Shown: piece after piece, positions 1-64,000 of the stretch
Layout of the letters: each line of letters starts with the position of its first letter
Numbering within the stretch: position 1 is the stretch's first letter
Assembly (NCBI RefSeq): GCF_000378145.1
Contig: NZ_KB899288.1
Span: forward strand, 62,001-126,000
DNA from: Saccharibacillus kuerlensis DSM 22868
GTDB lineage: Bacteria; Bacillota; Bacilli; Paenibacillales; Paenibacillaceae
Direction of reading: 5' to 3'
Length of the DNA stretch: 64,000 nt
Program-made: the position numbers and the translations under genes
The notes under the pieces: model-generated
The model's database searches: none
Seen by the model: the letters and a program-made list of their open reading frames with translations, nothing else
Told to the model about the DNA's origin: nothing

Positions 1-38
1 TTTACCGTGACGCTTTCTACGGCAGCTTCGAAGAATAA
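1..38 (+). CDS. C-terminal end of an upstream gene (possibly adhE), partial
   Basis: Only the last 11 codons and the TAA stop are present, in the frame starting at base 3 (ends YRDAFYGSFEE). The pattern Y-x-x-A-aromatic-Y-G resembles the C-terminus of bifunctional aldehyde/alcohol dehydrogenase AdhE, and adhE is a frequent neighbour of pfl genes in facultative anaerobes. The tail is far too short to prove this. A good terminator follows about 75 bases downstream, so a gene ending here is credible even though its identity is not. Confidence 0.45.
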   Translation, partial: YRDAFYGSFEE

Positions 39-114
39 GCTTAATCCGGCCGACGGGCCTGTCAGGGTTCCCCTCAAAAAGAGTCCAATTGAACTCACCT
101 TTCACTTTTTTATG

Positions 115-149
115 GCGATGCTCTCACTTCAGTGGGAGTATCGCTTTTT
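115..149 (+). terminator. Rho-independent terminator of the upstream gene
   Basis: A 13-bp stem (GCGATGCTCTCAC with GTGGGAGTATCGC, two G-U pairs) closes a TTCA loop and is followed by TTTTT. It separates the upstream gene from the pfl promoter region. Confidence 0.8.
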
Positions 150-181
150 AAAGTGATAAAGGTCATAAAAAAGAGCAGCTA

Positions 182-199
182 TTGTGAGAAATCTCACAT
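182..199 (+). promoter_or_regulatory. FNR- or Rex-type operator, distal site upstream of pflB
   Basis: TTGTGAGAAATCTCACAT is an exact dyad at its core (TGTGAG-AAAT-CTCACA). It fits the FNR/Crp-type half-sites TGTGA-N6-TCACA, and also Rex (TTGTGA-N6-TCACAA) apart from the last base. Both regulators act on fermentation genes in Bacillales, and pflB lies 210 bases downstream. The sequence alone does not tell FNR from Rex. Confidence 0.65.
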
Positions 200-295
200 C
201 ATGTTGAAGGTAGGAAAGGCATAATAAAGACATGAAAGGTCCCCAGATGCATCCAGAGACATGTTTCACAAAAAGCAGCTAAATCTCTTGATAAA

Positions 296-311
296 TGTGA
301 TTATTTTCACT
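296..311 (+). promoter_or_regulatory. Second FNR/Rex-like site upstream of pflB
   Basis: TGTGA-TTATTT-TCACT matches the TGTGA-N6-TCACA pattern except for the last base. It lies about 98 bases before the pflB start codon and 113 bases from the distal site. Two sites in tandem suggest redox control of pflBA. Confidence 0.5.
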
Positions 312-408
312 TTAAACTTTGCAGTTGACAGCTTGGGGCCTACAGCGGAACGCGGAACACCTCTTTACAGCCGTGATTTCCGTAAAACATACAAATGGAG
401 GTAATCAT

Positions 409-2673
409 ATGTCGGTTATCGAAAAAGAAATTACTGGTGCAAATTCGGAAGCTTGGAGAGGTTTTAAAACGGGGAAATGGACCAATCATGTAGATACCAA
501 AAACTTTATTGACGAAAACCTTACGCCTTATACAGGCAATGAGTCGTTCCTGGCCGGACCTACACAGAACACGAACGACCTCTGGAAAATCGTATCCCAA
601 CTGTCCAAAGAAGAAAGAGAAAGAGGCGGTGTATGGGACGTAGATGTCAACACGCCGGGATCGATTACTTCGCATGGTGCCGGTTACCTGGACAAAAATA
701 AAGAACAAATCGTCGGCGTACAAACGGATGAACCGTTCAAGCGCTCGATTCAACCTTACGGCGGAATCAAGATGGTCATTGATGCCTGTAAAGCTTACGG
801 ATTCGAGGTTCCCGACTCTATTGTCGATATCTTCACAAATATTCGTAAAACGCATAATCAGGGTGTATTCGACGCCTATACGGCAGAGATTAGAGCAGCG
901 CGCAAATCGGGTATCATAACCGGCCTCCCGGATGCTTACGGCCGCGGCCGCATTATTGGAGATTACCGCCGAGTCGCCTTGTACGGTGTTGACTTCCTAA
1001 TGAAACAAAAGCAGCGTGAACATGCCGAAACGGTTGGAGAAAGTATGGATGAAAGCATCATTCGTCTGCGTGAAGAAATTTCCGAACAATATCGCGCACT
1101 CGGCGAATTGAAAGAGATGGCCGCTATGCACGGCATGGATATATCCAAGCCTGCTCGAAATGCAAAAGAAGCTTTCCAATGGCTGTACTTCGGTTATCTG
1201 GCTGCTGTCAAAGAACAAAATGGGGCGGCAATGTCACTCGGACGTGTATCCTCGTTTCTTGATATCTATCTGCAGCGCGATCTGCAGGAAGGTACGCTGA
1301 CGGAAGAAGCGGCTCAAGAACTGATCGACCATTTCGTTATGAAGCTGCGTATCGTGAAATTCCTGCGTACGCCGGACTATAACGAATTGTTCAGCGGCGA
1401 CCCTACTTGGGTAACAGAATCGATCGGCGGTATGGCCGTTGACGGAACGACCCGTGTCACGAAGAACAGCTTCCGCTTCCTGCACACGCTGTATAATCTG
1501 GGACCGGCTCCTGAACCGAACCTGACTGTTCTCTGGTCGGAACAGCTGCCGGAAGCTTTTAAGAAATATTGTGCCAAAGTTTCGATTGAAACCAGCTCGA
1601 TCCAGTACGAAAACGATGATCTCATGCGTCCGACTTACGGTGATGATTACGGCATCGCATGCTGCGTATCCGCAATGTGTATCGGCAAGCAGATGCAGTT
1701 CTTCGGTGCGCGTGCGAATCTCGCCAAAACGCTTCTGTATGCAATTAACGGCGGCAAAGACGAGAAATCCGGCACTCAGGTCGGGCCAGAATTCCCGGCG
1801 ATTACGTCCGAATATCTGGATTACGAGGAAGTGATGAAACGTTACAAACCTATGATGGAATGGCTCTCCAAAGTCTATCTGGATGCGCTGAATATCATTC
1901 ACTACATGCACGATAAATACAGCTACGAACGGATCGAGATGGCTCTGCACGACCGGGATATCCTTCGTACAATGGCCTGCGGCATCGCCGGATTGTCTGT
2001 AACAGCGGATTCTCTAAGTGCAATCAAATACGCCAAAGTCAAACCGATCCGCAACGAACAAGGCATCGCCGTAGACTTCGAAATTGAAGGCGACTTCCCT
2101 TGTTATGGTAACAACGACGATCGTGTCGACGGAATCGCTGTTGAACTGGTCGAGACGTTTATGGGCATGATTCGCAAGCATAAAACGTACCGCGACGCGC
2201 TGCCGACGCAATCCGTACTGACCATCACTTCGAACGTCGTATACGGCAAAAAGACAGGTACAACACCGGATGGACGCAAAGCGGGCGAACCGTTCGCACC
2301 GGGTGCCAATCCGATGCACGGCCGCGACAAAAAAGGTGCACTGGCTTCCCTAAGCTCCGTTGCCAAACTGCCTTACGAAGAAAGTCTCGATGGTATTTCC
2401 AATACATTCTCTATCGTGCCTAAAGCGCTGGGCAAAGAAGAAGAAACCCGCAAATCGAATCTGGTTGCCATGCTTGACGGATACTTTGGCAGCAGCGCAC
2501 ACCACTTGAACGTTAACGTCTTTGATCGTGAGCAGTTGATTGATGCAATGAATCATCCGGAGAACTATCCGCAGCTGACGATCCGTGTATCCGGCTATGC
2601 CGTCAACTTCATCAAGCTGACTCGCGAACAGCAGCTCGATGTCATCAACCGCACGTTCCACTCCAATATGTAA
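409..2673 (+). CDS. pflB: Formate C-acetyltransferase (pyruvate formate-lyase)
   Basis: The product is 754 aa and converts pyruvate plus CoA to acetyl-CoA and formate in the cytoplasm under anoxia. The catalytic Cys pair is at residues 418-419 (GIACCVSAM). The glycyl-radical motif RVSGYAV has its Gly at about 729, 25 residues from the C-terminus, as in the E. coli enzyme. The start is taken at ATG 409 because GGAGGTAATC lies just before it. The frame stays open to 319, but that start has no ribosome binding site and would cut into the leader. pflA follows 114 bases downstream on the same strand. Two FNR/Rex-like dyads upstream suggest induction at low oxygen or high NADH. Confidence 0.97.
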
Positions 2674-2738
2674 AAAGAGAAAAGCCAAAGCGTTGACTAT
2701 TTTCAGAGTGGCTGCCTGTTCATTCATAATCAAATAAG

Positions 2739-2763
2739 CGGCGCTCGCGGAATGTGAGCGCCG
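2739..2763 (+). other. Hairpin in the pflB-pflA intercistronic gap
   Basis: A perfect 8-bp stem (CGGCGCTC with GAGCGCCG) encloses GCGGAATGT and ends 24 bases before pflA. There is no T-run, so it is more likely an RNA processing or stability hairpin than a terminator. It could help set the ratio of abundant PflB to scarce activase. Confidence 0.55.
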
Positions 2764-2787
2764 TTCATAGTGAAAGGGTGACGACGA

Positions 2788-3534
2788 ATGAGTCAGATGA
2801 GTCACAAAGGACGCATACATTCACTGGAAACATTCGGGACAGTAGATGGCCCGGGAATTCGCTTCATCTTATTCATGCAGGGATGCTTGATGAAATGCCA
2901 ATACTGTCACAACCCCGATACTTGGAATTTCGACGGCGGGAAAGAAATGAGCGTAGAGGACGTACTGGCAGAGATTGAATCTTATCTGAACTACTATCGC
3001 TCTTCTGGCGGCGGATTGACGATTTCGGGCGGAGAACCTACGCTGCAGGCTCCTTTTGTATCCGAAGTGTTTTGTGCAGTAAAAGAACGCTGGGGCCTTC
3101 ATACAACGCTCGACAGCAACGGGTTTAATAATGCGGAAAAACTTCACTATTTGATGGACGTGACCGATCTGGTTCTGCTCGACATCAAGCATATCGACAA
3201 CGCCAAGCACAAAGTGTTAACCGGAGTGAACAACGAGCAGACGCTGCGCACCGCCCAATGGCTGTCCGCTCACGGCAAAAAAATGTGGATTCGCCATGTT
3301 TACGTACCGGGCATTCATGACGACGAACATAATCTTCGAGATCTTGGCCGTTTTATCGGAACGTTGAACGGTGTCGAGAAATTCGAAATTCTTCCTTATC
3401 ATCAGATGGGCATTTATAAATGGAATGAACTTGGTCGTGAATATCCGCTTGAAGGGGTGCCTTCGCCTACAGAGGAGCAGGTGCAGCGAGCCTACCGATT
3501 GATTGAAGAAGGGCGCAGGTTGCAGACCGTATAA
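2788..3534 (+). CDS. pflA: Pyruvate formate-lyase activating enzyme (radical SAM)
   Basis: The product is 248 aa. It installs the glycyl radical on PflB using S-adenosylmethionine and a [4Fe-4S] cluster. The CX3CX2C cluster motif is C33-C37-C40 (GCLMKCQYC), preceded by the family signature VDGPGIR. A glycine-rich SAM-binding segment (SGGEPTLQ) follows at about residue 80. The start at 2788 has GAAAGGGTG upstream. An ATG three codons later is the only close alternative. It forms a two-gene unit with pflB. Confidence 0.96.
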   Translation: MSQMSHKGRIHSLETFGTVDGPGIRFILFMQGCLMKCQYCHNPDTWNFDGGKEMSVEDVLAEIESYLNYYRSSGGGLTISGGEPTLQAPFVSEVFCAVKERWGLHTTLDSNGFNNAEKLHYLMDVTDLVLLDIKHIDNAKHKVLTGVNNEQTLRTAQWLSAHGKKMWIRHVYVPGIHDDEHNLRDLGRFIGTLNGVEKFEILPYHQMGIYKWNELGREYPLEGVPSPTEEQVQRAYRLIEEGRRLQTV

Positions 3535-3619
3535 GCGGATTTACAGCCTCTATATCTAAAATTGCAATTACTTGGTTTTGAAAAATGTAATGTAAATGTT
3601 ATCATAAGGTTAAATGAAG

Positions 3620-3653
3620 CGGCTTTTCCTTAAAGAGGAAAGGTCGTTTTTTT
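3620..3653 (+). terminator. Terminator of pflBA
   Basis: An 11-bp stem (CGGCTTTTCCT with AGGAAAGGTCG, G-U pairs allowed) is followed by seven T residues. Confidence 0.75.
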
Positions 3654-3746
3654 AATGTTTTGCAGAAACTTTTAATAAAATACCGCGTCTAACAGTATGT
3701 GCTTAGCGAGAGAAGGACCAAATTCAGTTATAAAGGGAGTCGTAGA

Positions 3747-6185
3747 ATGAATCTGAAGAAAATCACGATCATCGCTTTGCTTGTTGCCGTACAGGCAGCG
3801 GCAGTGCTGCCGTCGGCCTCGGCCGAGGCGACATCGAAAACGCAGAATGGTAATGGTACACAGACCGTTGTGCGTGGAGAAGTAGTGCAGCAGGAAGGCG
3901 CATCGAAAGAATATACAGAGAAACTTGCGCCAACGACGCAAAACACGGCTGACCAGAATGACATCGAAGCGGCAAATACCACTGTTGATCCGGCGTCGAC
4001 TGCACCAACGAATGTACAACCATCGCAAGATGAACCTGCAAAATCGGAAGAAAATGCTGTGGAAAGTTCGAACACTGTGCCAACCGAGGTACAAACACCT
4101 GCCGAGCAGCCGGTGAACGAGACAGCTGATGATACGGATGTCAATGCAGCAAGCAATGAAGAGAAGCCGAGTACAGGAACGCCGGCTCCGACTCCAGGCA
4201 GCCCGACCGTTCCGTCTGCTTCAACTACGCCGACAGCACCGACTGCTCCAGCAGCGATTGACCCGGCTTCTACATTGGGAACCGACAAGCTTATTCTTTT
4301 AATGAACAACAACAAAATGTATCAGAATGGTCAAGTTTACACCGCTGCACAACCAATGACCGTCAAAAACGGTGTGTCGTATATCGCGGTTCGTTCGTTT
4401 GTCAATCGTGTAGGCCTTGTTCTTACATATGATGCGAAAACGAGAGAAACGATCATTACCAAAGGCGCCGATGAGCTGCGCTTCAGAGACGGTACAGATT
4501 CTTACACCGTAAATGGAGTATCGACCAAAATGAAAGGCGCTTCTTATCAGCAAAAAAATACCTTTATGGTGCCGCTGACTTCGATTACAAAAGCGCTTGG
4601 CATTCCTTATTCGGTTGATAACAAAGCTAAAACCGTTACGTTGACTCTCTCTTCGAAGCCGACAGCTTCGTTCACGGTTGAACCTAAAGAGATCGTGGCC
4701 GGCGAAACTCTGGTAACGTACAAGACGAAATCGACATCGCCTAGCGGTTATGCCATTATCGATGAGCGTTGGGAAGGACGTCAGGATATTTTCGAGAATG
4801 CGGGAACGTATACGATCACGTATTCCGTAATGGATGCCAGAGGACAATGGAGCGATCCGTACGTTCAGACGATTACGGTCGAAGCGCCGAATGTACCGCC
4901 AGTGGCACAGTTCACGACAGATAAAGACACTTATCGGATGGGTGAACCGGTTACTTACACCGATCAAAGTTATGATCCAGATGGCGTGCTGCCGGCAGCG
5001 AACAGCCGAGCATGGGTGAATCAAAAAGGAGCTTATTTCACTTCGGGACCACAGACGATTACGCTGACGGTAACGGATGCCGATGGAGCAACCGATACGG
5101 TCTCGAAAACCATCACGATTACAGACGAGCAGCTGTACACGCAGGAAGAGTATAATGCCCTGTTCGTTCCAATCGGAAACAAGTTCATGTTCGATGGGGG
5201 AACGGTACCGTCTATCCGTCAAGTCGCTCGTTACGATAGCTCGGAAGACATCACGCTGTATCGCAGTAACAGTCCGGAATCGGTATTCAGTACAGGCAAG
5301 CTGTACGAAGATACGCTGTCCGGCAAGGTCCGTTTCATGATTCACCATGCCAACTATACCGGCAAAAGAGTGACCATGTACGTGGTGGCTACTAACAGTA
5401 ATGCGACGCCGGCAACGATCGAGACGCTGGACAGCGGATTCGGCGGACCAAGCCCGTTTGCAACTGCAGCAGGCAAAGTTTCCATTCAGCGTTACCATCA
5501 GTCGATGATGGACGGAAGGCTGAAAACGAGAACGACTCTGCAGCCGGGAGAAAGCAAAATCATATTGACCGAACTGAATGCTACTCCAATGGCTGACAAA
5601 ACGGTGATCTCACTGCTTGCCGATGTAAATTCTTCTCAGCCAATCACTTACAGCACGTTGATGATCGATTCGAATCTGGATCCGCTGAAGGAAGTCAAGA
5701 CATTGACGACAATAGCCGGACGCGACGTGCATAACCGCGGCACTTATGAAATGTCGACCAAAATCATCAATGTCTTCGATCCGGTAGGAGGCTTCTCGCA
5801 AAGCAAGATCGTACTTGGAGACAACAAAGACGATCTGAATTTAACGGGAGTTGATGCGCCAACCGGTTCTGCGGAATCGAATGCGGGCAACTTTGGCGTC
5901 CTGTACAAAATCAATTTGGACGTTGTCGCTCCAAACACATTGATTACGTTTAACGGCCGCGGCGGCAGATATGCCGGCTGGATCGTCGTAAACGGACAGC
6001 TTGTCGAAATTTCCTCGCAGACTATGGGTCTGGTCGGAAATGCATTGAGCGTATCCGATGAAGCAGGCGTCTTGTACCGCACTGGAAATACGGAAGAGAA
6101 AGTTACTCTCGAATTCACGCCAGCACCAGGCAGCAACCTGCCAGTCAACATCATATTTACGCCAATGCCTGAACGCAAATCTTAA
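3747..6185 (+). CDS. Large secreted protein with copper-amine-oxidase-type stalk and PKD-like domains
   Basis: The product is 812 aa. An N-terminal signal peptide (MNLKKITIIALLVAVQAAAV..., likely cut after ASA at 26) is followed by about 140 residues rich in Thr, Ala, Pro, Glu and Asn that look like a flexible wall spacer. Residues of roughly 180-300 resemble the copper amine oxidase N-terminal-like domain, which in these bacteria is a structural stalk and not an oxidase. Two Ig/PKD-like segments follow (about 305-450), then a C-terminal region of about 350 residues that I do not recognise. The start was chosen at ATG 3747 (AAAGGGAG before it), not at an in-frame ATG at 3699 with no signal sequence behind it. 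It is monocistronic between two terminators. Its function is unknown; a cell-surface role is inferred. Confidence 0.85.
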   Translation: MNLKKITIIALLVAVQAAAVLPSASAEATSKTQNGNGTQTVVRGEVVQQEGASKEYTEKLAPTTQNTADQNDIEAANTTVDPASTAPTNVQPSQDEPAKSEENAVESSNTVPTEVQTPAEQPVNETADDTDVNAASNEEKPSTGTPAPTPGSPTVPSASTTPTAPTAPAAIDPASTLGTDKLILLMNNNKMYQNGQVYTAAQPMTVKNGVSYIAVRSFVNRVGLVLTYDAKTRETIITKGADELRFRDGTDSYTVNGVSTKMKGASYQQKNTFMVPLTSITKALGIPYSVDNKAKTVTLTLSSKPTASFTVEPKEIVAGETLVTYKTKSTSPSGYAIIDERWEGRQDIFENAGTYTITYSVMDARGQWSDPYVQTITVEAPNVPPVAQFTTDKDTYRMGEPVTYTDQSYDPDGVLPAANSRAWVNQKGAYFTSGPQTITLTVTDADGATDTVSKTITITDEQLYTQEEYNALFVPIGNKFMFDGGTVPSIRQVARYDSSEDITLYRSNSPESVFSTGKLYEDTLSGKVRFMIHHANYTGKRVTMYVVATNSNATPATIETLDSGFGGPSPFATAAGKVSIQRYHQSMMDGRLKTRTTLQPGESKIILTELNATPMADKTVISLLADVNSSQPITYSTLMIDSNLDPLKEVKTLTTIAGRDVHNRGTYEMSTKIINVFDPVGGFSQSKIVLGDNKDDLNLTGVDAPTGSAESNAGNFGVLYKINLDVVAPNTLITFNGRGGRYAGWIVVNGQLVEISSQTMGLVGNALSVSDEAGVLYRTGNTEEKVTLEFTPAPGSNLPVNIIFTPMPERKS

Positions 6186-6230
6186 GGTGAGCGTTTGATT
6201 GTCCATTTTGGATGGTGATCTGAACCGCCA

Positions 6231-6270
6231 AGAAGCCCGTTTCCGTTACTTACGGAAGCGGGCTTCTGCT
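6231..6270 (+). terminator. Terminator after the stalk/PKD-like protein gene
   Basis: A 16-bp stem (AGAAGCCCGTTTCCGT with ACGGAAGCGGGCTTCT) around a short loop is followed by a weak T-rich stretch. Confidence 0.75.
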
Positions 6271-6394
6271 TGTTGGCAGAAGAATGTGTTTGTTTGACTC
6301 TATGTTCGTTTTGAGGCATTATTGATAGAGGGCATTACGATTAAGAAATGTCGCAAGGAATAAGCCACAAGTGGCAGGAGGCGAGATTTGACCG

Positions 6395-6859
6395 ATGCTT
6401 TCAATGGAACGCATTATCGAGATTATGGCGGAGCAGGGGCTTCGAATTACGGATCAGCGCAAGACGCTGGCAAAATTGTTTGCCGAAGCGCCGGGCTATT
6501 TATCCGCCAAAGACGTTTATGATTATATGGGACAAAAATATAAGGGACTCAGCTTTGATACCGTATATCGGAACTTGCGGGTTATGCAGGAGCTTGGGGT
6601 GCTGGAGCAGATTGTATTTGAAGAAGGTGTGAAGTTCAAGCTGCACTGCAGTGAAGATCATCATCACCACCACATGATCTGTCTGCAGTGCGAAAAAACG
6701 TATCCAATTACGTTCTGCCCTATGCAGCTCACGGAATCGCCGGACGACTTTCAAGTGGTCAAGCATAAGTTTGAAGTGTTCGGCTACTGCAAGGACTGCC
6801 GTGAGGAAGCGGCACAGGAGCCGCTTCAAGCGATTACGGGAAAGCGTGCGGCGCGATGA
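6395..6859 (+). CDS. zur: Zinc uptake repressor Zur (Fur family)
   Basis: The product is 154 aa, a cytoplasmic metal-sensing repressor of zinc uptake genes. The N-terminal winged helix contains the family motif [10 protein letters not shown], as in Bacillus Zur. A His run near residue 90, the CLQC and CKDC pairs of the structural zinc site, and the HKFEVFGYC segment match Zur better than Fur or PerR. AGGAGG lies 12 bases before ATG 6395; an ATG three codons in is possible. It overlaps yidD by four bases. A znuACB operon with a Zur-like box starts 3 kb downstream, which supports the call. Confidence 0.9.
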
Positions 6860-7152
6860 AGATCGTTCGGCGGACTGTTCAGGGACCGATTCGTTTCTAT
6901 CGAAAATTTATTTCTCCGCTGAAGCCGCCCAGCTGCAGATTCCTGCCAACCTGCTCCGCATATGCATTGGAAGCGATCGAGGTGCATGGTGCGGCTAAGG
7001 GAACTTGGCTGGCCGCCAAACGTATTTCGAAATGCCACCCGCTGCATGCGGGAGGTTATGATCCGGTTCCTCCGCGTGCTGGGCACGTACGCAAGCATGA
7101 GACGGAGGAGTATGAAGAGCAGCAGGCCGAAGTCCGCAGTTCTCAAGCCTAA
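6856..7152 (+). CDS. yidD: Membrane protein insertion efficiency factor YidD
   Basis: The product is 98 aa. YidD-family proteins are small membrane-associated factors thought to help YidC/SecYEG insertion. The family core [15 protein letters not shown], a following [14 protein letters not shown] and the GGYDPVP segment are all present. The ATG overlaps the zur stop in an ATGA arrangement, so the two are translationally coupled. The Glu/Gln-rich last 20 residues are poorly conserved and run into the terminator stem. Confidence 0.92.
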
Positions 7153-7176
7153 GGCTTGACACTGCGGACTTTTTTT
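7131..7176 (+). terminator. Terminator of zur-yidD
   Basis: A perfect 10-bp stem (AGTCCGCAGT with ACTGCGGACT) contains a nested AGCC-TAA-GGCT hairpin and is followed by seven T residues. Its left arm overlaps the last codons of yidD. Confidence 0.85.
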
Positions 7177-7185
7177 CGGTATATT
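7156..7185 (+). promoter_or_regulatory. Probable sigma-A promoter of the metG T-box leader
   Basis: TTGACA (7156-7161), an 18-base spacer, then TATATT (7180-7185). The -35 lies inside the yidD terminator hairpin. An extended -10 (TGGTATAAC, 7189-7197) just downstream is an alternative. Confidence 0.55.
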
Positions 7186-7194
7186 TCTTGGTAT

Positions 7195-9604
<2,410 letters not shown>

Positions 9605-9710
9605 TTCGGAGGGCGATCGGATAAGTCCGCTGTCCAATACTGTGGCAAGGGGCATATGAATGTATAAAATGAACATATAAAGCGATCTTGTAAAGCGACT
9701 TTGTAAAGCG

Positions 9711-9750
9711 AAAAATCGGGCTTCTCCTGTACTGGAGAAGCCCGGTTTTT
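9711..9750 (+). terminator. Terminator of metG
   Basis: A long stem (TCGGGCTTCTCC with GGAGAAGCCCGG) around a six-base loop, flanked by A and T runs. Just upstream, TAAAGCGA recurs three times at 12-13 base spacing (about 9677-9714). Confidence 0.85.
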
Positions 9751-9799
9751 CTCTGCAGCTGTTTAGCGGCATCGATAACTGCAAATATCCTGAAAAACA

Positions 9800-9828
9800 T
9801 TGACAACGATAGGTCATACTCCTATAAT
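9800..9828 (+). promoter_or_regulatory. Consensus sigma-A promoter of znuACB
   Basis: TTGACA (9800-9805), exactly 17 bases, then TATAAT (9823-9828): a perfect consensus promoter about 80 bases before znuA. Such a strong promoter needs tight repression, which the overlapping Zur-like dyad would supply. Confidence 0.85.
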
Positions 9829-9844
9829 CGGTAAGGTTACGATT
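9826..9844 (+). promoter_or_regulatory. Zur-box-like operator overlapping the znuA -10 and start site
   Basis: AATCGGTAAGGTTACGATT has outer arms AATCG and CGATT with the nine-base spacing of the Bacillus Zur box (TCGTAATNATTACGA). The right half (TTACGATT) matches fully and the left half is degenerate. It covers the end of the -10 and the expected transcription start, ideal for repression by zinc-loaded Zur. Confidence 0.65.
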
Positions 9845-9906
9845 TAGTAGTCGGGTAGTTAAAGCTTCGACCCGGATTTCAATAAAGAAACGGAGTGTTT
9901 ATAAAC

Positions 9907-10911
9907 ATGAAGCGCAATAAAACATATGGACGACATTTTGCAGTCGTAATCGCACTGGCAGCTTTGCTCGTGTTAGCGGCCTGCGGCCGGAATTCGGCAG
10001 GAACTATCGTTGAAGACAAAGTGAACGTTGTGACAACTTTCTACCCGATCTATGAGTTCTCCTCTGCAATTGGAGGAGAGGATGCCAATGTAATCAACCT
10101 GCTGCCGACTGGCGTAGAGCCGCATGATTGGACGCCGCGAGGTCAAGATATCGTCAATACGTCGAAGGCGCAGCTTTTTTTCTATAATGGAGCCGGACTT
10201 GAAGGTTGGGTTCCAGATTTTCTGAAAGGTCTGAATGCGGACTCCAAAGTGAAAGCGGTAGAAGTCAGCAAAGGCGTCGACCTGATTATGACGACGGAGG
10301 ATGACGGGCATAATCACGGAGCGGTATCAGAAGAGCAGGATCATGAACACGAGGGTGAAGAGCATTCCGATGAATCTGTTGACGCCAAGCATACGGATCC
10401 GCATACATGGGTGAGTCCGAAATCCGCGCTGATTATGGCAAAGAACATTCGTGACAGCTTAATCGAAGCCGATCCCGACCATAAAGCCGGATACGAGGAG
10501 CGCTATCAAGTATTGGCAGATAAGCTTGTTCAGCTCGATGCGGAATTCACCGAGAAATTATCTCCTCTGCCAAACAAAGAAATTGTCGTATCGCATCAGG
10601 CATTCGGTTATTTGACCCGCGATTACGGCTTGCAACAGCATTCAATCATGGGCCTTTCACCGGATGCGGAACCGCGTGCCCAAGATATGCTGAATCTGGC
10701 GAAACTGGTCAAGGAAGAAGGAATTCGTTATATTTTCTTCGAAGAACTGGTTTCTGATCGGCTGGCGAAAACGTTGGCGGATGAAGCGGGTGTCGATACG
10801 CTTGTTCTGAACCCGGTTGAAGGACTGACGGAACAGCAGGTGAAAGACGGCGAAGATTACTTCAGTCTTATGCGAAACAATTTGCAAAATCTGCTGCTCG
10901 CCTTACAATAA
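9907..10911 (+). CDS. znuA: Zinc ABC transporter substrate-binding lipoprotein
   Basis: The product is 334 aa, a surface zinc-binding protein that delivers Zn2+ to the ZnuB permease. The lipobox LVLAAC places the lipidated Cys at 26. A His/Glu/Asp-rich loop at about 135-170 (HNH, DHEHE and EEH motifs, then DPHTW) is the hallmark of zinc-specific cluster A-I binding proteins. The metal-ligand His in PHDW and HQAFGY are present. The start is ATG 9907; a GTG four codons earlier sits on the ribosome binding site. It is first in znuA-znuC-znuB. Confidence 0.95.
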   Translation: MKRNKTYGRHFAVVIALAALLVLAACGRNSAGTIVEDKVNVVTTFYPIYEFSSAIGGEDANVINLLPTGVEPHDWTPRGQDIVNTSKAQLFFYNGAGLEGWVPDFLKGLNADSKVKAVEVSKGVDLIMTTEDDGHNHGAVSEEQDHEHEGEEHSDESVDAKHTDPHTWVSPKSALIMAKNIRDSLIEADPDHKAGYEERYQVLADKLVQLDAEFTEKLSPLPNKEIVVSHQAFGYLTRDYGLQQHSIMGLSPDAEPRAQDMLNLAKLVKEEGIRYIFFEELVSDRLAKTLADEAGVDTLVLNPVEGLTEQQVKDGEDYFSLMRNNLQNLLLALQ

Positions 10912-10949
10912 GAAGAGTTTAATGTATTGATAATCAAGGAGGGCTTCCT

Positions 10950-11720
10950 ATGTCCGCTATTCCGACGGCAGATTGTCATCAGCCGATGATCGAATTACGT
11001 GACGTGTGCTTTTCTTACAAAGACCAGCATGTAATGAAAGATTTGAATTTTAGCGTCAAAGAACGCGACTTTGTCGGAATCGTCGGGTCCAACGGAGCCG
11101 GCAAAACGACACTGCTTAAAATGCTTGTAGGCCTGATGCCGCCTACAGGCGGAGAGATCCGTCTTTTCGGCGAATCGATCCGACAATTCCGCGACTGGGA
11201 ACGGATTGGATATGTCCCGCAAAAAAATGCGCTTAACATGCTTTTTCCGGCTACGGTGCGCGAAGTGGTAACTTCCGGCTTGTTTACGAACAAAAGTATA
11301 TTTCGGCGATTGAGCCGCGATGCCAAGGCGAAGCTGGACGACGCGCTGCAGGTCATGCGGATCGAAGATATTGCGGACAAGCGAATCGGACGGCTGTCCG
11401 GCGGTCAGCAGCAGCGTGTATTTCTGGCGCGTGCAATGATTAATCAACCGGATCTGCTTGTACTGGACGAACCAACAGTAGGAATCGATGCAGAGACGCA
11501 GGACGGCTTTTTCGAACTGATCCGGCATATGCATCAGCATCATAATATTACGTTCCTGATGGTGTCTCACGACATTGATCGTCTGGAAGACTACCTCGGT
11601 AAGGAACCGCGGCAGCAGAACGGCAAGATCAAGTTTTTCGTGCGCCATTCGCATGACGATCTCGACTGCGGAGAAACGAATCTCCAGCATTCGATCCCGC
11701 TCGTCGGGTCGGTGGAATGA
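10950..11720 (+). CDS. znuC: Zinc ABC transporter ATP-binding protein
   Basis: The product is 256 aa, the cytoplasmic ATPase of the zinc importer. Walker A GSNGAGKT is at 46-53, the signature LSGGQQQR at about 149-156, Walker B LLVLDEPT at about 171-178 and the H-loop His in VSHDID. The last 40 residues (HSHDDLDCGETN) hold His, Asp and Cys, often seen in ZnuC C-termini. AAGGAGG precedes the ATG. It lies 38 bases after znuA and 18 bases before znuB. Confidence 0.94.
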   Translation: MSAIPTADCHQPMIELRDVCFSYKDQHVMKDLNFSVKERDFVGIVGSNGAGKTTLLKMLVGLMPPTGGEIRLFGESIRQFRDWERIGYVPQKNALNMLFPATVREVVTSGLFTNKSIFRRLSRDAKAKLDDALQVMRIEDIADKRIGRLSGGQQQRVFLARAMINQPDLLVLDEPTVGIDAETQDGFFELIRHMHQHHNITFLMVSHDIDRLEDYLGKEPRQQNGKIKFFVRHSHDDLDCGETNLQHSIPLVGSVE

Positions 11721-11738
11721 AGGTAAGGAGACGGTAAC

Positions 11739-12542
11739 TTGGAAATTTTGTTTAGCGACTTTTTTCAACGGGCACTGCTTGGCGGCCTGCTGATCGGCCT
11801 GACCGCACCATTGATAGGCATTTTTCTCGTGCTGAGACGCTTGTCGATGATTGGGGATACATTGGCCCATGTCACGATTGCAGGGGTAGCGCTCGGTTTT
11901 CTTATTAATGTATATCCGCTTGTTGTCGGTCTGGTATTTGCAGTTATCTCGTCATTCGCGATCGAGAAACTGCGCCGGGCTTACAAAGGTTATGCGGAAT
12001 TGTCGATTGCAGTCATTATGTCGGGCGGCGTGGCAGTAGCATCCTTTCTGTTCACGCTCGGACAGGGCTACAATACGGATGTAACGAGCTATCTGTTCGG
12101 CAGCATTTATACGCTGGGCCGGACGGATCTCTATTTGGTAGGCGGCGTAACAGTTGTTGTACTAGCGGTTGTCGTTTTCTTCTACAAAGAACTGTTCCTG
12201 CTCACGTTTGAAGAAGATGCGGCTGCGGTCAGCGGTCTTCCGGTCAAGCTGCTCAACATGCTGATTACGGTGCTTGCAGCGCTGGTGATCAGTACGGCAA
12301 TCAAGATTGTAGGGGCACTGCTTGTATCGGCGCTGCTGACTATTCCGGTTGCCTGCAGCCTGTTTCTTGCAAAAAGTTTCCGCATGTCGATCGTATTATC
12401 CGTTGTCATAGCGGAAATTGCCGTGATTGTAGGCTTGATCGTAGCAGGCATTTGGAACTTCGCTCCGGGTGCAACAATCGTGCTGCTTCTTATTCTCATG
12501 CTGCTGCTGACACTTGTTGCATGCAGAGGGTATACCGTCTAA
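11739..12542 (+). CDS. znuB: Zinc ABC transporter permease
   Basis: The product is 267 aa, an integral membrane protein with about eight hydrophobic helices, ABC-3 family. The cytoplasmic coupling motif region (SMIGDTLAHVTIAGVALG) is typical of ZnuB/AdcB. Translation starts at TTG 11739 with AAGGTAAGGAG upstream; no suitable ATG lies nearby. It is the last gene of znuACB, and its stop codon lies in the operon terminator. Confidence 0.93.
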   Translation: MEILFSDFFQRALLGGLLIGLTAPLIGIFLVLRRLSMIGDTLAHVTIAGVALGFLINVYPLVVGLVFAVISSFAIEKLRRAYKGYAELSIAVIMSGGVAVASFLFTLGQGYNTDVTSYLFGSIYTLGRTDLYLVGGVTVVVLAVVVFFYKELFLLTFEEDAAAVSGLPVKLLNMLITVLAALVISTAIKIVGALLVSALLTIPVACSLFLAKSFRMSIVLSVVIAEIAVIVGLIVAGIWNFAPGATIVLLLILMLLLTLVACRGYTV

Positions 12543-12560
12543 CGGATATCCTCTTTTTTT
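12525..12560 (+). terminator. Terminator of znuACB
   Basis: AGAGGGTATACCGT pairs with ACGGATATCCTCT (one bulge), followed by seven T residues. The stem spans the znuB stop codon. Confidence 0.8.
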
Positions 12561-12571
12561 GTATCATGAAC

Positions 12572-12601
12572 TTGCCAATGGACGGCGAATAAAGGTATCA
12601 T
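12572..12601 (+). promoter_or_regulatory. Candidate promoter of mntR
   Basis: TTGCCA (12572-12577), an 18-base spacer, TATCAT (12596-12601). It would give a leader of about 140 bases before mntR. Confidence 0.45.
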
Positions 12602-12663
12602 AGTAAGAGCTGTTTTTTGGCGGGCCTATACATATTGGGCTTTCGCCGGCAGGCGGGGTGCCC

Positions 12664-12689
12664 GTTTATCAGCATTGTTTATCAGCATT
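12664..12689 (+). repeat. Perfect tandem 13-bp repeat in the mntR leader
   Basis: GTTTATCAGCATT occurs twice in direct succession, 58 bases before the mntR start codon. It is either slippage-prone DNA or a paired binding site. Confidence 0.8.
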
Positions 12690-12746
12690 ATTATGGAGGG
12701 AAAGCTGCGGTTTGGGGTTTTCAAGTCAAGGAAAAGAGGGAAGCGG

Positions 12747-13172
12747 ATGCCAACGCCCAGCATGGAAGATTATTTGGAGCGTATCTACCTGCTGATTGAG
12801 GAAAAGGGTTACGCCCGGGTATCGGATATTGCCGAAGGGCTGGAAGTTCATCCTTCTTCGGTCACCAAGATGATTCAAAAGCTCGATAAGGACGAGTATC
12901 TCGTATATGAGAAATACCGTGGGTTAATCCTGACCAGCAAAGGTAAAAAGATCGGGAAACGGCTGGTGGATCGGCATCAGCTGTTGGAACAATTTTTGCG
13001 TTTGATTGGGGTGGAAGAAAGCCGCATTTACAAAGATGTAGAAGGTATTGAACATCATCTGAGTTGGGATTCGATCACACGGATCGAATCGCTGGTCGAA
13101 TTTTTCGGTCGAGATCCGAAGCGTGTAGAAGAACTCAAAGCGATTCAAGACGAAGGGTCAAGTGAATTTTAG
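12747..13172 (+). CDS. mntR: Manganese-responsive regulator MntR (DtxR family)
   Basis: The product is 141 aa, the usual MntR length; it represses manganese uptake genes when Mn2+ is plentiful. It begins [14 protein letters not shown] and has the winged helix ([20 protein letters not shown]) and metal-binding dimer helices ([15 protein letters not shown], then IEHHLSWDS) in family order. The SH3 domain of longer DtxR proteins is absent, as expected for MntR. AGAGGGAAG precedes ATG 12747; the open frame to 12675 is not conserved-looking. It forms a metal-control cluster with zur and znuACB. Confidence 0.92.
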
Positions 13173-13176
13173 AGAA

Positions 13177-13210
13177 GGCGTCTGTGGCCGTAAGGCACAG
13201 ATGTCTTTTT
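13177..13210 (+). terminator. Terminator of mntR
   Basis: GGCGTCTGTG pairs with CACAGATGTC around a GCC-GTAA-GGC tip, followed by five T residues. Confidence 0.75.
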
Positions 13211-13351
13211 GTTTAGGGTAGGGAGAATTCTGAAATTTTGTATGTTTTCCAGCGCTACAATCGGTATACCCTTCGCGTATAACAATTAGAAGGCTGAAAA
13301 GGCACTGGTCGCAGCCGGACGAAAATAAGGCGAAATGAGGGAGTTTGGAAA

Positions 13352-14938
13352 ATGAAATGGCGTCAAGGAATGTTGATTCTGCTGGCTGTGTTATTGATGC
13401 TGCCGGCGTTGAACGGATGGGGAAATGCTCGGGCGAGTGCGGCATCTGTTATCTCGATTTATTTGGATGGACAGCGAATCCGGGGGGATGTCGATCCGTA
13501 TATGGTGGCTGACACTACGTTAGTGCCTATGAGGCTGATCAGTGAAAATCTCGGAGCACAGATCAATTGGTCCCAAAGCGAAAAAGTGGTCAAAATCAAC
13601 CAGGGAGGCACTCTGCTGTCGATCCCGTACGGTTCGAAGACGGCTTTTGTAAATGGAAACTCGGTCGAGCTTCAGGCACCTGTTAGTATAGTAAAAGGAC
13701 GTATCATGGTTCCGCTGCGATTTATCGGACAAGGACTGGGCCTCGATGTGAACTGGAACCAAGCGTCTCAAACGATCACGTTAACGACGCCTGAAGGTCC
13801 GATCGGCGTGCCGATTCCGGGAACAGCCGATCAGGGAGGTAATCTTACTGCACTGCGTGGTGCATGGGTTGCTACCGTATCCAGTCTGGACTGGCCTGCA
13901 TCGAAAAATGCGGCTGTGCAGCGTACCCAATTCTCCGCCATGCTGGACCAACTTCAAGAAACCGGCATTAACGCGGTATTCGTACAGGTGCGTCCAAGCG
14001 CAGATGCGCTGTACAAGTCCAAGCTTGTGCCTTGGTCCAGTGTGTTGACCGGTACTCAAGGCAAAGACCCTGGTTATGATCCGCTTCCCTTCATGATTGA
14101 AGAAGCGCATAAGCGAGGAATGGAGTTCCATGCTTGGTTCAATCCTTTCCGTGCCAGCACCGGCTCGTCGACAACAGGATTGGCATCGAACCATATTGCG
14201 AAAGCACATCCTGAGTGGATTGTGAACTTCGACGGTAAACTGTATATCAATCCAGGAATTCCGGCAGCCCGTCAATCGGTTATTAACGAAATCATGGAAG
14301 TTGTGAACAACTATGATATCGACGGTGTGCATCTAGACGATTACTTCTATCCTTATGGCGAATCGTCTTCGAAAAAGTTCGGCGACGATGCGACGTTCAA
14401 GCAGTATAATACAACCGCTTCTACAAATAAGGGAGATTGGCGCCGCGGCAATATCAACAGCTTTATCCAGAGTTTAGGAAAATCCATCGATGCTGTCAAA
14501 CCTGGCGTCAGCTACGGTGTCAGTCCGTTCGGCGTATGGCGCAACGCTTCTGCCGATCCTCTCGGTTCGAACACCCGCGCCAGCGTGACTGCTTATGACA
14601 CAACCTATGCGGATGCCCGCACTTGGATCAAGAACGAATGGATCGACTATGTCGTTCCCCAGATTTATTGGAGCAATGCCAGTACAGCCGTTAACTATAA
14701 GACACTTGTCGACTGGTGGGCTGACACGGTAAGAGGGACGAATGTCGATCTGTACATCGGCGAAGCCGCCTATAAAGTTGGCACGTCCGAAGCGGGTTGG
14801 AGCAGTCCTTCCGAGCTGACCGACCATTTGGCTTATACAATAGGCCGTGCCAATGTGGACGGCAACATATTCTTCCGTGCCCAGCACATCCTTGCGGGCA
14901 GAGTGAAAAGCACGCTGCAGGCTTATTGGACCAACTGA
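13352..14938 (+). CDS. Secreted GHL10-type (DUF187) glycosyl hydrolase with stalk domain
   Basis: The product is 528 aa. A signal peptide (about residues 1-30) precedes a copper-amine-oxidase-N-like stalk (about 33-150, IYLDGQRIRGDVDPYMV...). A TIM-barrel domain (about 165-490) resembles Bacillus YngK and other family-10-like glycosyl hydrolases, with segments LRGAWVATVSSLDWP, FVQVRPSADALY, FHAWFNPFRAS and GVHLDDYFYPYG. Asp/Glu in the last segment are candidate catalytic residues. GAGGGAG precedes the ATG. The stalk domain suggests wall-associated action on a polysaccharide; the substrate is unknown. Confidence 0.88.
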   Translation: MKWRQGMLILLAVLLMLPALNGWGNARASAASVISIYLDGQRIRGDVDPYMVADTTLVPMRLISENLGAQINWSQSEKVVKINQGGTLLSIPYGSKTAFVNGNSVELQAPVSIVKGRIMVPLRFIGQGLGLDVNWNQASQTITLTTPEGPIGVPIPGTADQGGNLTALRGAWVATVSSLDWPASKNAAVQRTQFSAMLDQLQETGINAVFVQVRPSADALYKSKLVPWSSVLTGTQGKDPGYDPLPFMIEEAHKRGMEFHAWFNPFRASTGSSTTGLASNHIAKAHPEWIVNFDGKLYINPGIPAARQSVINEIMEVVNNYDIDGVHLDDYFYPYGESSSKKFGDDATFKQYNTTASTNKGDWRRGNINSFIQSLGKSIDAVKPGVSYGVSPFGVWRNASADPLGSNTRASVTAYDTTYADARTWIKNEWIDYVVPQIYWSNASTAVNYKTLVDWWADTVRGTNVDLYIGEAAYKVGTSEAGWSSPSELTDHLAYTIGRANVDGNIFFRAQHILAGRVKSTLQAYWTN

Positions 14939-15017
14939 ATAAATCACAAACTGAATAAACCGCACGAAGGCTTAGTGATCGCTTCAACTTCACCGACGTA
15001 AGTCGAGTGGAATGTAC

Positions 15018-15059
15018 AAAAAACCGTTCGGCTTCTTCTTGAAGCGAACGGTTTTTTGT
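15018..15059 (+). terminator. Terminator after the GHL10 gene
   Basis: AAAAAACCGTTCG pairs with CGAACGGTTTTTT with a nested GCTTC/GAAGC tip. Runs on both sides could allow use from either strand. Confidence 0.8.
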
Positions 15060-15095
15060 CTGGAATCATTCACTCGCGGCAATTAGGCAGAAACA

Positions 15096-15134
15096 AAAAA
15101 AGAAGAACATGGATTTCTCCATGTTCTTCTTTTG
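15096..15134 (-). terminator. Terminator for the yqhQ transcript (leftward)
   Basis: AAAAGAAGAACATGGA pairs perfectly with TCCATGTTCTTCTTTT around a TTTC loop. It lies 65 bases beyond the 3' end of the leftward genes, with a T-run when read on the minus strand. Confidence 0.75.
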
Positions 15135-15199
15135 ATCTCAGCTTCACTTCCGGGTTTATGTCTTCTCATAAACTCCGAACCGTTTCTGAAGCCGCACCC

Positions 15200-15580
15200 T
15201 TAATGAAATTTCGGAACGTCTTCATCGTCTTTGCTTTTTCGTCCTTCGATCACTTGAAAAGGATAGCTTTTCCGTTTCTTTGAATCAGAGGAAGTTTTTC
15301 CGCCGCGAGAAAAATTCTTCGAAGCGGAACCGGAAGAAGACATACGGGCCAGCTTTTCCTGCGTACGGGCCGAAGGCTTGATCTTCGGTTTTCTGCCTGC
15401 TCCCGGACTGCGAAAACCGCCGGGACGCCGTGCATTGGGAAGCAGGAAGTACAGTAAAACGATAACGGCGACAATCGCGATTGGAATCAGCCATGTAATG
15501 GACGGATTCATAAGAATCTGAACCAAGCCCAGTGCGGCAAGTGCAAGAATGATATAGCCTGCGACTCCGGGTTTTCTCAT
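15200..15580 (-). CDS. Small membrane protein next to yqhQ (YqhP/SA1362-like)
   Basis: The product is 126 aa. Two hydrophobic segments (about 8-24 and 28-47) are followed by a basic, Ser/Lys/Arg-rich tail of about 75 residues predicted to be cytoplasmic and disordered. Size, topology and adjacency to yqhQ fit the SA1362/YqhP group of unknown function; this rests mainly on position. The ATG has GGAGGG upstream, which lies within the last codons of yqhQ, so the pair is translationally coupled. Confidence 0.75.
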   Translation of the reverse strand: MRKPGVAGYIILALAALGLVQILMNPSITWLIPIAIVAVIVLLYFLLPNARRPGGFRSPGAGRKPKIKPSARTQEKLARMSSSGSASKNFSRGGKTSSDSKKRKSYPFQVIEGRKSKDDEDVPKFH

Positions 15581-15586
15581 TGGGCA

Positions 15587-16588
15587 TCAACCCTCCAAGG
15601 GATCGAGTATGGCGTTCGGTGACGAAGCGGGAACGCCTTGTTTGGCATAAACGGCATCAAGTTCGCGCATCCGGTTGAACGAGGCGATCGATACTTCGAC
15701 CTGCTCGTCAGTCGGCTCTTTGGTTGTCAGCAGCTGCAGCCACAGTCCCGGATAGCCGAGATAGCGGAGCACGGGGACGTCACGAAGTGCGTTGGTAAAT
15801 TTCAAGAACTCGAACGATATGCCCATAACGACCGGCAGAAGCAGCAGACGCTGAACGACGCGTTCGGCTAGAGAATCCCAAGTAAACAGCGAATAGATCA
15901 GAACGCCGATGATAACGGTCAGCATGATAAAGCTGCTGCCGCAGCGGTAATGCAGTCGGGTATATTTCTGAACGTTCTTCGGAGTCAGTTCTTCGCCGGC
16001 TTCGAACGCGCTGATAACCTTGTGCTCGGCTCCATGGTATTGAAACAGTCTCTTGACGAGCGGGGTTAATGAAATGAAATACAGATACAGCAGCAGAAGA
16101 ATCAGCTTAATGCCGCCTTCGGCCAGATTATGATAGACTTGATGGGCGAAAGCCCCTTTGAACAGAAATTGTTCGACAAACACCGGGACGAGCGTGAACG
16201 CGATTTTGCCGAGAAGGAAAGATACGATCGCTGCAGCCGTTACGCCGATAATGGCGCCTAAGCCCAGTTTGGCTTCACCGTTTTTGTTCTTCGCTTTCAA
16301 TTCTTCGCGTTCTTCAGGCGTCATTTCGTCGTCGGCGTAAGCGTCGAACGAATAGTTGAGATGCTTGGAGCCTTTGACGCTGGAGTCGATCAGGCTGACC
16401 AGGCCGCGAAGAAGCGGGATTTTGCGTAGGGAGCGCACCCAACTTTTTTCTTCACGGGGCACTTCAAGAAAAGTGATCTCCCCGCTCTTGCGGCGCACCG
16501 CGGTAACGTTGACATGCCTGCCGCCGAACATAACTCCTTCGATCACGGCTTGTCCGCCGTAGGCGACGGGAGCGGATTTTTCTGACAA
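15587..16588 (-). CDS. yqhQ: YqhQ-family membrane protein (DUF1385)
   Basis: From TTG 16588 the product is 333 aa. It has the DUF1385 signature YGGQAVIEGVMFGG near the N-terminus, several membrane helices, and the conserved RLFQYHGAEHKVISAFE and LHYRCGSSF segments. Its function is not established. I prefer TTG 16588 because AGGAAGGTG lies six bases before it and the product then aligns in length with Bacillus YqhQ. The frame stays open to TTG 16693 (368 aa), with an ATG at 16672, but neither has a convincing ribosome binding site. It is divergent from yqhT. Confidence 0.88.
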   Translation of the reverse strand: MSEKSAPVAYGGQAVIEGVMFGGRHVNVTAVRRKSGEITFLEVPREEKSWVRSLRKIPLLRGLVSLIDSSVKGSKHLNYSFDAYADDEMTPEEREELKAKNKNGEAKLGLGAIIGVTAAAIVSFLLGKIAFTLVPVFVEQFLFKGAFAHQVYHNLAEGGIKLILLLLYLYFISLTPLVKRLFQYHGAEHKVISAFEAGEELTPKNVQKYTRLHYRCGSSFIMLTVIIGVLIYSLFTWDSLAERVVQRLLLLPVVMGISFEFLKFTNALRDVPVLRYLGYPGLWLQLLTTKEPTDEQVEVSIASFNRMRELDAVYAKQGVPASSPNAILDPLEG

Positions 16589-16847
16589 AACCTTCACCTT
16601 CCTAAACGTTTTAAGATCGCCATCTGCGGCTTTGGCAGTTACTTGTGCCGGCCCAGAGACATTTCTTTTCATTGTATCGGATTTTACCGGCAAATACCAG
16701 CGAATGAGCGGCCGGATACGGCTGATTCCCGGCGCGTAAAAAGGCTTCTCATAAGGTGCGGGCGTGTGATAGAATGTAATGTGGTAATTTCGCTTGACGT
16801 TCTGGAAAATACGAACTGAATAGGTTCACCGGGAAAGAGGAGAAAAT

Positions 16848-17918
16848 ATGCAGCAGCGTGTAAGCAAATTGCGTGAAGCCATGACGGCTCATGGAGTTAG
16901 CGCAATGTTTGTGGCCAGTGACATTAATCGTCGTTACCTGACCGGATTTACAGGTTCCGCCGGATACGTGCTGATTACCGAAAACGAGAGCTATTTGCTG
17001 ACCGATTTCCGTTATATGACTCAGGCGCCGGAGCAGGCTAAAGATTTTAAAGTGGTCGAACATGCGCCTAAGGTTATGGAAACGGTTAAGGAACTGCTCG
17101 GTTCTTCGGCAAAGCTCGGTTTCGAGCAGGAACATGTCACATTTGCGACGTACCAAAGCTATCGGGAAGCGCTGGAAGGCGTTGAACTCGTGCCGGTATC
17201 GGGTCTTGTTGAAGGTCTGCGCATCTTTAAAGACGAGGGCGAGCTTGCAATCATGCGTGAAGCCGCAGCTTTGGCTGACCGGACTTTCAGTCACATCCTG
17301 ACGAAAATCCGTCCGGGCGTTACCGAGCGAGAGCTCGATTTGCAGATGGAAATGTTCATGCGCGAAAACGGCGCGACATCGTCGTCGTTCGATACTATTG
17401 TCGCTTCGGGAGAGCGTTCGGCACTGCCGCACGGCGTAGCCAGTTCTCGGGTTCTTCAAGGCAGCGAGTTCATTACTTTTGATTTTGGAGCACTGCTGAA
17501 CGGTTACTGCTCCGACTTGACCCGCACCGTTGTGCTGGGCGAAGCGAGCGACAAACACCGCGAAGTTTACGGAATCGTGCTCGAAGCGCAGCTCAATGCG
17601 CTGGACAAGATTCGCCCGGGCATGACCGGACGCGAAGTGGACGCTCTTACCCGCGACATTATCTCGTCGTACGGTTATGGCGACAAATTCGGACACAGTA
17701 CAGGACACGGTCTCGGCATGGAAGTGCACGAGAATCCGCGCCTGTCCAAGCTCAGCGACGATATCCTGAAGCCGGGCATGGTCGTCACCGTAGAACCGGG
17801 TATATATATTCCAGGCTTCGGCGGCGTCCGGATTGAAGATGACATCGTGATTACCGATTCGGGAATCGAGATTCTTACGTCTTCGGTCAAAGAGCTTACC
17901 CTTCTGCCGATGGCATAA
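16848..17918 (+). CDS. yqhT: Xaa-Pro peptidase (M24 family, YqhT-like)
   Basis: The product is 356 aa, a cytoplasmic metallopeptidase cleaving X-Pro bonds. The five metal ligands of the pita-bread fold are present: D212 (FDFG), D223 (CSDLTRT), H287 (TGHGLG), E316 (VEPGIY) and E330 (VRIEDD). The N-terminal creatinase-like domain (about 1-130) contains [19 protein letters not shown] precedes the ATG. efp follows after 52 bases, the same order as in Bacillus. Confidence 0.94.
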
Positions 17919-17970
17919 GGCAATCCAGAATTTACATCAGCAACGCAACCATTCCAAGGAGGAATCCTCT

Positions 17971-18528
17971 ATGATCTCAGTTAACGATTTTAAAACAGGC
18001 TTGACCGTCGAAGTTGACGGCGACATCTTCACCGTTATCGAATTCCAGCACGTAAAACCGGGTAAAGGTGCGGCATTCGTTCGCTCCAAGCTCAAAAACT
18101 TGCGCAATGGCAACACGGTTGAGCGTACATTCCGTGCCGGCGAAACGATTGGCCGTGCGCAGATCGAAAACCGCGGTGTACAGTATCTGTACGCAAGCGG
18201 CCAGGAACACACGTTTATGGACAACGAGACTTACGATCAGTTCTCGCTGACCAGCGATCAACTGGAATGGGAGCTCAAATTCCTGCGCGAGAACATGAAC
18301 GTACACATCATCAGCTACAAAGGCGAAATCCTTGGTATCAACCTGCCGACGAGCGTTGAGCTGAAAGTCGTTGAGACTGAGCCTGGAATCAAAGGAAACA
18401 CGGCGACAGGCGCATCCAAAAATGCGAAGCTCGAAACGGGCCACAACGTTCAGGTTCCGCTGTTCATTAACGAAGGCGACGTTCTGCTGATCGACACGCG
18501 CGAAGGTAAATACATTTCCCGCGCTTAG
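17971..18528 (+). CDS. efp: Elongation factor P
   Basis: The product is 185 aa, three beta-barrel domains. It binds the ribosome between P and E sites to relieve stalling at polyproline. The loop tip carries K32 (KPGKGAA), the position modified with 5-aminopentanol in Bacillus subtilis. The C-terminal signature ([17 protein letters not shown]) is complete. AAGGAGG precedes the ATG. In spore-forming relatives the spoIIIA operon lies downstream; here a terminator and lysC follow. Confidence 0.97.
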
Positions 18529-18571
18529 TCTGCCATTCAAATTGTCGATAGGCTCTCGGTCTTCGACTCCA

Positions 18572-18609
18572 AAAGCTCTCTGCTCCCTAGCGGCGCAGAG
18601 AGCTTTTTT
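18572..18609 (+). terminator. Terminator of yqhT-efp
   Basis: AAAGCTCTCTGC pairs with GCAGAGAGCTTT across a ten-base loop, then a T-run. Confidence 0.85.
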
Positions 18610-18743
18610 ATGCGGAATGCTGTCGGAAAGTGTAAACAATCTGCTGAAAAAACAATGGAAGCACGGAGTGTTTTCGTATTATACTCATTTAAAGCGATAA
18701 ATACGCCCGGAGCTGCATATATAGAGCGAGGTTCCGGAATAAC

Positions 18744-18785
18744 AATATGTTTTCAGCAGAATTATAATACGCTTGAAAACATATT
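18744..18785 (+). promoter_or_regulatory. 12-bp inverted repeat enclosing a TATAAT, upstream of lysC
   Basis: AATATGTTTTCA (18744-18755) and TGAAAACATATT (18774-18785) are exact complements separated by 18 bases, which contain TATAAT at 18763-18768. The right arm ends seven bases before the lysC ribosome binding site. It could be an operator over a promoter or an RNA hairpin affecting translation. I see no lysine riboswitch core. Confidence 0.7.
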
Positions 18786-18808
18786 CTACGCGGGGGAGTG
18801 AACACGTT

Positions 18809-20062
18809 TTGTCATTATTCGTTATGAAATTCGGTGGCAGTTCCGTCGGCGATACCGAGCGTATGCAGCGGGTTGCCAAGCGCATTGCCGAGAAAAAAGA
18901 AGAAGGACATCGCTGCGTTGTTGTTGTATCAGCTATGGGCGATACGACTGACGATTTGATCGATACGGCCAAGCGTCTAAGCGACAAGCTTCCGGCGCGC
19001 GAAATGGATATGCTGATGACAACCGGAGAGCAAATTTCGATTTCGCTCTTGTCGATCGCTATTCAGGCCATCGGCCACGAAGCCATCTCATTGACCGGTT
19101 GGCAGGCTGGTTTTAGAACGGAACCGACTCACGGGAGTGCCCGGATTACAGATATTCGTCCGGATCGTGTGCTGAAAGCCCTGGATGAAGGCAAGATCGT
19201 TATTGTTGCCGGTTTCCAGGGAATGAGCGAAGATGGGGAGATCACAACGCTCGGACGCGGGGGTTCGGATACGACGGCTGTGGCGCTGGCTGCAGCCATT
19301 CAAGCCGATGCCTGCGAAATTTATACAGATGTGGACGGTATCTATTCAACCGATCCCCGGATCGTCAAATGCGCGCGCAAGCTGCCATCTATTTCTTACG
19401 ACGAAATGTTGGAGCTGGCTCATCTGGGCGCGGCAGTTCTGCATCCGCGCGCTGTAGAGTATGCGAAGCATAACAGTGTTCGTCTGATTGTTCGTTCAAG
19501 CTTTAATTATAATGAAGGAACCGTAGTGGAGGAGGAATCGAGCATGGAACAGGGAGTAGTGGTAAGCGGGATCGCTTATGACAAAAACGTGGCGCGTATC
19601 AGCATCTTGGGCGTATCCGATGTACCGGGCGTGTTGGCCGGAATTTTCGGTGCGCTTGCCCAAGCGCGTGTCGACGTCGATATTATCGTACAGAGCGGAG
19701 CGCAGGATGGAAAAGCCGACTTCTCGTTTACCGTTAACGGTTCCGAAGTTGAACGCGCAATTGAAGTGATCGAAGGTGCACGGGATACGGTAAACTACCG
19801 CGAACTGACTTCGGAATCTGATCTCGTCAAAGTGTCCATAGTCGGCGCGGGTATGGTCAGCCATCCTGGCGTAGCAGCAGAAATGTTCCGCGTAATCGCG
19901 GGACTGGGTGTCAGCATCAAGATGGTCAGCACTTCTGAAATCAAGGTGTCGTGCGTTATTGAAGGCGAGAAAGTCAAAGAGATCATTGCGGCGCTGCATA
20001 CAGCGTATAACCTAGATACCCAGGAACAAGCATTTGTCGGTGGTCCTCAAGATCGCCGCTGA
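18809..20062 (+). CDS. lysC: Aspartate kinase, lysine-sensitive type
   Basis: The product is 417 aa and catalyses the first step from aspartate to lysine, threonine, methionine and diaminopimelate. The kinase motif KFGGSSVG is at 7-14, with MTTGEQIS and the GRGGSDTTA loop further on. Two ACT domains (about 260-410) serve allosteric control. The start is TTG 18809, ten bases after GGGGGAG, giving MSLFVMKFGG as in Bacillus LysC; the upstream ATG 18773 lies inside the dyad. An internal in-frame start (see 19544) probably yields a separate beta subunit. It is flanked by terminators, so monocistronic. Confidence 0.94.
   Translation: MSLFVMKFGGSSVGDTERMQRVAKRIAEKKEEGHRCVVVVSAMGDTTDDLIDTAKRLSDKLPAREMDMLMTTGEQISISLLSIAIQAIGHEAISLTGWQAGFRTEPTHGSARITDIRPDRVLKALDEGKIVIVAGFQGMSEDGEITTLGRGGSDTTAVALAAAIQADACEIYTDVDGIYSTDPRIVKCARKLPSISYDEMLELAHLGAAVLHPRAVEYAKHNSVRLIVRSSFNYNEGTVVEEESSMEQGVVVSGIAYDKNVARISILGVSDVPGVLAGIFGALAQARVDVDIIVQSGAQDGKADFSFTVNGSEVERAIEVIEGARDTVNYRELTSESDLVKVSIVGAGMVSHPGVAAEMFRVIAGLGVSIKMVSTSEIKVSCVIEGEKVKEIIAALHTAYNLDTQEQAFVGGPQDRR
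19544..20062 (+). CDS. Internal in-frame start for an aspartokinase beta subunit
   Basis: ATG 19544 is codon 246 of lysC and has AGGAGG at 19530-19535 with ideal eight-base spacing. Initiation here would give a 172-aa polypeptide of the two ACT domains only. Bacillus subtilis aspartokinase II is known to be alpha2-beta2, with beta made from an internal start in the same frame. The site sits just after the kinase domain, at the equivalent place. Actual use is inferred. Confidence 0.6.
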   Translation: MEQGVVVSGIAYDKNVARISILGVSDVPGVLAGIFGALAQARVDVDIIVQSGAQDGKADFSFTVNGSEVERAIEVIEGARDTVNYRELTSESDLVKVSIVGAGMVSHPGVAAEMFRVIAGLGVSIKMVSTSEIKVSCVIEGEKVKEIIAALHTAYNLDTQEQAFVGGPQDRR

Positions 20063-20110
20063 GCGGCAGCAGAGAGAATCAGCCTCGACCAAATTTGCGA
20101 GTGATAATTA

Positions 20111-20145
20111 GGGCGGCGGCTCCTTCGGGAGACCGCTCTTTTTAT
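20111..20145 (+). terminator. Terminator of lysC
   Basis: GGGCGG and CTCC arms pair with GGAG and CCGCTC around a stable TTCG loop, then TTTTT. Confidence 0.8.
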
Positions 20146-20157
20146 TTTACGTTCTTG

Positions 20158-20166
20158 TGATATAAT
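20158..20166 (+). promoter_or_regulatory. Extended -10 promoter of accBC
   Basis: TGATATAAT is an extended -10 with a perfect TATAAT hexamer about 95 bases before accB. No good -35 is seen, which extended -10 promoters tolerate. Confidence 0.55.
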
Positions 20167-20260
20167 ACATAACGTTAGTTAAACGGCTTGCCGTGCGTTT
20201 TACAAAATGCTGCACGAATATGACCCGCACAAGCCTGAAAATGTTAAGGAGCGTGCTTGA

Positions 20261-20734
20261 ATGTTTAAAATAAGCGAAATTAAAGAACTCATCGAACTGC
20301 TGGATCGTACATCGGTTCAGGAATTGGAACTGGAGGAAGAAGGCGCGCGCGTCGTGATCCGCAAGGGTGGACGCTTTGAAGGAGCGGCCCTGCAGGCTCC
20401 TGTATTGATACAGCAGCCGCAAGCACAAGCTGCCCCTGTACAGAATACGACTGCTGCCGCAGTTTCCGCCGAGCCTTCCGCACCGGACGAGTCTTTACAT
20501 AAAATCGTCTCCCCGATGGTCGGTACGTTCTATGCTTCTCCGTCGCCGGACGCCGATGCTTATGTAAGCGAAGGCAGCCGCGTGAACGAAAAGTCGGTTG
20601 TCTGCATCATTGAAGCAATGAAGCTGATGAACGAGCTTTTAGCTGAAGTTAAAGGTGAAGTCGTTGAAGTGCTGGTCGAGAACGGACAGCTGGTCGAATA
20701 CGGACAGCCGTTGTTCCTGGTCAGAGCGGAATGA
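20261..20734 (+). CDS. accB: Biotin carboxyl carrier protein of acetyl-CoA carboxylase
   Basis: The product is 157 aa and carries biotin for malonyl-CoA synthesis. The C-terminal biotinyl domain has the acceptor Lys at 121 in EAMKLM. An N-terminal helix ([11 protein letters not shown]) and a Gln/Pro/Ala-rich linker (about 45-75) are typical. AAGGAG precedes the ATG. accC follows with overlapping frames. In spore-forming Bacillus, accB directly follows spoIIIAH; no such gene is present. Confidence 0.96.
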
Positions 20735-20766
20735 GTGAACCGGAAGCGGAAGGAGGACGTATCGAT

Positions 20767-22119
20767 TTGGAAACGACAAAATTCAACAAGATTCTGATCG
20801 CCAACCGCGGCGAAATCGCTGTGCGGATTATTCGTGCGTGTCGCGAATTAGGGATCTCTACAGTAGCGGTCTATTCCGAAGCGGATCGCGATTCGCTCCA
20901 TGTTCGTCTGGCTGACGAGGCTTATTGCATCGGGCCGACAGCATCGAAAGACAGCTATTTGAACTTTACGAACCTGATGAGCGTAGCGACGTTGACCGAG
21001 TGCGATGCCGTACACCCGGGTTACGGTTTCTTGGCGGAAAATGCGGACTTTGCCGAAATTTGCGAATCATGCAATATCACGTTCATTGGACCATCTCCGG
21101 ATGCGATCACAAGAATGGGTGACAAATCGGTCGCCAAGGCAACGATGCAGAGTGCAGGGGTACCGGTTATTCCAGGTTCCGACGGTCTGGTTGACGATTT
21201 GGAGCAGGCGGTCGAGATCGCGCGCGGTATCGGCTACCCGGTCATCATCAAAGCAACAGCCGGAGGCGGAGGCAAGGGCATTCGTTTGGCCGAAGATGAA
21301 GACACGCTGCGTCAGCAGATTGTAGCCGCGCAGCAGGAAGCCGAGAAAGCATTCGGTAACGCTGGCGTTTATCTGGAGAAATTCTTGACCGGCATGAAGC
21401 ACGTCGAAATTCAGATTATTGCGGACAAGCATGGCAATGCGGTTCATCTGGGCGAACGCGACTGTTCTGTGCAGCGGCGCCGTCAGAAGTTGGTCGAAGA
21501 AGCTCCCTGCTCGATCATTTCCGAAGAAGTTCGCGACGCAATGGGACAGGCAGCCGTACGTGCTGCTCATGCCGTTAATTACTCCGGCGCAGGTACGCTT
21601 GAGTTCCTGCTTGGACCGGACGGCAATTTCTACTTCATGGAAATGAACACTCGCATCCAGGTTGAGCATCCGGTAACTGAAATGGTTACAGGTGTTGATC
21701 TGATTCAGGAAATGATTCGGGTTGCCGAAGGCAATCCGCTCTCCTTCACCCAAGAAGAAGTGAAGATCAACGGCTGGTCGATCGAGTGCCGTATCAATGC
21801 GGAAGATCCGGATCGCAATTTCATGCCGGCTCCGGGCAAAATCAGTTTCTATCTGCCTCCGGGTGGGCCGGGCGTGCGTGTAGACAGTGCAGCTTATCAA
21901 GGCTACAGCATTCCGCCGTTTTACGACTCGATGATCGCCAAATTGATCGTCTGGGCACCGACGCGGACAGAAGCAATTGCCAAAATGAAGCGCGCGCTGG
22001 CCGAATTCGCTGTCGAGGGAATTCCGACTACAATTCCTTTCCATCAGCGACTGCTGAACCATGAGACGTTTGTACGCGGCGATTTCGACATCAAATTCCT
22101 TGAAGAAAATGAAGTCTGA
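20767..22119 (+). CDS. accC: Biotin carboxylase of acetyl-CoA carboxylase
   Basis: From TTG 20767 the product is 450 aa, the same length as Bacillus AccC. It carboxylates biotin on AccB using ATP and bicarbonate. The ATP-grasp fold shows the glycine-rich loop AGGGGKGIR, and the catalytic [15 protein letters not shown] segment. TTG 20767 has AGGAGG ten bases before it and gives a start close to the conserved [13 protein letters not shown]. An in-frame ATG at 20731 overlaps the accB stop but has a poor ribosome binding site. Confidence 0.96.
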
Positions 22120-22200
22120 TTGCGTGAAACGCCGTTTGTCACAATGGACGGCAAATGATATATTAGGAATAAATAATCCATAAGGTGGATGGTATCGACT

Positions 22201-22620
22201 ATGAGCAGCTTACCTACAGAATTTGAACGGACGGAGATCGGCGAAATCCAGATCGCGCCTGAAGTGATCGAGGTGATCGCGGGCTTGGCTACTATCGAAG
22301 TTGAAGGCGTAGCAGGTATGAGCGGCGGGTTTGCCGGCGGCATCGCCGAGCTGCTCGGACGCAAAAACCTGGCCAAAGGCGTTAAAGTGGAAGTCGGTCA
22401 GCGAGAAGCGGCGGTCGATGTATCCGTAATCGTGGAATACGGTTCCCGTCTGCCCGAAGTGGCCGGTGCGGTGCAGCGCAATGTGAAGCGTTCGATCGAG
22501 ATGATGACGGGACTGTCCGTTATCGAAGTGAATGTGCATGTGCATGACGTACAGTTCAAAGCCAAGGCGGTTGAAAACCGGTCCGAGGAAGTCGAATTGG
22601 GCATGCCCCGGGTGAAATAA
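22201..22620 (+). CDS. yqhY: Asp23/Gls24-family envelope stress protein (YqhY)
   Basis: The product is 140 aa. Asp23/Gls24 proteins are small membrane-associated proteins linked to cell-envelope stress; in Bacillus yqhY sits behind accBC and influences acetyl-CoA carboxylase activity. The segments IGEIQIAPEVIEVIAGLAT, VAGMSGG and VDVSVIVEYG are diagnostic. The start at ATG 22201 is preferred over ATG 22189, which abuts its own Shine-Dalgarno. amaP and a DUF2273 gene follow, forming an envelope-stress cluster. Confidence 0.92.
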   Translation: MSSLPTEFERTEIGEIQIAPEVIEVIAGLATIEVEGVAGMSGGFAGGIAELLGRKNLAKGVKVEVGQREAAVDVSVIVEYGSRLPEVAGAVQRNVKRSIEMMTGLSVIEVNVHVHDVQFKAKAVENRSEEVELGMPRVK

Positions 22621-22634
22621 CGATTCTTTACTAA

Positions 22635-22660
22635 CCCCCGACCCGCAAAGTCGGGGTTTA
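22635..22660 (+). terminator. Hairpin after yqhY
   Basis: CCCCGAC pairs with GTCGGGG around a seven-base loop, followed by only three T residues. It is probably a partial terminator or processing site within the cluster. Confidence 0.5.
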
Positions 22661-22688
22661 CTACCGTTTTGAGGGGGCTTGGCTGCAA

Positions 22689-23228
22689 GTGGCAAAAATT
22701 GTAGACCGTCTATTGCTGTTCGTTTATAGTGTAACGATTTTGATTTTGAGCATCTTTGCCATCCTCCTGCTCAGCCATTCAATTCAGATGCCTGTTGATT
22801 TGCGTTTCGATCTGACGACGCTGACCGTATTGATTATCAGTGCGGCGATTCTGATATTAATCAGCTTGAGAATGCTTTACGTATCACTGCGGAGCAGTAG
22901 GGCGCATTTGAATTCCATCGATCAGCGTACCGATCTCGGAGACATCCAGATTTCGGTAGAAACAATCGAAAATCTCTGCTTAAAGGCGGCTTCCCGTGTG
23001 CGAGGTATCAAAGATCCGCGTACTCGAATTCGAATGACCGAGCCGGGACTTGAAGTCCAGATTCGTGCAGTCGTCGACGGTGAATATCCGATCCCTGCAT
23101 TGACTGAAGAGCTGCAGCGAGGCGTCAAGGAATTCGTTCAAGAAATTACAGGTATTCCTGTGGCGGCCGTTTCGGTGTACGTTGCTGGTGTAGCGCAGAA
23201 CCAGGCCTTCAAAAGCCGCGTGGAATAG
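22689..23228 (+). CDS. amaP: Alkaline shock response membrane anchor AmaP
   Basis: The product is 179 aa. Two N-terminal membrane helices (about 6-29 and 42-67) are followed by an Asp23-like cytoplasmic domain (IQISVETIENLCLKAASRVRG). AmaP anchors Asp23-type proteins to the membrane in Staphylococcus. Translation starts at GTG 22689 after a G-rich stretch (GAGGGGGC). It lies between yqhY and a DUF2273 gene, the usual three-gene arrangement. Confidence 0.9.
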   Translation: MAKIVDRLLLFVYSVTILILSIFAILLLSHSIQMPVDLRFDLTTLTVLIISAAILILISLRMLYVSLRSSRAHLNSIDQRTDLGDIQISVETIENLCLKAASRVRGIKDPRTRIRMTEPGLEVQIRAVVDGEYPIPALTEELQRGVKEFVQEITGIPVAAVSVYVAGVAQNQAFKSRVE

Positions 23229-23240
23229 AGGTGAGCGGCG

Positions 23241-23474
23241 ATGAAATGGAATGAAATCTGGACGGTATACGGCGGACGTCTGGCTTGGACGGCATGGGGG
23301 CTTTTTTTCGGTCTCTTGTACCTGTGGGTCGGATTTTGGCATATGCTCGTCGTGGCGCTCTTAACGCTGCTCGGTTATTGGATCGGACGGCACAAAGACC
23401 TGCGCTCCGCTCCGCTGCTTCCCTGGAGCGAGATCTGGGCGAAGCTTGCCGAGCGCTGGCGTCCGTTCCGGTGA
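23241..23474 (+). CDS. DUF2273 small membrane protein
   Basis: The product is 77 aa with two closely spaced membrane helices (LAWTAWGLFFGLLYLWVGF and MLVVALLTLLGYWIG), followed by a basic tail. DUF2273 proteins accompany amaP and Asp23 genes and probably share the same membrane assembly. GAGGTGAGCG precedes the ATG, and the gap from amaP is 12 bases. Confidence 0.88.
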   Translation: MKWNEIWTVYGGRLAWTAWGLFFGLLYLWVGFWHMLVVALLTLLGYWIGRHKDLRSAPLLPWSEIWAKLAERWRPFR

Positions 23475-23738
23475 AAAAAGCGGCAGCAAGCCGTATAACG
23501 TAAGTCAGCGAAAGCCTGTGAGACGTTTTTACGCCGGACAAGAAGAAGTGCTTGAGTCCGTCTTCCATATAAGACAGGCGGCATTTCTGCCGGAATACGG
23601 GGACGGAGCGGCCCTATAGTCCTCCGACCCGTTTTCGCGGCAATCAAGTTTTCTGGGCGGAGAAGCGTTTCACAGGTTTTTGCTTGTTCGGCAAAAGCGT
23701 GAAAAGAAGAGGAACAACACAGATTGCGGGAGGGACCC

Positions 23739-24191
23739 ATGAAAAGAAGATTGGGAAGAGAACTTGCGGTACAGAGCCTGTACCAGATGGAAATGAACGA
23801 AGTGGCGGCATTTGATGCCGTATCAATGCTGATTTCGGAAGCTGGCGATGAAAATGAAGGTGAAGTCAAGCTTGAAGACACCGATCGTCTGGCCGACTAC
23901 GTACTGGCATTGGTAAACGGAGTAACCACACACAAGTCGGCGATCGACGATTTGCTCGGCGTCTACTTGAAAGGTTGGCAGATCAGCCGTCTGTCGCGTG
24001 TAGACCGTCAAATTCTGCGTTTGGCCGCCTACGAAATGATTTTTGCGGAAGATGTGCCGGCCAAGGTCGCGGTCAATGAAGCCATTGAATTGTCCAAGCA
24101 CTTCGGCACCGACGAATCAGGCAAGTTTGTCAACGGTGTACTGGGCAAGATGATCCAGGACGCCGATGAGTTGAAAAAGAAGTTGAAATAA
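23739..24191 (+). CDS. nusB: Transcription antitermination factor NusB
   Basis: The product is 150 aa. With NusE it binds boxA RNA and promotes antitermination of rRNA operons. The all-helical fold begins MKRRLGRELAVQSLYQ and contains the conserved LSRVDRQILRLAAYEM and KVAVNEAIELSKHFG segments. The start at ATG 23739 has GGGAGGG upstream; the frame extends five codons further without support. A 264-base gap before it contains no recognisable gene. Confidence 0.95.
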   Translation: MKRRLGRELAVQSLYQMEMNEVAAFDAVSMLISEAGDENEGEVKLEDTDRLADYVLALVNGVTTHKSAIDDLLGVYLKGWQISRLSRVDRQILRLAAYEMIFAEDVPAKVAVNEAIELSKHFGTDESGKFVNGVLGKMIQDADELKKKLK

Positions 24192-24198
24192 ACAAGCT

Positions 24199-24235
24199 GG
24201 AATAAGCTCCACAGATTTTGAGCTTATTTAATTCC
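24199..24235 (+). terminator. Hairpin downstream of nusB
   Basis: GGAATAAGCTC pairs with GAGCTTATT-TA-ATTCC across a ten-base loop. It is a strong stem but with no T-run, so termination may be incomplete. Confidence 0.5.
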
Positions 24236-24257
24236 ACCTTATTCAAATCGACTTGGC

Positions 24258-24371
24258 GGAGGGGAGCGTTCGTGAAGGAATGAAATGTTCGTCTTTGTAA
24301 TCGGGAAAATTCCTTGCTATTATTTCATTCATTTTCCCGATTGCAGCGCGCGACCGGAATGAATGCTCCCC
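24258..24371 (+). other. Unidentified structured element upstream of folD
   Basis: Three long complementary pairs lie within 114 bases. An outer stem joins GGGGAGCGTTC (24261-24271) to GAATGCTCCCC (24361-24371). GAATGAAAT (24278-24286) is complementary to ATTTCATTC (24322-24330). AATCGGGAAAAT (24299-24310) is complementary to ATTTTCCCGATT (24331-24342). The last two pairs cross, so they form either a pseudoknot or two alternative states. The element ends 50 bases before folD. I do not recognise it as a known riboswitch. Confidence 0.6.
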
Positions 24372-24420
24372 GCAGCCCAGCGCCACCTCACGCACATCCC
24401 ATTTTGAAGGAGAGAAAATC

Positions 24421-25281
24421 ATGACGACAGCCCAAATCATCAGCGGAAAACAAGTATCGGACGAAATTCGCCAGAACCTGAAAACCGAAGTCGAAAGCCT
24501 TGCCGAACAAGGCTGTGTACCGGGGCTTGCCGTCGTGCTCGTCGGAGAAGATCCGGCCTCCCAAGTCTATGTGCGCAACAAAGCCAAAGCCTGTGAAGAT
24601 CTCGGTTTCTATTCCGAAGTCCATCGTCTTGAGGCCGACACATCTCAGGAAGATCTGCTCGAGCTTGTGCACAAGCTTAACGAACAATCGAACATTAACG
24701 GTATTCTTGTGCAGCTGCCGCTGCCAAAGCAGATTGAGGAGAAGGCGATCATTAACGCGATTGCTCCATCCAAAGACGTTGACGGTTTCCATCCGGTGAA
24801 TGTGGGCAATCTGGTAATCGGCGACGACAGTTTGCTGCCATGCACGCCTGCAGGCGTAATCGAACTGATCAAGCATACGGGAATCGAAATATCCGGCAAA
24901 CATGCTGTTGTAATTGGCCGCAGCAATATTGTCGGCAAGCCGGTATCCATGCTGCTGCAGCGAGAGAATGCGACCGTCACCATGTGCCATTCACGTACGG
25001 CGAACATGAAGGAACTGACTCGTCAGGCCGACATTTTGGTCGTAGCGGTGGGCCGTGCAAATTTCGTTGACGCTTCGTATATCAAACCGGGCGCTGTCGT
25101 TATCGATGTAGGTATCAATCGTTTGGAAACGGGCAAGCTGGCGGGCGACGTGGATTTCGAATCGGCTAGTTCCGTATCCGGACCGATTACACCGGTACCG
25201 GGCGGTGTCGGTCCGATGACGATCACGATGCTGATGAAAAATACGCTGCTGGCCGCCAAGCGCGCGCATGGCCTCTCGTAA
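24421..25281 (+). CDS. folD: Bifunctional methylene-THF dehydrogenase/cyclohydrolase
   Basis: The product is 286 aa. It interconverts 5,10-methylene-, methenyl- and 10-formyl-tetrahydrofolate with NADP, feeding purine and formyl-methionine synthesis. Catalytic Lys in the [10 protein letters not shown] segment, the QLPLPKQ motif, the NADP-binding GRSNIVGKP loop and the C-terminal [10 protein letters not shown] signature are all present. GAAGGAGAG precedes the ATG. A structured leader lies immediately upstream; xseA follows after 15 bases. Confidence 0.97.
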
Positions 25282-25296
25282 AAGGGAGCTTTCAAT

Positions 25297-26658
25297 ATGG
25301 AGCAGCGCATACTGTCGATCCAGGAGCTGAACCGGTACATCCGCCAAAAATTCGAAGCGGACCCGCTGCTGCCGGAAGTGTGGGTGCGCGGCGAGATTTC
25401 GAATTTCACACATCATTCGAGCGGTCATATGTACTTCACGCTCAAAGACGCCGGAAGCCGGGTGCGAGCGATTATGTTCGCTTCGCACAACCGGCGTCTG
25501 CCATTTATTCCTCGCGAAGGTACTCGGGTTATCGCGCAGGGAAGTGTCTCGGTGTTCGAACGCGACGGTCAATATCAACTTTATTTGACGCAGATGCAGC
25601 CCGATGGAGTCGGCAGTCTGTATCTGGCTTACGAGCAGTTGAAGAAAAAGCTGGAAGAAGAAGGGCTCTTCGACGAGAGTGGCAAGCGGAAAATTCCTGT
25701 CATGCCGCGGGCGATCGGTGTCATTACGTCGCCGACCGGTGCGGCCGTAAGGGATGTCCTGACGACTTTGGGACGGCGTTTTCCGGGGATTCCGGTCATG
25801 GTTTACCCGGCGCTGGTACAGGGAAAGGAAGCTGCGGCTTCGATTGTGCGCGGTATTCGGACGCTGAACCGCCTTGGCGAAGCCGATGTGCTGATTGTCG
25901 GCCGAGGCGGGGGCTCGCTCGAAGAGCTGTGGGCTTTTAACGAGGAAATCGTGGCTCGCGCGATTTACGATTCGGCGATTCCGGTCATTTCGGCTGTCGG
26001 CCATGAGACCGACTTTACAATCGCCGATTTCGCCGCCGATTTGCGGGCGGCGACACCTACCGCTGCAGCGGAGCTGGCGGTGCCGGATCGGCGCGAACTG
26101 CAGCAGCGTGTATCGCAGCTGCAGCAGCGCCTGCGCGGCGCCCTGCTGCGCCGCGCTGCGCAGGAGCGCGAGCGTCTCGGGCGCCTGCAGCGCTCCGCCG
26201 TGCTGCGGCAGCCGGAGCGCGCGCTCCAGCCGCATGCGCAGCGGCTGGACGGGCTGACGCGCCGTCTGACGGCGCGTACACAGGCCCGCCACGCTGCAGG
26301 CCGGGATAAGCATGCGCGTCTGCACGGCAGACTGTCGCGCTTCTATCCGGGTGCGCAGCTGCAGCTAGCTTCAAGGCAGCTTGGCGTGCTCGACGGACGA
26401 TTGTCCGGCGCTATGAATGCCGCCGTCAAAGATCGGCGGCAGCGGCTGCTGGGCAGCGTGCGCCAGCTTGATGCGCTGAGTCCGCTTAAGGTAATGGCTC
26501 GCGGTTACAGCCTTGTATATGACGAGAACGAAGAGAAATTGATCAAATCCGCGCGCGAAGTGCGCGAGGGCGACCGGGTGATTGTCCGGGTGAATGACGG
26601 GAGCCTGGACTGCCGGGTCGTCCAAACGACGGAGGAGGACAATCAAAGTGGACAATAA
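25297..26658 (+). CDS. xseA: Exodeoxyribonuclease VII large subunit
   Basis: The product is 453 aa. With XseB it degrades single-stranded DNA to oligonucleotides. The OB-fold N-terminus (VWVRGEISNFTHHSSGHMYF) and the catalytic domain (GVITSPTGAAVRD, GRGGGSLEELWAFN, SAVGHETDFTIAD) match the family. The region of about 265-375 is an Arg/Gln/Leu-rich coiled coil encoded by unusually GC-rich DNA (around 26090-26330), visibly different from its neighbours. AAGGGAG precedes the ATG. It overlaps xseB by 11 bases. Confidence 0.95.
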   Translation: MEQRILSIQELNRYIRQKFEADPLLPEVWVRGEISNFTHHSSGHMYFTLKDAGSRVRAIMFASHNRRLPFIPREGTRVIAQGSVSVFERDGQYQLYLTQMQPDGVGSLYLAYEQLKKKLEEEGLFDESGKRKIPVMPRAIGVITSPTGAAVRDVLTTLGRRFPGIPVMVYPALVQGKEAAASIVRGIRTLNRLGEADVLIVGRGGGSLEELWAFNEEIVARAIYDSAIPVISAVGHETDFTIADFAADLRAATPTAAAELAVPDRRELQQRVSQLQQRLRGALLRRAAQERERLGRLQRSAVLRQPERALQPHAQRLDGLTRRLTARTQARHAAGRDKHARLHGRLSRFYPGAQLQLASRQLGVLDGRLSGAMNAAVKDRRQRLLGSVRQLDALSPLKVMARGYSLVYDENEEKLIKSAREVREGDRVIVRVNDGSLDCRVVQTTEEDNQSGQ

Positions 26659-26947
26659 CGCGGAAATACAAGCCAATGGAGATCCATCCCAGCCGGCTGG
26701 GGGAAGTGCGGAACTAAACTTTGAACAGGCGATGGACCAGCTGGAACGAATCGTCTCCGAACTTGAACAAGGAGACGTACCGCTGGAGAAAGCCATCGAT
26801 TTGTTTCAGCGCGGAATGCAGCTGTCACAGCTGTGCGGCCAGAAACTGGAACAGGTGGAACGCAAGATTGAAACGATTGTCGAGGAAGACGGACAGCTTC
26901 GCCGCCGGAACTTTGCGGGCGAGGCGGAAGGCGGGGATAGCTTTTGA
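26648..26947 (+). CDS. xseB: Exodeoxyribonuclease VII small subunit
   Basis: The product is 99 aa from GTG 26648. The XseB core is complete (LNFEQAMDQLERIVSELEQGDVP and then the LEKAIDLFQRGMQL helix). An N-terminal extension of about 20 polar residues and an acidic tail flank it. GGAGGAGG lies seven or more bases before the GTG, inside the end of xseA; an upstream in-frame start at 26594 would overlap xseA much more. It overlaps ispA at TTGA. Confidence 0.92.
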   Translation: MDNNAEIQANGDPSQPAGGSAELNFEQAMDQLERIVSELEQGDVPLEKAIDLFQRGMQLSQLCGQKLEQVERKIETIVEEDGQLRRRNFAGEAEGGDSF

Positions 26948-27849
26948 GTCATGGCTTTTCACTTAAACCGTACATGAATGAGGTCGCCTCCGACCTGGAA
27001 GCCTATTTCAAAGAATCATTTCCGGCAGAGTGGGATATGCCGCCCGCTCTGTTGGAATCGATGAATTATTCGCTGAATGCCGGAGGAAAGCGTCTACGCC
27101 CGCTGCTGGTGGTAGCGGCCTGCGAAAGTCTGGGTGGGAACCGCCAAACCGCAGTTCGTGTTGCGGCTGCCGTCGAAATGGTTCATACGTATTCGCTGAT
27201 TCACGATGACCTGCCGGCTATGGACGACGACGATCTGCGTCGGGGCAAACCTACGAATCATAAAGTGTTTGGTGAAGCGATGGCGATTCTTGCCGGAGAC
27301 GGTCTGCTGACACATGCTTTTTACGTGGTTGCTTCGCTTGGCAAGGAAGGACTGCTTCCGGCGGAAGCCGCTGTCGCCATTGTATCCGATCTGGCCGAAT
27401 ATGCGGGTCCGCGTGGTATGGTCGGCGGTCAAGTGGCCGACATGGAAGGCGAACAGGGAACGACGGACTTTGAACGGCTGAAGTACATCCATCTGCACAA
27501 GACGAGCGATTTGATCATGTTCTCTATGATTGCAGGCGGACGTGCAGCCGGAGCGTCAGAGCAGCAGCTCGAAGCGCTGCGGACATTCGGGCGTGGAATC
27601 GGTCTTGCCTTTCAAATCCAAGACGATATTCTGGACTTGGTAGGCGACGAAAGTAAAATGGGCAAAAAAACGCAAAGCGATGTCAAGATGGAGAAAGTCA
27701 CTTACCCGTATTTCCTGGGTATCGACAAATCGCGCGAAGAAGTGCGGCGTTTAAGCGAAGAAGCCAAAGAAGCTGTTTCGAATGCAGGTTTGAATTCCAC
27801 GGAAATCCTGCTTGCGATCGCCGATTATTTGGTAGAGCGGGATCGGTAA
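26944..27849 (+). CDS. ispA: Polyprenyl (farnesyl/geranyl) diphosphate synthase
   Basis: The product is 301 aa and condenses isopentenyl diphosphate with allylic diphosphates. The first Asp-rich motif DDLPAMD is at about 88-94 and the second, DDILD, at 227-231. GGKRLRP and the HKVFGEA segment are conserved. The TTG start overlaps the xseB stop (TTGA); ATG 26974, ten codons in, is possible. Product chain length is not certain from sequence. dxs follows, so isoprenoid genes are clustered. Confidence 0.92.
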   Translation: MSHGFSLKPYMNEVASDLEAYFKESFPAEWDMPPALLESMNYSLNAGGKRLRPLLVVAACESLGGNRQTAVRVAAAVEMVHTYSLIHDDLPAMDDDDLRRGKPTNHKVFGEAMAILAGDGLLTHAFYVVASLGKEGLLPAEAAVAIVSDLAEYAGPRGMVGGQVADMEGEQGTTDFERLKYIHLHKTSDLIMFSMIAGGRAAGASEQQLEALRTFGRGIGLAFQIQDDILDLVGDESKMGKKTQSDVKMEKVTYPYFLGIDKSREEVRRLSEEAKEAVSNAGLNSTEILLAIADYLVERDR

Positions 27850-27949
27850 AGGGAACAAATAAGTGCCATTTCGGTTTCGTCGCTTGCTTGCTCGGGTATT
27901 GAACAACAGAGAAATCCGCGACGTATAGAACGGAAGACTGCGCTTGAAA

Positions 27950-27979
27950 TTGGCTTTGTTTCCCGAAAAACGATATAAT
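27950..27979 (+). promoter_or_regulatory. Candidate promoter of dxs
   Basis: TTGGCT (27950-27955), an 18-base spacer, TATAAT (27974-27979), about 88 bases before dxs. Confidence 0.45.
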
Positions 27980-28067
27980 ACCGGTACCACTGCGTTATTT
28001 AAACTACGCATATTCGAAATCGTTCGCGACCAAATTCAGGAAAATGAAGGAAAGCGGGGAATGACAT

Positions 28068-29972
28068 ATGCTGCTTCCACAAATCAACCAACCCGGCGAC
28101 CTGAAGAAGCTGCCATCTGAACAACTGGCACCGCTGGCACAGGAAATCCGGCAGTTTTTAATTGAGAAGCTGTCGGTAACGGGAGGCCATCTAGCTTCCA
28201 ATCTGGGCGTGGTCGAGCTGACACTGGCACTGCATTATTGTTATGAAAGTCCAAAAGACAAGTTTATTTTTGATGTGGGACATCAAGCCTACGTACACAA
28301 GATTTTGACAGGCAGACAAGAGAAATTCGATACTCTGCGTAAATACAAAGGGTTATGCGGCTTCGTTAAGCGTACGGAAAGCGAACACGACGTGTGGGAA
28401 GCGGGACACAGCAGTACATCGCTGTCCGCGGCAATGGGTATGGCAATGGCTCGTGATCTCAAAGGCGAAGACAACAAAGTGGTTGCCGTAATTGGCGACG
28501 GTGCATTGACCGGAGGCATGGCATTCGAGGCGCTTAATCATATTGGACACGAGCAGAAAAATCTGCTGGTTATACTTAACGATAACGAAATGTCCATTGC
28601 ACCAAATGTAGGCGCCATGCATAACTATTTAAGCCGTGTCCGTTCGGATAAACATTATCTGCGAGCTAAGGACGATGTTGAATCGCTAATCAAGAAGATC
28701 CCGGCGATTGGCGGTAAATTGGCACGTACGGCCGAGAAGGTCAAGGACAGCCTCAAGTACATGATGGTGCCGGGCGTTCTGTTCGAAGAACTGGGGTTCA
28801 AATATATTGGTCCTATTGACGGACATGATCTGCCTAAATTAATCGAAACATTCCGCCAATCGGACAATATAGAGGGGCCGGTACTTGTGCATGTTGTGAC
28901 GACCAAAGGCAAAGGTTATAAGCCTGCGGAAGTCGATTCGCATAAATGGCACGGCATTTCGCCGTACAAGATCGAATCAGGTAAGACTCTCAAATCGGCG
29001 GGCAATCCAATGTATACCGAAGTATTCGGCCGTACATTGATCGAAATGGCCGAACAGGACGAGCGGATTGTCGCCGTCACCCCGGCTATGCCGGGCGGTT
29101 CCGGACTGATGGAGTTCGCGGCAAAGTTTCCGAAGCGCATGATCGACGTAGGTATCGCCGAACAGCATGCCGCGACGATGTGTGCCGCTATGGCAATGGA
29201 AGGGATGAAGCCGGTATTTGCCGTCTACTCGACCTTCATGCAGCGGGCCTATGACCAGATTGTTCACGATATTTGTCGGCATAACGCCAACGTTATCTTT
29301 GCGATTGACCGGGCAGGTTTTGTCGGTGCAGATGGCGAGACGCATCAAGGCGTATACGATGTCGCTTTCCTTCGTCATATCCCAAATATGGTGCTGATGA
29401 TGCCGAAGGACGAAAACGAGCTGCGCCATATGATGAAAACGGCGTTCGATTACGATCAGGGACCAATCGGTTTCCGTTATCCGCGAGTAAATGGACTTGG
29501 CGTACCGCTTGACCAAACGCTGAAAAGCATCCCAATCGGCAGCTGGGAAACGGTGCGTGAAGGAGAGAACTGTGCAATTCTGGCCGTAGGTCCGATGGTT
29601 CAGACTGCTCTCGCAGCTGCGGAACAACTCAAATCATCCGGCGTTCAAGCGAGCGTTATTAATGCCCGTTTCTTGAAACCACTCGACGAGAAGCTTCTGA
29701 AGGAACTTGCTGATCGAGGCGTCAAGCTGCTGGTTATGGAAGAAGCGTCGCAGGCCGGTGGTCTGGGCAGCGCTGTGCTGGAGTTCTATGCTTCACGCGG
29801 AATTGAACATGCGGAAGTACGCATTCTGGGCGTGCCAGACTGCTTCATTGAGCATGGCAGTATCAAGGAGCAGCAGCAGGAATCCGGCTTAACCGCGGAA
29901 CATGCTGCGGATCTGGTCCGGGAAATGGTAGCTGGAAGCCGATTGGCGTTGAAGTCGGGACTGCCTTCATAG
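28068..29972 (+). CDS. dxs: 1-deoxy-D-xylulose-5-phosphate synthase
   Basis: The product is 634 aa, a thiamine-diphosphate enzyme joining pyruvate and glyceraldehyde 3-phosphate at the entry of the MEP isoprenoid pathway. The TPP/Mg motif begins GDG at 143-145 ([16 protein letters not shown]). The transketolase-like middle domain has [12 protein letters not shown], with [15 protein letters not shown] following. GAAAGCGGGG lies before ATG 28068. tlyA follows 45 bases later. Confidence 0.96.
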
Positions 29973-30017
29973 AATAATCGGCGGATTCCGCATTTTATAC
30001 AGAAAGAGAGCCTGATT

Positions 30018-30881
30018 ATGGCCGCGCAAAAAGAAAGAATCGAAAAAGAAAGAATTGACGTATTGCTCGTAGAGCAGGCATATTACGAAAGCCGGGAGAA
30101 AGCCAAGGCCGCCATTATGGCGGGCCTTGTTTTCGCCGATAACGAACGGATCGAAAAACCGGGTATGAAAGTGTCCCGGGAAGCGACTCTGCATGTTAAA
30201 GGTTCTGTTCATCCTTATGTGAGTCGTGGCGGTCTTAAGCTGGAAAAGGCGCTTAAAAATTTTGAAATCGATATGAAAAATCGGGTTATGCTTGACATCG
30301 GTTCCTCAACCGGCGGATTCACCGACTGTGCGCTGCAGAACGGCGCTTCATACGTATATGCGATTGACGTGGGTTATAATCAACTCGATTGGTCGCTTCG
30401 AAACGACGAGCGGGTTTGTGTAATGGAGCGCACCAATTTCCGTTATATGACACCGGAGGAGCTTAAAGGGCCGGAGCCGGATTTTGCGAGTATCGATGTC
30501 TCGTTCATTTCGCTTCGTCTAATTTTGCCTCCACTCGTTCAGCTGCTGCGCCGTCCGGCCGAAGTAGCGGCACTAATCAAGCCGCAGTTTGAAGCCGGTC
30601 GTGAAAAAGTAGGGAAATCCGGTGTCGTACGCGACCGCAAGGTGCATGAAGAAGTGCTGAACGAAGTGCTTGGCTTTGCGAATGCTCTGGGCTTTGAAAT
30701 TGGTGGACTGACGTTCTCGCCGATTACCGGTGGAGAAGGCAATGTTGAATTTCTTGCCTATCTGAAGCTGACGGAAGGAGAAGTCACGCCTCTCGGCGAA
30801 GAAACTATACGGGAGCTGGCCTCGAATACCGCGGCGGAAGCCGCTCGAACTTTCCAAAGAAACTCATCCGCCGAACGGTGA
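30018..30881 (+). CDS. tlyA: TlyA-family rRNA 2'-O-methyltransferase
   Basis: The product is 287 aa. An N-terminal S4 RNA-binding domain (RIDVLLVEQAYYESREKAKA, about 10-70) is fused to a FtsJ-like methyltransferase domain with the SAM motif DIGSSTGGFTDC and the catalytic-region segments FASIDVSFISL and LIKPQFEAG. In Bacillus this position is yqxC. TlyA methylates 16S and 23S rRNA in mycobacteria; the exact target here is inferred. A hairpin spans its stop codon. Confidence 0.92.
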   Translation: MAAQKERIEKERIDVLLVEQAYYESREKAKAAIMAGLVFADNERIEKPGMKVSREATLHVKGSVHPYVSRGGLKLEKALKNFEIDMKNRVMLDIGSSTGGFTDCALQNGASYVYAIDVGYNQLDWSLRNDERVCVMERTNFRYMTPEELKGPEPDFASIDVSFISLRLILPPLVQLLRRPAEVAALIKPQFEAGREKVGKSGVVRDRKVHEEVLNEVLGFANALGFEIGGLTFSPITGGEGNVEFLAYLKLTEGEVTPLGEETIRELASNTAAEAARTFQRNSSAER

Positions 30882-30890
30882 GTTTCTTTG
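30855..30890 (+). terminator. Hairpin spanning the tlyA stop codon
   Basis: CAAAGAAACTCA pairs exactly with TGAGTTTCTTTG (12 bp). The T-run is part of the stem and interrupted, so it may only attenuate transcription into argR. Confidence 0.55.
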
Positions 30891-30935
30891 TGCTGACTGC
30901 GTTTATTGTATATATTGGGGTTAAGGGGGAGTCTG

Positions 30936-31385
30936 ATGAAGGGACAACGACACATCAAGATTCGAGAAATCATTTCGAATCGCGATATCGAGACGCAGGA
31001 CGAACTGGTTTCGGCACTGCGCACTGCCGGTTTTCAAGTGACACAGGCTACTGTGTCTCGTGATATTAAGGAGCTTTTATTGATCAAGGTGCCGCTTGAC
31101 GACGGCCGCTATAAATATTCGATGCCAACCGAACAGCGTTACAATCCTGTGCAGAAGCTAAAACGCGCGTTGGTGGACAATTTTGTTCATATCGATCATT
31201 CAAGTAATCTTGTAGTTATGAAGTGTCTGCCGGGTACGGCCAATTCGATTGCCGCACTGCTCGACAATATGGAATGGCCGGAAATTATGGGTACGCTCTC
31301 GGGAGACGACACGATCCTGCTGATCTGCCGCGAACCGGAAAACAGCCAGACCGTGATTGATCAAATTATGGGGTTCATTTCCTAA
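30936..31385 (+). CDS. argR: Arginine repressor (AhrC/ArgR)
   Basis: The product is 149 aa. It is a hexameric arginine-dependent repressor of arginine synthesis and activator of catabolism. The N-terminal winged helix contains [12 protein letters not shown], and the C-terminal arginine-binding domain contains [13 protein letters not shown] and [12 protein letters not shown]. The start at ATG 30936 has GGGGGAG upstream; an in-frame start at 30906 is less likely. recN follows after 19 bases, as in Bacillus. Confidence 0.95.
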
Positions 31386-31404
31386 ACTTTATCGAGGTGA
31401 GTGC

Positions 31405-33135
31405 ATGCTAGTTGCATTGTCCATTCGCAATCTCGCCGTCGTCGAATCCGTCGACGTTCATTTTTTTCATGGATTTCATGTACTGTCCGGGGAAACAGGC
31501 GCCGGCAAGTCGATCATTATCGACGCATTGGGTCTGATCTCGGGCGGGCGAAGTTCTTCCGATTTGATTCGCTATGGGGCGGACAAGGCGGAGATGGAAG
31601 CGCTGTTTGAATTGCAGGACGAGCATCCGGTCTGGAAAACACTGGAGCAGCTCGGCATATCTGCGTCGTCGGAAGAACATCTGGTTATTCGGCGCGAAGT
31701 TAATACGCATGGCAAAAGCACATCCCGGATCAACGGACAGCTTGTCAATTTGACGATGCTGCGCGAAGTAGGCGAACAGCTGATCAATATTCACGGACAG
31801 CATGAACACCAATCCCTGCTGCGGCCGGAAAGCCATCTGGGATTGCTGGATGCCTATGGAGGCAGTACAATCGCTCCGGCCAAGGCTGCTTACCAGCAGG
31901 AGTATTCCGTGCTCGCCAAGCTGGAACGCGAACTTCGCGAGCTTCGGGAGACTAGTCAAAAATCGCTGCAGATGCTCGATATGTATCGTTTCCAGCTTGA
32001 AGAGATTCAGGCTGCCAAGCTGAAGGTGGGCGAAGATGTCGAGCTGGCGGATGAACGCTCCAAGCTGGCTCACAGCGAGAAGCTGATGGAGTCTGTTAGC
32101 GAAGGTTATAATCTGCTCTACGGGGATCGAGGCATTGAAGCAATCGGTTCGGCGATCTCCAGCTTGGAAGATGTGGAGAACTACGATTCGAAAGCCATGC
32201 AGCCGATTTTGGAACAGTTGAGAACTGCCTTTTACCAACTTGAAGATGCGGCATTCCAACTGCGGGATTACCGAGAAAATATCGAGTTTAATCCTGGAAG
32301 GTTGGAAGAGGTCGAGGAACGTCTCAACCTGCTCTCCGGACTGCGCCGCAAGTACGGAGAAAGCGTCGAACAAATCCTTGAGTATTACGACCGTATTCAT
32401 CGGGAGACCGATATGCTGGAGAACAAGGATGAGCGCATGGAAGTCTTGACCGCCAAGCGGGATAAGCAGTTAGAGAAAACGCTGCGTCTGGCAAGGGAAC
32501 TCAGTTCGCTTCGGCGTGATTGTTCACGGGATTTGGCCCGCCAAATCGAGAGTGAACTGAAAGATTTGCAGATGCAGCGAACGTCGATCGAAGTCCGTCT
32601 GGAACCTATCCAGGATGCTCGTGGTTTCGAATTCGAAGGCCGTCGTGTACGTCTGACACGTCAGGGTATCGACAGCGCAGAATTCCTAATTTCGCCCAAT
32701 CCCGGCGAACCGTTGCGTCCGCTCGGCAAAATTGCATCGGGCGGTGAGTTGTCGCGGATTATGCTGGCACTTAAAAGCATTTTCGCCCGTCACGACAAAG
32801 TTCCTGTGCTGATCTTCGACGAAGTCGATACGGGAGTCAGCGGCCGCGCTGCGCAGTCGATTGCCGAGAAGCTGGTGAAGCTCTCCAGAGACTGCCAAGT
32901 CTTTTCGATTACTCACCTTCCGCAGGTTGCCTGTATGGCAGATCATCAGTATTTGATCGAAAAACGGGTAGAAGGCGAACGAACGATGACCCGGGTCGAA
33001 GCATTGAATGATGAAGGGCGTGTGACGGAGCTGGCGCGTATGCTGGGCGGTGTCGAAATTACGGAAAAAACGCTGCATCATGCGCAGGAAATGTTGAAAT
33101 TGGCAGAAGAAAGCAAGAGCGAACGCGCTTCTTAG
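31405..33135 (+). CDS. recN: DNA repair protein RecN
   Basis: The product is 576 aa, an SMC-like ATPase recruited to DNA double-strand breaks. Walker A GETGAGKS is at 29-36. Two long coiled-coil arms (about 150-370) lead to the ABC signature IASGGELSRIMLA and Walker B LIFDEVDTGVSG. The start at ATG 31405 follows GAGGTGAG; the open frame begins earlier inside argR. In Bacillus, spoIVB follows recN; here no spoIVB-like frame exists before spo0A. Confidence 0.96.
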   Translation: MLVALSIRNLAVVESVDVHFFHGFHVLSGETGAGKSIIIDALGLISGGRSSSDLIRYGADKAEMEALFELQDEHPVWKTLEQLGISASSEEHLVIRREVNTHGKSTSRINGQLVNLTMLREVGEQLINIHGQHEHQSLLRPESHLGLLDAYGGSTIAPAKAAYQQEYSVLAKLERELRELRETSQKSLQMLDMYRFQLEEIQAAKLKVGEDVELADERSKLAHSEKLMESVSEGYNLLYGDRGIEAIGSAISSLEDVENYDSKAMQPILEQLRTAFYQLEDAAFQLRDYRENIEFNPGRLEEVEERLNLLSGLRRKYGESVEQILEYYDRIHRETDMLENKDERMEVLTAKRDKQLEKTLRLARELSSLRRDCSRDLARQIESELKDLQMQRTSIEVRLEPIQDARGFEFEGRRVRLTRQGIDSAEFLISPNPGEPLRPLGKIASGGELSRIMLALKSIFARHDKVPVLIFDEVDTGVSGRAAQSIAEKLVKLSRDCQVFSITHLPQVACMADHQYLIEKRVEGERTMTRVEALNDEGRVTELARMLGGVEITEKTLHHAQEMLKLAEESKSERAS

Positions 33136-33147
33136 AAAAAAAGCTTA

Positions 33148-33279
33148 TCCCAAAACCGTATGCAATCCGAAGCCGTGCAGCTGCTTGTTCCGTATAGGAG
33201 CTTTGCTGGGATCACGTCGGATGAACGAATTCTGAAATGTATTCGTTCCATGTGCAGATTAACGGTTTTGGGATTTTTT
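33148..33279 (+). other. Multi-stem element between recN and spo0A
   Basis: An outer perfect 12-bp stem (TCCCAAAACCGT 33148-33159, ACGGTTTTGGGA 33262-33273) is followed by six T residues. Inside are ATCCGA..CGTG (33165-33177) with CACGTCGGAT (33213-33222), capped by CAGC/GCTG, and GAACGAAT/ATTCGTTC (33223-33248). Together they fold as a three-way junction. It may be an elaborate terminator, a small RNA or a small mobile palindromic repeat. It occupies the site of spoIVB; the rest of the 317-base gap has only a promoter. Confidence 0.6.
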
Positions 33280-33281
33280 GT

Positions 33282-33309
33282 TTGAATCTGTTGTATAACC
33301 CGCTATACT
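33282..33309 (+). promoter_or_regulatory. Candidate sigma-A promoter of spo0A
   Basis: TTGAAT (33282-33287), a 16-base spacer, TATACT (33304-33309), about 140 bases before spo0A and just after the structured element. Confidence 0.45.
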
Positions 33310-33452
33310 AATAAAGAGTGAATGTTTGATGGGGGAGCAGGAGTATTTCGAAGCGTGTCGAATTTTATAAGTGAGGGTTGAACAAAAACAGAACGGTTCC
33401 GTGAATTACAGAGGATTCGGCTTCCCGGCCGGATGAGAAGGAGGAACAGGCT

Positions 33453-34259
33453 TTGCCAAACATCGAAGTTATGCTTGCGGACGACAATCGGGATTTCGTC
33501 CACATGCTTCAAGAACACATTTCCACCCAAGAAGATATGACGGTGACCGGAATTGCCTTTAATGGTGAAGAGGTGCTGGGACTGCTACGAGATGCTGAAC
33601 GAGCGCCTGATATTCTGATTTTGGATATCATTATGCCGCATTTGGACGGGCTCGGCGTGCTGGAGAAGCTGCATGAGATGGAATTGAATCCGCGTCCCAA
33701 AGTCATCATGCTGACGGCATTCGGACAGGAAAACATTACACAGCGAGCGGTGGAGCTGGGAGCGGCCTATTACATTTTGAAGCCGTTCGATATCGAAGTG
33801 CTGGTAAGTCGGGTTCGACAGATGCTAAATATTTCGTCTTCGCCGATTACGCCTGCACCAAGCGCGCCTACGCCGAAGCCAAGTATCGAATCACTGTCCA
33901 AAGGCAAAACGCTTGATGCAAGCATCACATCCATCATTAACGAGATCGGTATTCCTGTGCATGTACGTGGCTATAAGTATCTGCGCGAGGCGATTACAAT
34001 GGTGTATCATAACATCGAAATTCTAGGATCAATTACAAAAACGCTGTATCCGTCGATTGCCGAAAAATACGCGACGACTCCGTCCCGTGTGGAACGTGCG
34101 ATCCGCCACGCAATCGAACTGGCCTGGGCTCGCGGTTCCGTGGAGAATATCAGCGATTTGTTCGGATACACCGTCAGCCTCAATAAAGCCAAGCCAACCA
34201 ACAGCGAATTTATCGCGATGATCGCAGACAAGCTGCGGATCGAGCATAAGGTGAGCTGA
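33453..34259 (+). CDS. spo0A: Response regulator Spo0A
   Basis: The product is 268 aa, the master regulator of sporulation entry, biofilm and stationary-phase genes in Bacillales. The receiver domain keeps the acidic pair D10-D11, the phosphorylation site D58 (LILDIIMP), the MLTAFG switch segment and Lys in ILKPFD. A Pro/Ser/Ala-rich linker (about 125-145) leads to the Spo0A DNA-binding domain with the recognition helix [20 protein letters not shown]. The start is TTG 33453 after AGGAGGAAC. Nothing looks degraded, although sporulation genes expected nearby are missing. Confidence 0.96.
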
Positions 34260-34304
34260 AGCGTTTATGGGCAAAGTATTGATTGGTTAGCGAGTTATAC
34301 AAGC

Positions 34305-34338
34305 AGCGCTTATTCCTTCGGGAGTGAGCGCTTTTTTT
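34305..34338 (+). terminator. Terminator of spo0A
   Basis: AGCGCTTATTCC pairs with GGAGTGAGCGCT around TTCG, then seven T residues. Confidence 0.88.
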
Positions 34339-34386
34339 ATTATTCAAAGCAGCTTGGCGAGGTAGTATTATAAACATTTCTTATGA

Positions 34387-34398
34387 ATGTACGTACAA
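34387..34398 (+). promoter_or_regulatory. AraR-like operator 1
   Basis: ATGTACGTACAA is a near-palindrome centred on GTACGTAC, the core of Bacillus AraR operators. It is the most distal of three copies before the GH43 gene. Confidence 0.55.
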
Positions 34399-34492
34399 CC
34401 TTTTGGTAAAAGCGTCAAAAAGATAAAATTTCAAAAAAATTTGCGTTTATATTTGCATATCTTCGTACAAAATGCTAATATTTTTTGAGTAG

Positions 34493-34504
34493 ATGTATGT
34501 ACAT
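34493..34504 (+). promoter_or_regulatory. AraR-like operator 2
   Basis: ATGTATGTACAT is a variant of the same dyad, 106 bases downstream of copy 1. A degenerate half-site (TTCGTACAAAAT) lies between them at about 34462. Confidence 0.5.
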
Positions 34505-34531
34505 TATTATTTTTAATCTATTTTTAATCAT

Positions 34532-34543
34532 ATGTACGTACAA
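34532..34543 (+). promoter_or_regulatory. AraR-like operator 3
   Basis: ATGTACGTACAA repeats copy 1 exactly, 39 bases after copy 2 and 53 bases before the GH43 start. Closely spaced operators suit cooperative repression; a distal copy suits looping. Confidence 0.6.
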
Positions 34544-34595
34544 TACTTTTATGTAAGCGCCATATAAAAAGAGAAGACTTAAAGGAGTGGAAAGT

Positions 34596-35570
34596 ATGAA
34601 TACTGCACAACCGTATCAGAATCCCGTAATTGCACAAAGAGCCGATCCGTGGGTTTACAAACATACTGATGGCTATTACTACTTTACGGCTTCCGTTCCA
34701 AAGTACGACCTTCTTGAACTGCGTCGTTCCAAAACGATCCAGGGTCTTGCTGAAGCTGAGCCTGTTGTGGTCTGGCGCAAACATGAAGAAGGCCCAATGA
34801 GCCAACTGATTTGGGCACCGGAAATTCATTTCAACCAAGGTAAATGGTATATCTACTTCGCGGCTGCGCCGATTGATTATCCTGAAGACGGAACCTTTAA
34901 CCATCGCATGTTCGCGATTGAAAACGATTCCGCAAACCCTCTTGAGGGAGAATGGACGGAGAAGGGACAAATCGTTACAGCTTGGGAATCGTTTGCGCTG
35001 GATGCAACCACGTTCGAACATAATGGAAAACTGTATTATGTATGGGCTCAGCAGGATTACGATATTCCAGGCAACTCGAATCTGTACATCTCCGAAATGG
35101 AAAATCCTTGGACGCTCAAGGGCAAGTATACGATGTTGAGCAAGCCGGAGCTGGATTGGGAGATCATCGGCTTCAAGGTTAATGAAGGACCGGCTGTGCT
35201 GAAACGAAACGGAAAAATTTTCATTACGTACTCTGCAAGCGCTACCGACATCAATTACTGCATGGGGCTGCTGAGTGCCGATGAAGACAGCGACTTGCTG
35301 GATGCTGCATCCTGGAGCAAATCCAAGCAGCCGGTATTCCGCAGTGCACCGGAAAACGGCCAGTTTGGACCTGGACATAACAGCTTTACGCGCTCGGAAG
35401 ACGACACGCAGGATGTACTGATCTATCACTGCCGCAACTATACGGAAATTGTCGGAGATCCGCTGCATGATCCGAATCGTCATACACGGGCTCAGATCTT
35501 CACTTGGAATGAGGACGGAACACCAAATTTTGGTATTCCGCTTCCCGATAAGGATTTCGTTCGTTCGTAA
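34596..35570 (+). CDS. Glycoside hydrolase family 43-type enzyme (arabinosidase/xylosidase-like)
   Basis: The product is 324 aa with no signal peptide, so an intracellular enzyme. The five-bladed propeller pattern is visible: NPVIAQRADPWV with the probable catalytic base at D17, IWAPEIHF, FALDATTF with the pKa-modulating Asp, and NEGPAVLKRNGKIFITYSAS with the probable acid Glu. The start is ATG 34596 (AAAGGAG before it); GTG 34587 overlaps that site. AraR-like operators upstream and a sugar-symporter gene 84 bases downstream point to uptake and cleavage of short arabino-oligosaccharides. Substrate specificity is inferred. Confidence 0.88.
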   Translation: MNTAQPYQNPVIAQRADPWVYKHTDGYYYFTASVPKYDLLELRRSKTIQGLAEAEPVVVWRKHEEGPMSQLIWAPEIHFNQGKWYIYFAAAPIDYPEDGTFNHRMFAIENDSANPLEGEWTEKGQIVTAWESFALDATTFEHNGKLYYVWAQQDYDIPGNSNLYISEMENPWTLKGKYTMLSKPELDWEIIGFKVNEGPAVLKRNGKIFITYSASATDINYCMGLLSADEDSDLLDAASWSKSKQPVFRSAPENGQFGPGHNSFTRSEDDTQDVLIYHCRNYTEIVGDPLHDPNRHTRAQIFTWNEDGTPNFGIPLPDKDFVRS

Positions 35571-35654
35571 TATCTGCTTGTCCCATTATGATCGGTTCGC
35601 CGCGCGGTGAAAACACACCGCCGGCGTTCTTACTCGATAGGAGGTTTTTTTACT

Positions 35655-36965
35655 GTGAAGCTGCCCAAGTGGAAGTTTTGGAATTTTGGCGGTTTGTTCT
35701 TTTTCTATTTCTTAATGTGGGCTGTCGTCCTCGCCTTTCTATCGATCTGGTTGAAAGAAGAAGCGGGACTTGATGCGACTCAGACGGGACTTGTTTTCTC
35801 GGCAATCTCGCTTATCGCACTCTGTTACCAACCGTTCTTCGGTGTCATTTCCGATAAGCTTGGATTCCGGAAAAATCTATTCTGGTTTGTCGTGATCATG
35901 GCGCTGCTCATGGGGCCGTTCTTCACATGGCTGTTCATTCCGCTCCTGCAATTCAACATTTGGGTCGGAGCCATTATCGGCGGGATTTATCTCAGTGCCG
36001 TATTCCAAGGCGGTGTCGGTGTCGTAGAAGCCTACATCGAACGTGCCAGCCGTGCCAGTTCTATCGAATACGGCCGAGTTCGTTTATTCGGATCGGTTGC
36101 TGGAGCTGTCGCTACGCTTGTAGGCGGCCGACTGTATGTTATGAACCCGACAAGCATCTTCTGGTTTGCATCTTGTTCTGCGGCGCTTCTGGCGATCTTG
36201 TTAAAAGTTGCGAAAGTGGATGAAGCACCGAAAACAGCCGAAGCACTTGCAGCTCAGCAGGCGGGTGCAGAAGTAGAAAAGAAAGAAGACGGAATTACGA
36301 AAGAGCGAGTGTTCTCGATCTTCAAGTTGAAAAACTTCTGGTTCCTTGCACTGCTGATGATCGGAACAGCAAGTGTACACGACGTATTTGACCAGCAGTT
36401 CCCAAACTATTACAACCAATTCTTCCCGACAACAGACCAGGGAACGGCACGTTTCAGTGAACTGGTTTCGCTGCAAACAGCACTGGAAGCGATTATCATG
36501 ATCTTCATGCCATTCTTGATCAATAAGATCGGTGCAAAGAACGGTTTGCTGCTGTTCGGTTTGCTGACTTTTATCCGGATTGGTGGAAGCGCTGTAGCGG
36601 ACGATGTCTTCTCATTATCGGCCATCCGTCTGATCGCTGCAGTTGAAATGCCGCTGCTGCTTATTTCAATCTTCAAGTACATTACCGGAGTGTTCGATGT
36701 ACGCTTGACGGCGACTATTTATTTGCTGGCCTTCAACTTTGCCAAGCAGGCTGCCAATGTTATTTTCTCAAGTGTTGCAGGCAGTCTATACACAAGTATC
36801 GGATTCCAAAATACGTATTATGTATTCAGCGTAGTCGTTTTGATTATTACGGTTATTTGCTTCTTCGGTCTCTCCAACGACAAGACTCAGGGAGGCCTGC
36901 TGAAAAAAGCCGGTGGACTGAAAAAGGGAGCCCCAGCATTGGGTGCGTCCGATATCAGCAGATAA
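35655..36965 (+). CDS. MFS oligosaccharide:H+ symporter (LacY-like)
   Basis: The product is 436 aa with about 12 membrane helices. The N-terminus (NFGGLFFFYF, IWLKEEAGL) and the loop motif QPFFGVISDKLGFRKNLFW closely resemble the LacY/RafB oligosaccharide symporter family. GTG 35655 follows TAGGAGG at ten bases; the ATG at 35607 is upstream of that site. It presumably shares a transcript with the GH43 gene and supplies its substrate. The transported sugar is not deducible. Confidence 0.88.
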   Translation: MKLPKWKFWNFGGLFFFYFLMWAVVLAFLSIWLKEEAGLDATQTGLVFSAISLIALCYQPFFGVISDKLGFRKNLFWFVVIMALLMGPFFTWLFIPLLQFNIWVGAIIGGIYLSAVFQGGVGVVEAYIERASRASSIEYGRVRLFGSVAGAVATLVGGRLYVMNPTSIFWFASCSAALLAILLKVAKVDEAPKTAEALAAQQAGAEVEKKEDGITKERVFSIFKLKNFWFLALLMIGTASVHDVFDQQFPNYYNQFFPTTDQGTARFSELVSLQTALEAIIMIFMPFLINKIGAKNGLLLFGLLTFIRIGGSAVADDVFSLSAIRLIAAVEMPLLLISIFKYITGVFDVRLTATIYLLAFNFAKQAANVIFSSVAGSLYTSIGFQNTYYVFSVVVLIITVICFFGLSNDKTQGGLLKKAGGLKKGAPALGASDISR

Positions 36966-37003
36966 AGTTAGTTATAGCTCAAAAGCTTAAAAGCCCAAAC
37001 TCC

Positions 37004-37041
37004 AAAACCGTCTTCCGGAATTTCTGGAAGACGGTTTTTTT
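37004..37041 (+). terminator. Terminator between the transporter and the leftward GGDEF gene
   Basis: AAAACCGTCTTCC pairs with GGAAGACGGTTTT, then T residues on the plus strand. An A-run on the other flank lets it serve the convergent gene too. Confidence 0.82.
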
Positions 37042-37119
37042 ATATGAGAAATCAGAATATCCTTTATCTGTCTTCGATTATGGCCATTTTGCAAATGTGT
37101 TAGAAAGTCAGGTGCTTTC

Positions 37120-38169
37120 TTAACACTCAATAACCCGGTTTCGTCCTTCTGCTTTGCCGCGCAGGAGGCCATGATCCGCTCGTGTAATAGCGGCAAAGGC
37201 GGATTCGCCCGGCTGTATAGAAGTTACTCCGATCGTTACGGTGATCTGGAGAGGCTGACCTTCAAAGATCAAAACATTTTGCTCAATGTGCGTACGGACC
37301 TTTTCTGCTATATCGAAAGCCTTCTTCTTGGAAGCTGGGACGGTAATCAAAAACTCTTCTCCACCCCAGCGTGACGTGATATGCTGCGGCGGCAGTATGC
37401 CGTTCAGCAGGCTGCTTAGCAATTTGAGTACCAAGTCTCCGCAGTCATGACCGTAACAGTCGTTGAACTTTTTAAAATGATCGACATCCAGCAGCAGAAC
37501 TGAGTAAGGAGCGCCTTCTTTTGCGGCTGCGGTCAGGATTTCCAAATTTTCCGTCATGCTGCGTCGGTTCAGCAAACCGGTCAAAGGATCGGTGGTGGCC
37601 AGCCTTTCAAGCGTCTCGTTCATGGCCGCAATCTTATGAAAAGTGCTGCGAAGCCTTGATTGATAATTAATAGCGAGGATGAGAATGAGGGAAAAGACAA
37701 AGGTAGTATTGATAACAAAATAAATGAAAGAAAACTTCGCGGCTTGCGGGTAAGGCTCTACCCATCCCGATATGCTGGCATATCCCAATAAGACATAAGT
37801 AGCCAGACAGCAGGCGGTAACGATTATCTTGATCCGGACCGAAACACTGGGGATGAATATACAAGAGAACAATGTGGTGAAGAAGTAATATTGAAAACCG
37901 CTATCCCAGTCGTTATATAATACAGCCAGAGTAATATGAATGAAAAAAAACAGAAGAATAATGCGAGGTACGATTTTTAGCAGATATTTTTTACGCCGCA
38001 TTAAAATATAATCGAACATTACAGCTGCTGCGACAGCTACACAGGTCCAGCCTACAACATACATATCTTGGAGAAGATAATGAATAGACCAAAGTGTAAG
38101 AACGAGGAAGAGCGGAATACTACAAGCATGCCATATTTTTTGAAGTTGCATGTTCCAGATTTTATTCAT
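37120..38169 (-). CDS. Membrane-bound diguanylate cyclase (GGDEF)
   Basis: The product is 349 aa. About six hydrophobic helices fill residues 10-190, followed by a GGDEF domain (about 195-349) with the entry motif DPLTGLLNRR, the active site RWGGEEF and the C-terminal GKAEGRNRV. The GGEEF variant is normally active, making cyclic di-GMP from two GTP. The RxxD inhibitory site that usually precedes the active loop is not present, so product inhibition may be weak. GGAGAATG precedes the ATG. The signal sensed by the membrane part is unknown. Confidence 0.9.
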   Translation of the reverse strand: MNKIWNMQLQKIWHACSIPLFLVLTLWSIHYLLQDMYVVGWTCVAVAAAVMFDYILMRRKKYLLKIVPRIILLFFFIHITLAVLYNDWDSGFQYYFFTTLFSCIFIPSVSVRIKIIVTACCLATYVLLGYASISGWVEPYPQAAKFSFIYFVINTTFVFSLILILAINYQSRLRSTFHKIAAMNETLERLATTDPLTGLLNRRSMTENLEILTAAAKEGAPYSVLLLDVDHFKKFNDCYGHDCGDLVLKLLSSLLNGILPPQHITSRWGGEEFLITVPASKKKAFDIAEKVRTHIEQNVLIFEGQPLQITVTIGVTSIQPGESAFAAITRADHGLLRGKAEGRNRVIEC

Positions 38170-38278
38170 AAGGTATCATTCTCCACTATTAGATAATCAG
38201 AAGCTTATGCTTCCAGCTTTTATCTGATATATCGGATGAAATTCCCGGGATGAAGAGAGGTTTTTCCGGCCGCTTTGT

Positions 38279-38320
38279 AAGAAAGCCGTCCCTTGCCAAA
38301 GGCAAAGGACGGCTTTCTAA
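38279..38320 (-). terminator. Terminator of the glutathione peroxidase gene
   Basis: AGAAAGCCGTCC pairs with GGACGGCTTTCT, with an inner TTGCC/GGCAA tip. It sits 25 bases beyond the leftward gpx stop. Confidence 0.8.
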
Positions 38321-38344
38321 TTTAGGATATCGAAATCAATTCCA

Positions 38345-38899
38345 TTACGCATTCAGCAGTTTTTCAATGTCATCTTCCATATCGATTGGATCGGTTGTCG
38401 CTTCGTAACGATCAACGACCCGGCCTTCGCTATCAATCAGGAACTTGGTGAAGTTCCACTTGATCGAATCGCCGGACATGTATTCCGGATGCCGTTCATT
38501 GATCAGAGGAATCAAGATTTTAGCTACCGAGTGGAACGGATTAAATCCATTGAAAGGTTTAGAGTTGGCGAGGTAGCTGAACATCGGATGTGCCTGCTGA
38601 CCGCGGACATCAACTTTTTGGAACATCGGGAACGAGACACCATAATTCAATGTACAAAATGTCTGAATCTGATCGTTTGTATCCAATTCCTGATCCGCAA
38701 ACTGTCCGCAGGGAAAGCCGAGAATAACAAAGTCACGATCTTTATAGCGGTCATACAATTTTTGCAGGTCTTCAAATTGAAACGTAAATCCGCAGCCGCT
38801 GGCCGTATTGACAATCAATAAGGTTTTCCCGCGGTATTTGTTCAATGAAACTTCTTGACCTGCCATCGAAGTAGCTGAAAAATCGTAAATGCTGCTCAA
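38345..38899 (-). CDS. Glutathione peroxidase family protein
   Basis: The product is 184 aa, a thioredoxin-fold peroxidase. The catalytic Cys is C36 (TASGCGFT); partners Gln in FPCGQFADQE and Trp-Asn in KWNFTKFLID complete the active site. Bacteria of this type lack much glutathione, so thioredoxin or bacillithiol is the likelier reductant. The length is nearer to E. coli BtuE than to the 160-aa Bacillus BsaA. The start is TTG 38899 with AAAGGGG nine bases upstream. Confidence 0.92.
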   Translation of the reverse strand: MSSIYDFSATSMAGQEVSLNKYRGKTLLIVNTASGCGFTFQFEDLQKLYDRYKDRDFVILGFPCGQFADQELDTNDQIQTFCTLNYGVSFPMFQKVDVRGQQAHPMFSYLANSKPFNGFNPFHSVAKILIPLINERHPEYMSGDSIKWNFTKFLIDSEGRVVDRYEATTDPIDMEDDIEKLLNA

Positions 38900-39068
38900 G
38901 ATAAATGCCCCTTTAATGGATGATTTTTGATGGATAATTAGTTGTCATAAAATGTCGAAAAACTTTATTTAGACTATAGCATGTATATCTTAAGTTGGGT
39001 ATATTTTTTTGATAAATAGGAATATATAACTATGTTGTTGAGGGGTTATTCGGTGTCTTGAACAAGTC

Positions 39069-39097
39069 AAAAAACCTCGAAGCTATAAGCTTCGAGG
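39069..39097 (-). terminator. Terminator of the leftward stalk-domain gene
   Basis: CCTCGAAGCT pairs with AGCTTCGAGG around three bases. Read on the minus strand it is followed by a T-run. Confidence 0.8.
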
Positions 39098-39145
39098 CTG
39101 TCAGTCTGTCATTTAACGAAAAACTAGGAAAGGCTAACGGAACTC

Positions 39146-40105
39146 TTATTCCCATTTTTCCGAAGCGATAAGCTTAGGATTGGCGCCAATCAGATCATAA
39201 AATTGAGAATTTTTTTTCGAAAAGTCGTAACTGCCGTTAATCAAACTCTGCAGGAGAATCCAACTTCCATTATCATTTCGGGAAATTTGATCGCTGCTGA
39301 TTCCTTCCGGCCGTTCATTAAAAACCGGAGCCAGGGAAACATTGATGTACAGCGTATGAATGCCGAATGTTTTTGCAATATCGAAGGCAAATTCTTCAGT
39401 TAGATCGTACATTACATACCCGTCTTTTTTGGTTTCGGAATAAAGGGTTCCACTTGATTCGTAGTTGTCCAGAAGTATCGTTACTGTGTACTTGTTCTTT
39501 GTATCAATCTTTACCTTGTAATCGACTTCGTATTCGGAATCTGATGTGGAAAGGGTGTCGTAATATGTGTATAGAAACTCCCTGATCGAGTCTTCTGACG
39601 GTTCGAGTACGGCTGCGTTATCGTTAACGGTTTCTTGGTGCGTATCCGTGTTTGTATACTCAGACTTATCGGTACTGTTAGGCGATGACGAGGTATTTGC
39701 GCTTATGATTGAGATTCGACTGCCCGATAGGTTGACTTTGGCGCCTGCTGCCTCGCTTACGAAGCGCAGCGGAACAAAGACATTGCCGTTAATCAACGTA
39801 GGAGCCAGCGGCATACGCATCGGCTGTCCGTTTATGTATGCGGTGCGGCTTCCAACATTAAGAATCATTTTTGTTCCGTTTTTGACGGCGGAAATTTGCT
39901 GCTTTTGCTGATCCCAATTGAAGGAGATAGCCAGACTGCGAAAGATTGGCGCAACCTGAACCATCGTGACATTTTCTTTGACAAGCGGATTTGTATTAAA
40001 GGTGACCGCCTTATTGTCTACCGATACTTGCATAACGGAGGCATTTGCAGGGGAAGCAAACAGACCGAGTGCGAGCGGTACGGTCAGAAGCATTCTTTTT
40101 TTCAA
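39146..40105 (-). CDS. Secreted protein with copper-amine-oxidase-N-like stalk domain
   Basis: The product is 319 aa. From TTG 40105 the N-terminus is a signal peptide (MKKRMLLTVPLALGLF, cut near ANA). A stalk domain follows (about 25-140, with GSRTAYINGQPMRM and VFVPLRFVSEAAGA), then a Ser/Thr/Asn-rich linker and an unrecognised C-terminal domain of about 150 residues. GAGGAG lies nine bases before the TTG; the frame continues to 40180 but that would bury the signal peptide. It is the third stalk-domain protein in the window. Function unknown. Confidence 0.82.
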   Translation of the reverse strand: MKKRMLLTVPLALGLFASPANASVMQVSVDNKAVTFNTNPLVKENVTMVQVAPIFRSLAISFNWDQQKQQISAVKNGTKMILNVGSRTAYINGQPMRMPLAPTLINGNVFVPLRFVSEAAGAKVNLSGSRISIISANTSSSPNSTDKSEYTNTDTHQETVNDNAAVLEPSEDSIREFLYTYYDTLSTSDSEYEVDYKVKIDTKNKYTVTILLDNYESSGTLYSETKKDGYVMYDLTEEFAFDIAKTFGIHTLYINVSLAPVFNERPEGISSDQISRNDNGSWILLQSLINGSYDFSKKNSQFYDLIGANPKLIASEKWE

Positions 40106-40223
40106 TGGGCTTAACTCCTCTATGTTGAATGATGAGAATGAACAACGGATCGTAACCCGAGTATAAAACATTCGATTCACACTGCATAGTTTTTCGAAGA
40201 ATTTGAAGGGAAATTCTTGAAAT

Positions 40224-40252
40224 TTGGTTTCTAGGCCTAGGTTTGAGATAAT
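40224..40252 (+). promoter_or_regulatory. Candidate promoter with a palindrome in its spacer
   Basis: TTGGTT (40224-40229), 17 bases, GATAAT (40247-40252). The spacer contains the perfect 10-bp palindrome CTAGGCCTAG (40231-40240), a possible repressor site. The next gene starts 56 bases on. Confidence 0.45.
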
Positions 40253-40307
40253 ACATAAGTGGGTCGTTTATTGCTATACCCCGCAGAGCCGAAAGGGAGA
40301 GACAAGC

Positions 40308-40556
40308 ATGAGAACCATTTACATTCATATTTTATACGATAACGGAATTGAAAAAGAGTATGCTTTCGACTCGAGCGAGGAACTGACTCCGGCCGAAATG
40401 GAGATTGCGATCAGAGAGTTCAAAGATGCGTATATCATTCCGGTTTTTCGCGGTGAAAAATCTGAAGGCAGCAGTTACATGACTTTTGAAAGCGAAGGAC
40501 GGGATATCAGCATCAACCTGCACAAAGTATCGGAGATTGGCTTCAGCATCCGCTGA
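40308..40556 (+). CDS. Conserved-looking small protein of unknown function
   Basis: The product is 82 aa, soluble and mixed alpha/beta, with no Cys. It starts MRTIYIHILYDNGIEKEYAF and ends with a strand-like ISINLHKVSEIGFSIR. I do not recognise a family. AAGGGAGAG precedes ATG 40308; the frame extends to 40224 with no ribosome binding site. It is probably monocistronic, with a yhfK-like gene 81 bases later. Confidence 0.75.
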   Translation: MRTIYIHILYDNGIEKEYAFDSSEELTPAEMEIAIREFKDAYIIPVFRGEKSEGSSYMTFESEGRDISINLHKVSEIGFSIR

Positions 40557-40637
40557 ACGGACCGCCGGTTCGCATTTTCAAGCACAATTCACACTTTATG
40601 AATGAACATCCATTCCGTAAACGAGGAGGAAACAATC

Positions 40638-41279
40638 ATGAACGTATTGGTTATCGGAGCAAACGGACAAATTGGACGCCAACTGGTTATGCTGCTTCAG
40701 CAGGAGGGGAAACATAAGGTTACAGCAATGGTGCGCAAGCAGGAACAGGAAGAAGAACTTCAGGCAAAAGGTATTGAAACTGTACTCGCCAACCTGGAAG
40801 ACCGGGTGGAAGTGCTGGCCGAAGCGATGCAGGGAAGCGATGCCGTTGTATTTGCTGCGGGTTCCGGCGGTTCGACTGGACTGGACAAGACGCTGCTGAT
40901 TGATCTGGACGGTGCGGTCAAGACAATGGAAGCGGCAGAAAAGGCGGGAGTCAAACGTTATGTGATCGTCAGCGCGATGCAGGCTCATAACCGTGACAAT
41001 TGGTCTGAGGAAATCAAGCCTTATTATGCAGCCAAGCATTATGCGGATCGGATGTTGGAATCGACGGGACTGGATTATACGATTGTGCGTCCGGGCGGGC
41101 TTGTGAACGAACCAGGTACAGGCAAAATTGCAGCACAAGAAAATTTAGCACCCGGCTCTATTCCGCGGGAAGATGTAGCGGCGGTTATCGCGGCACTCCT
41201 AGAAGATCGGAATACGTATCGCCGTGCATTTGATCTGACTTCGGGTGATACGCCTATTGCCGACAAGTTCCGAGGTTGA
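40638..41279 (+). CDS. NAD(P)-binding atypical SDR protein, YhfK-like
   Basis: The product is 213 aa. A Rossmann fold starts at once (MNVLVIGANGQIGRQ). The segments AAGSGGSTGLDKTLLIDLDG, QAHNRDNW and YTIVRPGGLVNEPGTG match Bacillus YhfK closely, an SDR-like NAD(P)H-binding protein of unknown substrate. The start at ATG 40638 has GAGGAGG before it; an ATG 12 codons earlier is unsupported. Confidence 0.9.
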   Translation: MNVLVIGANGQIGRQLVMLLQQEGKHKVTAMVRKQEQEEELQAKGIETVLANLEDRVEVLAEAMQGSDAVVFAAGSGGSTGLDKTLLIDLDGAVKTMEAAEKAGVKRYVIVSAMQAHNRDNWSEEIKPYYAAKHYADRMLESTGLDYTIVRPGGLVNEPGTGKIAAQENLAPGSIPREDVAAVIAALLEDRNTYRRAFDLTSGDTPIADKFRG

Positions 41280-41424
41280 TTGGTTAACTGCGGCTTAAGC
41301 CGGGAAAATGTTCGATCTGCGCAGCTGCGTCTGGCGCTTATCGTTTCAGTAGCGAAACTTTCCGGTTAACGATATCGTATGTGCATAAGGAATGCGATAG
41401 GCCTACGGAAAGGGCGGATGCCAG

Positions 41425-42486
41425 ATGAAATCGTTCGGAAAAGGAAATTACACCGAAGCACAAAAGAGCGAGATGAAGCGGCAGATTGAGCGGGATGCAG
41501 GCGAAGCGTTCGATAAAGAAATGTCCGAGATCAACGGGCAGCTGCGTGAAGAAATTTTGATTGCCTTGATCGGCGATGTCAACGCAGGCAAGTCTTCGAC
41601 CATCAACCGGATTGTAGGAGAGGAAGTCGCTGGCGTTGGCGCGGAACCTGGCGAAACGACGAAGATTCATCCGCATGCCTACAAGGACAAAATCTTTTTC
41701 ATTGATACGCCAGGACTTAACGACGTAAATACGGAGAACTCGGCGACAACGCTGGACTATTTCCGCAAAACGGACGTGGTGCTGTTTTTCCTAAATGCGG
41801 CGGGAACGGTATTTTCGGAAAGTGAGCAGCGTTCGTTCCGGATTGTCGAGAAAGCCAATCCTAATATTCTTATCGTTCTGAACAAGATTGACGCTGCAGA
41901 TGAAGTGGATCGCCTCGTAACACGGGTGCGCAGAGAAACAGGAGATAAATACGATGTCATTCCGATCTCTTCCCGCACTGGTGAAAATATTGACGAGCTG
42001 CGCGATGCCATTCTCGAGCTGTTAAAAAAAAAGAACAAGGATATTTTGTTCGCCCGCACGATCAAAGAAAAATCGTCGATCGCCAATAAATGGATCATTG
42101 GGGCGGCAACGTCGGCTGGTGCGATCGGTGCGGTGCCTTTACCGGGTGCGGATATTGTGCCGTTGACTGCGCTGCAGATCGGCCTGCTGACCCGGCTGGC
42201 GACATTGTACGAACGTCCGATTAGCCGAGAGGCGGCCAAAGAGATTGTCATTACCGCTATTGTCGGCAATCTGGGTCGAACGCTGTTTTCGCAAATTGTC
42301 AAAATGTTCCCGGGAGCAGGGACGGTAGCTGCAGCCGGTGTAGCCGGTTCCGTTACGCTGGCACTCGGTTACTCGGTTAAATATGCTTACGAACGCGGAA
42401 TTGACGTTACCCCGGATACAGTATCCAAGCTCCACCGCAAATTTCTTAATCGGAAAAAGAAGGGTGATAAACTTCCGGGCGAGTAA
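41425..42486 (+). CDS. Era-like GTPase with C-terminal DUF697 membrane domain
   Basis: The product is 353 aa. G1 is GDVNAGKS at 50-57, G3 is DTPG and G4 is NKID, in an Era-like G domain (about 42-210). The C-terminal third (about 220-340) has two hydrophobic segments with a PLPGADIVPL motif typical of DUF697/YcjF proteins. Such fusions are thought to act at the membrane in stress responses; the role is unknown. GAAAGGGCGG precedes the ATG, and a terminator follows. Confidence 0.88.
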   Translation: MKSFGKGNYTEAQKSEMKRQIERDAGEAFDKEMSEINGQLREEILIALIGDVNAGKSSTINRIVGEEVAGVGAEPGETTKIHPHAYKDKIFFIDTPGLNDVNTENSATTLDYFRKTDVVLFFLNAAGTVFSESEQRSFRIVEKANPNILIVLNKIDAADEVDRLVTRVRRETGDKYDVIPISSRTGENIDELRDAILELLKKKNKDILFARTIKEKSSIANKWIIGAATSAGAIGAVPLPGADIVPLTALQIGLLTRLATLYERPISREAAKEIVITAIVGNLGRTLFSQIVKMFPGAGTVAAAGVAGSVTLALGYSVKYAYERGIDVTPDTVSKLHRKFLNRKKKGDKLPGE

Positions 42487-42515
42487 GCGTGAAAACGGAT
42501 CAACTATAAAACAGA

Positions 42516-42555
42516 AAAAGCTTCGTACGGTGTAATGCGCCGGCGGAGCTTTTTT
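42516..42555 (+). terminator. Terminator of the GTPase gene
   Basis: AAAAGCTTCG pairs with CGGAGCTTTT across an 18-base loop, with further T residues. Confidence 0.65.
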
Positions 42556-42650
42556 GCTGCCGAGCGGCAGTCTGATATAATAGAAGGAAGGGCGTTTGAC
42601 TGCCGAAAGAGATATAAGCACAGCGAGAGCAGGCAGCAGGGAGGCGCAGT

Positions 42651-43217
42651 ATGTTGACGGAGCGGTTAGAATTGAGAGCTTTTCTGCCAGAAGAGGCGGA
42701 GGAGCTTCTGGAGCTTAGACTTGCAAATCGAGAATTTTTGGCACCTCTGGAGCCCGTTCGCTCGGACAGCTATTTGACACTTGCAGGACAGCGGACAGAA
42801 ATTTTACAAAGTGAAAAAGGAAGAGTCCGCGATCAGGCGTACGTATATGCAATCAGGCTGCGCGAAAACGGGCAGCTGCTCGGACGCGCAGCGCTTACCG
42901 GGATTGCAAGAGGACCGTTTCAGAATGCGAGTTTGGGCTATTTTTTGGACAGGACGCATAATGGGCATGGTTATATGACAGAGGCGGCGCGCGGTATAGT
43001 AGAGCTGGCGTTTACCAAGCACAGACTGCACCGTGTTCAAGCGGGCGTGATGCCCCGGAATGCGGCGTCGCTCCGAGTACTGGAGAAGGCCGGATTTCGG
43101 CGCGAAGGTTTGGCAGAACGATACTTAAAAATTAACGGGGTTTGGGAAGACCATATTTTATTCGGAATCACGATTGAAGACTGGAAAGGAAAGGAGGAAG
43201 AAAATGACGTCAGATAA
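42651..43217 (+). CDS. GNAT acetyltransferase, RimJ/RimL-like
   Basis: The product is 188 aa. The GNAT fold is visible: a start MLTERLELRAF, a beta-bulge segment ASLGYFLDRTHNGHGYMTEA that binds acetyl-CoA, and the family end motif NAASLRVLEKAGFRREG. It resembles ribosomal-protein N-acetyltransferases and YdaF-type enzymes; the substrate cannot be assigned. AGGGAGGCG precedes the ATG. The last 14 bases overlap the next gene, so they are co-transcribed. Confidence 0.9.
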   Translation: MLTERLELRAFLPEEAEELLELRLANREFLAPLEPVRSDSYLTLAGQRTEILQSEKGRVRDQAYVYAIRLRENGQLLGRAALTGIARGPFQNASLGYFLDRTHNGHGYMTEAARGIVELAFTKHRLHRVQAGVMPRNAASLRVLEKAGFRREGLAERYLKINGVWEDHILFGITIEDWKGKEEENDVR

Positions 43218-44124
43218 CAGCAAAAAAGGTAAGGAGCATGAAGCGACAGGAACAAGCGTTGGTGAGCCGGTGGATCGATATATGGCATCTCTCCAAGAAG
43301 CGCCTGAGCATTCCGGTTCTGTCCGTGACGAGACGCTTGGTTATATGCATGAGCTAATCGAAATTGCACGTGACTTTGCGGAACGAGAGGACGACTTCTA
43401 CGCTTGCGCCTTACTGAAGCGGATCGCAAATTCGTTGTCGGCAGCCGTGCTGCTGCGGGAAGGCGGCCTGATTGTAGAAGCTCCGGTACAAATTAGGGTG
43501 GCGTTTGAACATTCGGCGCGTCTGTTCCAGTATCGCGCCGCTCCCGAAACGATCGACACCGATGCGGCTCAGGAAGTTATGGGCAGCAACCTGGGTGTTA
43601 TGAAATACGCCTATGAGCATATTTCGTTTGAATTGACCGATGTGTACGGTTTCCTGAATATTTTCACACATCCCGATCGTGCTTCGCTGGAATGGACAAG
43701 CCGGGTCAATGCGGATTCTGTGGACATGGCGGATATGTTGGCTTTGCATGGGGTTGGCGGTATCTTTCTGATTTTGTCCCGATCTTATCCGGAAGATGAG
43801 CGGCTGAGCGAAGAACGGATGAAGGAACAGGCGGAACGGATTGCGGCACGCATTCTCGGCGTACTGCAGGATTTCGATACGCTTAAGAATACCGGAGACC
43901 CTCATCGAATGCTGGAGCTGTTTCTTAGCGAAAACGGCCGCGTATTCGGCAAGGATAAATACAACGATCATCTGAAAAAATTCATGCTGTTTGCTTCGGA
44001 AAATCCGGAAAACACGATGGAATTGTATCTCAAAAGAGAAATGGAACTTGAAAAAAGAAGACAGCATAGAGCAGCGGCCAAGCAAAGAGAAAAAAACGCC
44101 CGGCTCAGACCAAAAAAGAAATAA
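43204..44124 (+). CDS. Unknown helical protein, translationally coupled to the GNAT gene
   Basis: The product is 306 aa, mostly alpha-helical and soluble. A polar N-terminus precedes helices containing RIANSLSAAVLLREGGLIVEA, and a conserved-looking FLNIFTHPDRASLEW segment. The last 30 residues are a Lys/Arg/Glu-rich tail. The layout loosely recalls DUF5677/HEPN-like proteins, but I cannot assign a family. AAAGGAGG lies before ATG 43204, within the GNAT gene. Confidence 0.75.
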   Translation: MTSDNSKKGKEHEATGTSVGEPVDRYMASLQEAPEHSGSVRDETLGYMHELIEIARDFAEREDDFYACALLKRIANSLSAAVLLREGGLIVEAPVQIRVAFEHSARLFQYRAAPETIDTDAAQEVMGSNLGVMKYAYEHISFELTDVYGFLNIFTHPDRASLEWTSRVNADSVDMADMLALHGVGGIFLILSRSYPEDERLSEERMKEQAERIAARILGVLQDFDTLKNTGDPHRMLELFLSENGRVFGKDKYNDHLKKFMLFASENPENTMELYLKREMELEKRRQHRAAAKQREKNARLRPKKK

Positions 44125-44301
44125 ATGGATATTAAGGAATGTGTCTTTACTGCCGATAGATATAAAGGCGGTTGCTCTCAAGTCTAAAAAAACGTATTCA
44201 AAACCGCTGTTTCCGGATGCCGATTCGGTTTCGAAATTCGGCCAATGGTTAAATATAAAGTGGATACGTCACAATAGACTGAAGTAAGGTGAGGAATCAA
44301 G

Positions 44302-44442
44302 ATGCAAAACAATCAGACCATTCCGCAGTTCTCGGACGTTCTGGAAGAAGTTAATTTTATCCTTTACGGCTCAAAGTCCGGCAAGTCGGATGAAGAGCGT
44401 GGGAACGAACACGAGGAACAAGCGGAAGCCTATGCGCGCTGA
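44302..44442 (+). CDS. Small acidic protein of 46 aa
   Basis: The frame starts MQNNQTIPQFSDVLEEV and ends HEEQAEAYAR. It is acidic, with no membrane segment. TAAGGTGAGG lies eight or so bases before the ATG, a good ribosome binding site, and a very strong terminator follows 54 bases after the stop. These two signals make a real gene more likely than chance. No family is recognised. Confidence 0.55.
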   Translation: MQNNQTIPQFSDVLEEVNFILYGSKSGKSDEERGNEHEEQAEAYAR

Positions 44443-44495
44443 GAAGCGCCATTAACCATTACATTGAGGAATTTTATAGATCCGTACCCAAACGG

Positions 44496-44544
44496 GTCCC
44501 CTTTTTCGAGCAGCTGCAGGCTGTTCGAAAAAGGGGACTTTTTT
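44496..44544 (+). terminator. Very long terminator hairpin
   Basis: A 19-bp stem (44496-44514 with 44520-44538, one G-U pair) closes a five-base TGCAG loop and is followed by TTTTTT. It terminates the rightward small gene; it also sits at the 3' side of the convergent alkC. Confidence 0.9.
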
Positions 44545-44564
44545 ATATGATTGCCCATAGTGAA

Positions 44565-45719
44565 TCAGAGGAGTCTCGAAGGCTGCGGGAGCAGATCGAC
44601 AGTTGCATTACCGGACAGAAGCGAGAGGTGCCCTTCTGCGTATTGGATGCCATTTATAAGAAGCACAATCCGATGAATGCCCGGGTAATGCCGCCGAGTC
44701 GTAAGATCGGCAAACCGATGTCTGCGCGTACCGGACAATCGTTCTCCTCCATCCAACGTCCGGTCGGCCAGCATAAACAATTTGCGTGAAGAGCGTCCCG
44801 ATGCTTTGATAAAATCGATCGCATATTCAAGACGAAGGCGTACAGGAGCGCCAGGTCGTGCTGTTAAACTAAAGTGCAGCTCGATATGTTCTCCGATCGT
44901 GATTGAAGCAGAAGAGAGCTGAAGCGAAGCTTGATCGACCGGAAGAAGAGCATTCCCATTTTCGGCTGTAGCATAACCGAACAAAGCTAAAATTTCGGGA
45001 TCGGCTTGGCGAAGAAGCCCGCGGCAGCCGCGGCGGACAATCCAATCGGTCAGAGGATCAGAGCCGTACCAGCGGTACGCTGTTTCTTTGACCTGTCTCG
45101 GGTTGTCTTTCGAGATATCGTTAAGATTGTTGGCAACGCTTTTGCGGACGTACAGCGACGGATCCCTTTTCAATCGTTCAAGAATGTCCAAGACGGGAGC
45201 CGGATTACGCTTGAACAACGGAAGGGACTGTCCCCAAGGCAGACGCGGTCGGCAGCCCTCACTGGCCAGACGTCTCACATGTTCGTTGTCGCTGGATGTC
45301 CATTTGCGCATGCGAGTCATTGTACGATCAGGCGCATGGATCAGAAAGGCGCGAATAGCGAACTCGGACGACGATTTTGAAGTGAATCGCTCAAGGGCAT
45401 CGAGTGCAAGCTCGACATCGTCTTCAGCTTGTCCGTGTACTTCGACAAAGTCAGGGAAGAAAAGGTAGGGAAAACCGACACAGTGCTCGTCAATCCGATA
45501 CAGGACGTCCAGTGCTTCGGCAAACGATTTGGGGAGCGTGCGGCCCAGCGCTTGGGAGATACGCCGAATGCGGGCTTTCAATTCTAAGCTCTCCCAGTCG
45601 TCTCCAAGCACAAATGTGATAAAAAGGGTGCTGTCAAAGGGCGGATAGGCTGACTTGAGTTTGGCGGTAAAGTCCTGCAAAAAAGCTTCGGTGTATATTG
45701 ATTTTAACGGTTCCGGCAT
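44565..45719 (-). CDS. alkC: DNA alkylation repair glycosylase, AlkC type with Ig-like domain
   Basis: The product is 384 aa. The first 250 residues form HEAT-like repeats of the AlkC/AlkD superfamily (RAFLIHAPDRTMTRMRKW, EGCRPRLPWG, SLYVRKSVANNLNDISKDN). Residues of about 275-375 form an Ig-like beta sandwich, as in AlkC proteins that use it to clamp DNA. AlkC excises 3-methyladenine and 3-methylcytosine without base flipping. TAGGAGG precedes the ATG. It is an isolated leftward gene. Confidence 0.88.
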   Translation of the reverse strand: MPEPLKSIYTEAFLQDFTAKLKSAYPPFDSTLFITFVLGDDWESLELKARIRRISQALGRTLPKSFAEALDVLYRIDEHCVGFPYLFFPDFVEVHGQAEDDVELALDALERFTSKSSSEFAIRAFLIHAPDRTMTRMRKWTSSDNEHVRRLASEGCRPRLPWGQSLPLFKRNPAPVLDILERLKRDPSLYVRKSVANNLNDISKDNPRQVKETAYRWYGSDPLTDWIVRRGCRGLLRQADPEILALFGYATAENGNALLPVDQASLQLSSASITIGEHIELHFSLTARPGAPVRLRLEYAIDFIKASGRSSRKLFMLADRTLDGGERLSGTRRHRFADLTTRRHYPGIHRIVLLINGIQYAEGHLSLLSGNATVDLLPQPSRLL

Positions 45720-45796
45720 GATGATTCCTCCTAAGTATCCTATAATGAAGATGATAACTTTATTGAAAATCCGATTCCTGCCTAATGTAACAGACG

Positions 45797-45823
45797 AACC
45801 CGGACAGAAGACTGTCCGGGTTT
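45797..45823. terminator. Symmetric hairpin upstream of alkC
   Basis: AACCCGGACAG pairs perfectly with CTGTCCGGGTT around AAGA. The T-run is short (three) on the plus strand. On the minus strand it would follow the small candidate gene at 45872-45997. Confidence 0.55.
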
Positions 45824-45871
45824 ACCTGTTGAAAACACAATCATCAAATTCTTTTTGTACTCGAACATTGA

Positions 45872-45997
45872 TCAGCCGCTTGCGGCAATCGCTGTAAATA
45901 CTGCGGCAAGCGGAAGAAGTATGATTGCCGCAGTGATCAACCAAGTCAGCGGACGGGCAAAGCTGAAAGTCCAGCCGAGTCCGGTACGTTTTCCACA
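45872..45997 (-). CDS. Possible 41-aa single-helix membrane peptide
   Basis: From GTG 45997 the frame reads MENVPDSAGLSAFARPLTWL and then a hydrophobic helix (ITAAIILLPLAAVFTAIAASG) to the stop. AAGGGG lies only two bases before the GTG, which is tight, and no better start exists. A hairpin at 45797 could terminate it. The 371-base gap here otherwise holds only inverted repeats. It may be chance. Confidence 0.3.
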   Translation of the reverse strand, partial: CGKRTGLGWTFSFARPLTWLITAAIILLPLAAVFTAIAASG

Positions 45998-46090
45998 ACC
46001 CCTTCTCATGGTATGCTAGAAAAAGAAAACCGGGATCAGAGAACAGAATGAAACGCAGTATGGCCGGAGAAGGAAGGATGAACCAAACAG

Positions 46091-46291
46091 ATGAACAACG
46101 ATTTTGACCGCTTGAATAAACTGCGGGAGCAGCAGCTGCTGAACGCCGAGGAAGCAGATTGGATTGAAGATTTGCTGCATCGTTTGGAAGAAGCGGAGTC
46201 CCATAATAAGCGGCTGCGAGAAGCTCTTTTGAAAGTTAATGGTAAGAAGCCGAGCATGTCCACCAAACTGCGCGATGCGCTTTACGAATAA
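46091..46291 (+). CDS. Small helical protein of unknown function
   Basis: The product is 66 aa, highly charged and helical (LNKLREQQLLNAEEADWIED, then LLHRLEEAESHNKRLREALL), probably a coiled coil. It ends with a basic STKLRDALYE. GAAGGATGA lies upstream of the ATG at wide spacing. No family is recognised. Confidence 0.6.
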   Translation: MNNDFDRLNKLREQQLLNAEEADWIEDLLHRLEEAESHNKRLREALLKVNGKKPSMSTKLRDALYE

Positions 46292-46386
46292 AGGGTATAA
46301 ATAGGTGCAGCCACAGGGTATGAATACATGCAGCCCTTCATACCATACAATTTCAAATCATGATAAAGCAGCAAATAAAAAAAGCG

Positions 46387-46428
46387 ACAAATAAGAGATA
46401 GTAAATAAGAAACAGCAAATAAGAGACA
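46387..46428 (+). repeat. Three tandem 14-bp repeats upstream of lpd
   Basis: ACAAATAAGAGATA, GTAAATAAGAAACA and GCAAATAAGAGACA lie head to tail, ending 28 bases before the lpd start. A looser fourth copy precedes them. Confidence 0.75.
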
Positions 46429-46456
46429 GTGAACCAATAAAAGGAGGAAAAGATTT

Positions 46457-47878
46457 ATGACTATTACATGTGATGTCGCTGTACTCGGCGGAGGAACAGG
46501 CGGTTACGTAGCGGCAATCAAAGCTGCCCAATTGGGAAAAGAAGTTATTGTGGTTGAGAGGTCAAAATTGGGAGGGACCTGCCTGCACCGGGGATGCATT
46601 CCGACCAAAGTCCTTCTGAGAAGTGCCGACATTTACTCGCTGCTGCAAAACGCGGAAGCATACGGGATTGAATCCGATGGAAGCCGCCTAGTATTCCCTA
46701 AAGTTCAGGAACGTAAGCAGGCCGTGGTCAACAAGCTGCACGAGGGCGTACAGTATCTGATGCGTAAAAACAAAATCCGCGTAATCGAAGGGAACGGCCG
46801 AATTATCGGACCTTCGATTTTTTCGCCGCGCAGCGGAGCGGTAGCGGTTGAATTGGCAGACGGAGAAATGGAGACAATCGTGCCGAACAATCTCATCATT
46901 GCTACCGGCTCGCGTCCGCGGGTCATTCCCGGTCTGGAGCCGGACGGAAAGCTCATTTTGAGCAGCGATGAGGCGGTAGACCTGGAGAAACTGCCTGACT
47001 CGATAGTGATCGTGGGCGGAGGCGTTGTCGGTGTCGAATGGGCATCCATGTTCTGCGATTTCGGCGTAAAAGTGACTCTTGTTGAACTGTCCGAGCAGAT
47101 TCTTCCGGGGGAAGACGAAGAAGTGGCCCGAGAATTGGCAAGACTGCTTTCGAAGCGGGGAATTACAATTATGACAGGGGTTGAGCTTAAGCCGGATACT
47201 TACGCGCCCCGAGAGGACGGACTTTCGATTTTGGCGGTATACAAAGGGGAAGAGCTCCAGCTTGAAGCTGCACAGATGTTCGTTTCCATCGGCCGTGCTG
47301 CTAATGTTGAAGGGATTGGTCTGGAGAACACCGATATTCAGGTTGTAGATGGAACAATTGCCGTTAACGACAATTTCCAGACAGGCGAATCGCATATTTA
47401 TGCAATCGGCGACTGTATTGGCGGGCTGCAGTTGGCTCATGCGGCGAGTCATGAAGGCATTGCGGCGGTTCAGCATTTGGCCGGACAAGGAAGTCACGGT
47501 TATAATTCCAATTTTGTTCCGCGCTGTGTGTATACACATCCGCAAGTAGGAAGCGTCGGCATGACAGAGAAGCGTGCTCGCGAGCTTGGCCGCAGCGTAA
47601 AATCTGCCAAAGTGCCATTCTCGGCAATCTCCAAAGCGCTGGTGGAAGGTCACACGGACGGATTTGCAAAAGTTGTCGTGGATACGGAAACCAATGATCT
47701 TGTTGGGGTGCAAATTATTGGACCGCATGCGACCGAGTTGATTGCCGAAGCTGCCTTGGCAGCCGTGCTGGATGCAACGCCATGGGAAGTCGGCAGTGCG
47801 GTACATGCGCATCCGACACTGGCTGAAGTGCTCGGTGAGGCCATGCTGGCGATCGACGGAAATGCGATTCACATTTAA
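46457..47878 (+). CDS. lpdV: Dihydrolipoyl dehydrogenase (E3)
   Basis: The product is 473 aa and reoxidises dihydrolipoamide for 2-oxo acid dehydrogenase complexes using FAD and NAD. The FAD motif GGGTGGY is at 11-17, the redox-active pair C42-C47 (GGTCLHRGC), the NAD-binding VGGGVVGVEWA, and the C-terminal His-Glu dyad HAHPTLAEV. AAAGGAGG precedes the ATG. It precedes bkdAA-bkdAB-bkdB, the order of the Bacillus branched-chain keto-acid operon, though a hairpin terminator lies between. Confidence 0.94.
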   Translation: MTITCDVAVLGGGTGGYVAAIKAAQLGKEVIVVERSKLGGTCLHRGCIPTKVLLRSADIYSLLQNAEAYGIESDGSRLVFPKVQERKQAVVNKLHEGVQYLMRKNKIRVIEGNGRIIGPSIFSPRSGAVAVELADGEMETIVPNNLIIATGSRPRVIPGLEPDGKLILSSDEAVDLEKLPDSIVIVGGGVVGVEWASMFCDFGVKVTLVELSEQILPGEDEEVARELARLLSKRGITIMTGVELKPDTYAPREDGLSILAVYKGEELQLEAAQMFVSIGRAANVEGIGLENTDIQVVDGTIAVNDNFQTGESHIYAIGDCIGGLQLAHAASHEGIAAVQHLAGQGSHGYNSNFVPRCVYTHPQVGSVGMTEKRARELGRSVKSAKVPFSAISKALVEGHTDGFAKVVVDTETNDLVGVQIIGPHATELIAEAALAAVLDATPWEVGSAVHAHPTLAEVLGEAMLAIDGNAIHI

Positions 47879-47911
47879 CCCCGACCCTTATGCTTTAGAG
47901 CGAACATTTTG

Positions 47912-47946
47912 ACCCGGCTGCGCTCAACGGCAGACCGGGTTTTCTT
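47912..47946 (+). terminator. Terminator between lpdV and bkdAA
   Basis: ACCCGG-CTGC pairs with GCAG-A-CCGGGT, then TTTTCTTCT. If efficient, lpdV and bkdAA are separate transcripts; a TATAAT at 48056-48061 may start the second. Confidence 0.6.
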
Positions 47947-48156
47947 CTATTTTCGTGATTTTTATGCAACGGCATGGAGCAATCGCTGCACAATAGGAGG
48001 AGTTCTTTGCATATGTGCTGTAAAGCGGTACTTTTCTTTTTTGCTTGAAAAGGATTATAATAAGTTCGAGCTTGGAATTAGTACCTGGTTTTAAGACGTT
48101 GTGTTAGACGACGGACTTGAGCAACTCACTCGTTTACGACATTTAAGGAGGTTCCT

Positions 48157-49197
48157 ATGATGAACCAAAAAGGAACGGCTGCGCCGCAGACCCTTCACGA
48201 AGCGGCAGGTCTGGATGATCGCCGCGCCGTTGAAATGTACAAATATATGCTGCTTGCACGTAAATTCGACGAGCGTTGTCACCTGCTGCAGCGGGCTGGA
48301 AAAATCAACTTCCATGTATCCGGCATCGGACAAGAGACAGCCCAAGTGGCTGCCGCGTTCGCGCTCAATACGGAAAAAGACTATTTTCTGCCCTATTATC
48401 GCGACTATGGCTTCATGCTGGCCGTTGGAATGACACCACGCGAGCTGATGCTTTCCGCATTCGCTAAGGCGGAAGATCCGAACAGCGGAGGACGTCAGAT
48501 GCCGGGTCACTTTGGCAGCAAAAGACTGCGCGTTCTGACAGGATCGAGTCCGGTAACGACTCAGGTTCCGCATGCGGTAGGCGCAGCGCTGGCTGCCCGG
48601 ATGCGCGGAGAAGAAGCGGTGTCCTTTGTTACTTTTGGTGAAGGATCGAGCAACCAGGGAGATTTCCATGAAGGTGCAAACTTTGCCGGCGTACAGAAAC
48701 TGCCGGTCATTATGATGTGTGAAAATAATCAATACGCCATTTCCGTTCCGATTGCCAAGCAGTTGGCCGGTAAGGTAAGCGATCGTGCACTGGGATACGG
48801 TTTCCCGGGACTGCGTGTAGACGGCAATGATGCTCTTGAGATGTTCCGGGCTGTACGCGAAGCACGGGAACGCGGTGTAAGAGGCGAAGGGCCGACACTG
48901 ATTGAAGCGATGATGTACCGTCTGTCGCCTCACTCTACGTCGGATAACGATTTGGCCTACCGGACCAAAGAAGAAGTGGATGCCAACTGGAAAAAGGACG
49001 GAATTCCGCGCTACAAGCAGTATCTGATTGAAGAAGGTCTATGGAGCGAAGAGCAGGAAGAAGTCTATTTGAAAGAAGTCGCCCAGGAGCTGAAGGAAGC
49101 GACGGAGTATGCCGATCAAGCGGCTTATCCTCGCGCGGAAGACACGCTGCTGCATGTATATGCGGGCGATGACGACGGACAGGGAGGAAACAACTGA
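48157..49197 (+). CDS. bkdAA: 2-oxoisovalerate dehydrogenase E1 alpha subunit
   Basis: The product is 346 aa, the TPP-binding half of the E1 decarboxylase that makes branched-chain acyl-CoA for iso/anteiso fatty acids. The TPP motif is visible (FGEGSSNQGDFHEGANFA ... ENNQYAIS), with PYYRDYGFML and YRLSPHSTSDND. AAGGAGG precedes ATG 48157. It is followed one base later by bkdAB. Assignment to Bkd over Pdh rests on operon order and the phosphorylation-loop-like HSTSDND segment. Confidence 0.92.
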   Translation: MMNQKGTAAPQTLHEAAGLDDRRAVEMYKYMLLARKFDERCHLLQRAGKINFHVSGIGQETAQVAAAFALNTEKDYFLPYYRDYGFMLAVGMTPRELMLSAFAKAEDPNSGGRQMPGHFGSKRLRVLTGSSPVTTQVPHAVGAALAARMRGEEAVSFVTFGEGSSNQGDFHEGANFAGVQKLPVIMMCENNQYAISVPIAKQLAGKVSDRALGYGFPGLRVDGNDALEMFRAVREARERGVRGEGPTLIEAMMYRLSPHSTSDNDLAYRTKEEVDANWKKDGIPRYKQYLIEEGLWSEEQEEVYLKEVAQELKEATEYADQAAYPRAEDTLLHVYAGDDDGQGGNN

Positions 49198-49198
49198 G

Positions 49199-50182
49199 AT
49201 GCCGATGATGGAATATATTGACGCGATTCGCCTGGCAATGAAAGAAGAGATGGAGCAGGATCCGTCCGTTTTCGTATTGGGAGAAGACGTGGGAGTCAAG
49301 GGCGGCGTGTTTACGACGACCAAGGGGCTGCAGGATCAGTTTGGCGAAGAGCGGGTCATCGACACGCCGCTGGCGGAGTCAGCAATTGCCGGGGTAGCGA
49401 TTGGAGCAGCGATGGTCGGCATGAAGCCGATCGCCGAAATGCAGTACTCGGACTTTATGCTGCCTGCTACCAACCAGATCATCAGCGAAGCGGCCAAGAT
49501 TCGCTATCGTTCCAACAACGACTGGGACTGCCCGATTGTCGTACGCGCTCCGATCGGCGGCGGCATCTTCGGCGGCTTGTATCACTCCCAGTGTCCGGAA
49601 TCGATCTTCTTCGGTACTCCGGGTCTTAAGATCGTGGCTCCTTACTCGGCATACGATGCGAAGGGACTGCTTAAGGCTGCTGTCCGCGATTCCGATCCGG
49701 TTCTCTTTTTTGAAAATAAAAAATGTTATAAGCTGATCAAGGAAGATGTGCCGGAAGACGATTATATTGTCCCGATCGGTAAAGCGAATCTGCTGCGCGA
49801 AGGTGACGATATTACGGTAATCAGTTACAGTCTCCCGCTGCACTTTGCGATGCAGGCAGCAGAGGAATTGGACAAAGAAGGCATCAGCAGCCATATCCTG
49901 GACCTGCGCACCATCCAGCCGCTTGACCGCGAAGCGATTATAGAGGCTGCACGCCGCACAGGAAAAGTGCTAATTGTACATGAAGACAACAAGACCGGCG
50001 GTGTAGGCGCCGAAGTGGCCGCGATTATCGCCGAAGAATGTCTATACGACCTGGACGCACCGATTCGTCGTCTGTGCGGCCCGGATGCACCGGCGATGCC
50101 GATCAATCCGCCGCAGGAAAAGTTCTTTATGCTCAGCAAAGACAAGCTTCTGGTTGCTATGCGAGAACTGGCACTGTACTAG
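49199..50182 (+). CDS. bkdAB: 2-oxoisovalerate dehydrogenase E1 beta subunit
   Basis: The product is 327 aa and completes the E1 alpha2-beta2 enzyme. It begins MPMMEYIDAIRLAMKEEM and contains FVLGEDVGVKGGVF, DTPLAESAIAGVAIGAAM and the C-terminal transketolase domain (GAEVAAIIAEE). AGGGAGG precedes ATG 49199; ATG 49205 is an alternative. Only one base separates it from bkdAA. Confidence 0.93.
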   Translation: MPMMEYIDAIRLAMKEEMEQDPSVFVLGEDVGVKGGVFTTTKGLQDQFGEERVIDTPLAESAIAGVAIGAAMVGMKPIAEMQYSDFMLPATNQIISEAAKIRYRSNNDWDCPIVVRAPIGGGIFGGLYHSQCPESIFFGTPGLKIVAPYSAYDAKGLLKAAVRDSDPVLFFENKKCYKLIKEDVPEDDYIVPIGKANLLREGDDITVISYSLPLHFAMQAAEELDKEGISSHILDLRTIQPLDREAIIEAARRTGKVLIVHEDNKTGGVGAEVAAIIAEECLYDLDAPIRRLCGPDAPAMPINPPQEKFFMLSKDKLLVAMRELALY

Positions 50183-50259
50183 TGTCTTGATCGAATTCGA
50201 TTAGTTATAGAATCCCTTTACAATTAATGCGGTCCAGGCACCGAATAGGAGTGAACGCA

Positions 50260-51711
50260 ATGAGCAGCAATCAACAAAAAGATATCGCAATGCCTCAGCT
50301 CGCAGAGTCGCTCGTGTCCGCGACGATCTCGAAATGGCTGAAATCGCCGGGTGATTCCGTCGATATGTACGAGCCGATATGCGAAGTAATCACGGATAAA
50401 GTCAACGCTGAGATTCCGTCGACGGAGGAAGGTGTCATGGGCGAGCTGCTGGCTGCGGAAGGCCAGGAGGTCGCCGTAGGCACGGTCATCTGCCGCATCG
50501 TAACCGGAGGCGGAGCCGCTGCCGAAACAACGGCTTCTGCGGCCGCTCCGCAGAATCAAGCCCCGGCGCAGTCCGCTCCGGCCGCTTCGCTCTCCGGCGC
50601 TGCGCCGCGTCCTTCCTCGGCTGCACCTGTGCCTGCCGCTTCGGACAGCGCCGCAGGAGGCATGCGCGTGCGCTATTCGCCGGCCGTACAGGCGCTGGCA
50701 GCGCAGCACGGCCTCGATCCGTCCGTCATTGCCGGCAGCGGCATGGGCGGCCGGGTAACGCGCAAAGACGTGCTCCAATATTTGGAGCGCGGCGGTGCGT
50801 CCCAAGCGGCTGAACCAGTCGCTCCAACCGCTCCGACCGCTCTGGCGGTCCAGCCTTCGCCGCCGACCGCCGCGGCTTCATTTGGGACTCCGCAGCCGCC
50901 GATGTTCGCCGCTCCATCTCCGGCGTCTTACAATGAAGTCCGGCATTCCGGGCTTCATCTCAGCGAGACTCCGGCGCTGCCTAAGATCGAAGTCGAAGAC
51001 GGCGGACGGGGCCGCAACGAGACTTACATCGATGTTACGCCGATCCGCAATACGATCGCAAGCCGGATGCGCCAAAGTGTATTGGAAATCCCGCATGGCT
51101 GGATGATGATCGAAGTCGATATGACCAATCTGGTCAAATTGCGCAATAAATACAAAGACGAGTTCAAGCGCAAGGAAGGCGTCAATCTGACGTATCCGGC
51201 GTTTGTCATTAAAGCGGTCGTCAACGCGATCAAAGACTACCCGATCATGAATTCCGTATGGGCGGTTGATAAGATTATCGTCAAACGCGATATCAATATC
51301 TCGCTCGCAGTCGGTACGGAAGATTCCGTCATGACGCCGGTCATTCAGAAAGCAGACCAGAAAAATATCGCGGGTCTTGCGATGGAGATCGAAGATCTGG
51401 CCCGCCGCACGCGCGAGCGTACGCTAAAGCTCGACGACATGCAGGGCGGTACGTTCACCGTCAACAATACCGGCTCGTTCGGATCTATTCTGTCCCAGCC
51501 GATCATCAATTATCCGCAGGCGGCGCAGCTGACGTTCGAGTCGATCGTCAAGCGTCCGGTTGTCATTAACGATATGGTCGGCGTACGCTCGATGGCCAAC
51601 TTCTGTCTGTCGCTGGATCACCGGATTCTCGACGGTCTGATCTGCGGACGTTTCCTGCAGCGGGTCAAAGAGAATTTAGAATCTTATTCGCTTGATACAA
51701 AGCTGTATTAA
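50260..51711 (+). CDS. bkdB: Branched-chain 2-oxo acid dehydrogenase E2 (acyltransferase)
   Basis: The product is 483 aa. An N-terminal lipoyl domain has the acceptor at K47 (EVITDKVNAEIPS). An Ala/Pro-rich linker, a peripheral-subunit-binding domain (YSPAVQALAAQHGLDPS ... GGRVTRKDV, about 140-180), a second linker and the catalytic acyltransferase domain follow. The catalytic end motif is SLDHRILDG. AGGAGTG precedes ATG 50260. The Ala/Pro linkers are encoded by locally GC-rich DNA. A terminator closes the operon. Confidence 0.94.
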   Translation: MSSNQQKDIAMPQLAESLVSATISKWLKSPGDSVDMYEPICEVITDKVNAEIPSTEEGVMGELLAAEGQEVAVGTVICRIVTGGGAAAETTASAAAPQNQAPAQSAPAASLSGAAPRPSSAAPVPAASDSAAGGMRVRYSPAVQALAAQHGLDPSVIAGSGMGGRVTRKDVLQYLERGGASQAAEPVAPTAPTALAVQPSPPTAAASFGTPQPPMFAAPSPASYNEVRHSGLHLSETPALPKIEVEDGGRGRNETYIDVTPIRNTIASRMRQSVLEIPHGWMMIEVDMTNLVKLRNKYKDEFKRKEGVNLTYPAFVIKAVVNAIKDYPIMNSVWAVDKIIVKRDINISLAVGTEDSVMTPVIQKADQKNIAGLAMEIEDLARRTRERTLKLDDMQGGTFTVNNTGSFGSILSQPIINYPQAAQLTFESIVKRPVVINDMVGVRSMANFCLSLDHRILDGLICGRFLQRVKENLESYSLDTKLY

Positions 51712-51757
51712 GGTGTTAAGGTATTAAGCGTTATGTTTTAATAAATTACGGTATAGA

Positions 51758-51806
51758 AAAGAGCTTCGGATTCCAGCGTTATTTCGCTTGGATCCGAAGC
51801 TCTTTT
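51758..51806 (+). terminator. Terminator of the bkd operon
   Basis: AAGAGCTTCGGATTCCAGCG pairs with CGCTTGGATCCGAAGCTCTT with small mismatches near the loop, then TTTTT. Confidence 0.88.
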
Positions 51807-51928
51807 TCATTTGTTTGAACTTTTGCCGACAGGCATGTTTGTTCATTCGGCGGTTTACTCAAAAGTACATACAAGCACTTACTCTACTCGAGCTTTACCC
51901 GAGCGCCTTGCTTAATCAACAATTTCGT

Positions 51929-52024
51929 TTACACGAAAATTTGCATGAAGGAAACCAGCACTGAACCGAGCATGGCAATAATCATAATCCAGATAAATAC
52001 TTTGAACCATTTCTTGTTTTGCAT
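51929..52024 (-). CDS. prli42: Stressosome-associated micro-protein Prli42
   Basis: The product is 31 aa: MQNKKWFKVFIWIMIIAMLG and then SVLVSFMQIFV. Length, the N-terminal Asn-Lys-Lys, and the single membrane helix match the Prli42 family, which anchors the stressosome to the membrane in Listeria and is conserved in Firmicutes. AAAGAGG lies about 13 bases upstream on the minus strand. It lies alone between the bkd operon and a peptidase gene. Identification is from pattern and size. Confidence 0.72.
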   Translation of the reverse strand: MQNKKWFKVFIWIMIIAMLGSVLVSFMQIFV

Positions 52025-52151
52025 GAAGTTGTCGAACCTCTTTTCGCGAATAGTAAGATAGAGATGCTTCGAGTTTGAATCATCGAGGCGTCTTTTGGTT
52101 TTTTACGAATTTCCTAGTAAGATAGAACAGAGAAACGGGACTGCCCGTCAG

Positions 52152-52170
52152 GGGAGCCGCTGCGGCTCCC
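52152..52170. repeat. Perfect short palindrome
   Basis: GGGAGCCGC and GCGGCTCCC flank a single T, 48 bases before the peptidase gene. There is no T-run; it may be an operator or a tight RNA hairpin. Confidence 0.5.
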
Positions 52171-52217
52171 ATCATACTATCTATTTTAGCTTATTGGGAA
52201 AGCGGAGGGAAGTTTTT

Positions 52218-53345
52218 ATGATTGATACAGAAAGACTGGTTCATGAATTTTTGGAATTGGTGCAGATCGACAGTGAAACCAAGAATGAGCGGATGATTGC
52301 GGATGTACTTACAAGCAAGTTCAAGCTGTATGGCCTTGAAGTAACTGAGGACGATTCGGCATCGCGTTCCGGGCACGGATCGGGTAATCTGATAGCGCTG
52401 CTGCCGGCCACCGAAGGTACGGATGCTCCGAAGCTGTTCTTCACCTGTCATATGGATACAGTTGTTCCGGGACGCGGCGTCAAGCCGGTCATCGGGGAGG
52501 ACGGCTGGATCCGAAGTTCGGGCGATACGGTTCTCGGAGCTGATGACAAAGCCGGCGTAGCCGCGCTGCTGGAATTGATTCGAGTGCTGCGCGAACAGGA
52601 GATTCCGCACGGCCAGATCCAATTTGTCATTACGGCGGGTGAGGAATCCGGTCTGATGGGCGCACGCTCAATGGACGCTTCGCTGCTGGATGCCGATCTC
52701 GGATTTGCTGTCGACTCGAATGGCGAAGTGGGAGCGATCGCGGTATCTGCGCCGGCGCAGGCCAAGATCACGATGGAAGTTCACGGGAAGTCAGCACATG
52801 CCGGCGTTAATCCGGAAGACGGAATCAGTGCCATTCAGGTGGCGGGCAAGGCGATTTCGCGCATGAAGCTGGGGCGTATCGACAAAGACACGACGGCGAA
52901 CATCGGCAGCTTCTCGGGCGGCGGTGCAACCAATGTAGTGACGGATTATGCCAAGCTGGAAGCCGAAGCGCGAAGTGTTGTACAGGAAAAGGTTGAGGCC
53001 CAGATCGCTTCGATGAAAGAAGCTCTTGAATCTGTCTGCGAAGAATTTGGTGCCAAGCCGATATTCGACAGCCGTATCGTGTATCCGTCGTTTGGTCATA
53101 CAGAAGATTCTGAAGTCGTACAGCTTGCGAAAAAAGCGGCGGCACAGCTGGGGCTCAGCGGACGCACTTTCCAATCGGGCGGCGGCAGCGATGCCAACGT
53201 ATTCAACGGTTTTGGCGTACCGACGGTCAACCTGTCTGTAGGCTACGAAAATATTCATACCACCGAAGAGAAAATTGGGGTCGACGATCTGGGCAAGCTG
53301 GCCGGATTTGTACTTGAAATTGTGCGCCAATCGGTACGCGGTTAA
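52218..53345 (+). CDS. yqjE: M20-family peptidase, PepT/YqjE-like
   Basis: The product is 375 aa, a di-zinc aminopeptidase fold. Metal ligands appear in FFTCHMDTVVPG, VLGADDKAG and the catalytic GEESGLMGA; a dimerisation domain starts at about 180 (VHGKSAHAGVNPEDG). Bacillus yqjE occupies the same region between bkd genes and nudF. GCGGAGGGAAG precedes ATG 52218; the open frame extends 41 codons upstream across the palindrome without a credible start. The substrate is unknown, probably short peptides. Confidence 0.9.
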   Translation: MIDTERLVHEFLELVQIDSETKNERMIADVLTSKFKLYGLEVTEDDSASRSGHGSGNLIALLPATEGTDAPKLFFTCHMDTVVPGRGVKPVIGEDGWIRSSGDTVLGADDKAGVAALLELIRVLREQEIPHGQIQFVITAGEESGLMGARSMDASLLDADLGFAVDSNGEVGAIAVSAPAQAKITMEVHGKSAHAGVNPEDGISAIQVAGKAISRMKLGRIDKDTTANIGSFSGGGATNVVTDYAKLEAEARSVVQEKVEAQIASMKEALESVCEEFGAKPIFDSRIVYPSFGHTEDSEVVQLAKKAAAQLGLSGRTFQSGGGSDANVFNGFGVPTVNLSVGYENIHTTEEKIGVDDLGKLAGFVLEIVRQSVRG

Positions 53346-53420
53346 AAGGTACGCCGTTAATTAAGTACGAAGTTAAGGAATTTCCGTTTTACATTCAGAA
53401 TTGGAGAGGTGGAGAAGGGA

Positions 53421-53984
53421 ATGGAACCAGGCAAGGAAAAGTTGTGGGAGAAAACAGTCGACAGCAAGCCGATTTTTGACGGAAAAATTATCAAAGTGCA
53501 GATCGATACGGTTGAGTTGTCTGATGGAACGACGGCAAGCCGTGAGATTGTCAAGCACCCGGGCGCTGTTGCGGTTGTAGCGTTAAAAGGAGACAAGATG
53601 CTTGTCGTTGAGCAGTTCAGACAGCCTCTTGGCCGCACGGAAATCGAAATTCCGGCAGGCAAGCTGGAGCCGGGTGAAGATCCGCGTGAAGCGGCTGCCC
53701 GTGAACTGGAGGAAGAGACAGGCTATCGGGCTTCCGAGCTGATTCATTTGTCCTCGTTCTATACGTCGCCGGGTTTTGCGGATGAAATCATCCACTTTTA
53801 TGCGGCGGAGGAACTGACGGAAGGCACGCTTCAGCCTGATGAAGACGAATTCCTGGAACTGACGGAAATTACGCTGGACGAAGCGTTTGAGCATATTCGC
53901 GCAGAGCGGATCAGCGACGCCAAGACGTTAATGGCCGTATATGCATGGCAGCTTCGTACACTGACAGGCAAATGGCCGGTATAA
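53421..53984 (+). CDS. nudF: ADP-ribose pyrophosphatase (Nudix)
   Basis: The product is 187 aa and hydrolyses ADP-ribose to AMP and ribose 5-phosphate. The Nudix box runs GKLEPGEDPREAAARELEEE followed by TGY, with all conserved Glu and Gly. VVEQFRQPLGRTEIEIPAG precedes it, as in Bacillus NudF. ATG 53421 is chosen for its spacing from GGTGGAG; GTG 53409 is possible. fur follows in 112 bases, with no spoIIM between. Confidence 0.94.
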   Translation: MEPGKEKLWEKTVDSKPIFDGKIIKVQIDTVELSDGTTASREIVKHPGAVAVVALKGDKMLVVEQFRQPLGRTEIEIPAGKLEPGEDPREAAARELEEETGYRASELIHLSSFYTSPGFADEIIHFYAAEELTEGTLQPDEDEFLELTEITLDEAFEHIRAERISDAKTLMAVYAWQLRTLTGKWPV

Positions 53985-54095
53985 ACCTGACATAAGGGTT
54001 TGACTTCAAAGCCCGGTAACTTCTATAATAGGGAACGTGAGTTTGACAGGAGAACAACCGGCATGAACGGGCAAGCTCCGAGGGGGAGGAGAAGT

Positions 54096-54551
54096 ATGGA
54101 ATCGCGGATCGATAAAATCAAACAGCAGCTGCAGTCCAAGGGATACAAATTGACGCCCCAGCGGGAAGCCACCGTTCGCGTTTTGCTGGAAAACGAAGAA
54201 GACCATCTGAGCGCGGAAGACGTGTTTATGCTGGTCAAGGAAAAGGCGCCGGAGATTGGTTTGGCCACCGTATATCGCACGCTGGAACTGCTTAGCGAAA
54301 TGCATGTGGTCGAAAAGTTGAACTTCGGCGATGGCGTATCGCGCTATGATCTAAGGGGCGAATCGAACAAGCATCATCACCATCATCTGATTTGTGTGCA
54401 GTGCGGTAGTATGGACGAGATTCGTGAAGACTGGCTGCTGCCGCTTGAAGAGCGGTTGGAGAAAGAATATCGTTTTACCGTATTGGATCACAGACTTGAT
54501 TTTCAGGGTATCTGTCACCGCTGCAGAGCGAAAGAAGACGATAACGCGTAA
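54096..54551 (+). CDS. fur: Ferric uptake regulator Fur
   Basis: The product is 151 aa, an iron-dependent repressor. The winged-helix motif IGLATVYRTLELL, the His run followed by LICVQCG, and the second Cys pair CHRC form regulatory and structural metal sites. Its place between nudF and xerD is that of Bacillus fur; PerR is the main alternative family. GGGGAGGAG lies before ATG 54096; the frame is open to 54000. yqzK, normally next, is absent. Confidence 0.9.
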   Translation: MESRIDKIKQQLQSKGYKLTPQREATVRVLLENEEDHLSAEDVFMLVKEKAPEIGLATVYRTLELLSEMHVVEKLNFGDGVSRYDLRGESNKHHHHHLICVQCGSMDEIREDWLLPLEERLEKEYRFTVLDHRLDFQGICHRCRAKEDDNA

Positions 54552-54589
54552 CCAGCGGCCGCTGCGGCGGATTTCTTTCTGAGCAAGCA

Positions 54590-54630
54590 GGCCTCGGCGG
54601 ATCGAACGCGATCTGCCGGAGGCTTTTTTT
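54590..54630 (+). terminator. Terminator of fur
   Basis: GCCTC-GGCGGATCG pairs with CGATCTGCCGGAGGC (one bulge) around AACG, then seven T residues. Confidence 0.82.
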
Positions 54631-54642
54631 GGCGTTTTTTAG

Positions 54643-54754
54643 TCGGTGAGTTTCCTCACTTTCGCTTGATGGCTCAATTGCGGAAATTCACCTTTGGATC
54701 GGTGAGTTTCCTCATTTTCGCTTAATGGCTCGAATGCAGAAATTCACCTTTAAA
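54643..54754 (+). repeat. Tandem pair of 56-bp palindromic units
   Basis: Units start at 54643 and 54699 with TCGGTGAGTTTCCTCA and differ at about seven positions. Each unit ends GAAATTCACCTTT, so GGTGAGTTTCC and GGAAATTCACC form a hairpin with about 26 bases between. The remainder of the 312-base fur-xerD gap is AT-rich with no gene. Confidence 0.8.
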
Positions 54755-54863
54755 AAAAGGACTTTCAAAAAAACCGTGGAATCTTTAGACAAACGGGGAT
54801 TCGGCGGCTCAGTTAAAAGAGCATAAGCGGCTTTCCCGAGGGAAGTTTGGAGGGGGGCTATCA

Positions 54864-55748
54864 GTGAACACGTATCTGAATGCGTTTATCACATATATGT
54901 CGGAAGAAAAGAGGCGCTCTGTCAGCACACTTGAATCTTACCGACGAGATCTGGCACAGTTTCTTGAGTTTGCAGCGGGACGCGAATTGAAGGCAGTCGA
55001 CGAAATTCGCAAGTCGCATATCGCGGCTTATCTGAATGAGATGAAGCGTTCCGGCAAGGCACCGTCAACGGTCGTACGCGCTTCAGTTTCTATTCGCTCC
55101 TTTTTTCATTATCTGATTCGTCAGTCGCTTGTTGTGCAGGACCCGTCAATGGATCTTGAAACACCGAAGCCGGAGAAAAAGCTCCCGGTCGTGCTGACGG
55201 TAGAGGAAGTGGAGCGTCTGCTAGGAGCGCCTGACCTTTCCAATGCTCAAGGGGTGCGCGATAAGGCCATGCTGGAAGTGCTGTATGCAACCGGTATTCG
55301 GGTGTCCGAGTTGATCTCACTGAATATTGGAGATATCGATCTGCAGCTGAAATTTCTGCGCTGCGGCGTCGCTGGCAAGGAACGTATTGTGCCAATTGGG
55401 CGAATGACTGCGGAATCGGTGGCGGCTTATCTGGACCCGATGAGAAATCGGCTGCTTAAGCGGGAAGATCAGGAGGCCTTGTTTCTTAATCAGCTCGGCA
55501 CCCGATTGACTCGTCAAGGCTTTTGGAAGATCATTAAGAAATATGCTTCTTCAGCCGGTATCGAAACGGATATTACACCGCATACGCTGCGCCATTCTTT
55601 TGCCGCCCATCTGCTGGAGAACGGTGCCGATCTGCGCTCGGTCCAAGAGATGCTCGGGCATTCGGATATTTCGACAACGCAGGTTTATACGCATGTGATG
55701 AAACGTAATATGAAAGAAGTATACGAACTTCACCATCCCAGAGCCTAA
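54864..55748 (+). CDS. xerD: Site-specific tyrosine recombinase XerD
   Basis: The product is 294 aa and, with XerC/CodV, resolves chromosome dimers at dif. Catalytic residues are R146 (ATGIRVSEL), K172 (AGKERIVPIG), H240 and R243 (HTLRHSF), H266 (GHSDISTTQ) and Y275. An N-terminal SAM-like core-binding domain covers residues 1-95. Start is GTG 54864 after GGAGGGGGG. pupG follows; the phosphopentomutase gene deoB/drm usually between them is missing. Confidence 0.94.
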   Translation: MNTYLNAFITYMSEEKRRSVSTLESYRRDLAQFLEFAAGRELKAVDEIRKSHIAAYLNEMKRSGKAPSTVVRASVSIRSFFHYLIRQSLVVQDPSMDLETPKPEKKLPVVLTVEEVERLLGAPDLSNAQGVRDKAMLEVLYATGIRVSELISLNIGDIDLQLKFLRCGVAGKERIVPIGRMTAESVAAYLDPMRNRLLKREDQEALFLNQLGTRLTRQGFWKIIKKYASSAGIETDITPHTLRHSFAAHLLENGADLRSVQEMLGHSDISTTQVYTHVMKRNMKEVYELHHPRA

Positions 55749-55808
55749 GCTTCACCGCAGTGGTTCGGCAAGACCCAATCAAAATTATATAAACGGAGTG
55801 TGCAATCT

Positions 55809-56639
55809 ATGACAACATCTAAAATGAACGCAGGAACGATTCAGGAAGCGGCGGACTACATTCGTTCGAAAACCGACCTTACACCGGAAATCGGTCTTAT
55901 TCTCGGTTCCGGTCTTGGTATTCTCGCCAATCTGATTGAAGACGCCGTCTCGATCCCTTACGAAGATATCCCGCATTTCCCGGTATCGACTGTAGAAGGA
56001 CATGAAGGCGAGCTGCTGATCGGCACGATCAAAGGCCGTCCGGTCGTCATGATGAAAGGCCGTTTCCATATGTATGAAGGCTATGGCCCGGAAGTAACGG
56101 CTTTCCCGGTTCGCGTTATGAAAAACCTCGGCGTATCCGGTCTGCTCGTGACCAATGCGGCCGGCGGAGTTAACACGTCGTTCAAGCCGGGCGATCTTAT
56201 GCTGCTGTCGGATCACCTTAACCTGACGGGTACAAGCCCGCTGATCGGGCCGAACGACTCGGCGCTCGGCGTACGTTTCCCGGATATGTCTGAAGCGTAC
56301 AGCCGCAGACTGCGTGCCGCAGCTAAGGAAGCGGCGTCGGAGCATGATTTCAACTTCCAAGAAGGCGTGTACGCAGGGCTGCTCGGCCCGACTTACGAGA
56401 CACCGGCCGAAATCCGGATGCTGCGCACGCTCGGAGCGGATGCGGTCGGCATGTCCACCGTTTCGGAAACGATCGTAGCTCGTCATGCTGGTATCGAAGT
56501 GCTGGGGATTTCCTGCATCACGAACATGGCTGCCGGTATTCTCGATCAGCCGCTGTCGCACGATGAAGTGATGGAAACAGCCGATATGGTCAAAGAGAAA
56601 TTCCTTGGTCTCGTGCTGAGCATCATTCCAAAGATGTAA
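55809..56639 (+). CDS. pupG: Purine nucleoside phosphorylase
   Basis: The product is 276 aa and splits purine nucleosides to base and ribose 1-phosphate. Family motifs are LILGSGLG, VEGHEGELLIG, MKGRFHMYEGY, TNAAGGVN and GPTYETPAEIRMLRTLGADAV with VGMSTVSE near the end. ATG 55809 follows ACGGAGTG; GTG 55800 is inside that site. In spore formers dacF-spoIIA follows; here lysA is next. Confidence 0.94.
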   Translation: MTTSKMNAGTIQEAADYIRSKTDLTPEIGLILGSGLGILANLIEDAVSIPYEDIPHFPVSTVEGHEGELLIGTIKGRPVVMMKGRFHMYEGYGPEVTAFPVRVMKNLGVSGLLVTNAAGGVNTSFKPGDLMLLSDHLNLTGTSPLIGPNDSALGVRFPDMSEAYSRRLRAAAKEAASEHDFNFQEGVYAGLLGPTYETPAEIRMLRTLGADAVGMSTVSETIVARHAGIEVLGISCITNMAAGILDQPLSHDEVMETADMVKEKFLGLVLSIIPKM

Positions 56640-56702
56640 GTTTCGTAAGGTTCTGACAAAAACACAAATCAACTGCGCTTTAGTCCATTCAGCGCGGATT
56701 CA

Positions 56703-56748
56703 AGGGTCTGCTATACTGGGAACAAATCCCGGCGCAGGCCCTCTTTTC
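56703..56748 (+). terminator. Terminator or attenuator between pupG and lysA
   Basis: AGGGTCTGC pairs with GCAGGCCCT, with a nested GGGA/TCCC stem, then CTTTTCTT. It ends about 46 bases before lysA, so it may either end pupG or attenuate lysA. Confidence 0.6.
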
Positions 56749-56794
56749 TTTACAGCGAGCGGCCGAGACCCCGGAACACATCGGAGGAATTTAC

Positions 56795-58129
56795 ATGTAT
56801 CTGCATGGAACCAGCAAGGTCAATGCCGCAGGGCATTTGGAAATTGGAGGCTGTGACGTCGTCGAATTGAAGCAGACGTATGGCACTCCGCTGTATATTA
56901 TGGACGAAGAACTGATCCGCCGCCGCGCCCGTGAATACCGTCAGGCATTCGAAGCTTCCGGCCTGACATTCCAAGTCGCTTATGCAAGCAAAGCGTTTAG
57001 CACGCTTGCGATGTGCCGCATCGCTGATGAAGAAGGACTGTCACTGGACGTTGTTTCTGACGGCGAGCTGCACACGGCGCTCAAAGCTGGATTCCCGGCA
57101 CACCGTATTCATTTCCATGGAAATAACAAAACACCGGCTGAAATCGAGATGGCGATGGACGCACAGATCGGATGTTTTGTGGCGGACAACTTCATCGAGC
57201 TGCAGATGCTTCAGGCAATCGCCGCAGAGCAAGGCCGTAAGGTAAGCATCCTGCTGCGCGTGACGCCTGGCGTCGAAGCACACACGCATGAGTATATCTC
57301 CACCGGACAGACAGATTCCAAGTTCGGTTTCGATATCCAGAACGGTACGGCGCTCGAAGCTGTGAAGGCGGCAGCGGAGCTTCCAAACCTGGAGCTGCTG
57401 GGTCTGCATTCGCATATTGGCTCGCAGATTTTCGAGACGGACGGTTTCGAGATGGCGGTCGAGCGTGTAGCCGGATTCGCTCGCAGCGTGAAAGATCAGC
57501 TGGACGTGGAATTTAAAGTTGTCAACTTGGGCGGCGGCTTCGGTATCCGCTACACGGAAGGCGATACGCCGCTTGAAGTGGCCGAGTATGTCAAAGCCAT
57601 TACGGATGCCGTGAAAAAGTCCTTTGCAGACATCGGTTCGCAGCTGCCGCAAATCTGGGTAGAGCCAGGCCGCAGCATTGTGGGCGATGCCGGTACGACG
57701 CTGTACACCGTTGGAACGAGCAAAGATATTCCGGGCGTGCGCAAATACGTCGCCGTAGACGGCGGCATGACCGACAACCCGCGTCCAGCGCTGTACGAAT
57801 CGAAGTACGAAGCAATGCTGGCAAATCGTGCCGGTGATGCCAACGAAGAGACGGTTTCCATCGCAGGCAAATGCTGCGAGAGCGGGGATATGCTGATCTG
57901 GGATCTTGAGCTGCCAAAGCCGAATACCGGCGATCTGTTGGCTGTTGCCTGCACTGGCGCATACAACTACGCGATGGCGAGCAACTACAACCGTATCCGT
58001 CGTCCGGCCGTTGTTTTCGTCAAGGACGGCCTGAGCGATCTTGTTGTCCGCCGCGAAAGCTTGGACGATATCACGGATAACGATGTCATTCCGGCACGTT
58101 TGGCCAAGCAGAGCGTAGAAGCGAAATAA
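56795..58129 (+). CDS. lysA: Diaminopimelate decarboxylase
   Basis: The product is 444 aa. It is the PLP enzyme making lysine from meso-diaminopimelate. The Schiff-base Lys is K66 (YASKAF); the phosphate-binding GGGFG, HSHIGSQI, VEPGRSIVG and the CESGDML catalytic segment are conserved. AGGAGG lies before ATG 56795. It is separated from pupG by only 155 bases. Confidence 0.95.
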   Translation: MYLHGTSKVNAAGHLEIGGCDVVELKQTYGTPLYIMDEELIRRRAREYRQAFEASGLTFQVAYASKAFSTLAMCRIADEEGLSLDVVSDGELHTALKAGFPAHRIHFHGNNKTPAEIEMAMDAQIGCFVADNFIELQMLQAIAAEQGRKVSILLRVTPGVEAHTHEYISTGQTDSKFGFDIQNGTALEAVKAAAELPNLELLGLHSHIGSQIFETDGFEMAVERVAGFARSVKDQLDVEFKVVNLGGGFGIRYTEGDTPLEVAEYVKAITDAVKKSFADIGSQLPQIWVEPGRSIVGDAGTTLYTVGTSKDIPGVRKYVAVDGGMTDNPRPALYESKYEAMLANRAGDANEETVSIAGKCCESGDMLIWDLELPKPNTGDLLAVACTGAYNYAMASNYNRIRRPAVVFVKDGLSDLVVRRESLDDITDNDVIPARLAKQSVEAK

Positions 58130-58176
58130 TCGGCTGGACAACGGGGGAAGAACAAACAGAATTTTCTCCATAACCC

Positions 58177-58203
58177 AAGGAACGGCGAAAGCCGTTCCTT
58201 TTT
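58177..58203 (+). terminator. Terminator of lysA
   Basis: AAGGAACGGC pairs with GCCGTTCCTT around GAAA, then T residues. Confidence 0.88.
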
Positions 58204-58360
58204 CTGCTGCAACCTCTATAAGCTTTTTTCGATTCATAAAGAACACGCTTTGCGTTATCTTTCCGTTTCGGGTAAAATGGACAAGGTTGCCGAAGCATCC
58301 CGTCAGGGATAGGAATTGGCCGAATCACGAACGAATTATACGAATCCAAGGGAGATGACC

Positions 58361-58798
58361 ATGATGAAAAAAGGATATATCGAGCTTGAAAATGGCGGCA
58401 ACGTCGAAATCGAATTTTTGCCGGAAGAAGCACCGAACACGGTAGCAAACTTCGAGAAACTGGCAAACTCCGGTTTCTATAACGGTCTTTCGTTCCACCG
58501 CGTTATTCCGGGCTTCGTCGCTCAAGGCGGATGCCCGAACGGTACCGGCACAGGCGGTCCTGGTTGGCAGATCGACTGCGAAACAGATACAAACGTAACG
58601 AAGCATGCCAAAGGCGTTCTGTCTATGGCCCATGCTGGCAGAAACACGGGCGGAAGCCAGTTCTTCATCTGCTACGGTCCTCAGCCGCACCTTGACGGTG
58701 TACACACGGTCTTCGGCAAAGTGACTAAAGGTATGGAATTTATCGACGGAGTCAATGCCGGCGACAAAATGAAAGAAGTTAAAGTCGTAACGGAATAG
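58361..58798 (+). CDS. ppiB: Cyclophilin-type peptidyl-prolyl isomerase
   Basis: The product is 145 aa, a cytoplasmic folding catalyst. The cyclophilin core shows [28 protein letters not shown] and [14 protein letters not shown] 58361 is best spaced from AAGGGAG; ATGs at 58355 and 58364 are close alternatives. It lies between lysA and rib genes as in Bacillus. Confidence 0.94.
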
Positions 58799-58814
58799 TC
58801 TTATTCTAGAACGA

Positions 58815-58857
58815 CAAAGCCCCTTATCGGACAAAATCCGATTAAGGGGCTTTTTTT
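58815..58857 (+). terminator. Terminator of ppiB
   Basis: AAAGCCCCTTA-TCGGA pairs with TCCGA-TTAAGGGGCTTT, then seven T residues. Confidence 0.9.
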
Positions 58858-58979
58858 CGGAAAATAGGGCGTGCTGTCAACGGTATTTAAGGTTAACCGT
58901 TTTCGCAGAGAATGGTGTATAGTAAAAGTACTTGAGTGATAGAATGGTACACCTATTATAGGCAGAAGGGGTTCGAAAT

Positions 58980-59216
58980 ATGCATCGTATTTTCCAAGTC
59001 AGTTATGCCATCTTCTTTGTTGTTGCCCTGCTAATGCTGCTGGTTCTGCCTTGGCCTAATGGAACCGCTATGTATCCGTTTCTGATTCTGGTGATCTGCG
59101 GTTGGGGCTTCTGGTATTCGGGGAAAAAGCATAAGCACAGGTCTCAATCCATATCTAAGTCCTCCCTTCAATCCCCATCTAAATCCATTCCCAAGTCCAA
59201 GCCCAGAAGAAAATAA
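58980..59216 (+). CDS. Small membrane protein with Ser/Lys/Pro tail
   Basis: The product is 78 aa. Two hydrophobic helices (FQVSYAIFFVVALLMLLVL and MYPFLILVICGWGFWY) are joined by a short loop. The last 30 residues are a basic repetitive tail built of Lys-Ser and Pro-Lys-Ser units. AAGGGG precedes the ATG and a terminator follows. Function unknown. Confidence 0.65.
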   Translation: MHRIFQVSYAIFFVVALLMLLVLPWPNGTAMYPFLILVICGWGFWYSGKKHKHRSQSISKSSLQSPSKSIPKSKPRRK

Positions 59217-59260
59217 TTCATTTCCTGATTTTTTGGTTTGCTGTTTTCCATTTCTGTTCG

Positions 59261-59295
59261 AAAAACCGTCGGCGCCTGCTGACGGTTTTTAATTT
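59261..59295. terminator. Bidirectional terminator
   Basis: AAAAACCGTC pairs with GACGGTTTTT across ten bases. It separates the convergent small membrane gene and the leftward lipoprotein gene. Confidence 0.82.
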
Positions 59296-60071
59296 TATCC
59301 CGGCAGAGTATCGCTTCCCACATAAAGATCGTATTTCGCACCGTTTTTATTGTAGATGTACAACTTGAATTCGCCGGTCAACGGGGTTCCCTTCTCGTTG
59401 GTGATCGTAATAGAACAACCGCTTTTTCCTTTTAGCAGGTAGTCCTCAGCCAAGGGCACTAACCCTATATATTTGCGTCGAAGCTGTACATATACTTCTG
59501 AAGAAGAAACATTTTTCAAAAAAATCGTCAGCTCTGCATTTTGTTCGCCGGAGGCTGTGAACATTCCTGTATATCCGGTTCCTCCTCTAAAATGAGTGTC
59601 GAGGGGAGCCGCTGCCAAAGCTTTATCCGACAAAGGAGAGAATTTGACAACAACTTTGGAGAACGAAGATTCATCCTCGATCTGCATGATTTCTTCCTCG
59701 GTCCAATTTGCAGCAGTCAACAGCGTGACATCGCTAGCTTCGGCTTGGGCAGGAGAGGAGTAGTTGATAACGCCTGTTCCCGAAAATTCGATTAAATCCC
59801 CTTTGTGCAGAACATTATAGTCTTCCTCGGGCAACTGCAGCCATACTGCATTCGAGTGATTCTCTGCTAACATTTTCTCGGTGTTGCCTTCCAACAGGTC
59901 AGATCTGCTTGCACTTTCCACAAGCAGAATGCGACCGTCCAGTTTTTCGGCTACAATTCCCGTATTTTGATTAGAGGTATGGGTTTTTTGGTCGACTTCT
60001 TCATTACTGTTTGAAGAACAGCCTGCTGTTAGAATGAGAGCTGCAGCTGCCGCAATTCGAAAAAATTTCAT
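59295..60071 (-). CDS. DUF3221-like lipoprotein
   Basis: The product is 258 aa. The signal ends LILTAGC with lipidated Cys at 18. The segment GIVAEKLDGRILLVESA resembles the first strand of DUF3221 domains, small OB-like folds found in Bacillales lipoproteins of unknown role. The C-terminal half (about 150-258) has an Ig-like pattern (VYVQLRRKYIGLVPL, FKLYIYNKNGAKYDLYVG). AAAGGAGACG precedes ATG 60071; the frame is open to 60137 without support. Confidence 0.8.
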   Translation of the reverse strand: MKFFRIAAAAALILTAGCSSNSNEEVDQKTHTSNQNTGIVAEKLDGRILLVESASRSDLLEGNTEKMLAENHSNAVWLQLPEEDYNVLHKGDLIEFSGTGVINYSSPAQAEASDVTLLTAANWTEEEIMQIEDESSFSKVVVKFSPLSDKALAAAPLDTHFRGGTGYTGMFTASGEQNAELTIFLKNVSSSEVYVQLRRKYIGLVPLAEDYLLKGKSGCSITITNEKGTPLTGEFKLYIYNKNGAKYDLYVGSDTLPG

Positions 60072-60358
60072 AGTATCGTCTCCTTTTGGGACATAAGGCG
60101 AAAGATCATAAATGAATGGCTGCTGAAATAATGCCAATTGATTTTTTGCAGCAAAAGACTTCTTTTTAAATTGTAAAACAAGAATAGACTTACAGCAACT
60201 TGAAGACGTACATCGAATTGGAAACGGTTCGTGCTAAGCCTCATTGCATTTCCCTGCCAACCGTGCTACCATCATATTTAATACCGTACTTCGGTCACTC
60301 ACCGGGTACTTTCTGCCTGACTCTTCGTGTTTTATAACCGAACAGGCGATACACTATA

Positions 60359-60519
60359 CTCTTTCGGGGCGGGGTGCAATTCCCCACCGGCGGTGACGGC
60401 ACGCCATTTTCAGGATGGCCGGCCGAAGTCCGTGACCCGGATTGCTTCTTACATGAAGCTTTTCGGTTGACCCGGTGCAATTCCGGGACCGACAGTTACA
60501 GTCTGGATGGGAGAAAGAG
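60359..60519 (+). promoter_or_regulatory. FMN riboswitch (RFN element)
   Basis: The conserved RFN blocks occur in order: TTCGGGGCGGGGTGCAATTC, CCCACCGGCGGTGA, AGTCCGTGACCC, GGTGCAATTCCGGGACCGAC and AGTCTGGATGGGAGAAAG. P1 pairs CTCTTTC (60359-60365) with GAAAGAG (60513-60519). FMN binding would favour the terminator at 60797-60837 and shut off the rib genes. Confidence 0.96.
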
Positions 60520-60907
60520 AAAACGAACCGTCGTATTTGCCGTGCCTACGACTGAAAGCGAATCGGTTTAGCCGTTCGATTTCGGATCATTCAGGTTTGA
60601 GCGGTCCGTGTACACGCAAGCAAAAATCAGAGCTCTCGGACAGCTTATGCCCGGTGCCCCGTTTGTTTGTTTTGCGCTGTCCGGTTTCCGTCTTTTATAT
60701 TTAGGCAGATGCAAACTTCAGGTTTTGCCTTTGGCATATCTGTCTGTTTGCAGACCGAATTTTCGGCAAATACGCACTCCTTCGATTTTCAATCCCAAGC
60801 CCCGTTCTCGGATCGACATCCGAGCACGGGGCTTTTTGCATGTACCGAATAGAGCATACCGGAACGGTAGGAAGATATTGGACAGACCTTGAGAGAGGAG
60901 GAAGCTT
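60520..60907 (+). promoter_or_regulatory. Expression platform of the FMN riboswitch, no gene
   Basis: This 388-base stretch has no convincing coding frame. It contains the terminator AAGCCCCGT (60797-60805) with ACGGGGCTT (60826-60834), an inner CTCGGAT/ATCCGAG stem, and TTT. It is long for an FMN platform. No ribD, the usual first gene after this riboswitch, is present or visible as a remnant. Confidence 0.75.
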
Positions 60908-61573
60908 ATGTTTACCGGTTTGATTGAGGAAGTAGGCAGCCTGCGGCGCGCTGATCGGCGCGGGGAAGCGATGGTACTGACACTTGGCGCGAAAAAAGTG
61001 CTGGAGAATGTCGCGATCGGAGACAGTATAGCGGTAAATGGCGTTTGCTTGACGGTAACCAGCTACGATCGAGATTCGTTTACGGTCGATGTCATGCCGC
61101 AAACTTACCGAAGCAGCAACCTCAATATGCTTGGAAGCGGCAGTCCGGTCAATCTGGAACGGGCACTGGCTGCCAATGGACGCTTTGGCGGACATATCGT
61201 TCAGGGGCATGTCGACGGCACTGCTTCAATCGTATCGATCGAGCGGGATCAGAACGCGGTCATTTTTACGCTCAAAGCTGATGATCCGCATATGATGCGA
61301 TATGTCATCGGGAAAGGTTCGATTGCAATTGATGGAATTAGCCTGACGGTGACACATGCGGAGAACGACCATTTCGGGGTGTCCATTATTCCGCACACAT
61401 TGGGCGAAACAGCTCTTCAGCATAAGAAGGCGGGAAGTTCCGTTAACATTGAGTGCGACATTTTGGGTAAATATGTGGAGCATTTACTTGGCTTTGGAAA
61501 GCGGGATCGTACGGAGGCAAAGACGTTCTCCGCAATCGATGAAAGCTTTTTGTCACGACACGGGTTTGCCTGA
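60908..61573 (+). CDS. ribE: Riboflavin synthase alpha chain
   Basis: The product is 221 aa and dismutates two lumazines to riboflavin. Two homologous barrels begin MFTGLIEEVG and GGHIVQGHVDGTA, with the family motifs SIAVNGVCLTV and SIAIDGISLTV. AGAGGAGGAAG precedes the ATG. It is the first gene of the riboswitch-controlled unit. Confidence 0.95.
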   Translation: MFTGLIEEVGSLRRADRRGEAMVLTLGAKKVLENVAIGDSIAVNGVCLTVTSYDRDSFTVDVMPQTYRSSNLNMLGSGSPVNLERALAANGRFGGHIVQGHVDGTASIVSIERDQNAVIFTLKADDPHMMRYVIGKGSIAIDGISLTVTHAENDHFGVSIIPHTLGETALQHKKAGSSVNIECDILGKYVEHLLGFGKRDRTEAKTFSAIDESFLSRHGFA

Positions 61574-61636
61574 TCGTCGTATGGATAGCGAAGATATTGC
61601 ACTGGATGAAAGGCGAAGGATGAAGGAGGAGAAATT

Positions 61637-62938
61637 ATGGATGAACGATTTACATTCGACGCCATTGATGATGCGCTGACAGATCTAAAAGCCGGAAAAA
61701 TCGTGTTGGTTGTCGATGATGAGGATCGGGAAAATGAAGGCGACTTTATCGCTCTGGCCGATCGGGTCACTCCGGAAGTGATCAACTTTATGATTACAGA
61801 AGGACGTGGGTTGGTCTGCCTGCCCATTACCCGCGAACGTGCGGCGTTGTTGGAACTGGAGCCGATGACCGTAAGAAATACGGATTTTCACGGTACGGCA
61901 TTTACGGTATCCGTCGACCATGTCCAAACGACGACAGGCATTTCGGCTCACGAGCGTGCAGTAACGGCTCGGGCAATCACTCAGTTGGAGACAAAGGCCG
62001 ACGACTTCCGTCGCCCTGGGCACATGTTCCCGCTGATCGCCAAAGACGGCGGTGTACTGCGGCGGGCCGGACATACGGAAGCGGCAATCGATCTGGCTCG
62101 CTTGAGCGGAGCGGAGCCGGCTGGCGTTATCTGTGAAGTGATCAAGGAAGACGGCTCGATGGCGCGTCTGCCGGATCTCGTCGAAATGGCAAAGAAATGG
62201 AACATGAAGCTAATCAGCATCAAAGATCTGATCCAATACCGCAGTGAGCGCGAGCAGCTGATTCGGCGCGAGGTCGAGGTGCGGATGCCGACGGACTTCG
62301 GTGAATTCCGAGCTATCGCTTACAGCAACAAGATCGATGACAAAGAACATGTGGCTTTGGTCAAAGGGAAGATCGATCCAGAGCGTCCGGTTCTGCTGCG
62401 TGTACATTCGGAATGCCTGACCGGCGATGTGTTCCATTCACACCGCTGCGACTGCGGTCCGCAGTTTGAAGCGGCAATGCGCCAGATTGAAGAAGAAGGG
62501 TCCGGTATCCTGCTCTATATGCGTCAGGAAGGCCGGGGCATCGGACTCATTAACAAGCTCAAGGCATACAAGCTGCAGGAAGAAGGATTAGATACCGTTG
62601 ATGCCAATCTGGCGCTTGGGTTTGCCGCCGACCTGCGGGAATACGGCATCGGAGCGCAGATTTTGAGCGATCTCGGCGTTCGACAGATTCGGCTTTTGAC
62701 CAACAATCCCCGAAAGATTAAAGGGTTGCAGGGACACGGGCTGGAAGTGGTCGAACGAGTACCGATTCAAATGCCGGAAAATGCGGATAATACCGGTTAC
62801 CTGCATACAAAACAGTCGAAACTCGGACATCTGATGAACTTTGTCGGAGACGACAAAGCGGCAGTGCCGGCGGAAGAGCTTCAACCGCTGGAACAAAACG
62901 AGCTTCCGTTATCGCCGGATAACGGAACGAAGCTGTAA
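61637..62938 (+). CDS. ribBA: Bifunctional DHBP synthase/GTP cyclohydrolase II
   Basis: The product is 433 aa. The N-terminal RibB half (about 1-205) has [13 protein letters not shown] and [10 protein letters not shown] and makes dihydroxybutanone phosphate. The RibA half (about 206-400) has the zinc Cys of [17 protein letters not shown] and [10 protein letters not shown] and opens GTP. The last 35 residues are an acidic extension absent from shorter homologues. AAGGAGGAG precedes the ATG. It follows ribE after 63 bases. Confidence 0.96.
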
Positions 62939-63100
62939 GTGTGCTTTAACAAAAGCGGCGTCAATTGAAAGTGAAGGCCAAACACGGTTCATTCAGCGGC
63001 TGTGCTGAAGCGATTGAGAACAGAAGTCAAGAAATTTGTAAAACACAGGCTACAAACCGGGCAATCTGGTATACAATAGACAAAGGATGGTTGATGACAA

Positions 63101-63571
63101 ATGGCAAATGTATTTGAAGGAAACTTGGTATCGCAAGGGTATAAGTTTGGGATCGTTGTAGGCAGATTTAACGAGTTCATTACGTCAAAGCTGCTGTCGG
63201 GAGCGCTCGATGCGCTCAAGCGTCACGGCGTGGAAGACAACGATGTTGATGTTGCATGGGTGCCGGGAGCATTTGAAATGCCGTTGATCGCACAGAAGAT
63301 GGCGGAGAGCGGCAAGTACGATGCGGTTATCACATTGGGGACGGTGATCCGCGGATCGACAACCCACTACGATTACGTTTGCAACGAAGTAGCCAAGGGC
63401 GTGTCCGCCATTAACTTGAAGACGGGCGTTCCGACAATCTTTGGCCTCGTCACCACCGAGAATATCGAACAGGCGATCGAACGTGCGGGAACCAAAGCCG
63501 GCAACAAAGGCTGGGATTCCGCGATGGCGGCAATCGAGATGGCCAGCCTGAGCCGTCAATTCGAGGGCTGA
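63101..63571 (+). CDS. ribH: 6,7-dimethyl-8-ribityllumazine synthase
   Basis: The product is 156 aa and condenses the RibA- and RibB-derived precursors; in Bacillus it forms a 60-subunit capsid around riboflavin synthase. Motifs are [31 protein letters not shown] with the catalytic His and the GLVTTEN segment. AAGGATGG lies before the ATG. It is the last rib gene; ribT is absent. Confidence 0.96.
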
Positions 63572-63602
63572 CCGTTCGCAATACGGGCGGAGGGGAAACG
63601 GC

Positions 63603-64000
63603 TTGACTGTACTTTACAAACTGGAAACGTTCGAAGGTCCGCTCGACCTGCTTCTGCACCTGATCGACAAGGCGGAGATCGATATTCAGCAGATCCCCAT
63701 CAGTACGATTACGGAGCAGTACATGCAGTATCTGCATAGTCTGCAGGAATTAGAGCTGGAAGTAACGAGCGAATTCCTCGTGATGGCGGCGACGCTGCTC
63801 GCGATCAAGAGCAAACTGCTGCTGCCCAAACCTCCGGTCATGGATATGGATGAGTACGATTTCTACGAAGAGGAAGAACCCGATCCGCGGGAGGACCTGA
63901 TTCGCAGGCTGACCGAATATCGGAAGTATAAGAGTATTGCCGGGCTGCTGCATGAGAAAGAGCACGAGCGCGGTCGCATCTATATTCGGGAGCCGGATGA
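63603..64000 (+). CDS. scpA: Segregation and condensation protein ScpA, 5' part
   Basis: The frame runs off the window after 132 codons. It starts at TTG 63603 with GGAGGGG upstream. The N-terminus (VLYKLETFEGPLDLLLHLID) is the ScpA kleisin domain that binds Smc, with FLVMAATLLAIKSKLLLP following. ScpA links Smc heads with ScpB for chromosome segregation. Gap from ribH is 31 bases; rib-scpA order is that of Bacillus. Confidence 0.94.
   Translation, partial: MTVLYKLETFEGPLDLLLHLIDKAEIDIQQIPISTITEQYMQYLHSLQELELEVTSEFLVMAATLLAIKSKLLLPKPPVMDMDEYDFYEEEEPDPREDLIRRLTEYRKYKSIAGLLHEKEHERGRIYIREPD

What the first reader, a model, noticed from the sequence alone, without database searches (positions are those of the whole stretch)
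17971..58129. Sporulation genes missing at four syntenic positions while spo0A is intact
The backbone follows the Bacillus/Paenibacillus order, yet spoIIIAA-AH, spoIVB, spoIIM and dacF-spoIIAA-AB-sigF-spoVA are all absent where they normally lie. Neighbours are compact and intact, with no pseudogene debris visible. Repeated clean loss at separate points suggests an asporogenous lineage that kept Spo0A for other regulation (biofilm, stationary phase).
Basis: partly seen in the sequence, partly recalled or inferred. Interest (0 to 1): 0.85.

Follow-up and report, generated by a model that had tools for sequence, protein, structure and literature searches.

The report
Spore-less genus keeping its Spo0A switch
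The window comes from Saccharibacillus, a genus described in print as spore-forming, whose genomes lack the tested core genes for making spores but keep the master switch Spo0A and its DNA sites, so it offers a natural test of what that switch does when no spore can follow.

Summary
In the window four junctions are closed (lysC-accB 198 bp, recN-spo0A 317, nudF-fur 15, pnp-lysA 155). Relative G017 has spoIIIAA-AF/AH, spoIVB, spoIIM and dacF-spoIIAA-AB-sigF-spoVAA-AB-gerA there. The window's genome (99.91% complete) has no SpoIVA, SpoIIIAE, SpoIVB, SpoIIM, SpoVAD, SigE, SigF or SigG over cut-off. SpoIVA is absent in 16 of 16 genomes of this genus and present in 378 of 378 other Paenibacillaceae. 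By exact length one is the closed chromosome of S. brassicae ATSA2, whose authors call the genus endospore-forming.

Spo0A is present in 16 of 16 and under purifying selection (median dN/dS about 0.04). A Spo0A box lies before spo0A and abrB in 16 of 16; Spo0B keeps its histidine motif where read. Best reading: ancestral loss of sporulation, with Spo0B, Spo0A and AbrB kept as a transition-state circuit. The kind is known (Bacillus selenitireducens, Exiguobacterium). New here: a genus-wide Paenibacillaceae case, conserved boxes, and conflict with published descriptions.

The parts
17971..18528 (+). efp, elongation factor P; left anchor of the missing spoIIIA site
   Evidence: Pfam EFP domains; same order in relatives
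18773..20062 (+). lysC-type aspartate kinase, ancestral neighbour of efp, not a replacement for spoIIIA
   Evidence: Pfam AA_kinase + ACT; also next to efp in G017, G019, G020
20063..20260 (.). site 1: closed junction where spoIIIAA-AF/AH lie in relatives (198 bp against about 8.5 kb in G017)
20261..22119 (+). accB-accC, right anchor of site 1
   Evidence: Pfam Biotin_lipoyl, Biotin_carb
31357..33135 (+). recN, left anchor of the spoIVB site
   Evidence: tblastn matches in the order argR-recN-spo0A in relatives; the name is from position and was not scanned by HMM
33136..33452 (.). site 2: closed recN-spo0A junction where SpoIVB lies in relatives; contains the spo0A promoter region
33356..33362 (+). 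Spo0A box TGTCGAA 97 bp upstream of spo0A, invariant across clade b
33453..34259 (+). spo0A, 268 aa, receiver plus DNA-binding domain
   Evidence: PF00072 and PF08769; 92% to Saccharibacillus sp. JS10
34587..45719 (.). block (GH43, lacY-type symporter, GGDEF, Cu-amine-oxidase-N, NAD-binding, GTPase, GNAT and others) between spo0A and lpdA
   Evidence: Pfam; spo0A-lpdA only about 0.6 kb in G017
53409..54551 (+). nudF and fur, 15 bp apart: site 3, where TIGR00375 and SpoIIM lie in G017
   Evidence: Pfam NUDIX, FUR
55800..56639 (+). purine nucleoside phosphorylase, left anchor of site 4
   Evidence: Pfam PNP_UDP_1
56640..56794 (.). site 4: closed pnp-lysA junction where pdp-dacF-spoIIAA-AB-sigF-spoVAA-AB-gerA lie in G017
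56795..58129 (+). lysA, right anchor of site 4
   Evidence: Pfam Orn_Arg_deC

Best explanation
The window belongs to Saccharibacillus (the held genus g1, which also takes in Paenibacillus wulumuqiensis). The common ancestor of this genus lost endospore formation, and genes of the forespore and mother-cell programme were deleted cleanly at their old positions. The initiation side was kept. Spo0B, of the membrane-anchored Paenibacillus type with an intact phospho-histidine motif, is taken to pass phosphate to Spo0A. Spo0A is taken still to bind TGTCGAA boxes in its own promoter (autoregulation) and near the abrB promoter (repression of the transition-state regulator AbrB). Spo0A is thus kept as a growth-to-stationary-phase switch acting through AbrB, not as a sporulation switch. 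Shown: gene absence, clean junctions, monophyly, purifying selection, conserved boxes, presence of AbrB and Spo0B. Inferred: phosphate flow, DNA binding, repression, and downstream traits such as biofilm, exoenzymes and competence.
For: Absence: SpoIVA missing in 16 of 16 genus genomes and present in 378 of 378 other Paenibacillaceae genomes (all candidates of the 16 scored); SpoIIIAE missing in 16 of 16; SigF/SigG over cut-off in 0 of 16 against 19 of 19 others; SigE 0 of 16 against 19 of 19; SpoIVB 0 of 16 against 19 of 19; SpoIIM over cut-off 0 of 16 against 19 of 19; SpoVAD 0 of 16 against 19 of 19. Not an assembly gap: G002 is one contig of 5,619,468 bp, the length of the published circular chromosome of S. 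brassicae ATSA2. One branch: genus is a clade, FastTree local support 0.988, nested in Paenibacillus. Retention: Spo0A in 16 of 16, median dN/dS 0.037 and 0.039 in the two clades. Box within 250 bp upstream of spo0A in 16 of 16 genus genomes and 69 of 69 relatives, shuffles 0.015-0.027; box upstream of abrB in 16 of 16, shuffles 0.01-0.055. Alignment control: TGTCGAATTTT is the longest invariant run in the clade b spo0A promoter, and TTCGACAG the only invariant run of 6 or more in clade a. Spo0B between rpmA and obg with HQRHDWMN.
Against: Published descriptions call the genus endospore-forming (PMC9867790, passage) and report terminal endospores in S. soli (PMC13209792); the S. soli genome was not among those searched. 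Spo0F, the sensor kinases, SigH, SASPs, SpoIIE, SpoIID, SpoIIP, Gpr and coat genes were not searched. Spo0A has lost relative conservation: the DNA-binding domain is 99.7% identical among 18 sister-clade relatives but 79.5% between clade b and them, so its specificity may have shifted. A tandem-box pattern gave 20 matches in 14 genus genomes against 15 for the reversed control, but 21 against 6 in 8 outside genomes (my sums), so no wider regulon is shown in the genus. Synonymous sites are near saturation (median pS 0.53 and 0.72), so dN/dS values are rough. The abrB promoter as a whole is conserved (25 and 38 invariant blocks of 7 in clades b and a), so there the box is not singled out.
Confidence: 0.82

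Rival explanations
1. The genes are present but missed because of assembly gaps or extreme divergence.
For: G000 is a 56-contig draft. One other order member, G045, lacks a SpoIIIAE match while keeping SpoIVA and the other core families tested in it, so a single HMM can miss a gene.
Against: Seven family models agree over 16 genomes; G002 is one contig with the length of a published circular chromosome; the junctions are closed with no room for the genes; the models score over cut-off in 19 of 19 outside genomes.
Confidence: 0.02
2. Spo0A is only a leftover that is drifting after loss of sporulation.
For: Relative to recN, Spo0A is less conserved in the genus: identities Spo0A/recN are 90.3/77.4 among sister-clade relatives, 90.2/88.6 within clade a and 94.2/93.9 within clade b. 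Twelve of 134 columns invariant in 69 relatives are fixed to another residue in clade b, one in clade a.
Against: dN/dS near 0.04, present in 16 of 16; boxes before spo0A stay invariant while much of the promoter DNA diverged; AbrB kept with a box upstream.
Confidence: 0.06
3. Spo0A was re-used for a different regulon in this genus, with the clade b DNA-binding domain retuned and clade a adding paralogues, so that AbrB control is a minor part.
For: Clade b DNA-binding domain differs by about 20% from the sister relatives yet is 96.4% identical internally. Four of six clade a genomes carry one or two further Spo0A-type proteins, 57-60% identical to the window's Spo0A, without the upstream box and with median dN/dS 0.12 (7 usable of 10 pairs). 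Tandem boxes are not clearly enriched in the genus but are in outside genomes.
Against: The box sequence upstream of spo0A and abrB is unchanged in both clades.
Confidence: 0.25
4. The organisms do form resistant spores or spore-like cells by a route that does not use SigF, SigE, SigG, SpoIVA and SpoIIIA.
For: Published staining and microscopy in S. soli and the genus description.
Against: The passages and section read name phase contrast and malachite green only, and a search of the text for words beginning with 'heat' gave 0 occurrences. Storage granules or polar inclusions can look alike (recalled).
Confidence: 0.04

Closest known systems
Spo0A-positive asporogenous Bacilli: Bacillus selenitireducens, Exiguobacterium, Macrococcus caseolyticus (Galperin 2012, Table 5, PMC3533761)
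   Same: Spo0A kept; sigE, sigF, sigG, spoIIM, spoIIIA, spoIVA, spoIVB missing
   Different: Here a whole genus nested inside Paenibacillus, described as spore-forming, with Spo0B and AbrB kept and Spo0A boxes conserved; whether the earlier cases keep the boxes was not tested
Spo0A-AbrB transition-state circuit of Bacillus subtilis (recalled)
   Same: AbrB with a Spo0A box near its promoter, Spo0A box in the spo0A promoter, Spo0B present
   Different: No sporulation output; Spo0F, kinases and SigH not tested here
Paenibacillus phosphorelay with membrane-anchored Spo0B-TM (PMC12826061)
   Same: Spo0B of 247 aa with a hydrophobic N-terminus (by eye) and RHDWMN motif beside obg
   Different: That survey reports SigE/F/G/K in 100% of 1,460 Paenibacillus genomes at BLASTP E 0.05; P. 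wulumuqiensis Y24 (G012) has no SigE, SigF or SigG over cut-off here; whether it was in their set was not checked

Membership tests
Spo0A-positive asporogenous Firmicute | spo0A present and intact | tested here: met
   16 of 16 genus genomes
Spo0A-positive asporogenous Firmicute | sporulation sigma factors missing | tested here: met
   no SigF/SigG/SigE over cut-off in 16 of 16; best genus match to the SigE model 75 bits, against 200-248 bits for full-length SigK-type second hits in outside genomes
Spo0A-positive asporogenous Firmicute | spoIIIA, spoIVA, spoIVB, spoIIM missing | tested here: met
   13 of 16 genus genomes have a below-cut-off SpoIIM-like protein, none in G000; such a protein also occurs in 9 of 19 outside genomes
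Spo0A-positive asporogenous Firmicute | SASP, spoIIE, spoIID, spoIIP missing | not tested
Spo0A-positive asporogenous Firmicute | no heat-resistant spores in culture | not testable with these tools
   published claims point the other way
Spo0A-AbrB transition-state circuit | AbrB present | tested here: met
   16 of 16, first 60 aa nearly identical to those of six outside genomes
Spo0A-AbrB transition-state circuit | Spo0A box in abrB and spo0A promoters | tested here: met
   16 of 16 each
Spo0A-AbrB transition-state circuit | Spo0A binds and represses abrB | not testable with these tools
   needs EMSA or reporter
Bacilli phosphorelay | Spo0B with phospho-histidine motif beside obg | tested here: met
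   neighbours read in G000, motif in G000 and G014 only; SPOB_a matches in 16 of 16, a model that also hits kinases
Bacilli phosphorelay | Spo0F and sporulation kinases | not tested
Endospore former | core engulfment and forespore genes | tested here: not met

The most novel reading that the evidence does not exclude
Saccharibacillus makes some resistant, stainable dormant cell by a route independent of the SigF-SigE-SigG-SpoIVA programme, still started by Spo0A; this would reconcile the published endospore descriptions with the missing genes.
Probability: 0.04. Interest if true: 0.95.

Novelty: new member of a known kind. Interest (0 to 1): 0.6.

Why it matters
A genus that taxonomic papers list as endospore-forming lacks the core of the known route to endospores, which matters for its description, for heat-treatment isolation and for its use as a plant inoculant. 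It also gives a natural separation of function: Spo0B, Spo0A and AbrB with their DNA sites but without the sporulation core, in 16 genomes with relatives that keep the core. That makes the question of what Spo0A does besides sporulation directly testable. It also suggests how a permissive BLAST threshold can report sporulation sigma factors in every genome of a group when some lack them.

Tried and rejected
Tandem Spo0A-box pattern in 22 genomes (sums are mine): 20 matches against 15 for the reversed control in 14 genus genomes, 21 against 6 in 8 outside genomes (8 of the 21 from G037); the one G000 match was not followed. Counting the box along the window: 6 and 7 hits on the two strands against about 4 expected per strand, uninformative. 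Aspartate kinase as a replacement of spoIIIA: rejected, ancestral. Horizontal replacement of Spo0A in clade b: disfavoured, since synteny after recN is kept and the best matches outside Saccharibacillus are Paenibacillus-type at 71% or less, with Bacillaceae and Clostridia records at 62% or less. A Spo0A gene tree did not group clades a and b, which I read as a long branch. Longer AbrB-type proteins of G000 as a diverged SpoVT: rejected, 47-49 bits against a cut-off of 235.9, N-terminal domain only, while the G017 protein scores 290.5. Neighbours of three of the five Spo0A paralogues gave few Pfam matches. Literature searches found no report of lost sporulation genes in Saccharibacillus (open-licence PMC papers only; listings, with some papers opened).
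Full report
What the window is. The window is G000:C12:62001-126000 of a 4,699,563-bp draft in 56 contigs, 99.91% complete. Its Spo0A is 92% identical to that of Saccharibacillus sp. JS10; the next best in that listing is 71% (Bacillus sp. FJAT-27264 and Paenibacillus tepidiphilus). G014 is JS10 and G012 is Paenibacillus wulumuqiensis Y24, by equal contig length and shared DNA over the overlap. G002 is one contig of 5,619,468 bp, the length given for the circular chromosome of S. brassicae ATSA2 (PMC9867790, section read); that identity rests on the length. G017 is P. sambharensis. The window's genome resembles S. kuerlensis in size and G+C (4.6 Mb, 50.6% in a table of PMC13209792; window 50.4%), but this is not proven.

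The junctions. Genes were named with Pfam and compared with relatives by tblastn. Between the anchors the window has 198, 317, 15 and 155 bp. In four outside genomes (G017, G018, G019, G020) the recN-spo0A gap is about 1.7 kb and the pnp-lysA gap about 6.7-8.3 kb; the lysC-accB gap is about 8.5-9.4 kb in three of the four (lysC was not found in the G018 stretch). In G017 these hold SpoIIIAA-AF, SpoIVB, SpoIIM, SpoIIAA, SpoIIAB and SigF as NCBIfam equivalogs, plus a DacF-type carboxypeptidase; Pfam adds SpoIIIAH, SpoVAA, SpoVAB and GerA. In the genus the recN-spo0A gap is 320-486 bp in 16 of 16 genomes, and the lysC-accB gap 181-694 bp in 15 of 15 with data (G013 not covered). Sites 3 and 4 were read in three genus genomes only, G000, G002 and G010. 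G010 keeps a TIGR00375 homologue at site 3 (57.6%) and has unrelated genes (TldD/PmbA pair, YdcZ pair, ArsR-type HTH, M14 peptidase, endonuclease) at site 4. Twenty G017 proteins from or beside these intervals gave no other credible hit in the genus stretches; the rest were short matches at E 0.005 or worse.

Beyond the window. Counts are matches at E <= 0.001 or, where stated, over the curated cut-off. SpoIVA: 43 of 59 relatives and 378 of 394 Paenibacillaceae; all 16 negatives in each are this genus. SpoIIIAE: 42 of 59, negatives being the 16 plus G045 of another family. The next searches used 35 genomes, 16 of the genus and 19 outside. SigBFG model: over cut-off in 19 of 35, two genes each, none in the genus; each genus genome has a below-cut-off match at about 205 bits, as several outside genomes also do. 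SigE: over cut-off in 19 of 35, none in the genus; its best there is 75 bits. SpoIVB 19 of 35, SpoVAD 19 of 35, SpoIIM over cut-off 19 of 35, none in the genus. Thirteen of 16 genus genomes have a weak SpoIIM-like protein below cut-off, as do nine outside genomes; it is absent from G000, G002 and G013. In the AbrB/SpoVT search, a protein of SpoVT size and score appears in 19 of 19 outside genomes and in none of the genus rows listed (the list was cut at its weak end). The G017 one is a SpoVT equivalog, and two other AbrB-type proteins of G000 are not.

One branch. A tree of six housekeeping proteins (79 taxa, 2,464 columns, FastTree local supports) gives the genus as one clade (0.988) of two subclades. 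Clade b, with Saccharibacillus sp. JS10 and S. brassicae, has ten genomes including the window; clade a, with P. wulumuqiensis, has six. They are sister to 18 named Paenibacillus/Bacillus records (0.984). Loss in the common ancestor is the simplest reading.

Spo0A is kept and constrained. Spo0A_C is present in 35 of 35. Median dN/dS is 0.037 in clade b (44 of 45 pairs usable) and 0.039 in clade a (9 of 15), near the 0.044 of a sample of 20 relatives (70 of 190); synonymous sites are near saturation, so the values are rough. Yet constraint is weaker than in the sister relatives when judged against recN: Spo0A/recN identity is 90.3/77.4 among those relatives, 90.2/88.6 within clade a and 94.2/93.9 within clade b. 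The DNA-binding domain is 99.7% identical among sister relatives, 96.6% between them and clade a, and 79.5% between them and clade b, while 96.4% within clade b. Twelve of 134 columns invariant in all 69 relatives are fixed to another residue in clade b, one in clade a. So the protein seems to have shifted in the clade b ancestor and then stayed put.

Cis-sites. TGTCGAA or its reverse lies within 250 bp upstream of spo0A in 16 of 16 genus genomes and 69 of 69 relatives; shuffled sequences give 0.015-0.027. None of five extra Spo0A paralogues has it. It lies upstream of abrB in 16 of 16 genus genomes and in the six outside genomes looked at. Because related sequences share DNA anyway, I aligned the promoters. 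In clade b spo0A the longest invariant run is TGTCGAATTTT; in clade a the only invariant run of six or more is TTCGACAG. In abrB of clade b the invariant runs are promoter-like elements followed by TGTCGAA, and in clade a a 36-base run and AGAAATTTGTCGAA; there the whole promoter is conserved, so the box does not stand out. In Bacillus subtilis, Spo0A represses abrB from boxes near its promoter (recalled). A second AbrB-type gene of clade b has a box in four of four genomes sampled; the clade a copy sampled (G001) has none. A tandem form of the box is not clearly enriched in the genus (20 against 15 reversed-control matches in 14 genomes) but is in outside genomes (21 against 6 in 8), which would fit a smaller regulon.

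Upstream of Spo0A. A SPOB_a match is present in 35 of 35, though the model also hits sensor kinases. In G000 it is a 247-aa protein between rpmA and obg with a hydrophobic start (by eye) and the motif HQRHDWMN, also read in G014. This is the layout of the membrane-anchored Spo0B of Paenibacillus (PMC12826061; outline, passages and sections 5, 6, 14 read). Spo0F and kinases were not tested.

Literature. Spo0A-positive bacteria without the sporulation core are known: Bacillus selenitireducens, Exiguobacterium and Macrococcus (PMC3533761, passages and section 15). The same paper counts Paenibacillaceae as 7 of 7 spore-formers (passage). PMC12826061 reports SigE, SigF, SigK and SigG in 100% of 1,460 Paenibacillus genomes at BLASTP E 0.05. 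P. wulumuqiensis Y24 would contradict a literal reading, since related sigma factors could pass that threshold; I could not check whether it was in their set. PMC9867790 calls the genus endospore-forming (passage). PMC13209792 describes terminal round endospores in S. soli by phase contrast and malachite green, and a search of its text for 'heat' gave no occurrence (passages and section 11). No genus genome here has its rounded size of 5.7 Mb, so S. soli was not tested. No paper found reports the loss in this genus.

Verdict. The finding is real, extends to a whole genus, and its interpretation holds. As a kind it is known; as a case it was not met in the papers searched, it contradicts published descriptions, and the conserved Spo0A boxes give a specific, testable reason why Spo0A stayed.

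Noticed in passing
L110, L111, L112, L113, L114 (G001, G004, G010, G012, G010 contig C2): Four of six clade a genomes carry one or two extra Spo0A-type proteins, 57-60% identical to the window's Spo0A, without the upstream box; one lies on a 163-kb contig that may be a plasmid. The G001 one sits near a VTC-domain gene and a response regulator and histidine kinase pair.
   Followed up: partly
window 34587-45719: Block between spo0A and lpdA with GH43, lacY-type symporter, GGDEF and other genes; these two genes are about 0.6 kb apart in G017.
   Followed up: partly
G000:C1:242952-243083 (L206): Second AbrB-type gene of clade b with a Spo0A box upstream in four of four genomes sampled.
   Followed up: partly
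G000:C7:100918-101049 (L208:925-1371): AbrB-type N-terminal domain joined to a C-terminal stretch with a weak sigma-factor region 4-like helix-turn-helix match, 148 aa; rows of similar size and score occur across clade b.
   Followed up: partly
L133:10250-18000 (G010): The pnp-lysA site in clade a genome G010 is filled with unrelated genes (TldD/PmbA pair, YdcZ pair, M14 peptidase, endonuclease), whereas in G000 and G002 of clade b it is closed.
   Followed up: partly
window 60356-60522: FMN riboswitch, an ordinary feature.
   Followed up: no
13 of 16 genus genomes, e.g. G001:C8:67436-68029: Weak SpoIIM-domain protein below the SpoIIM cut-off, also in nine outside genomes; function unknown.
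   Followed up: no
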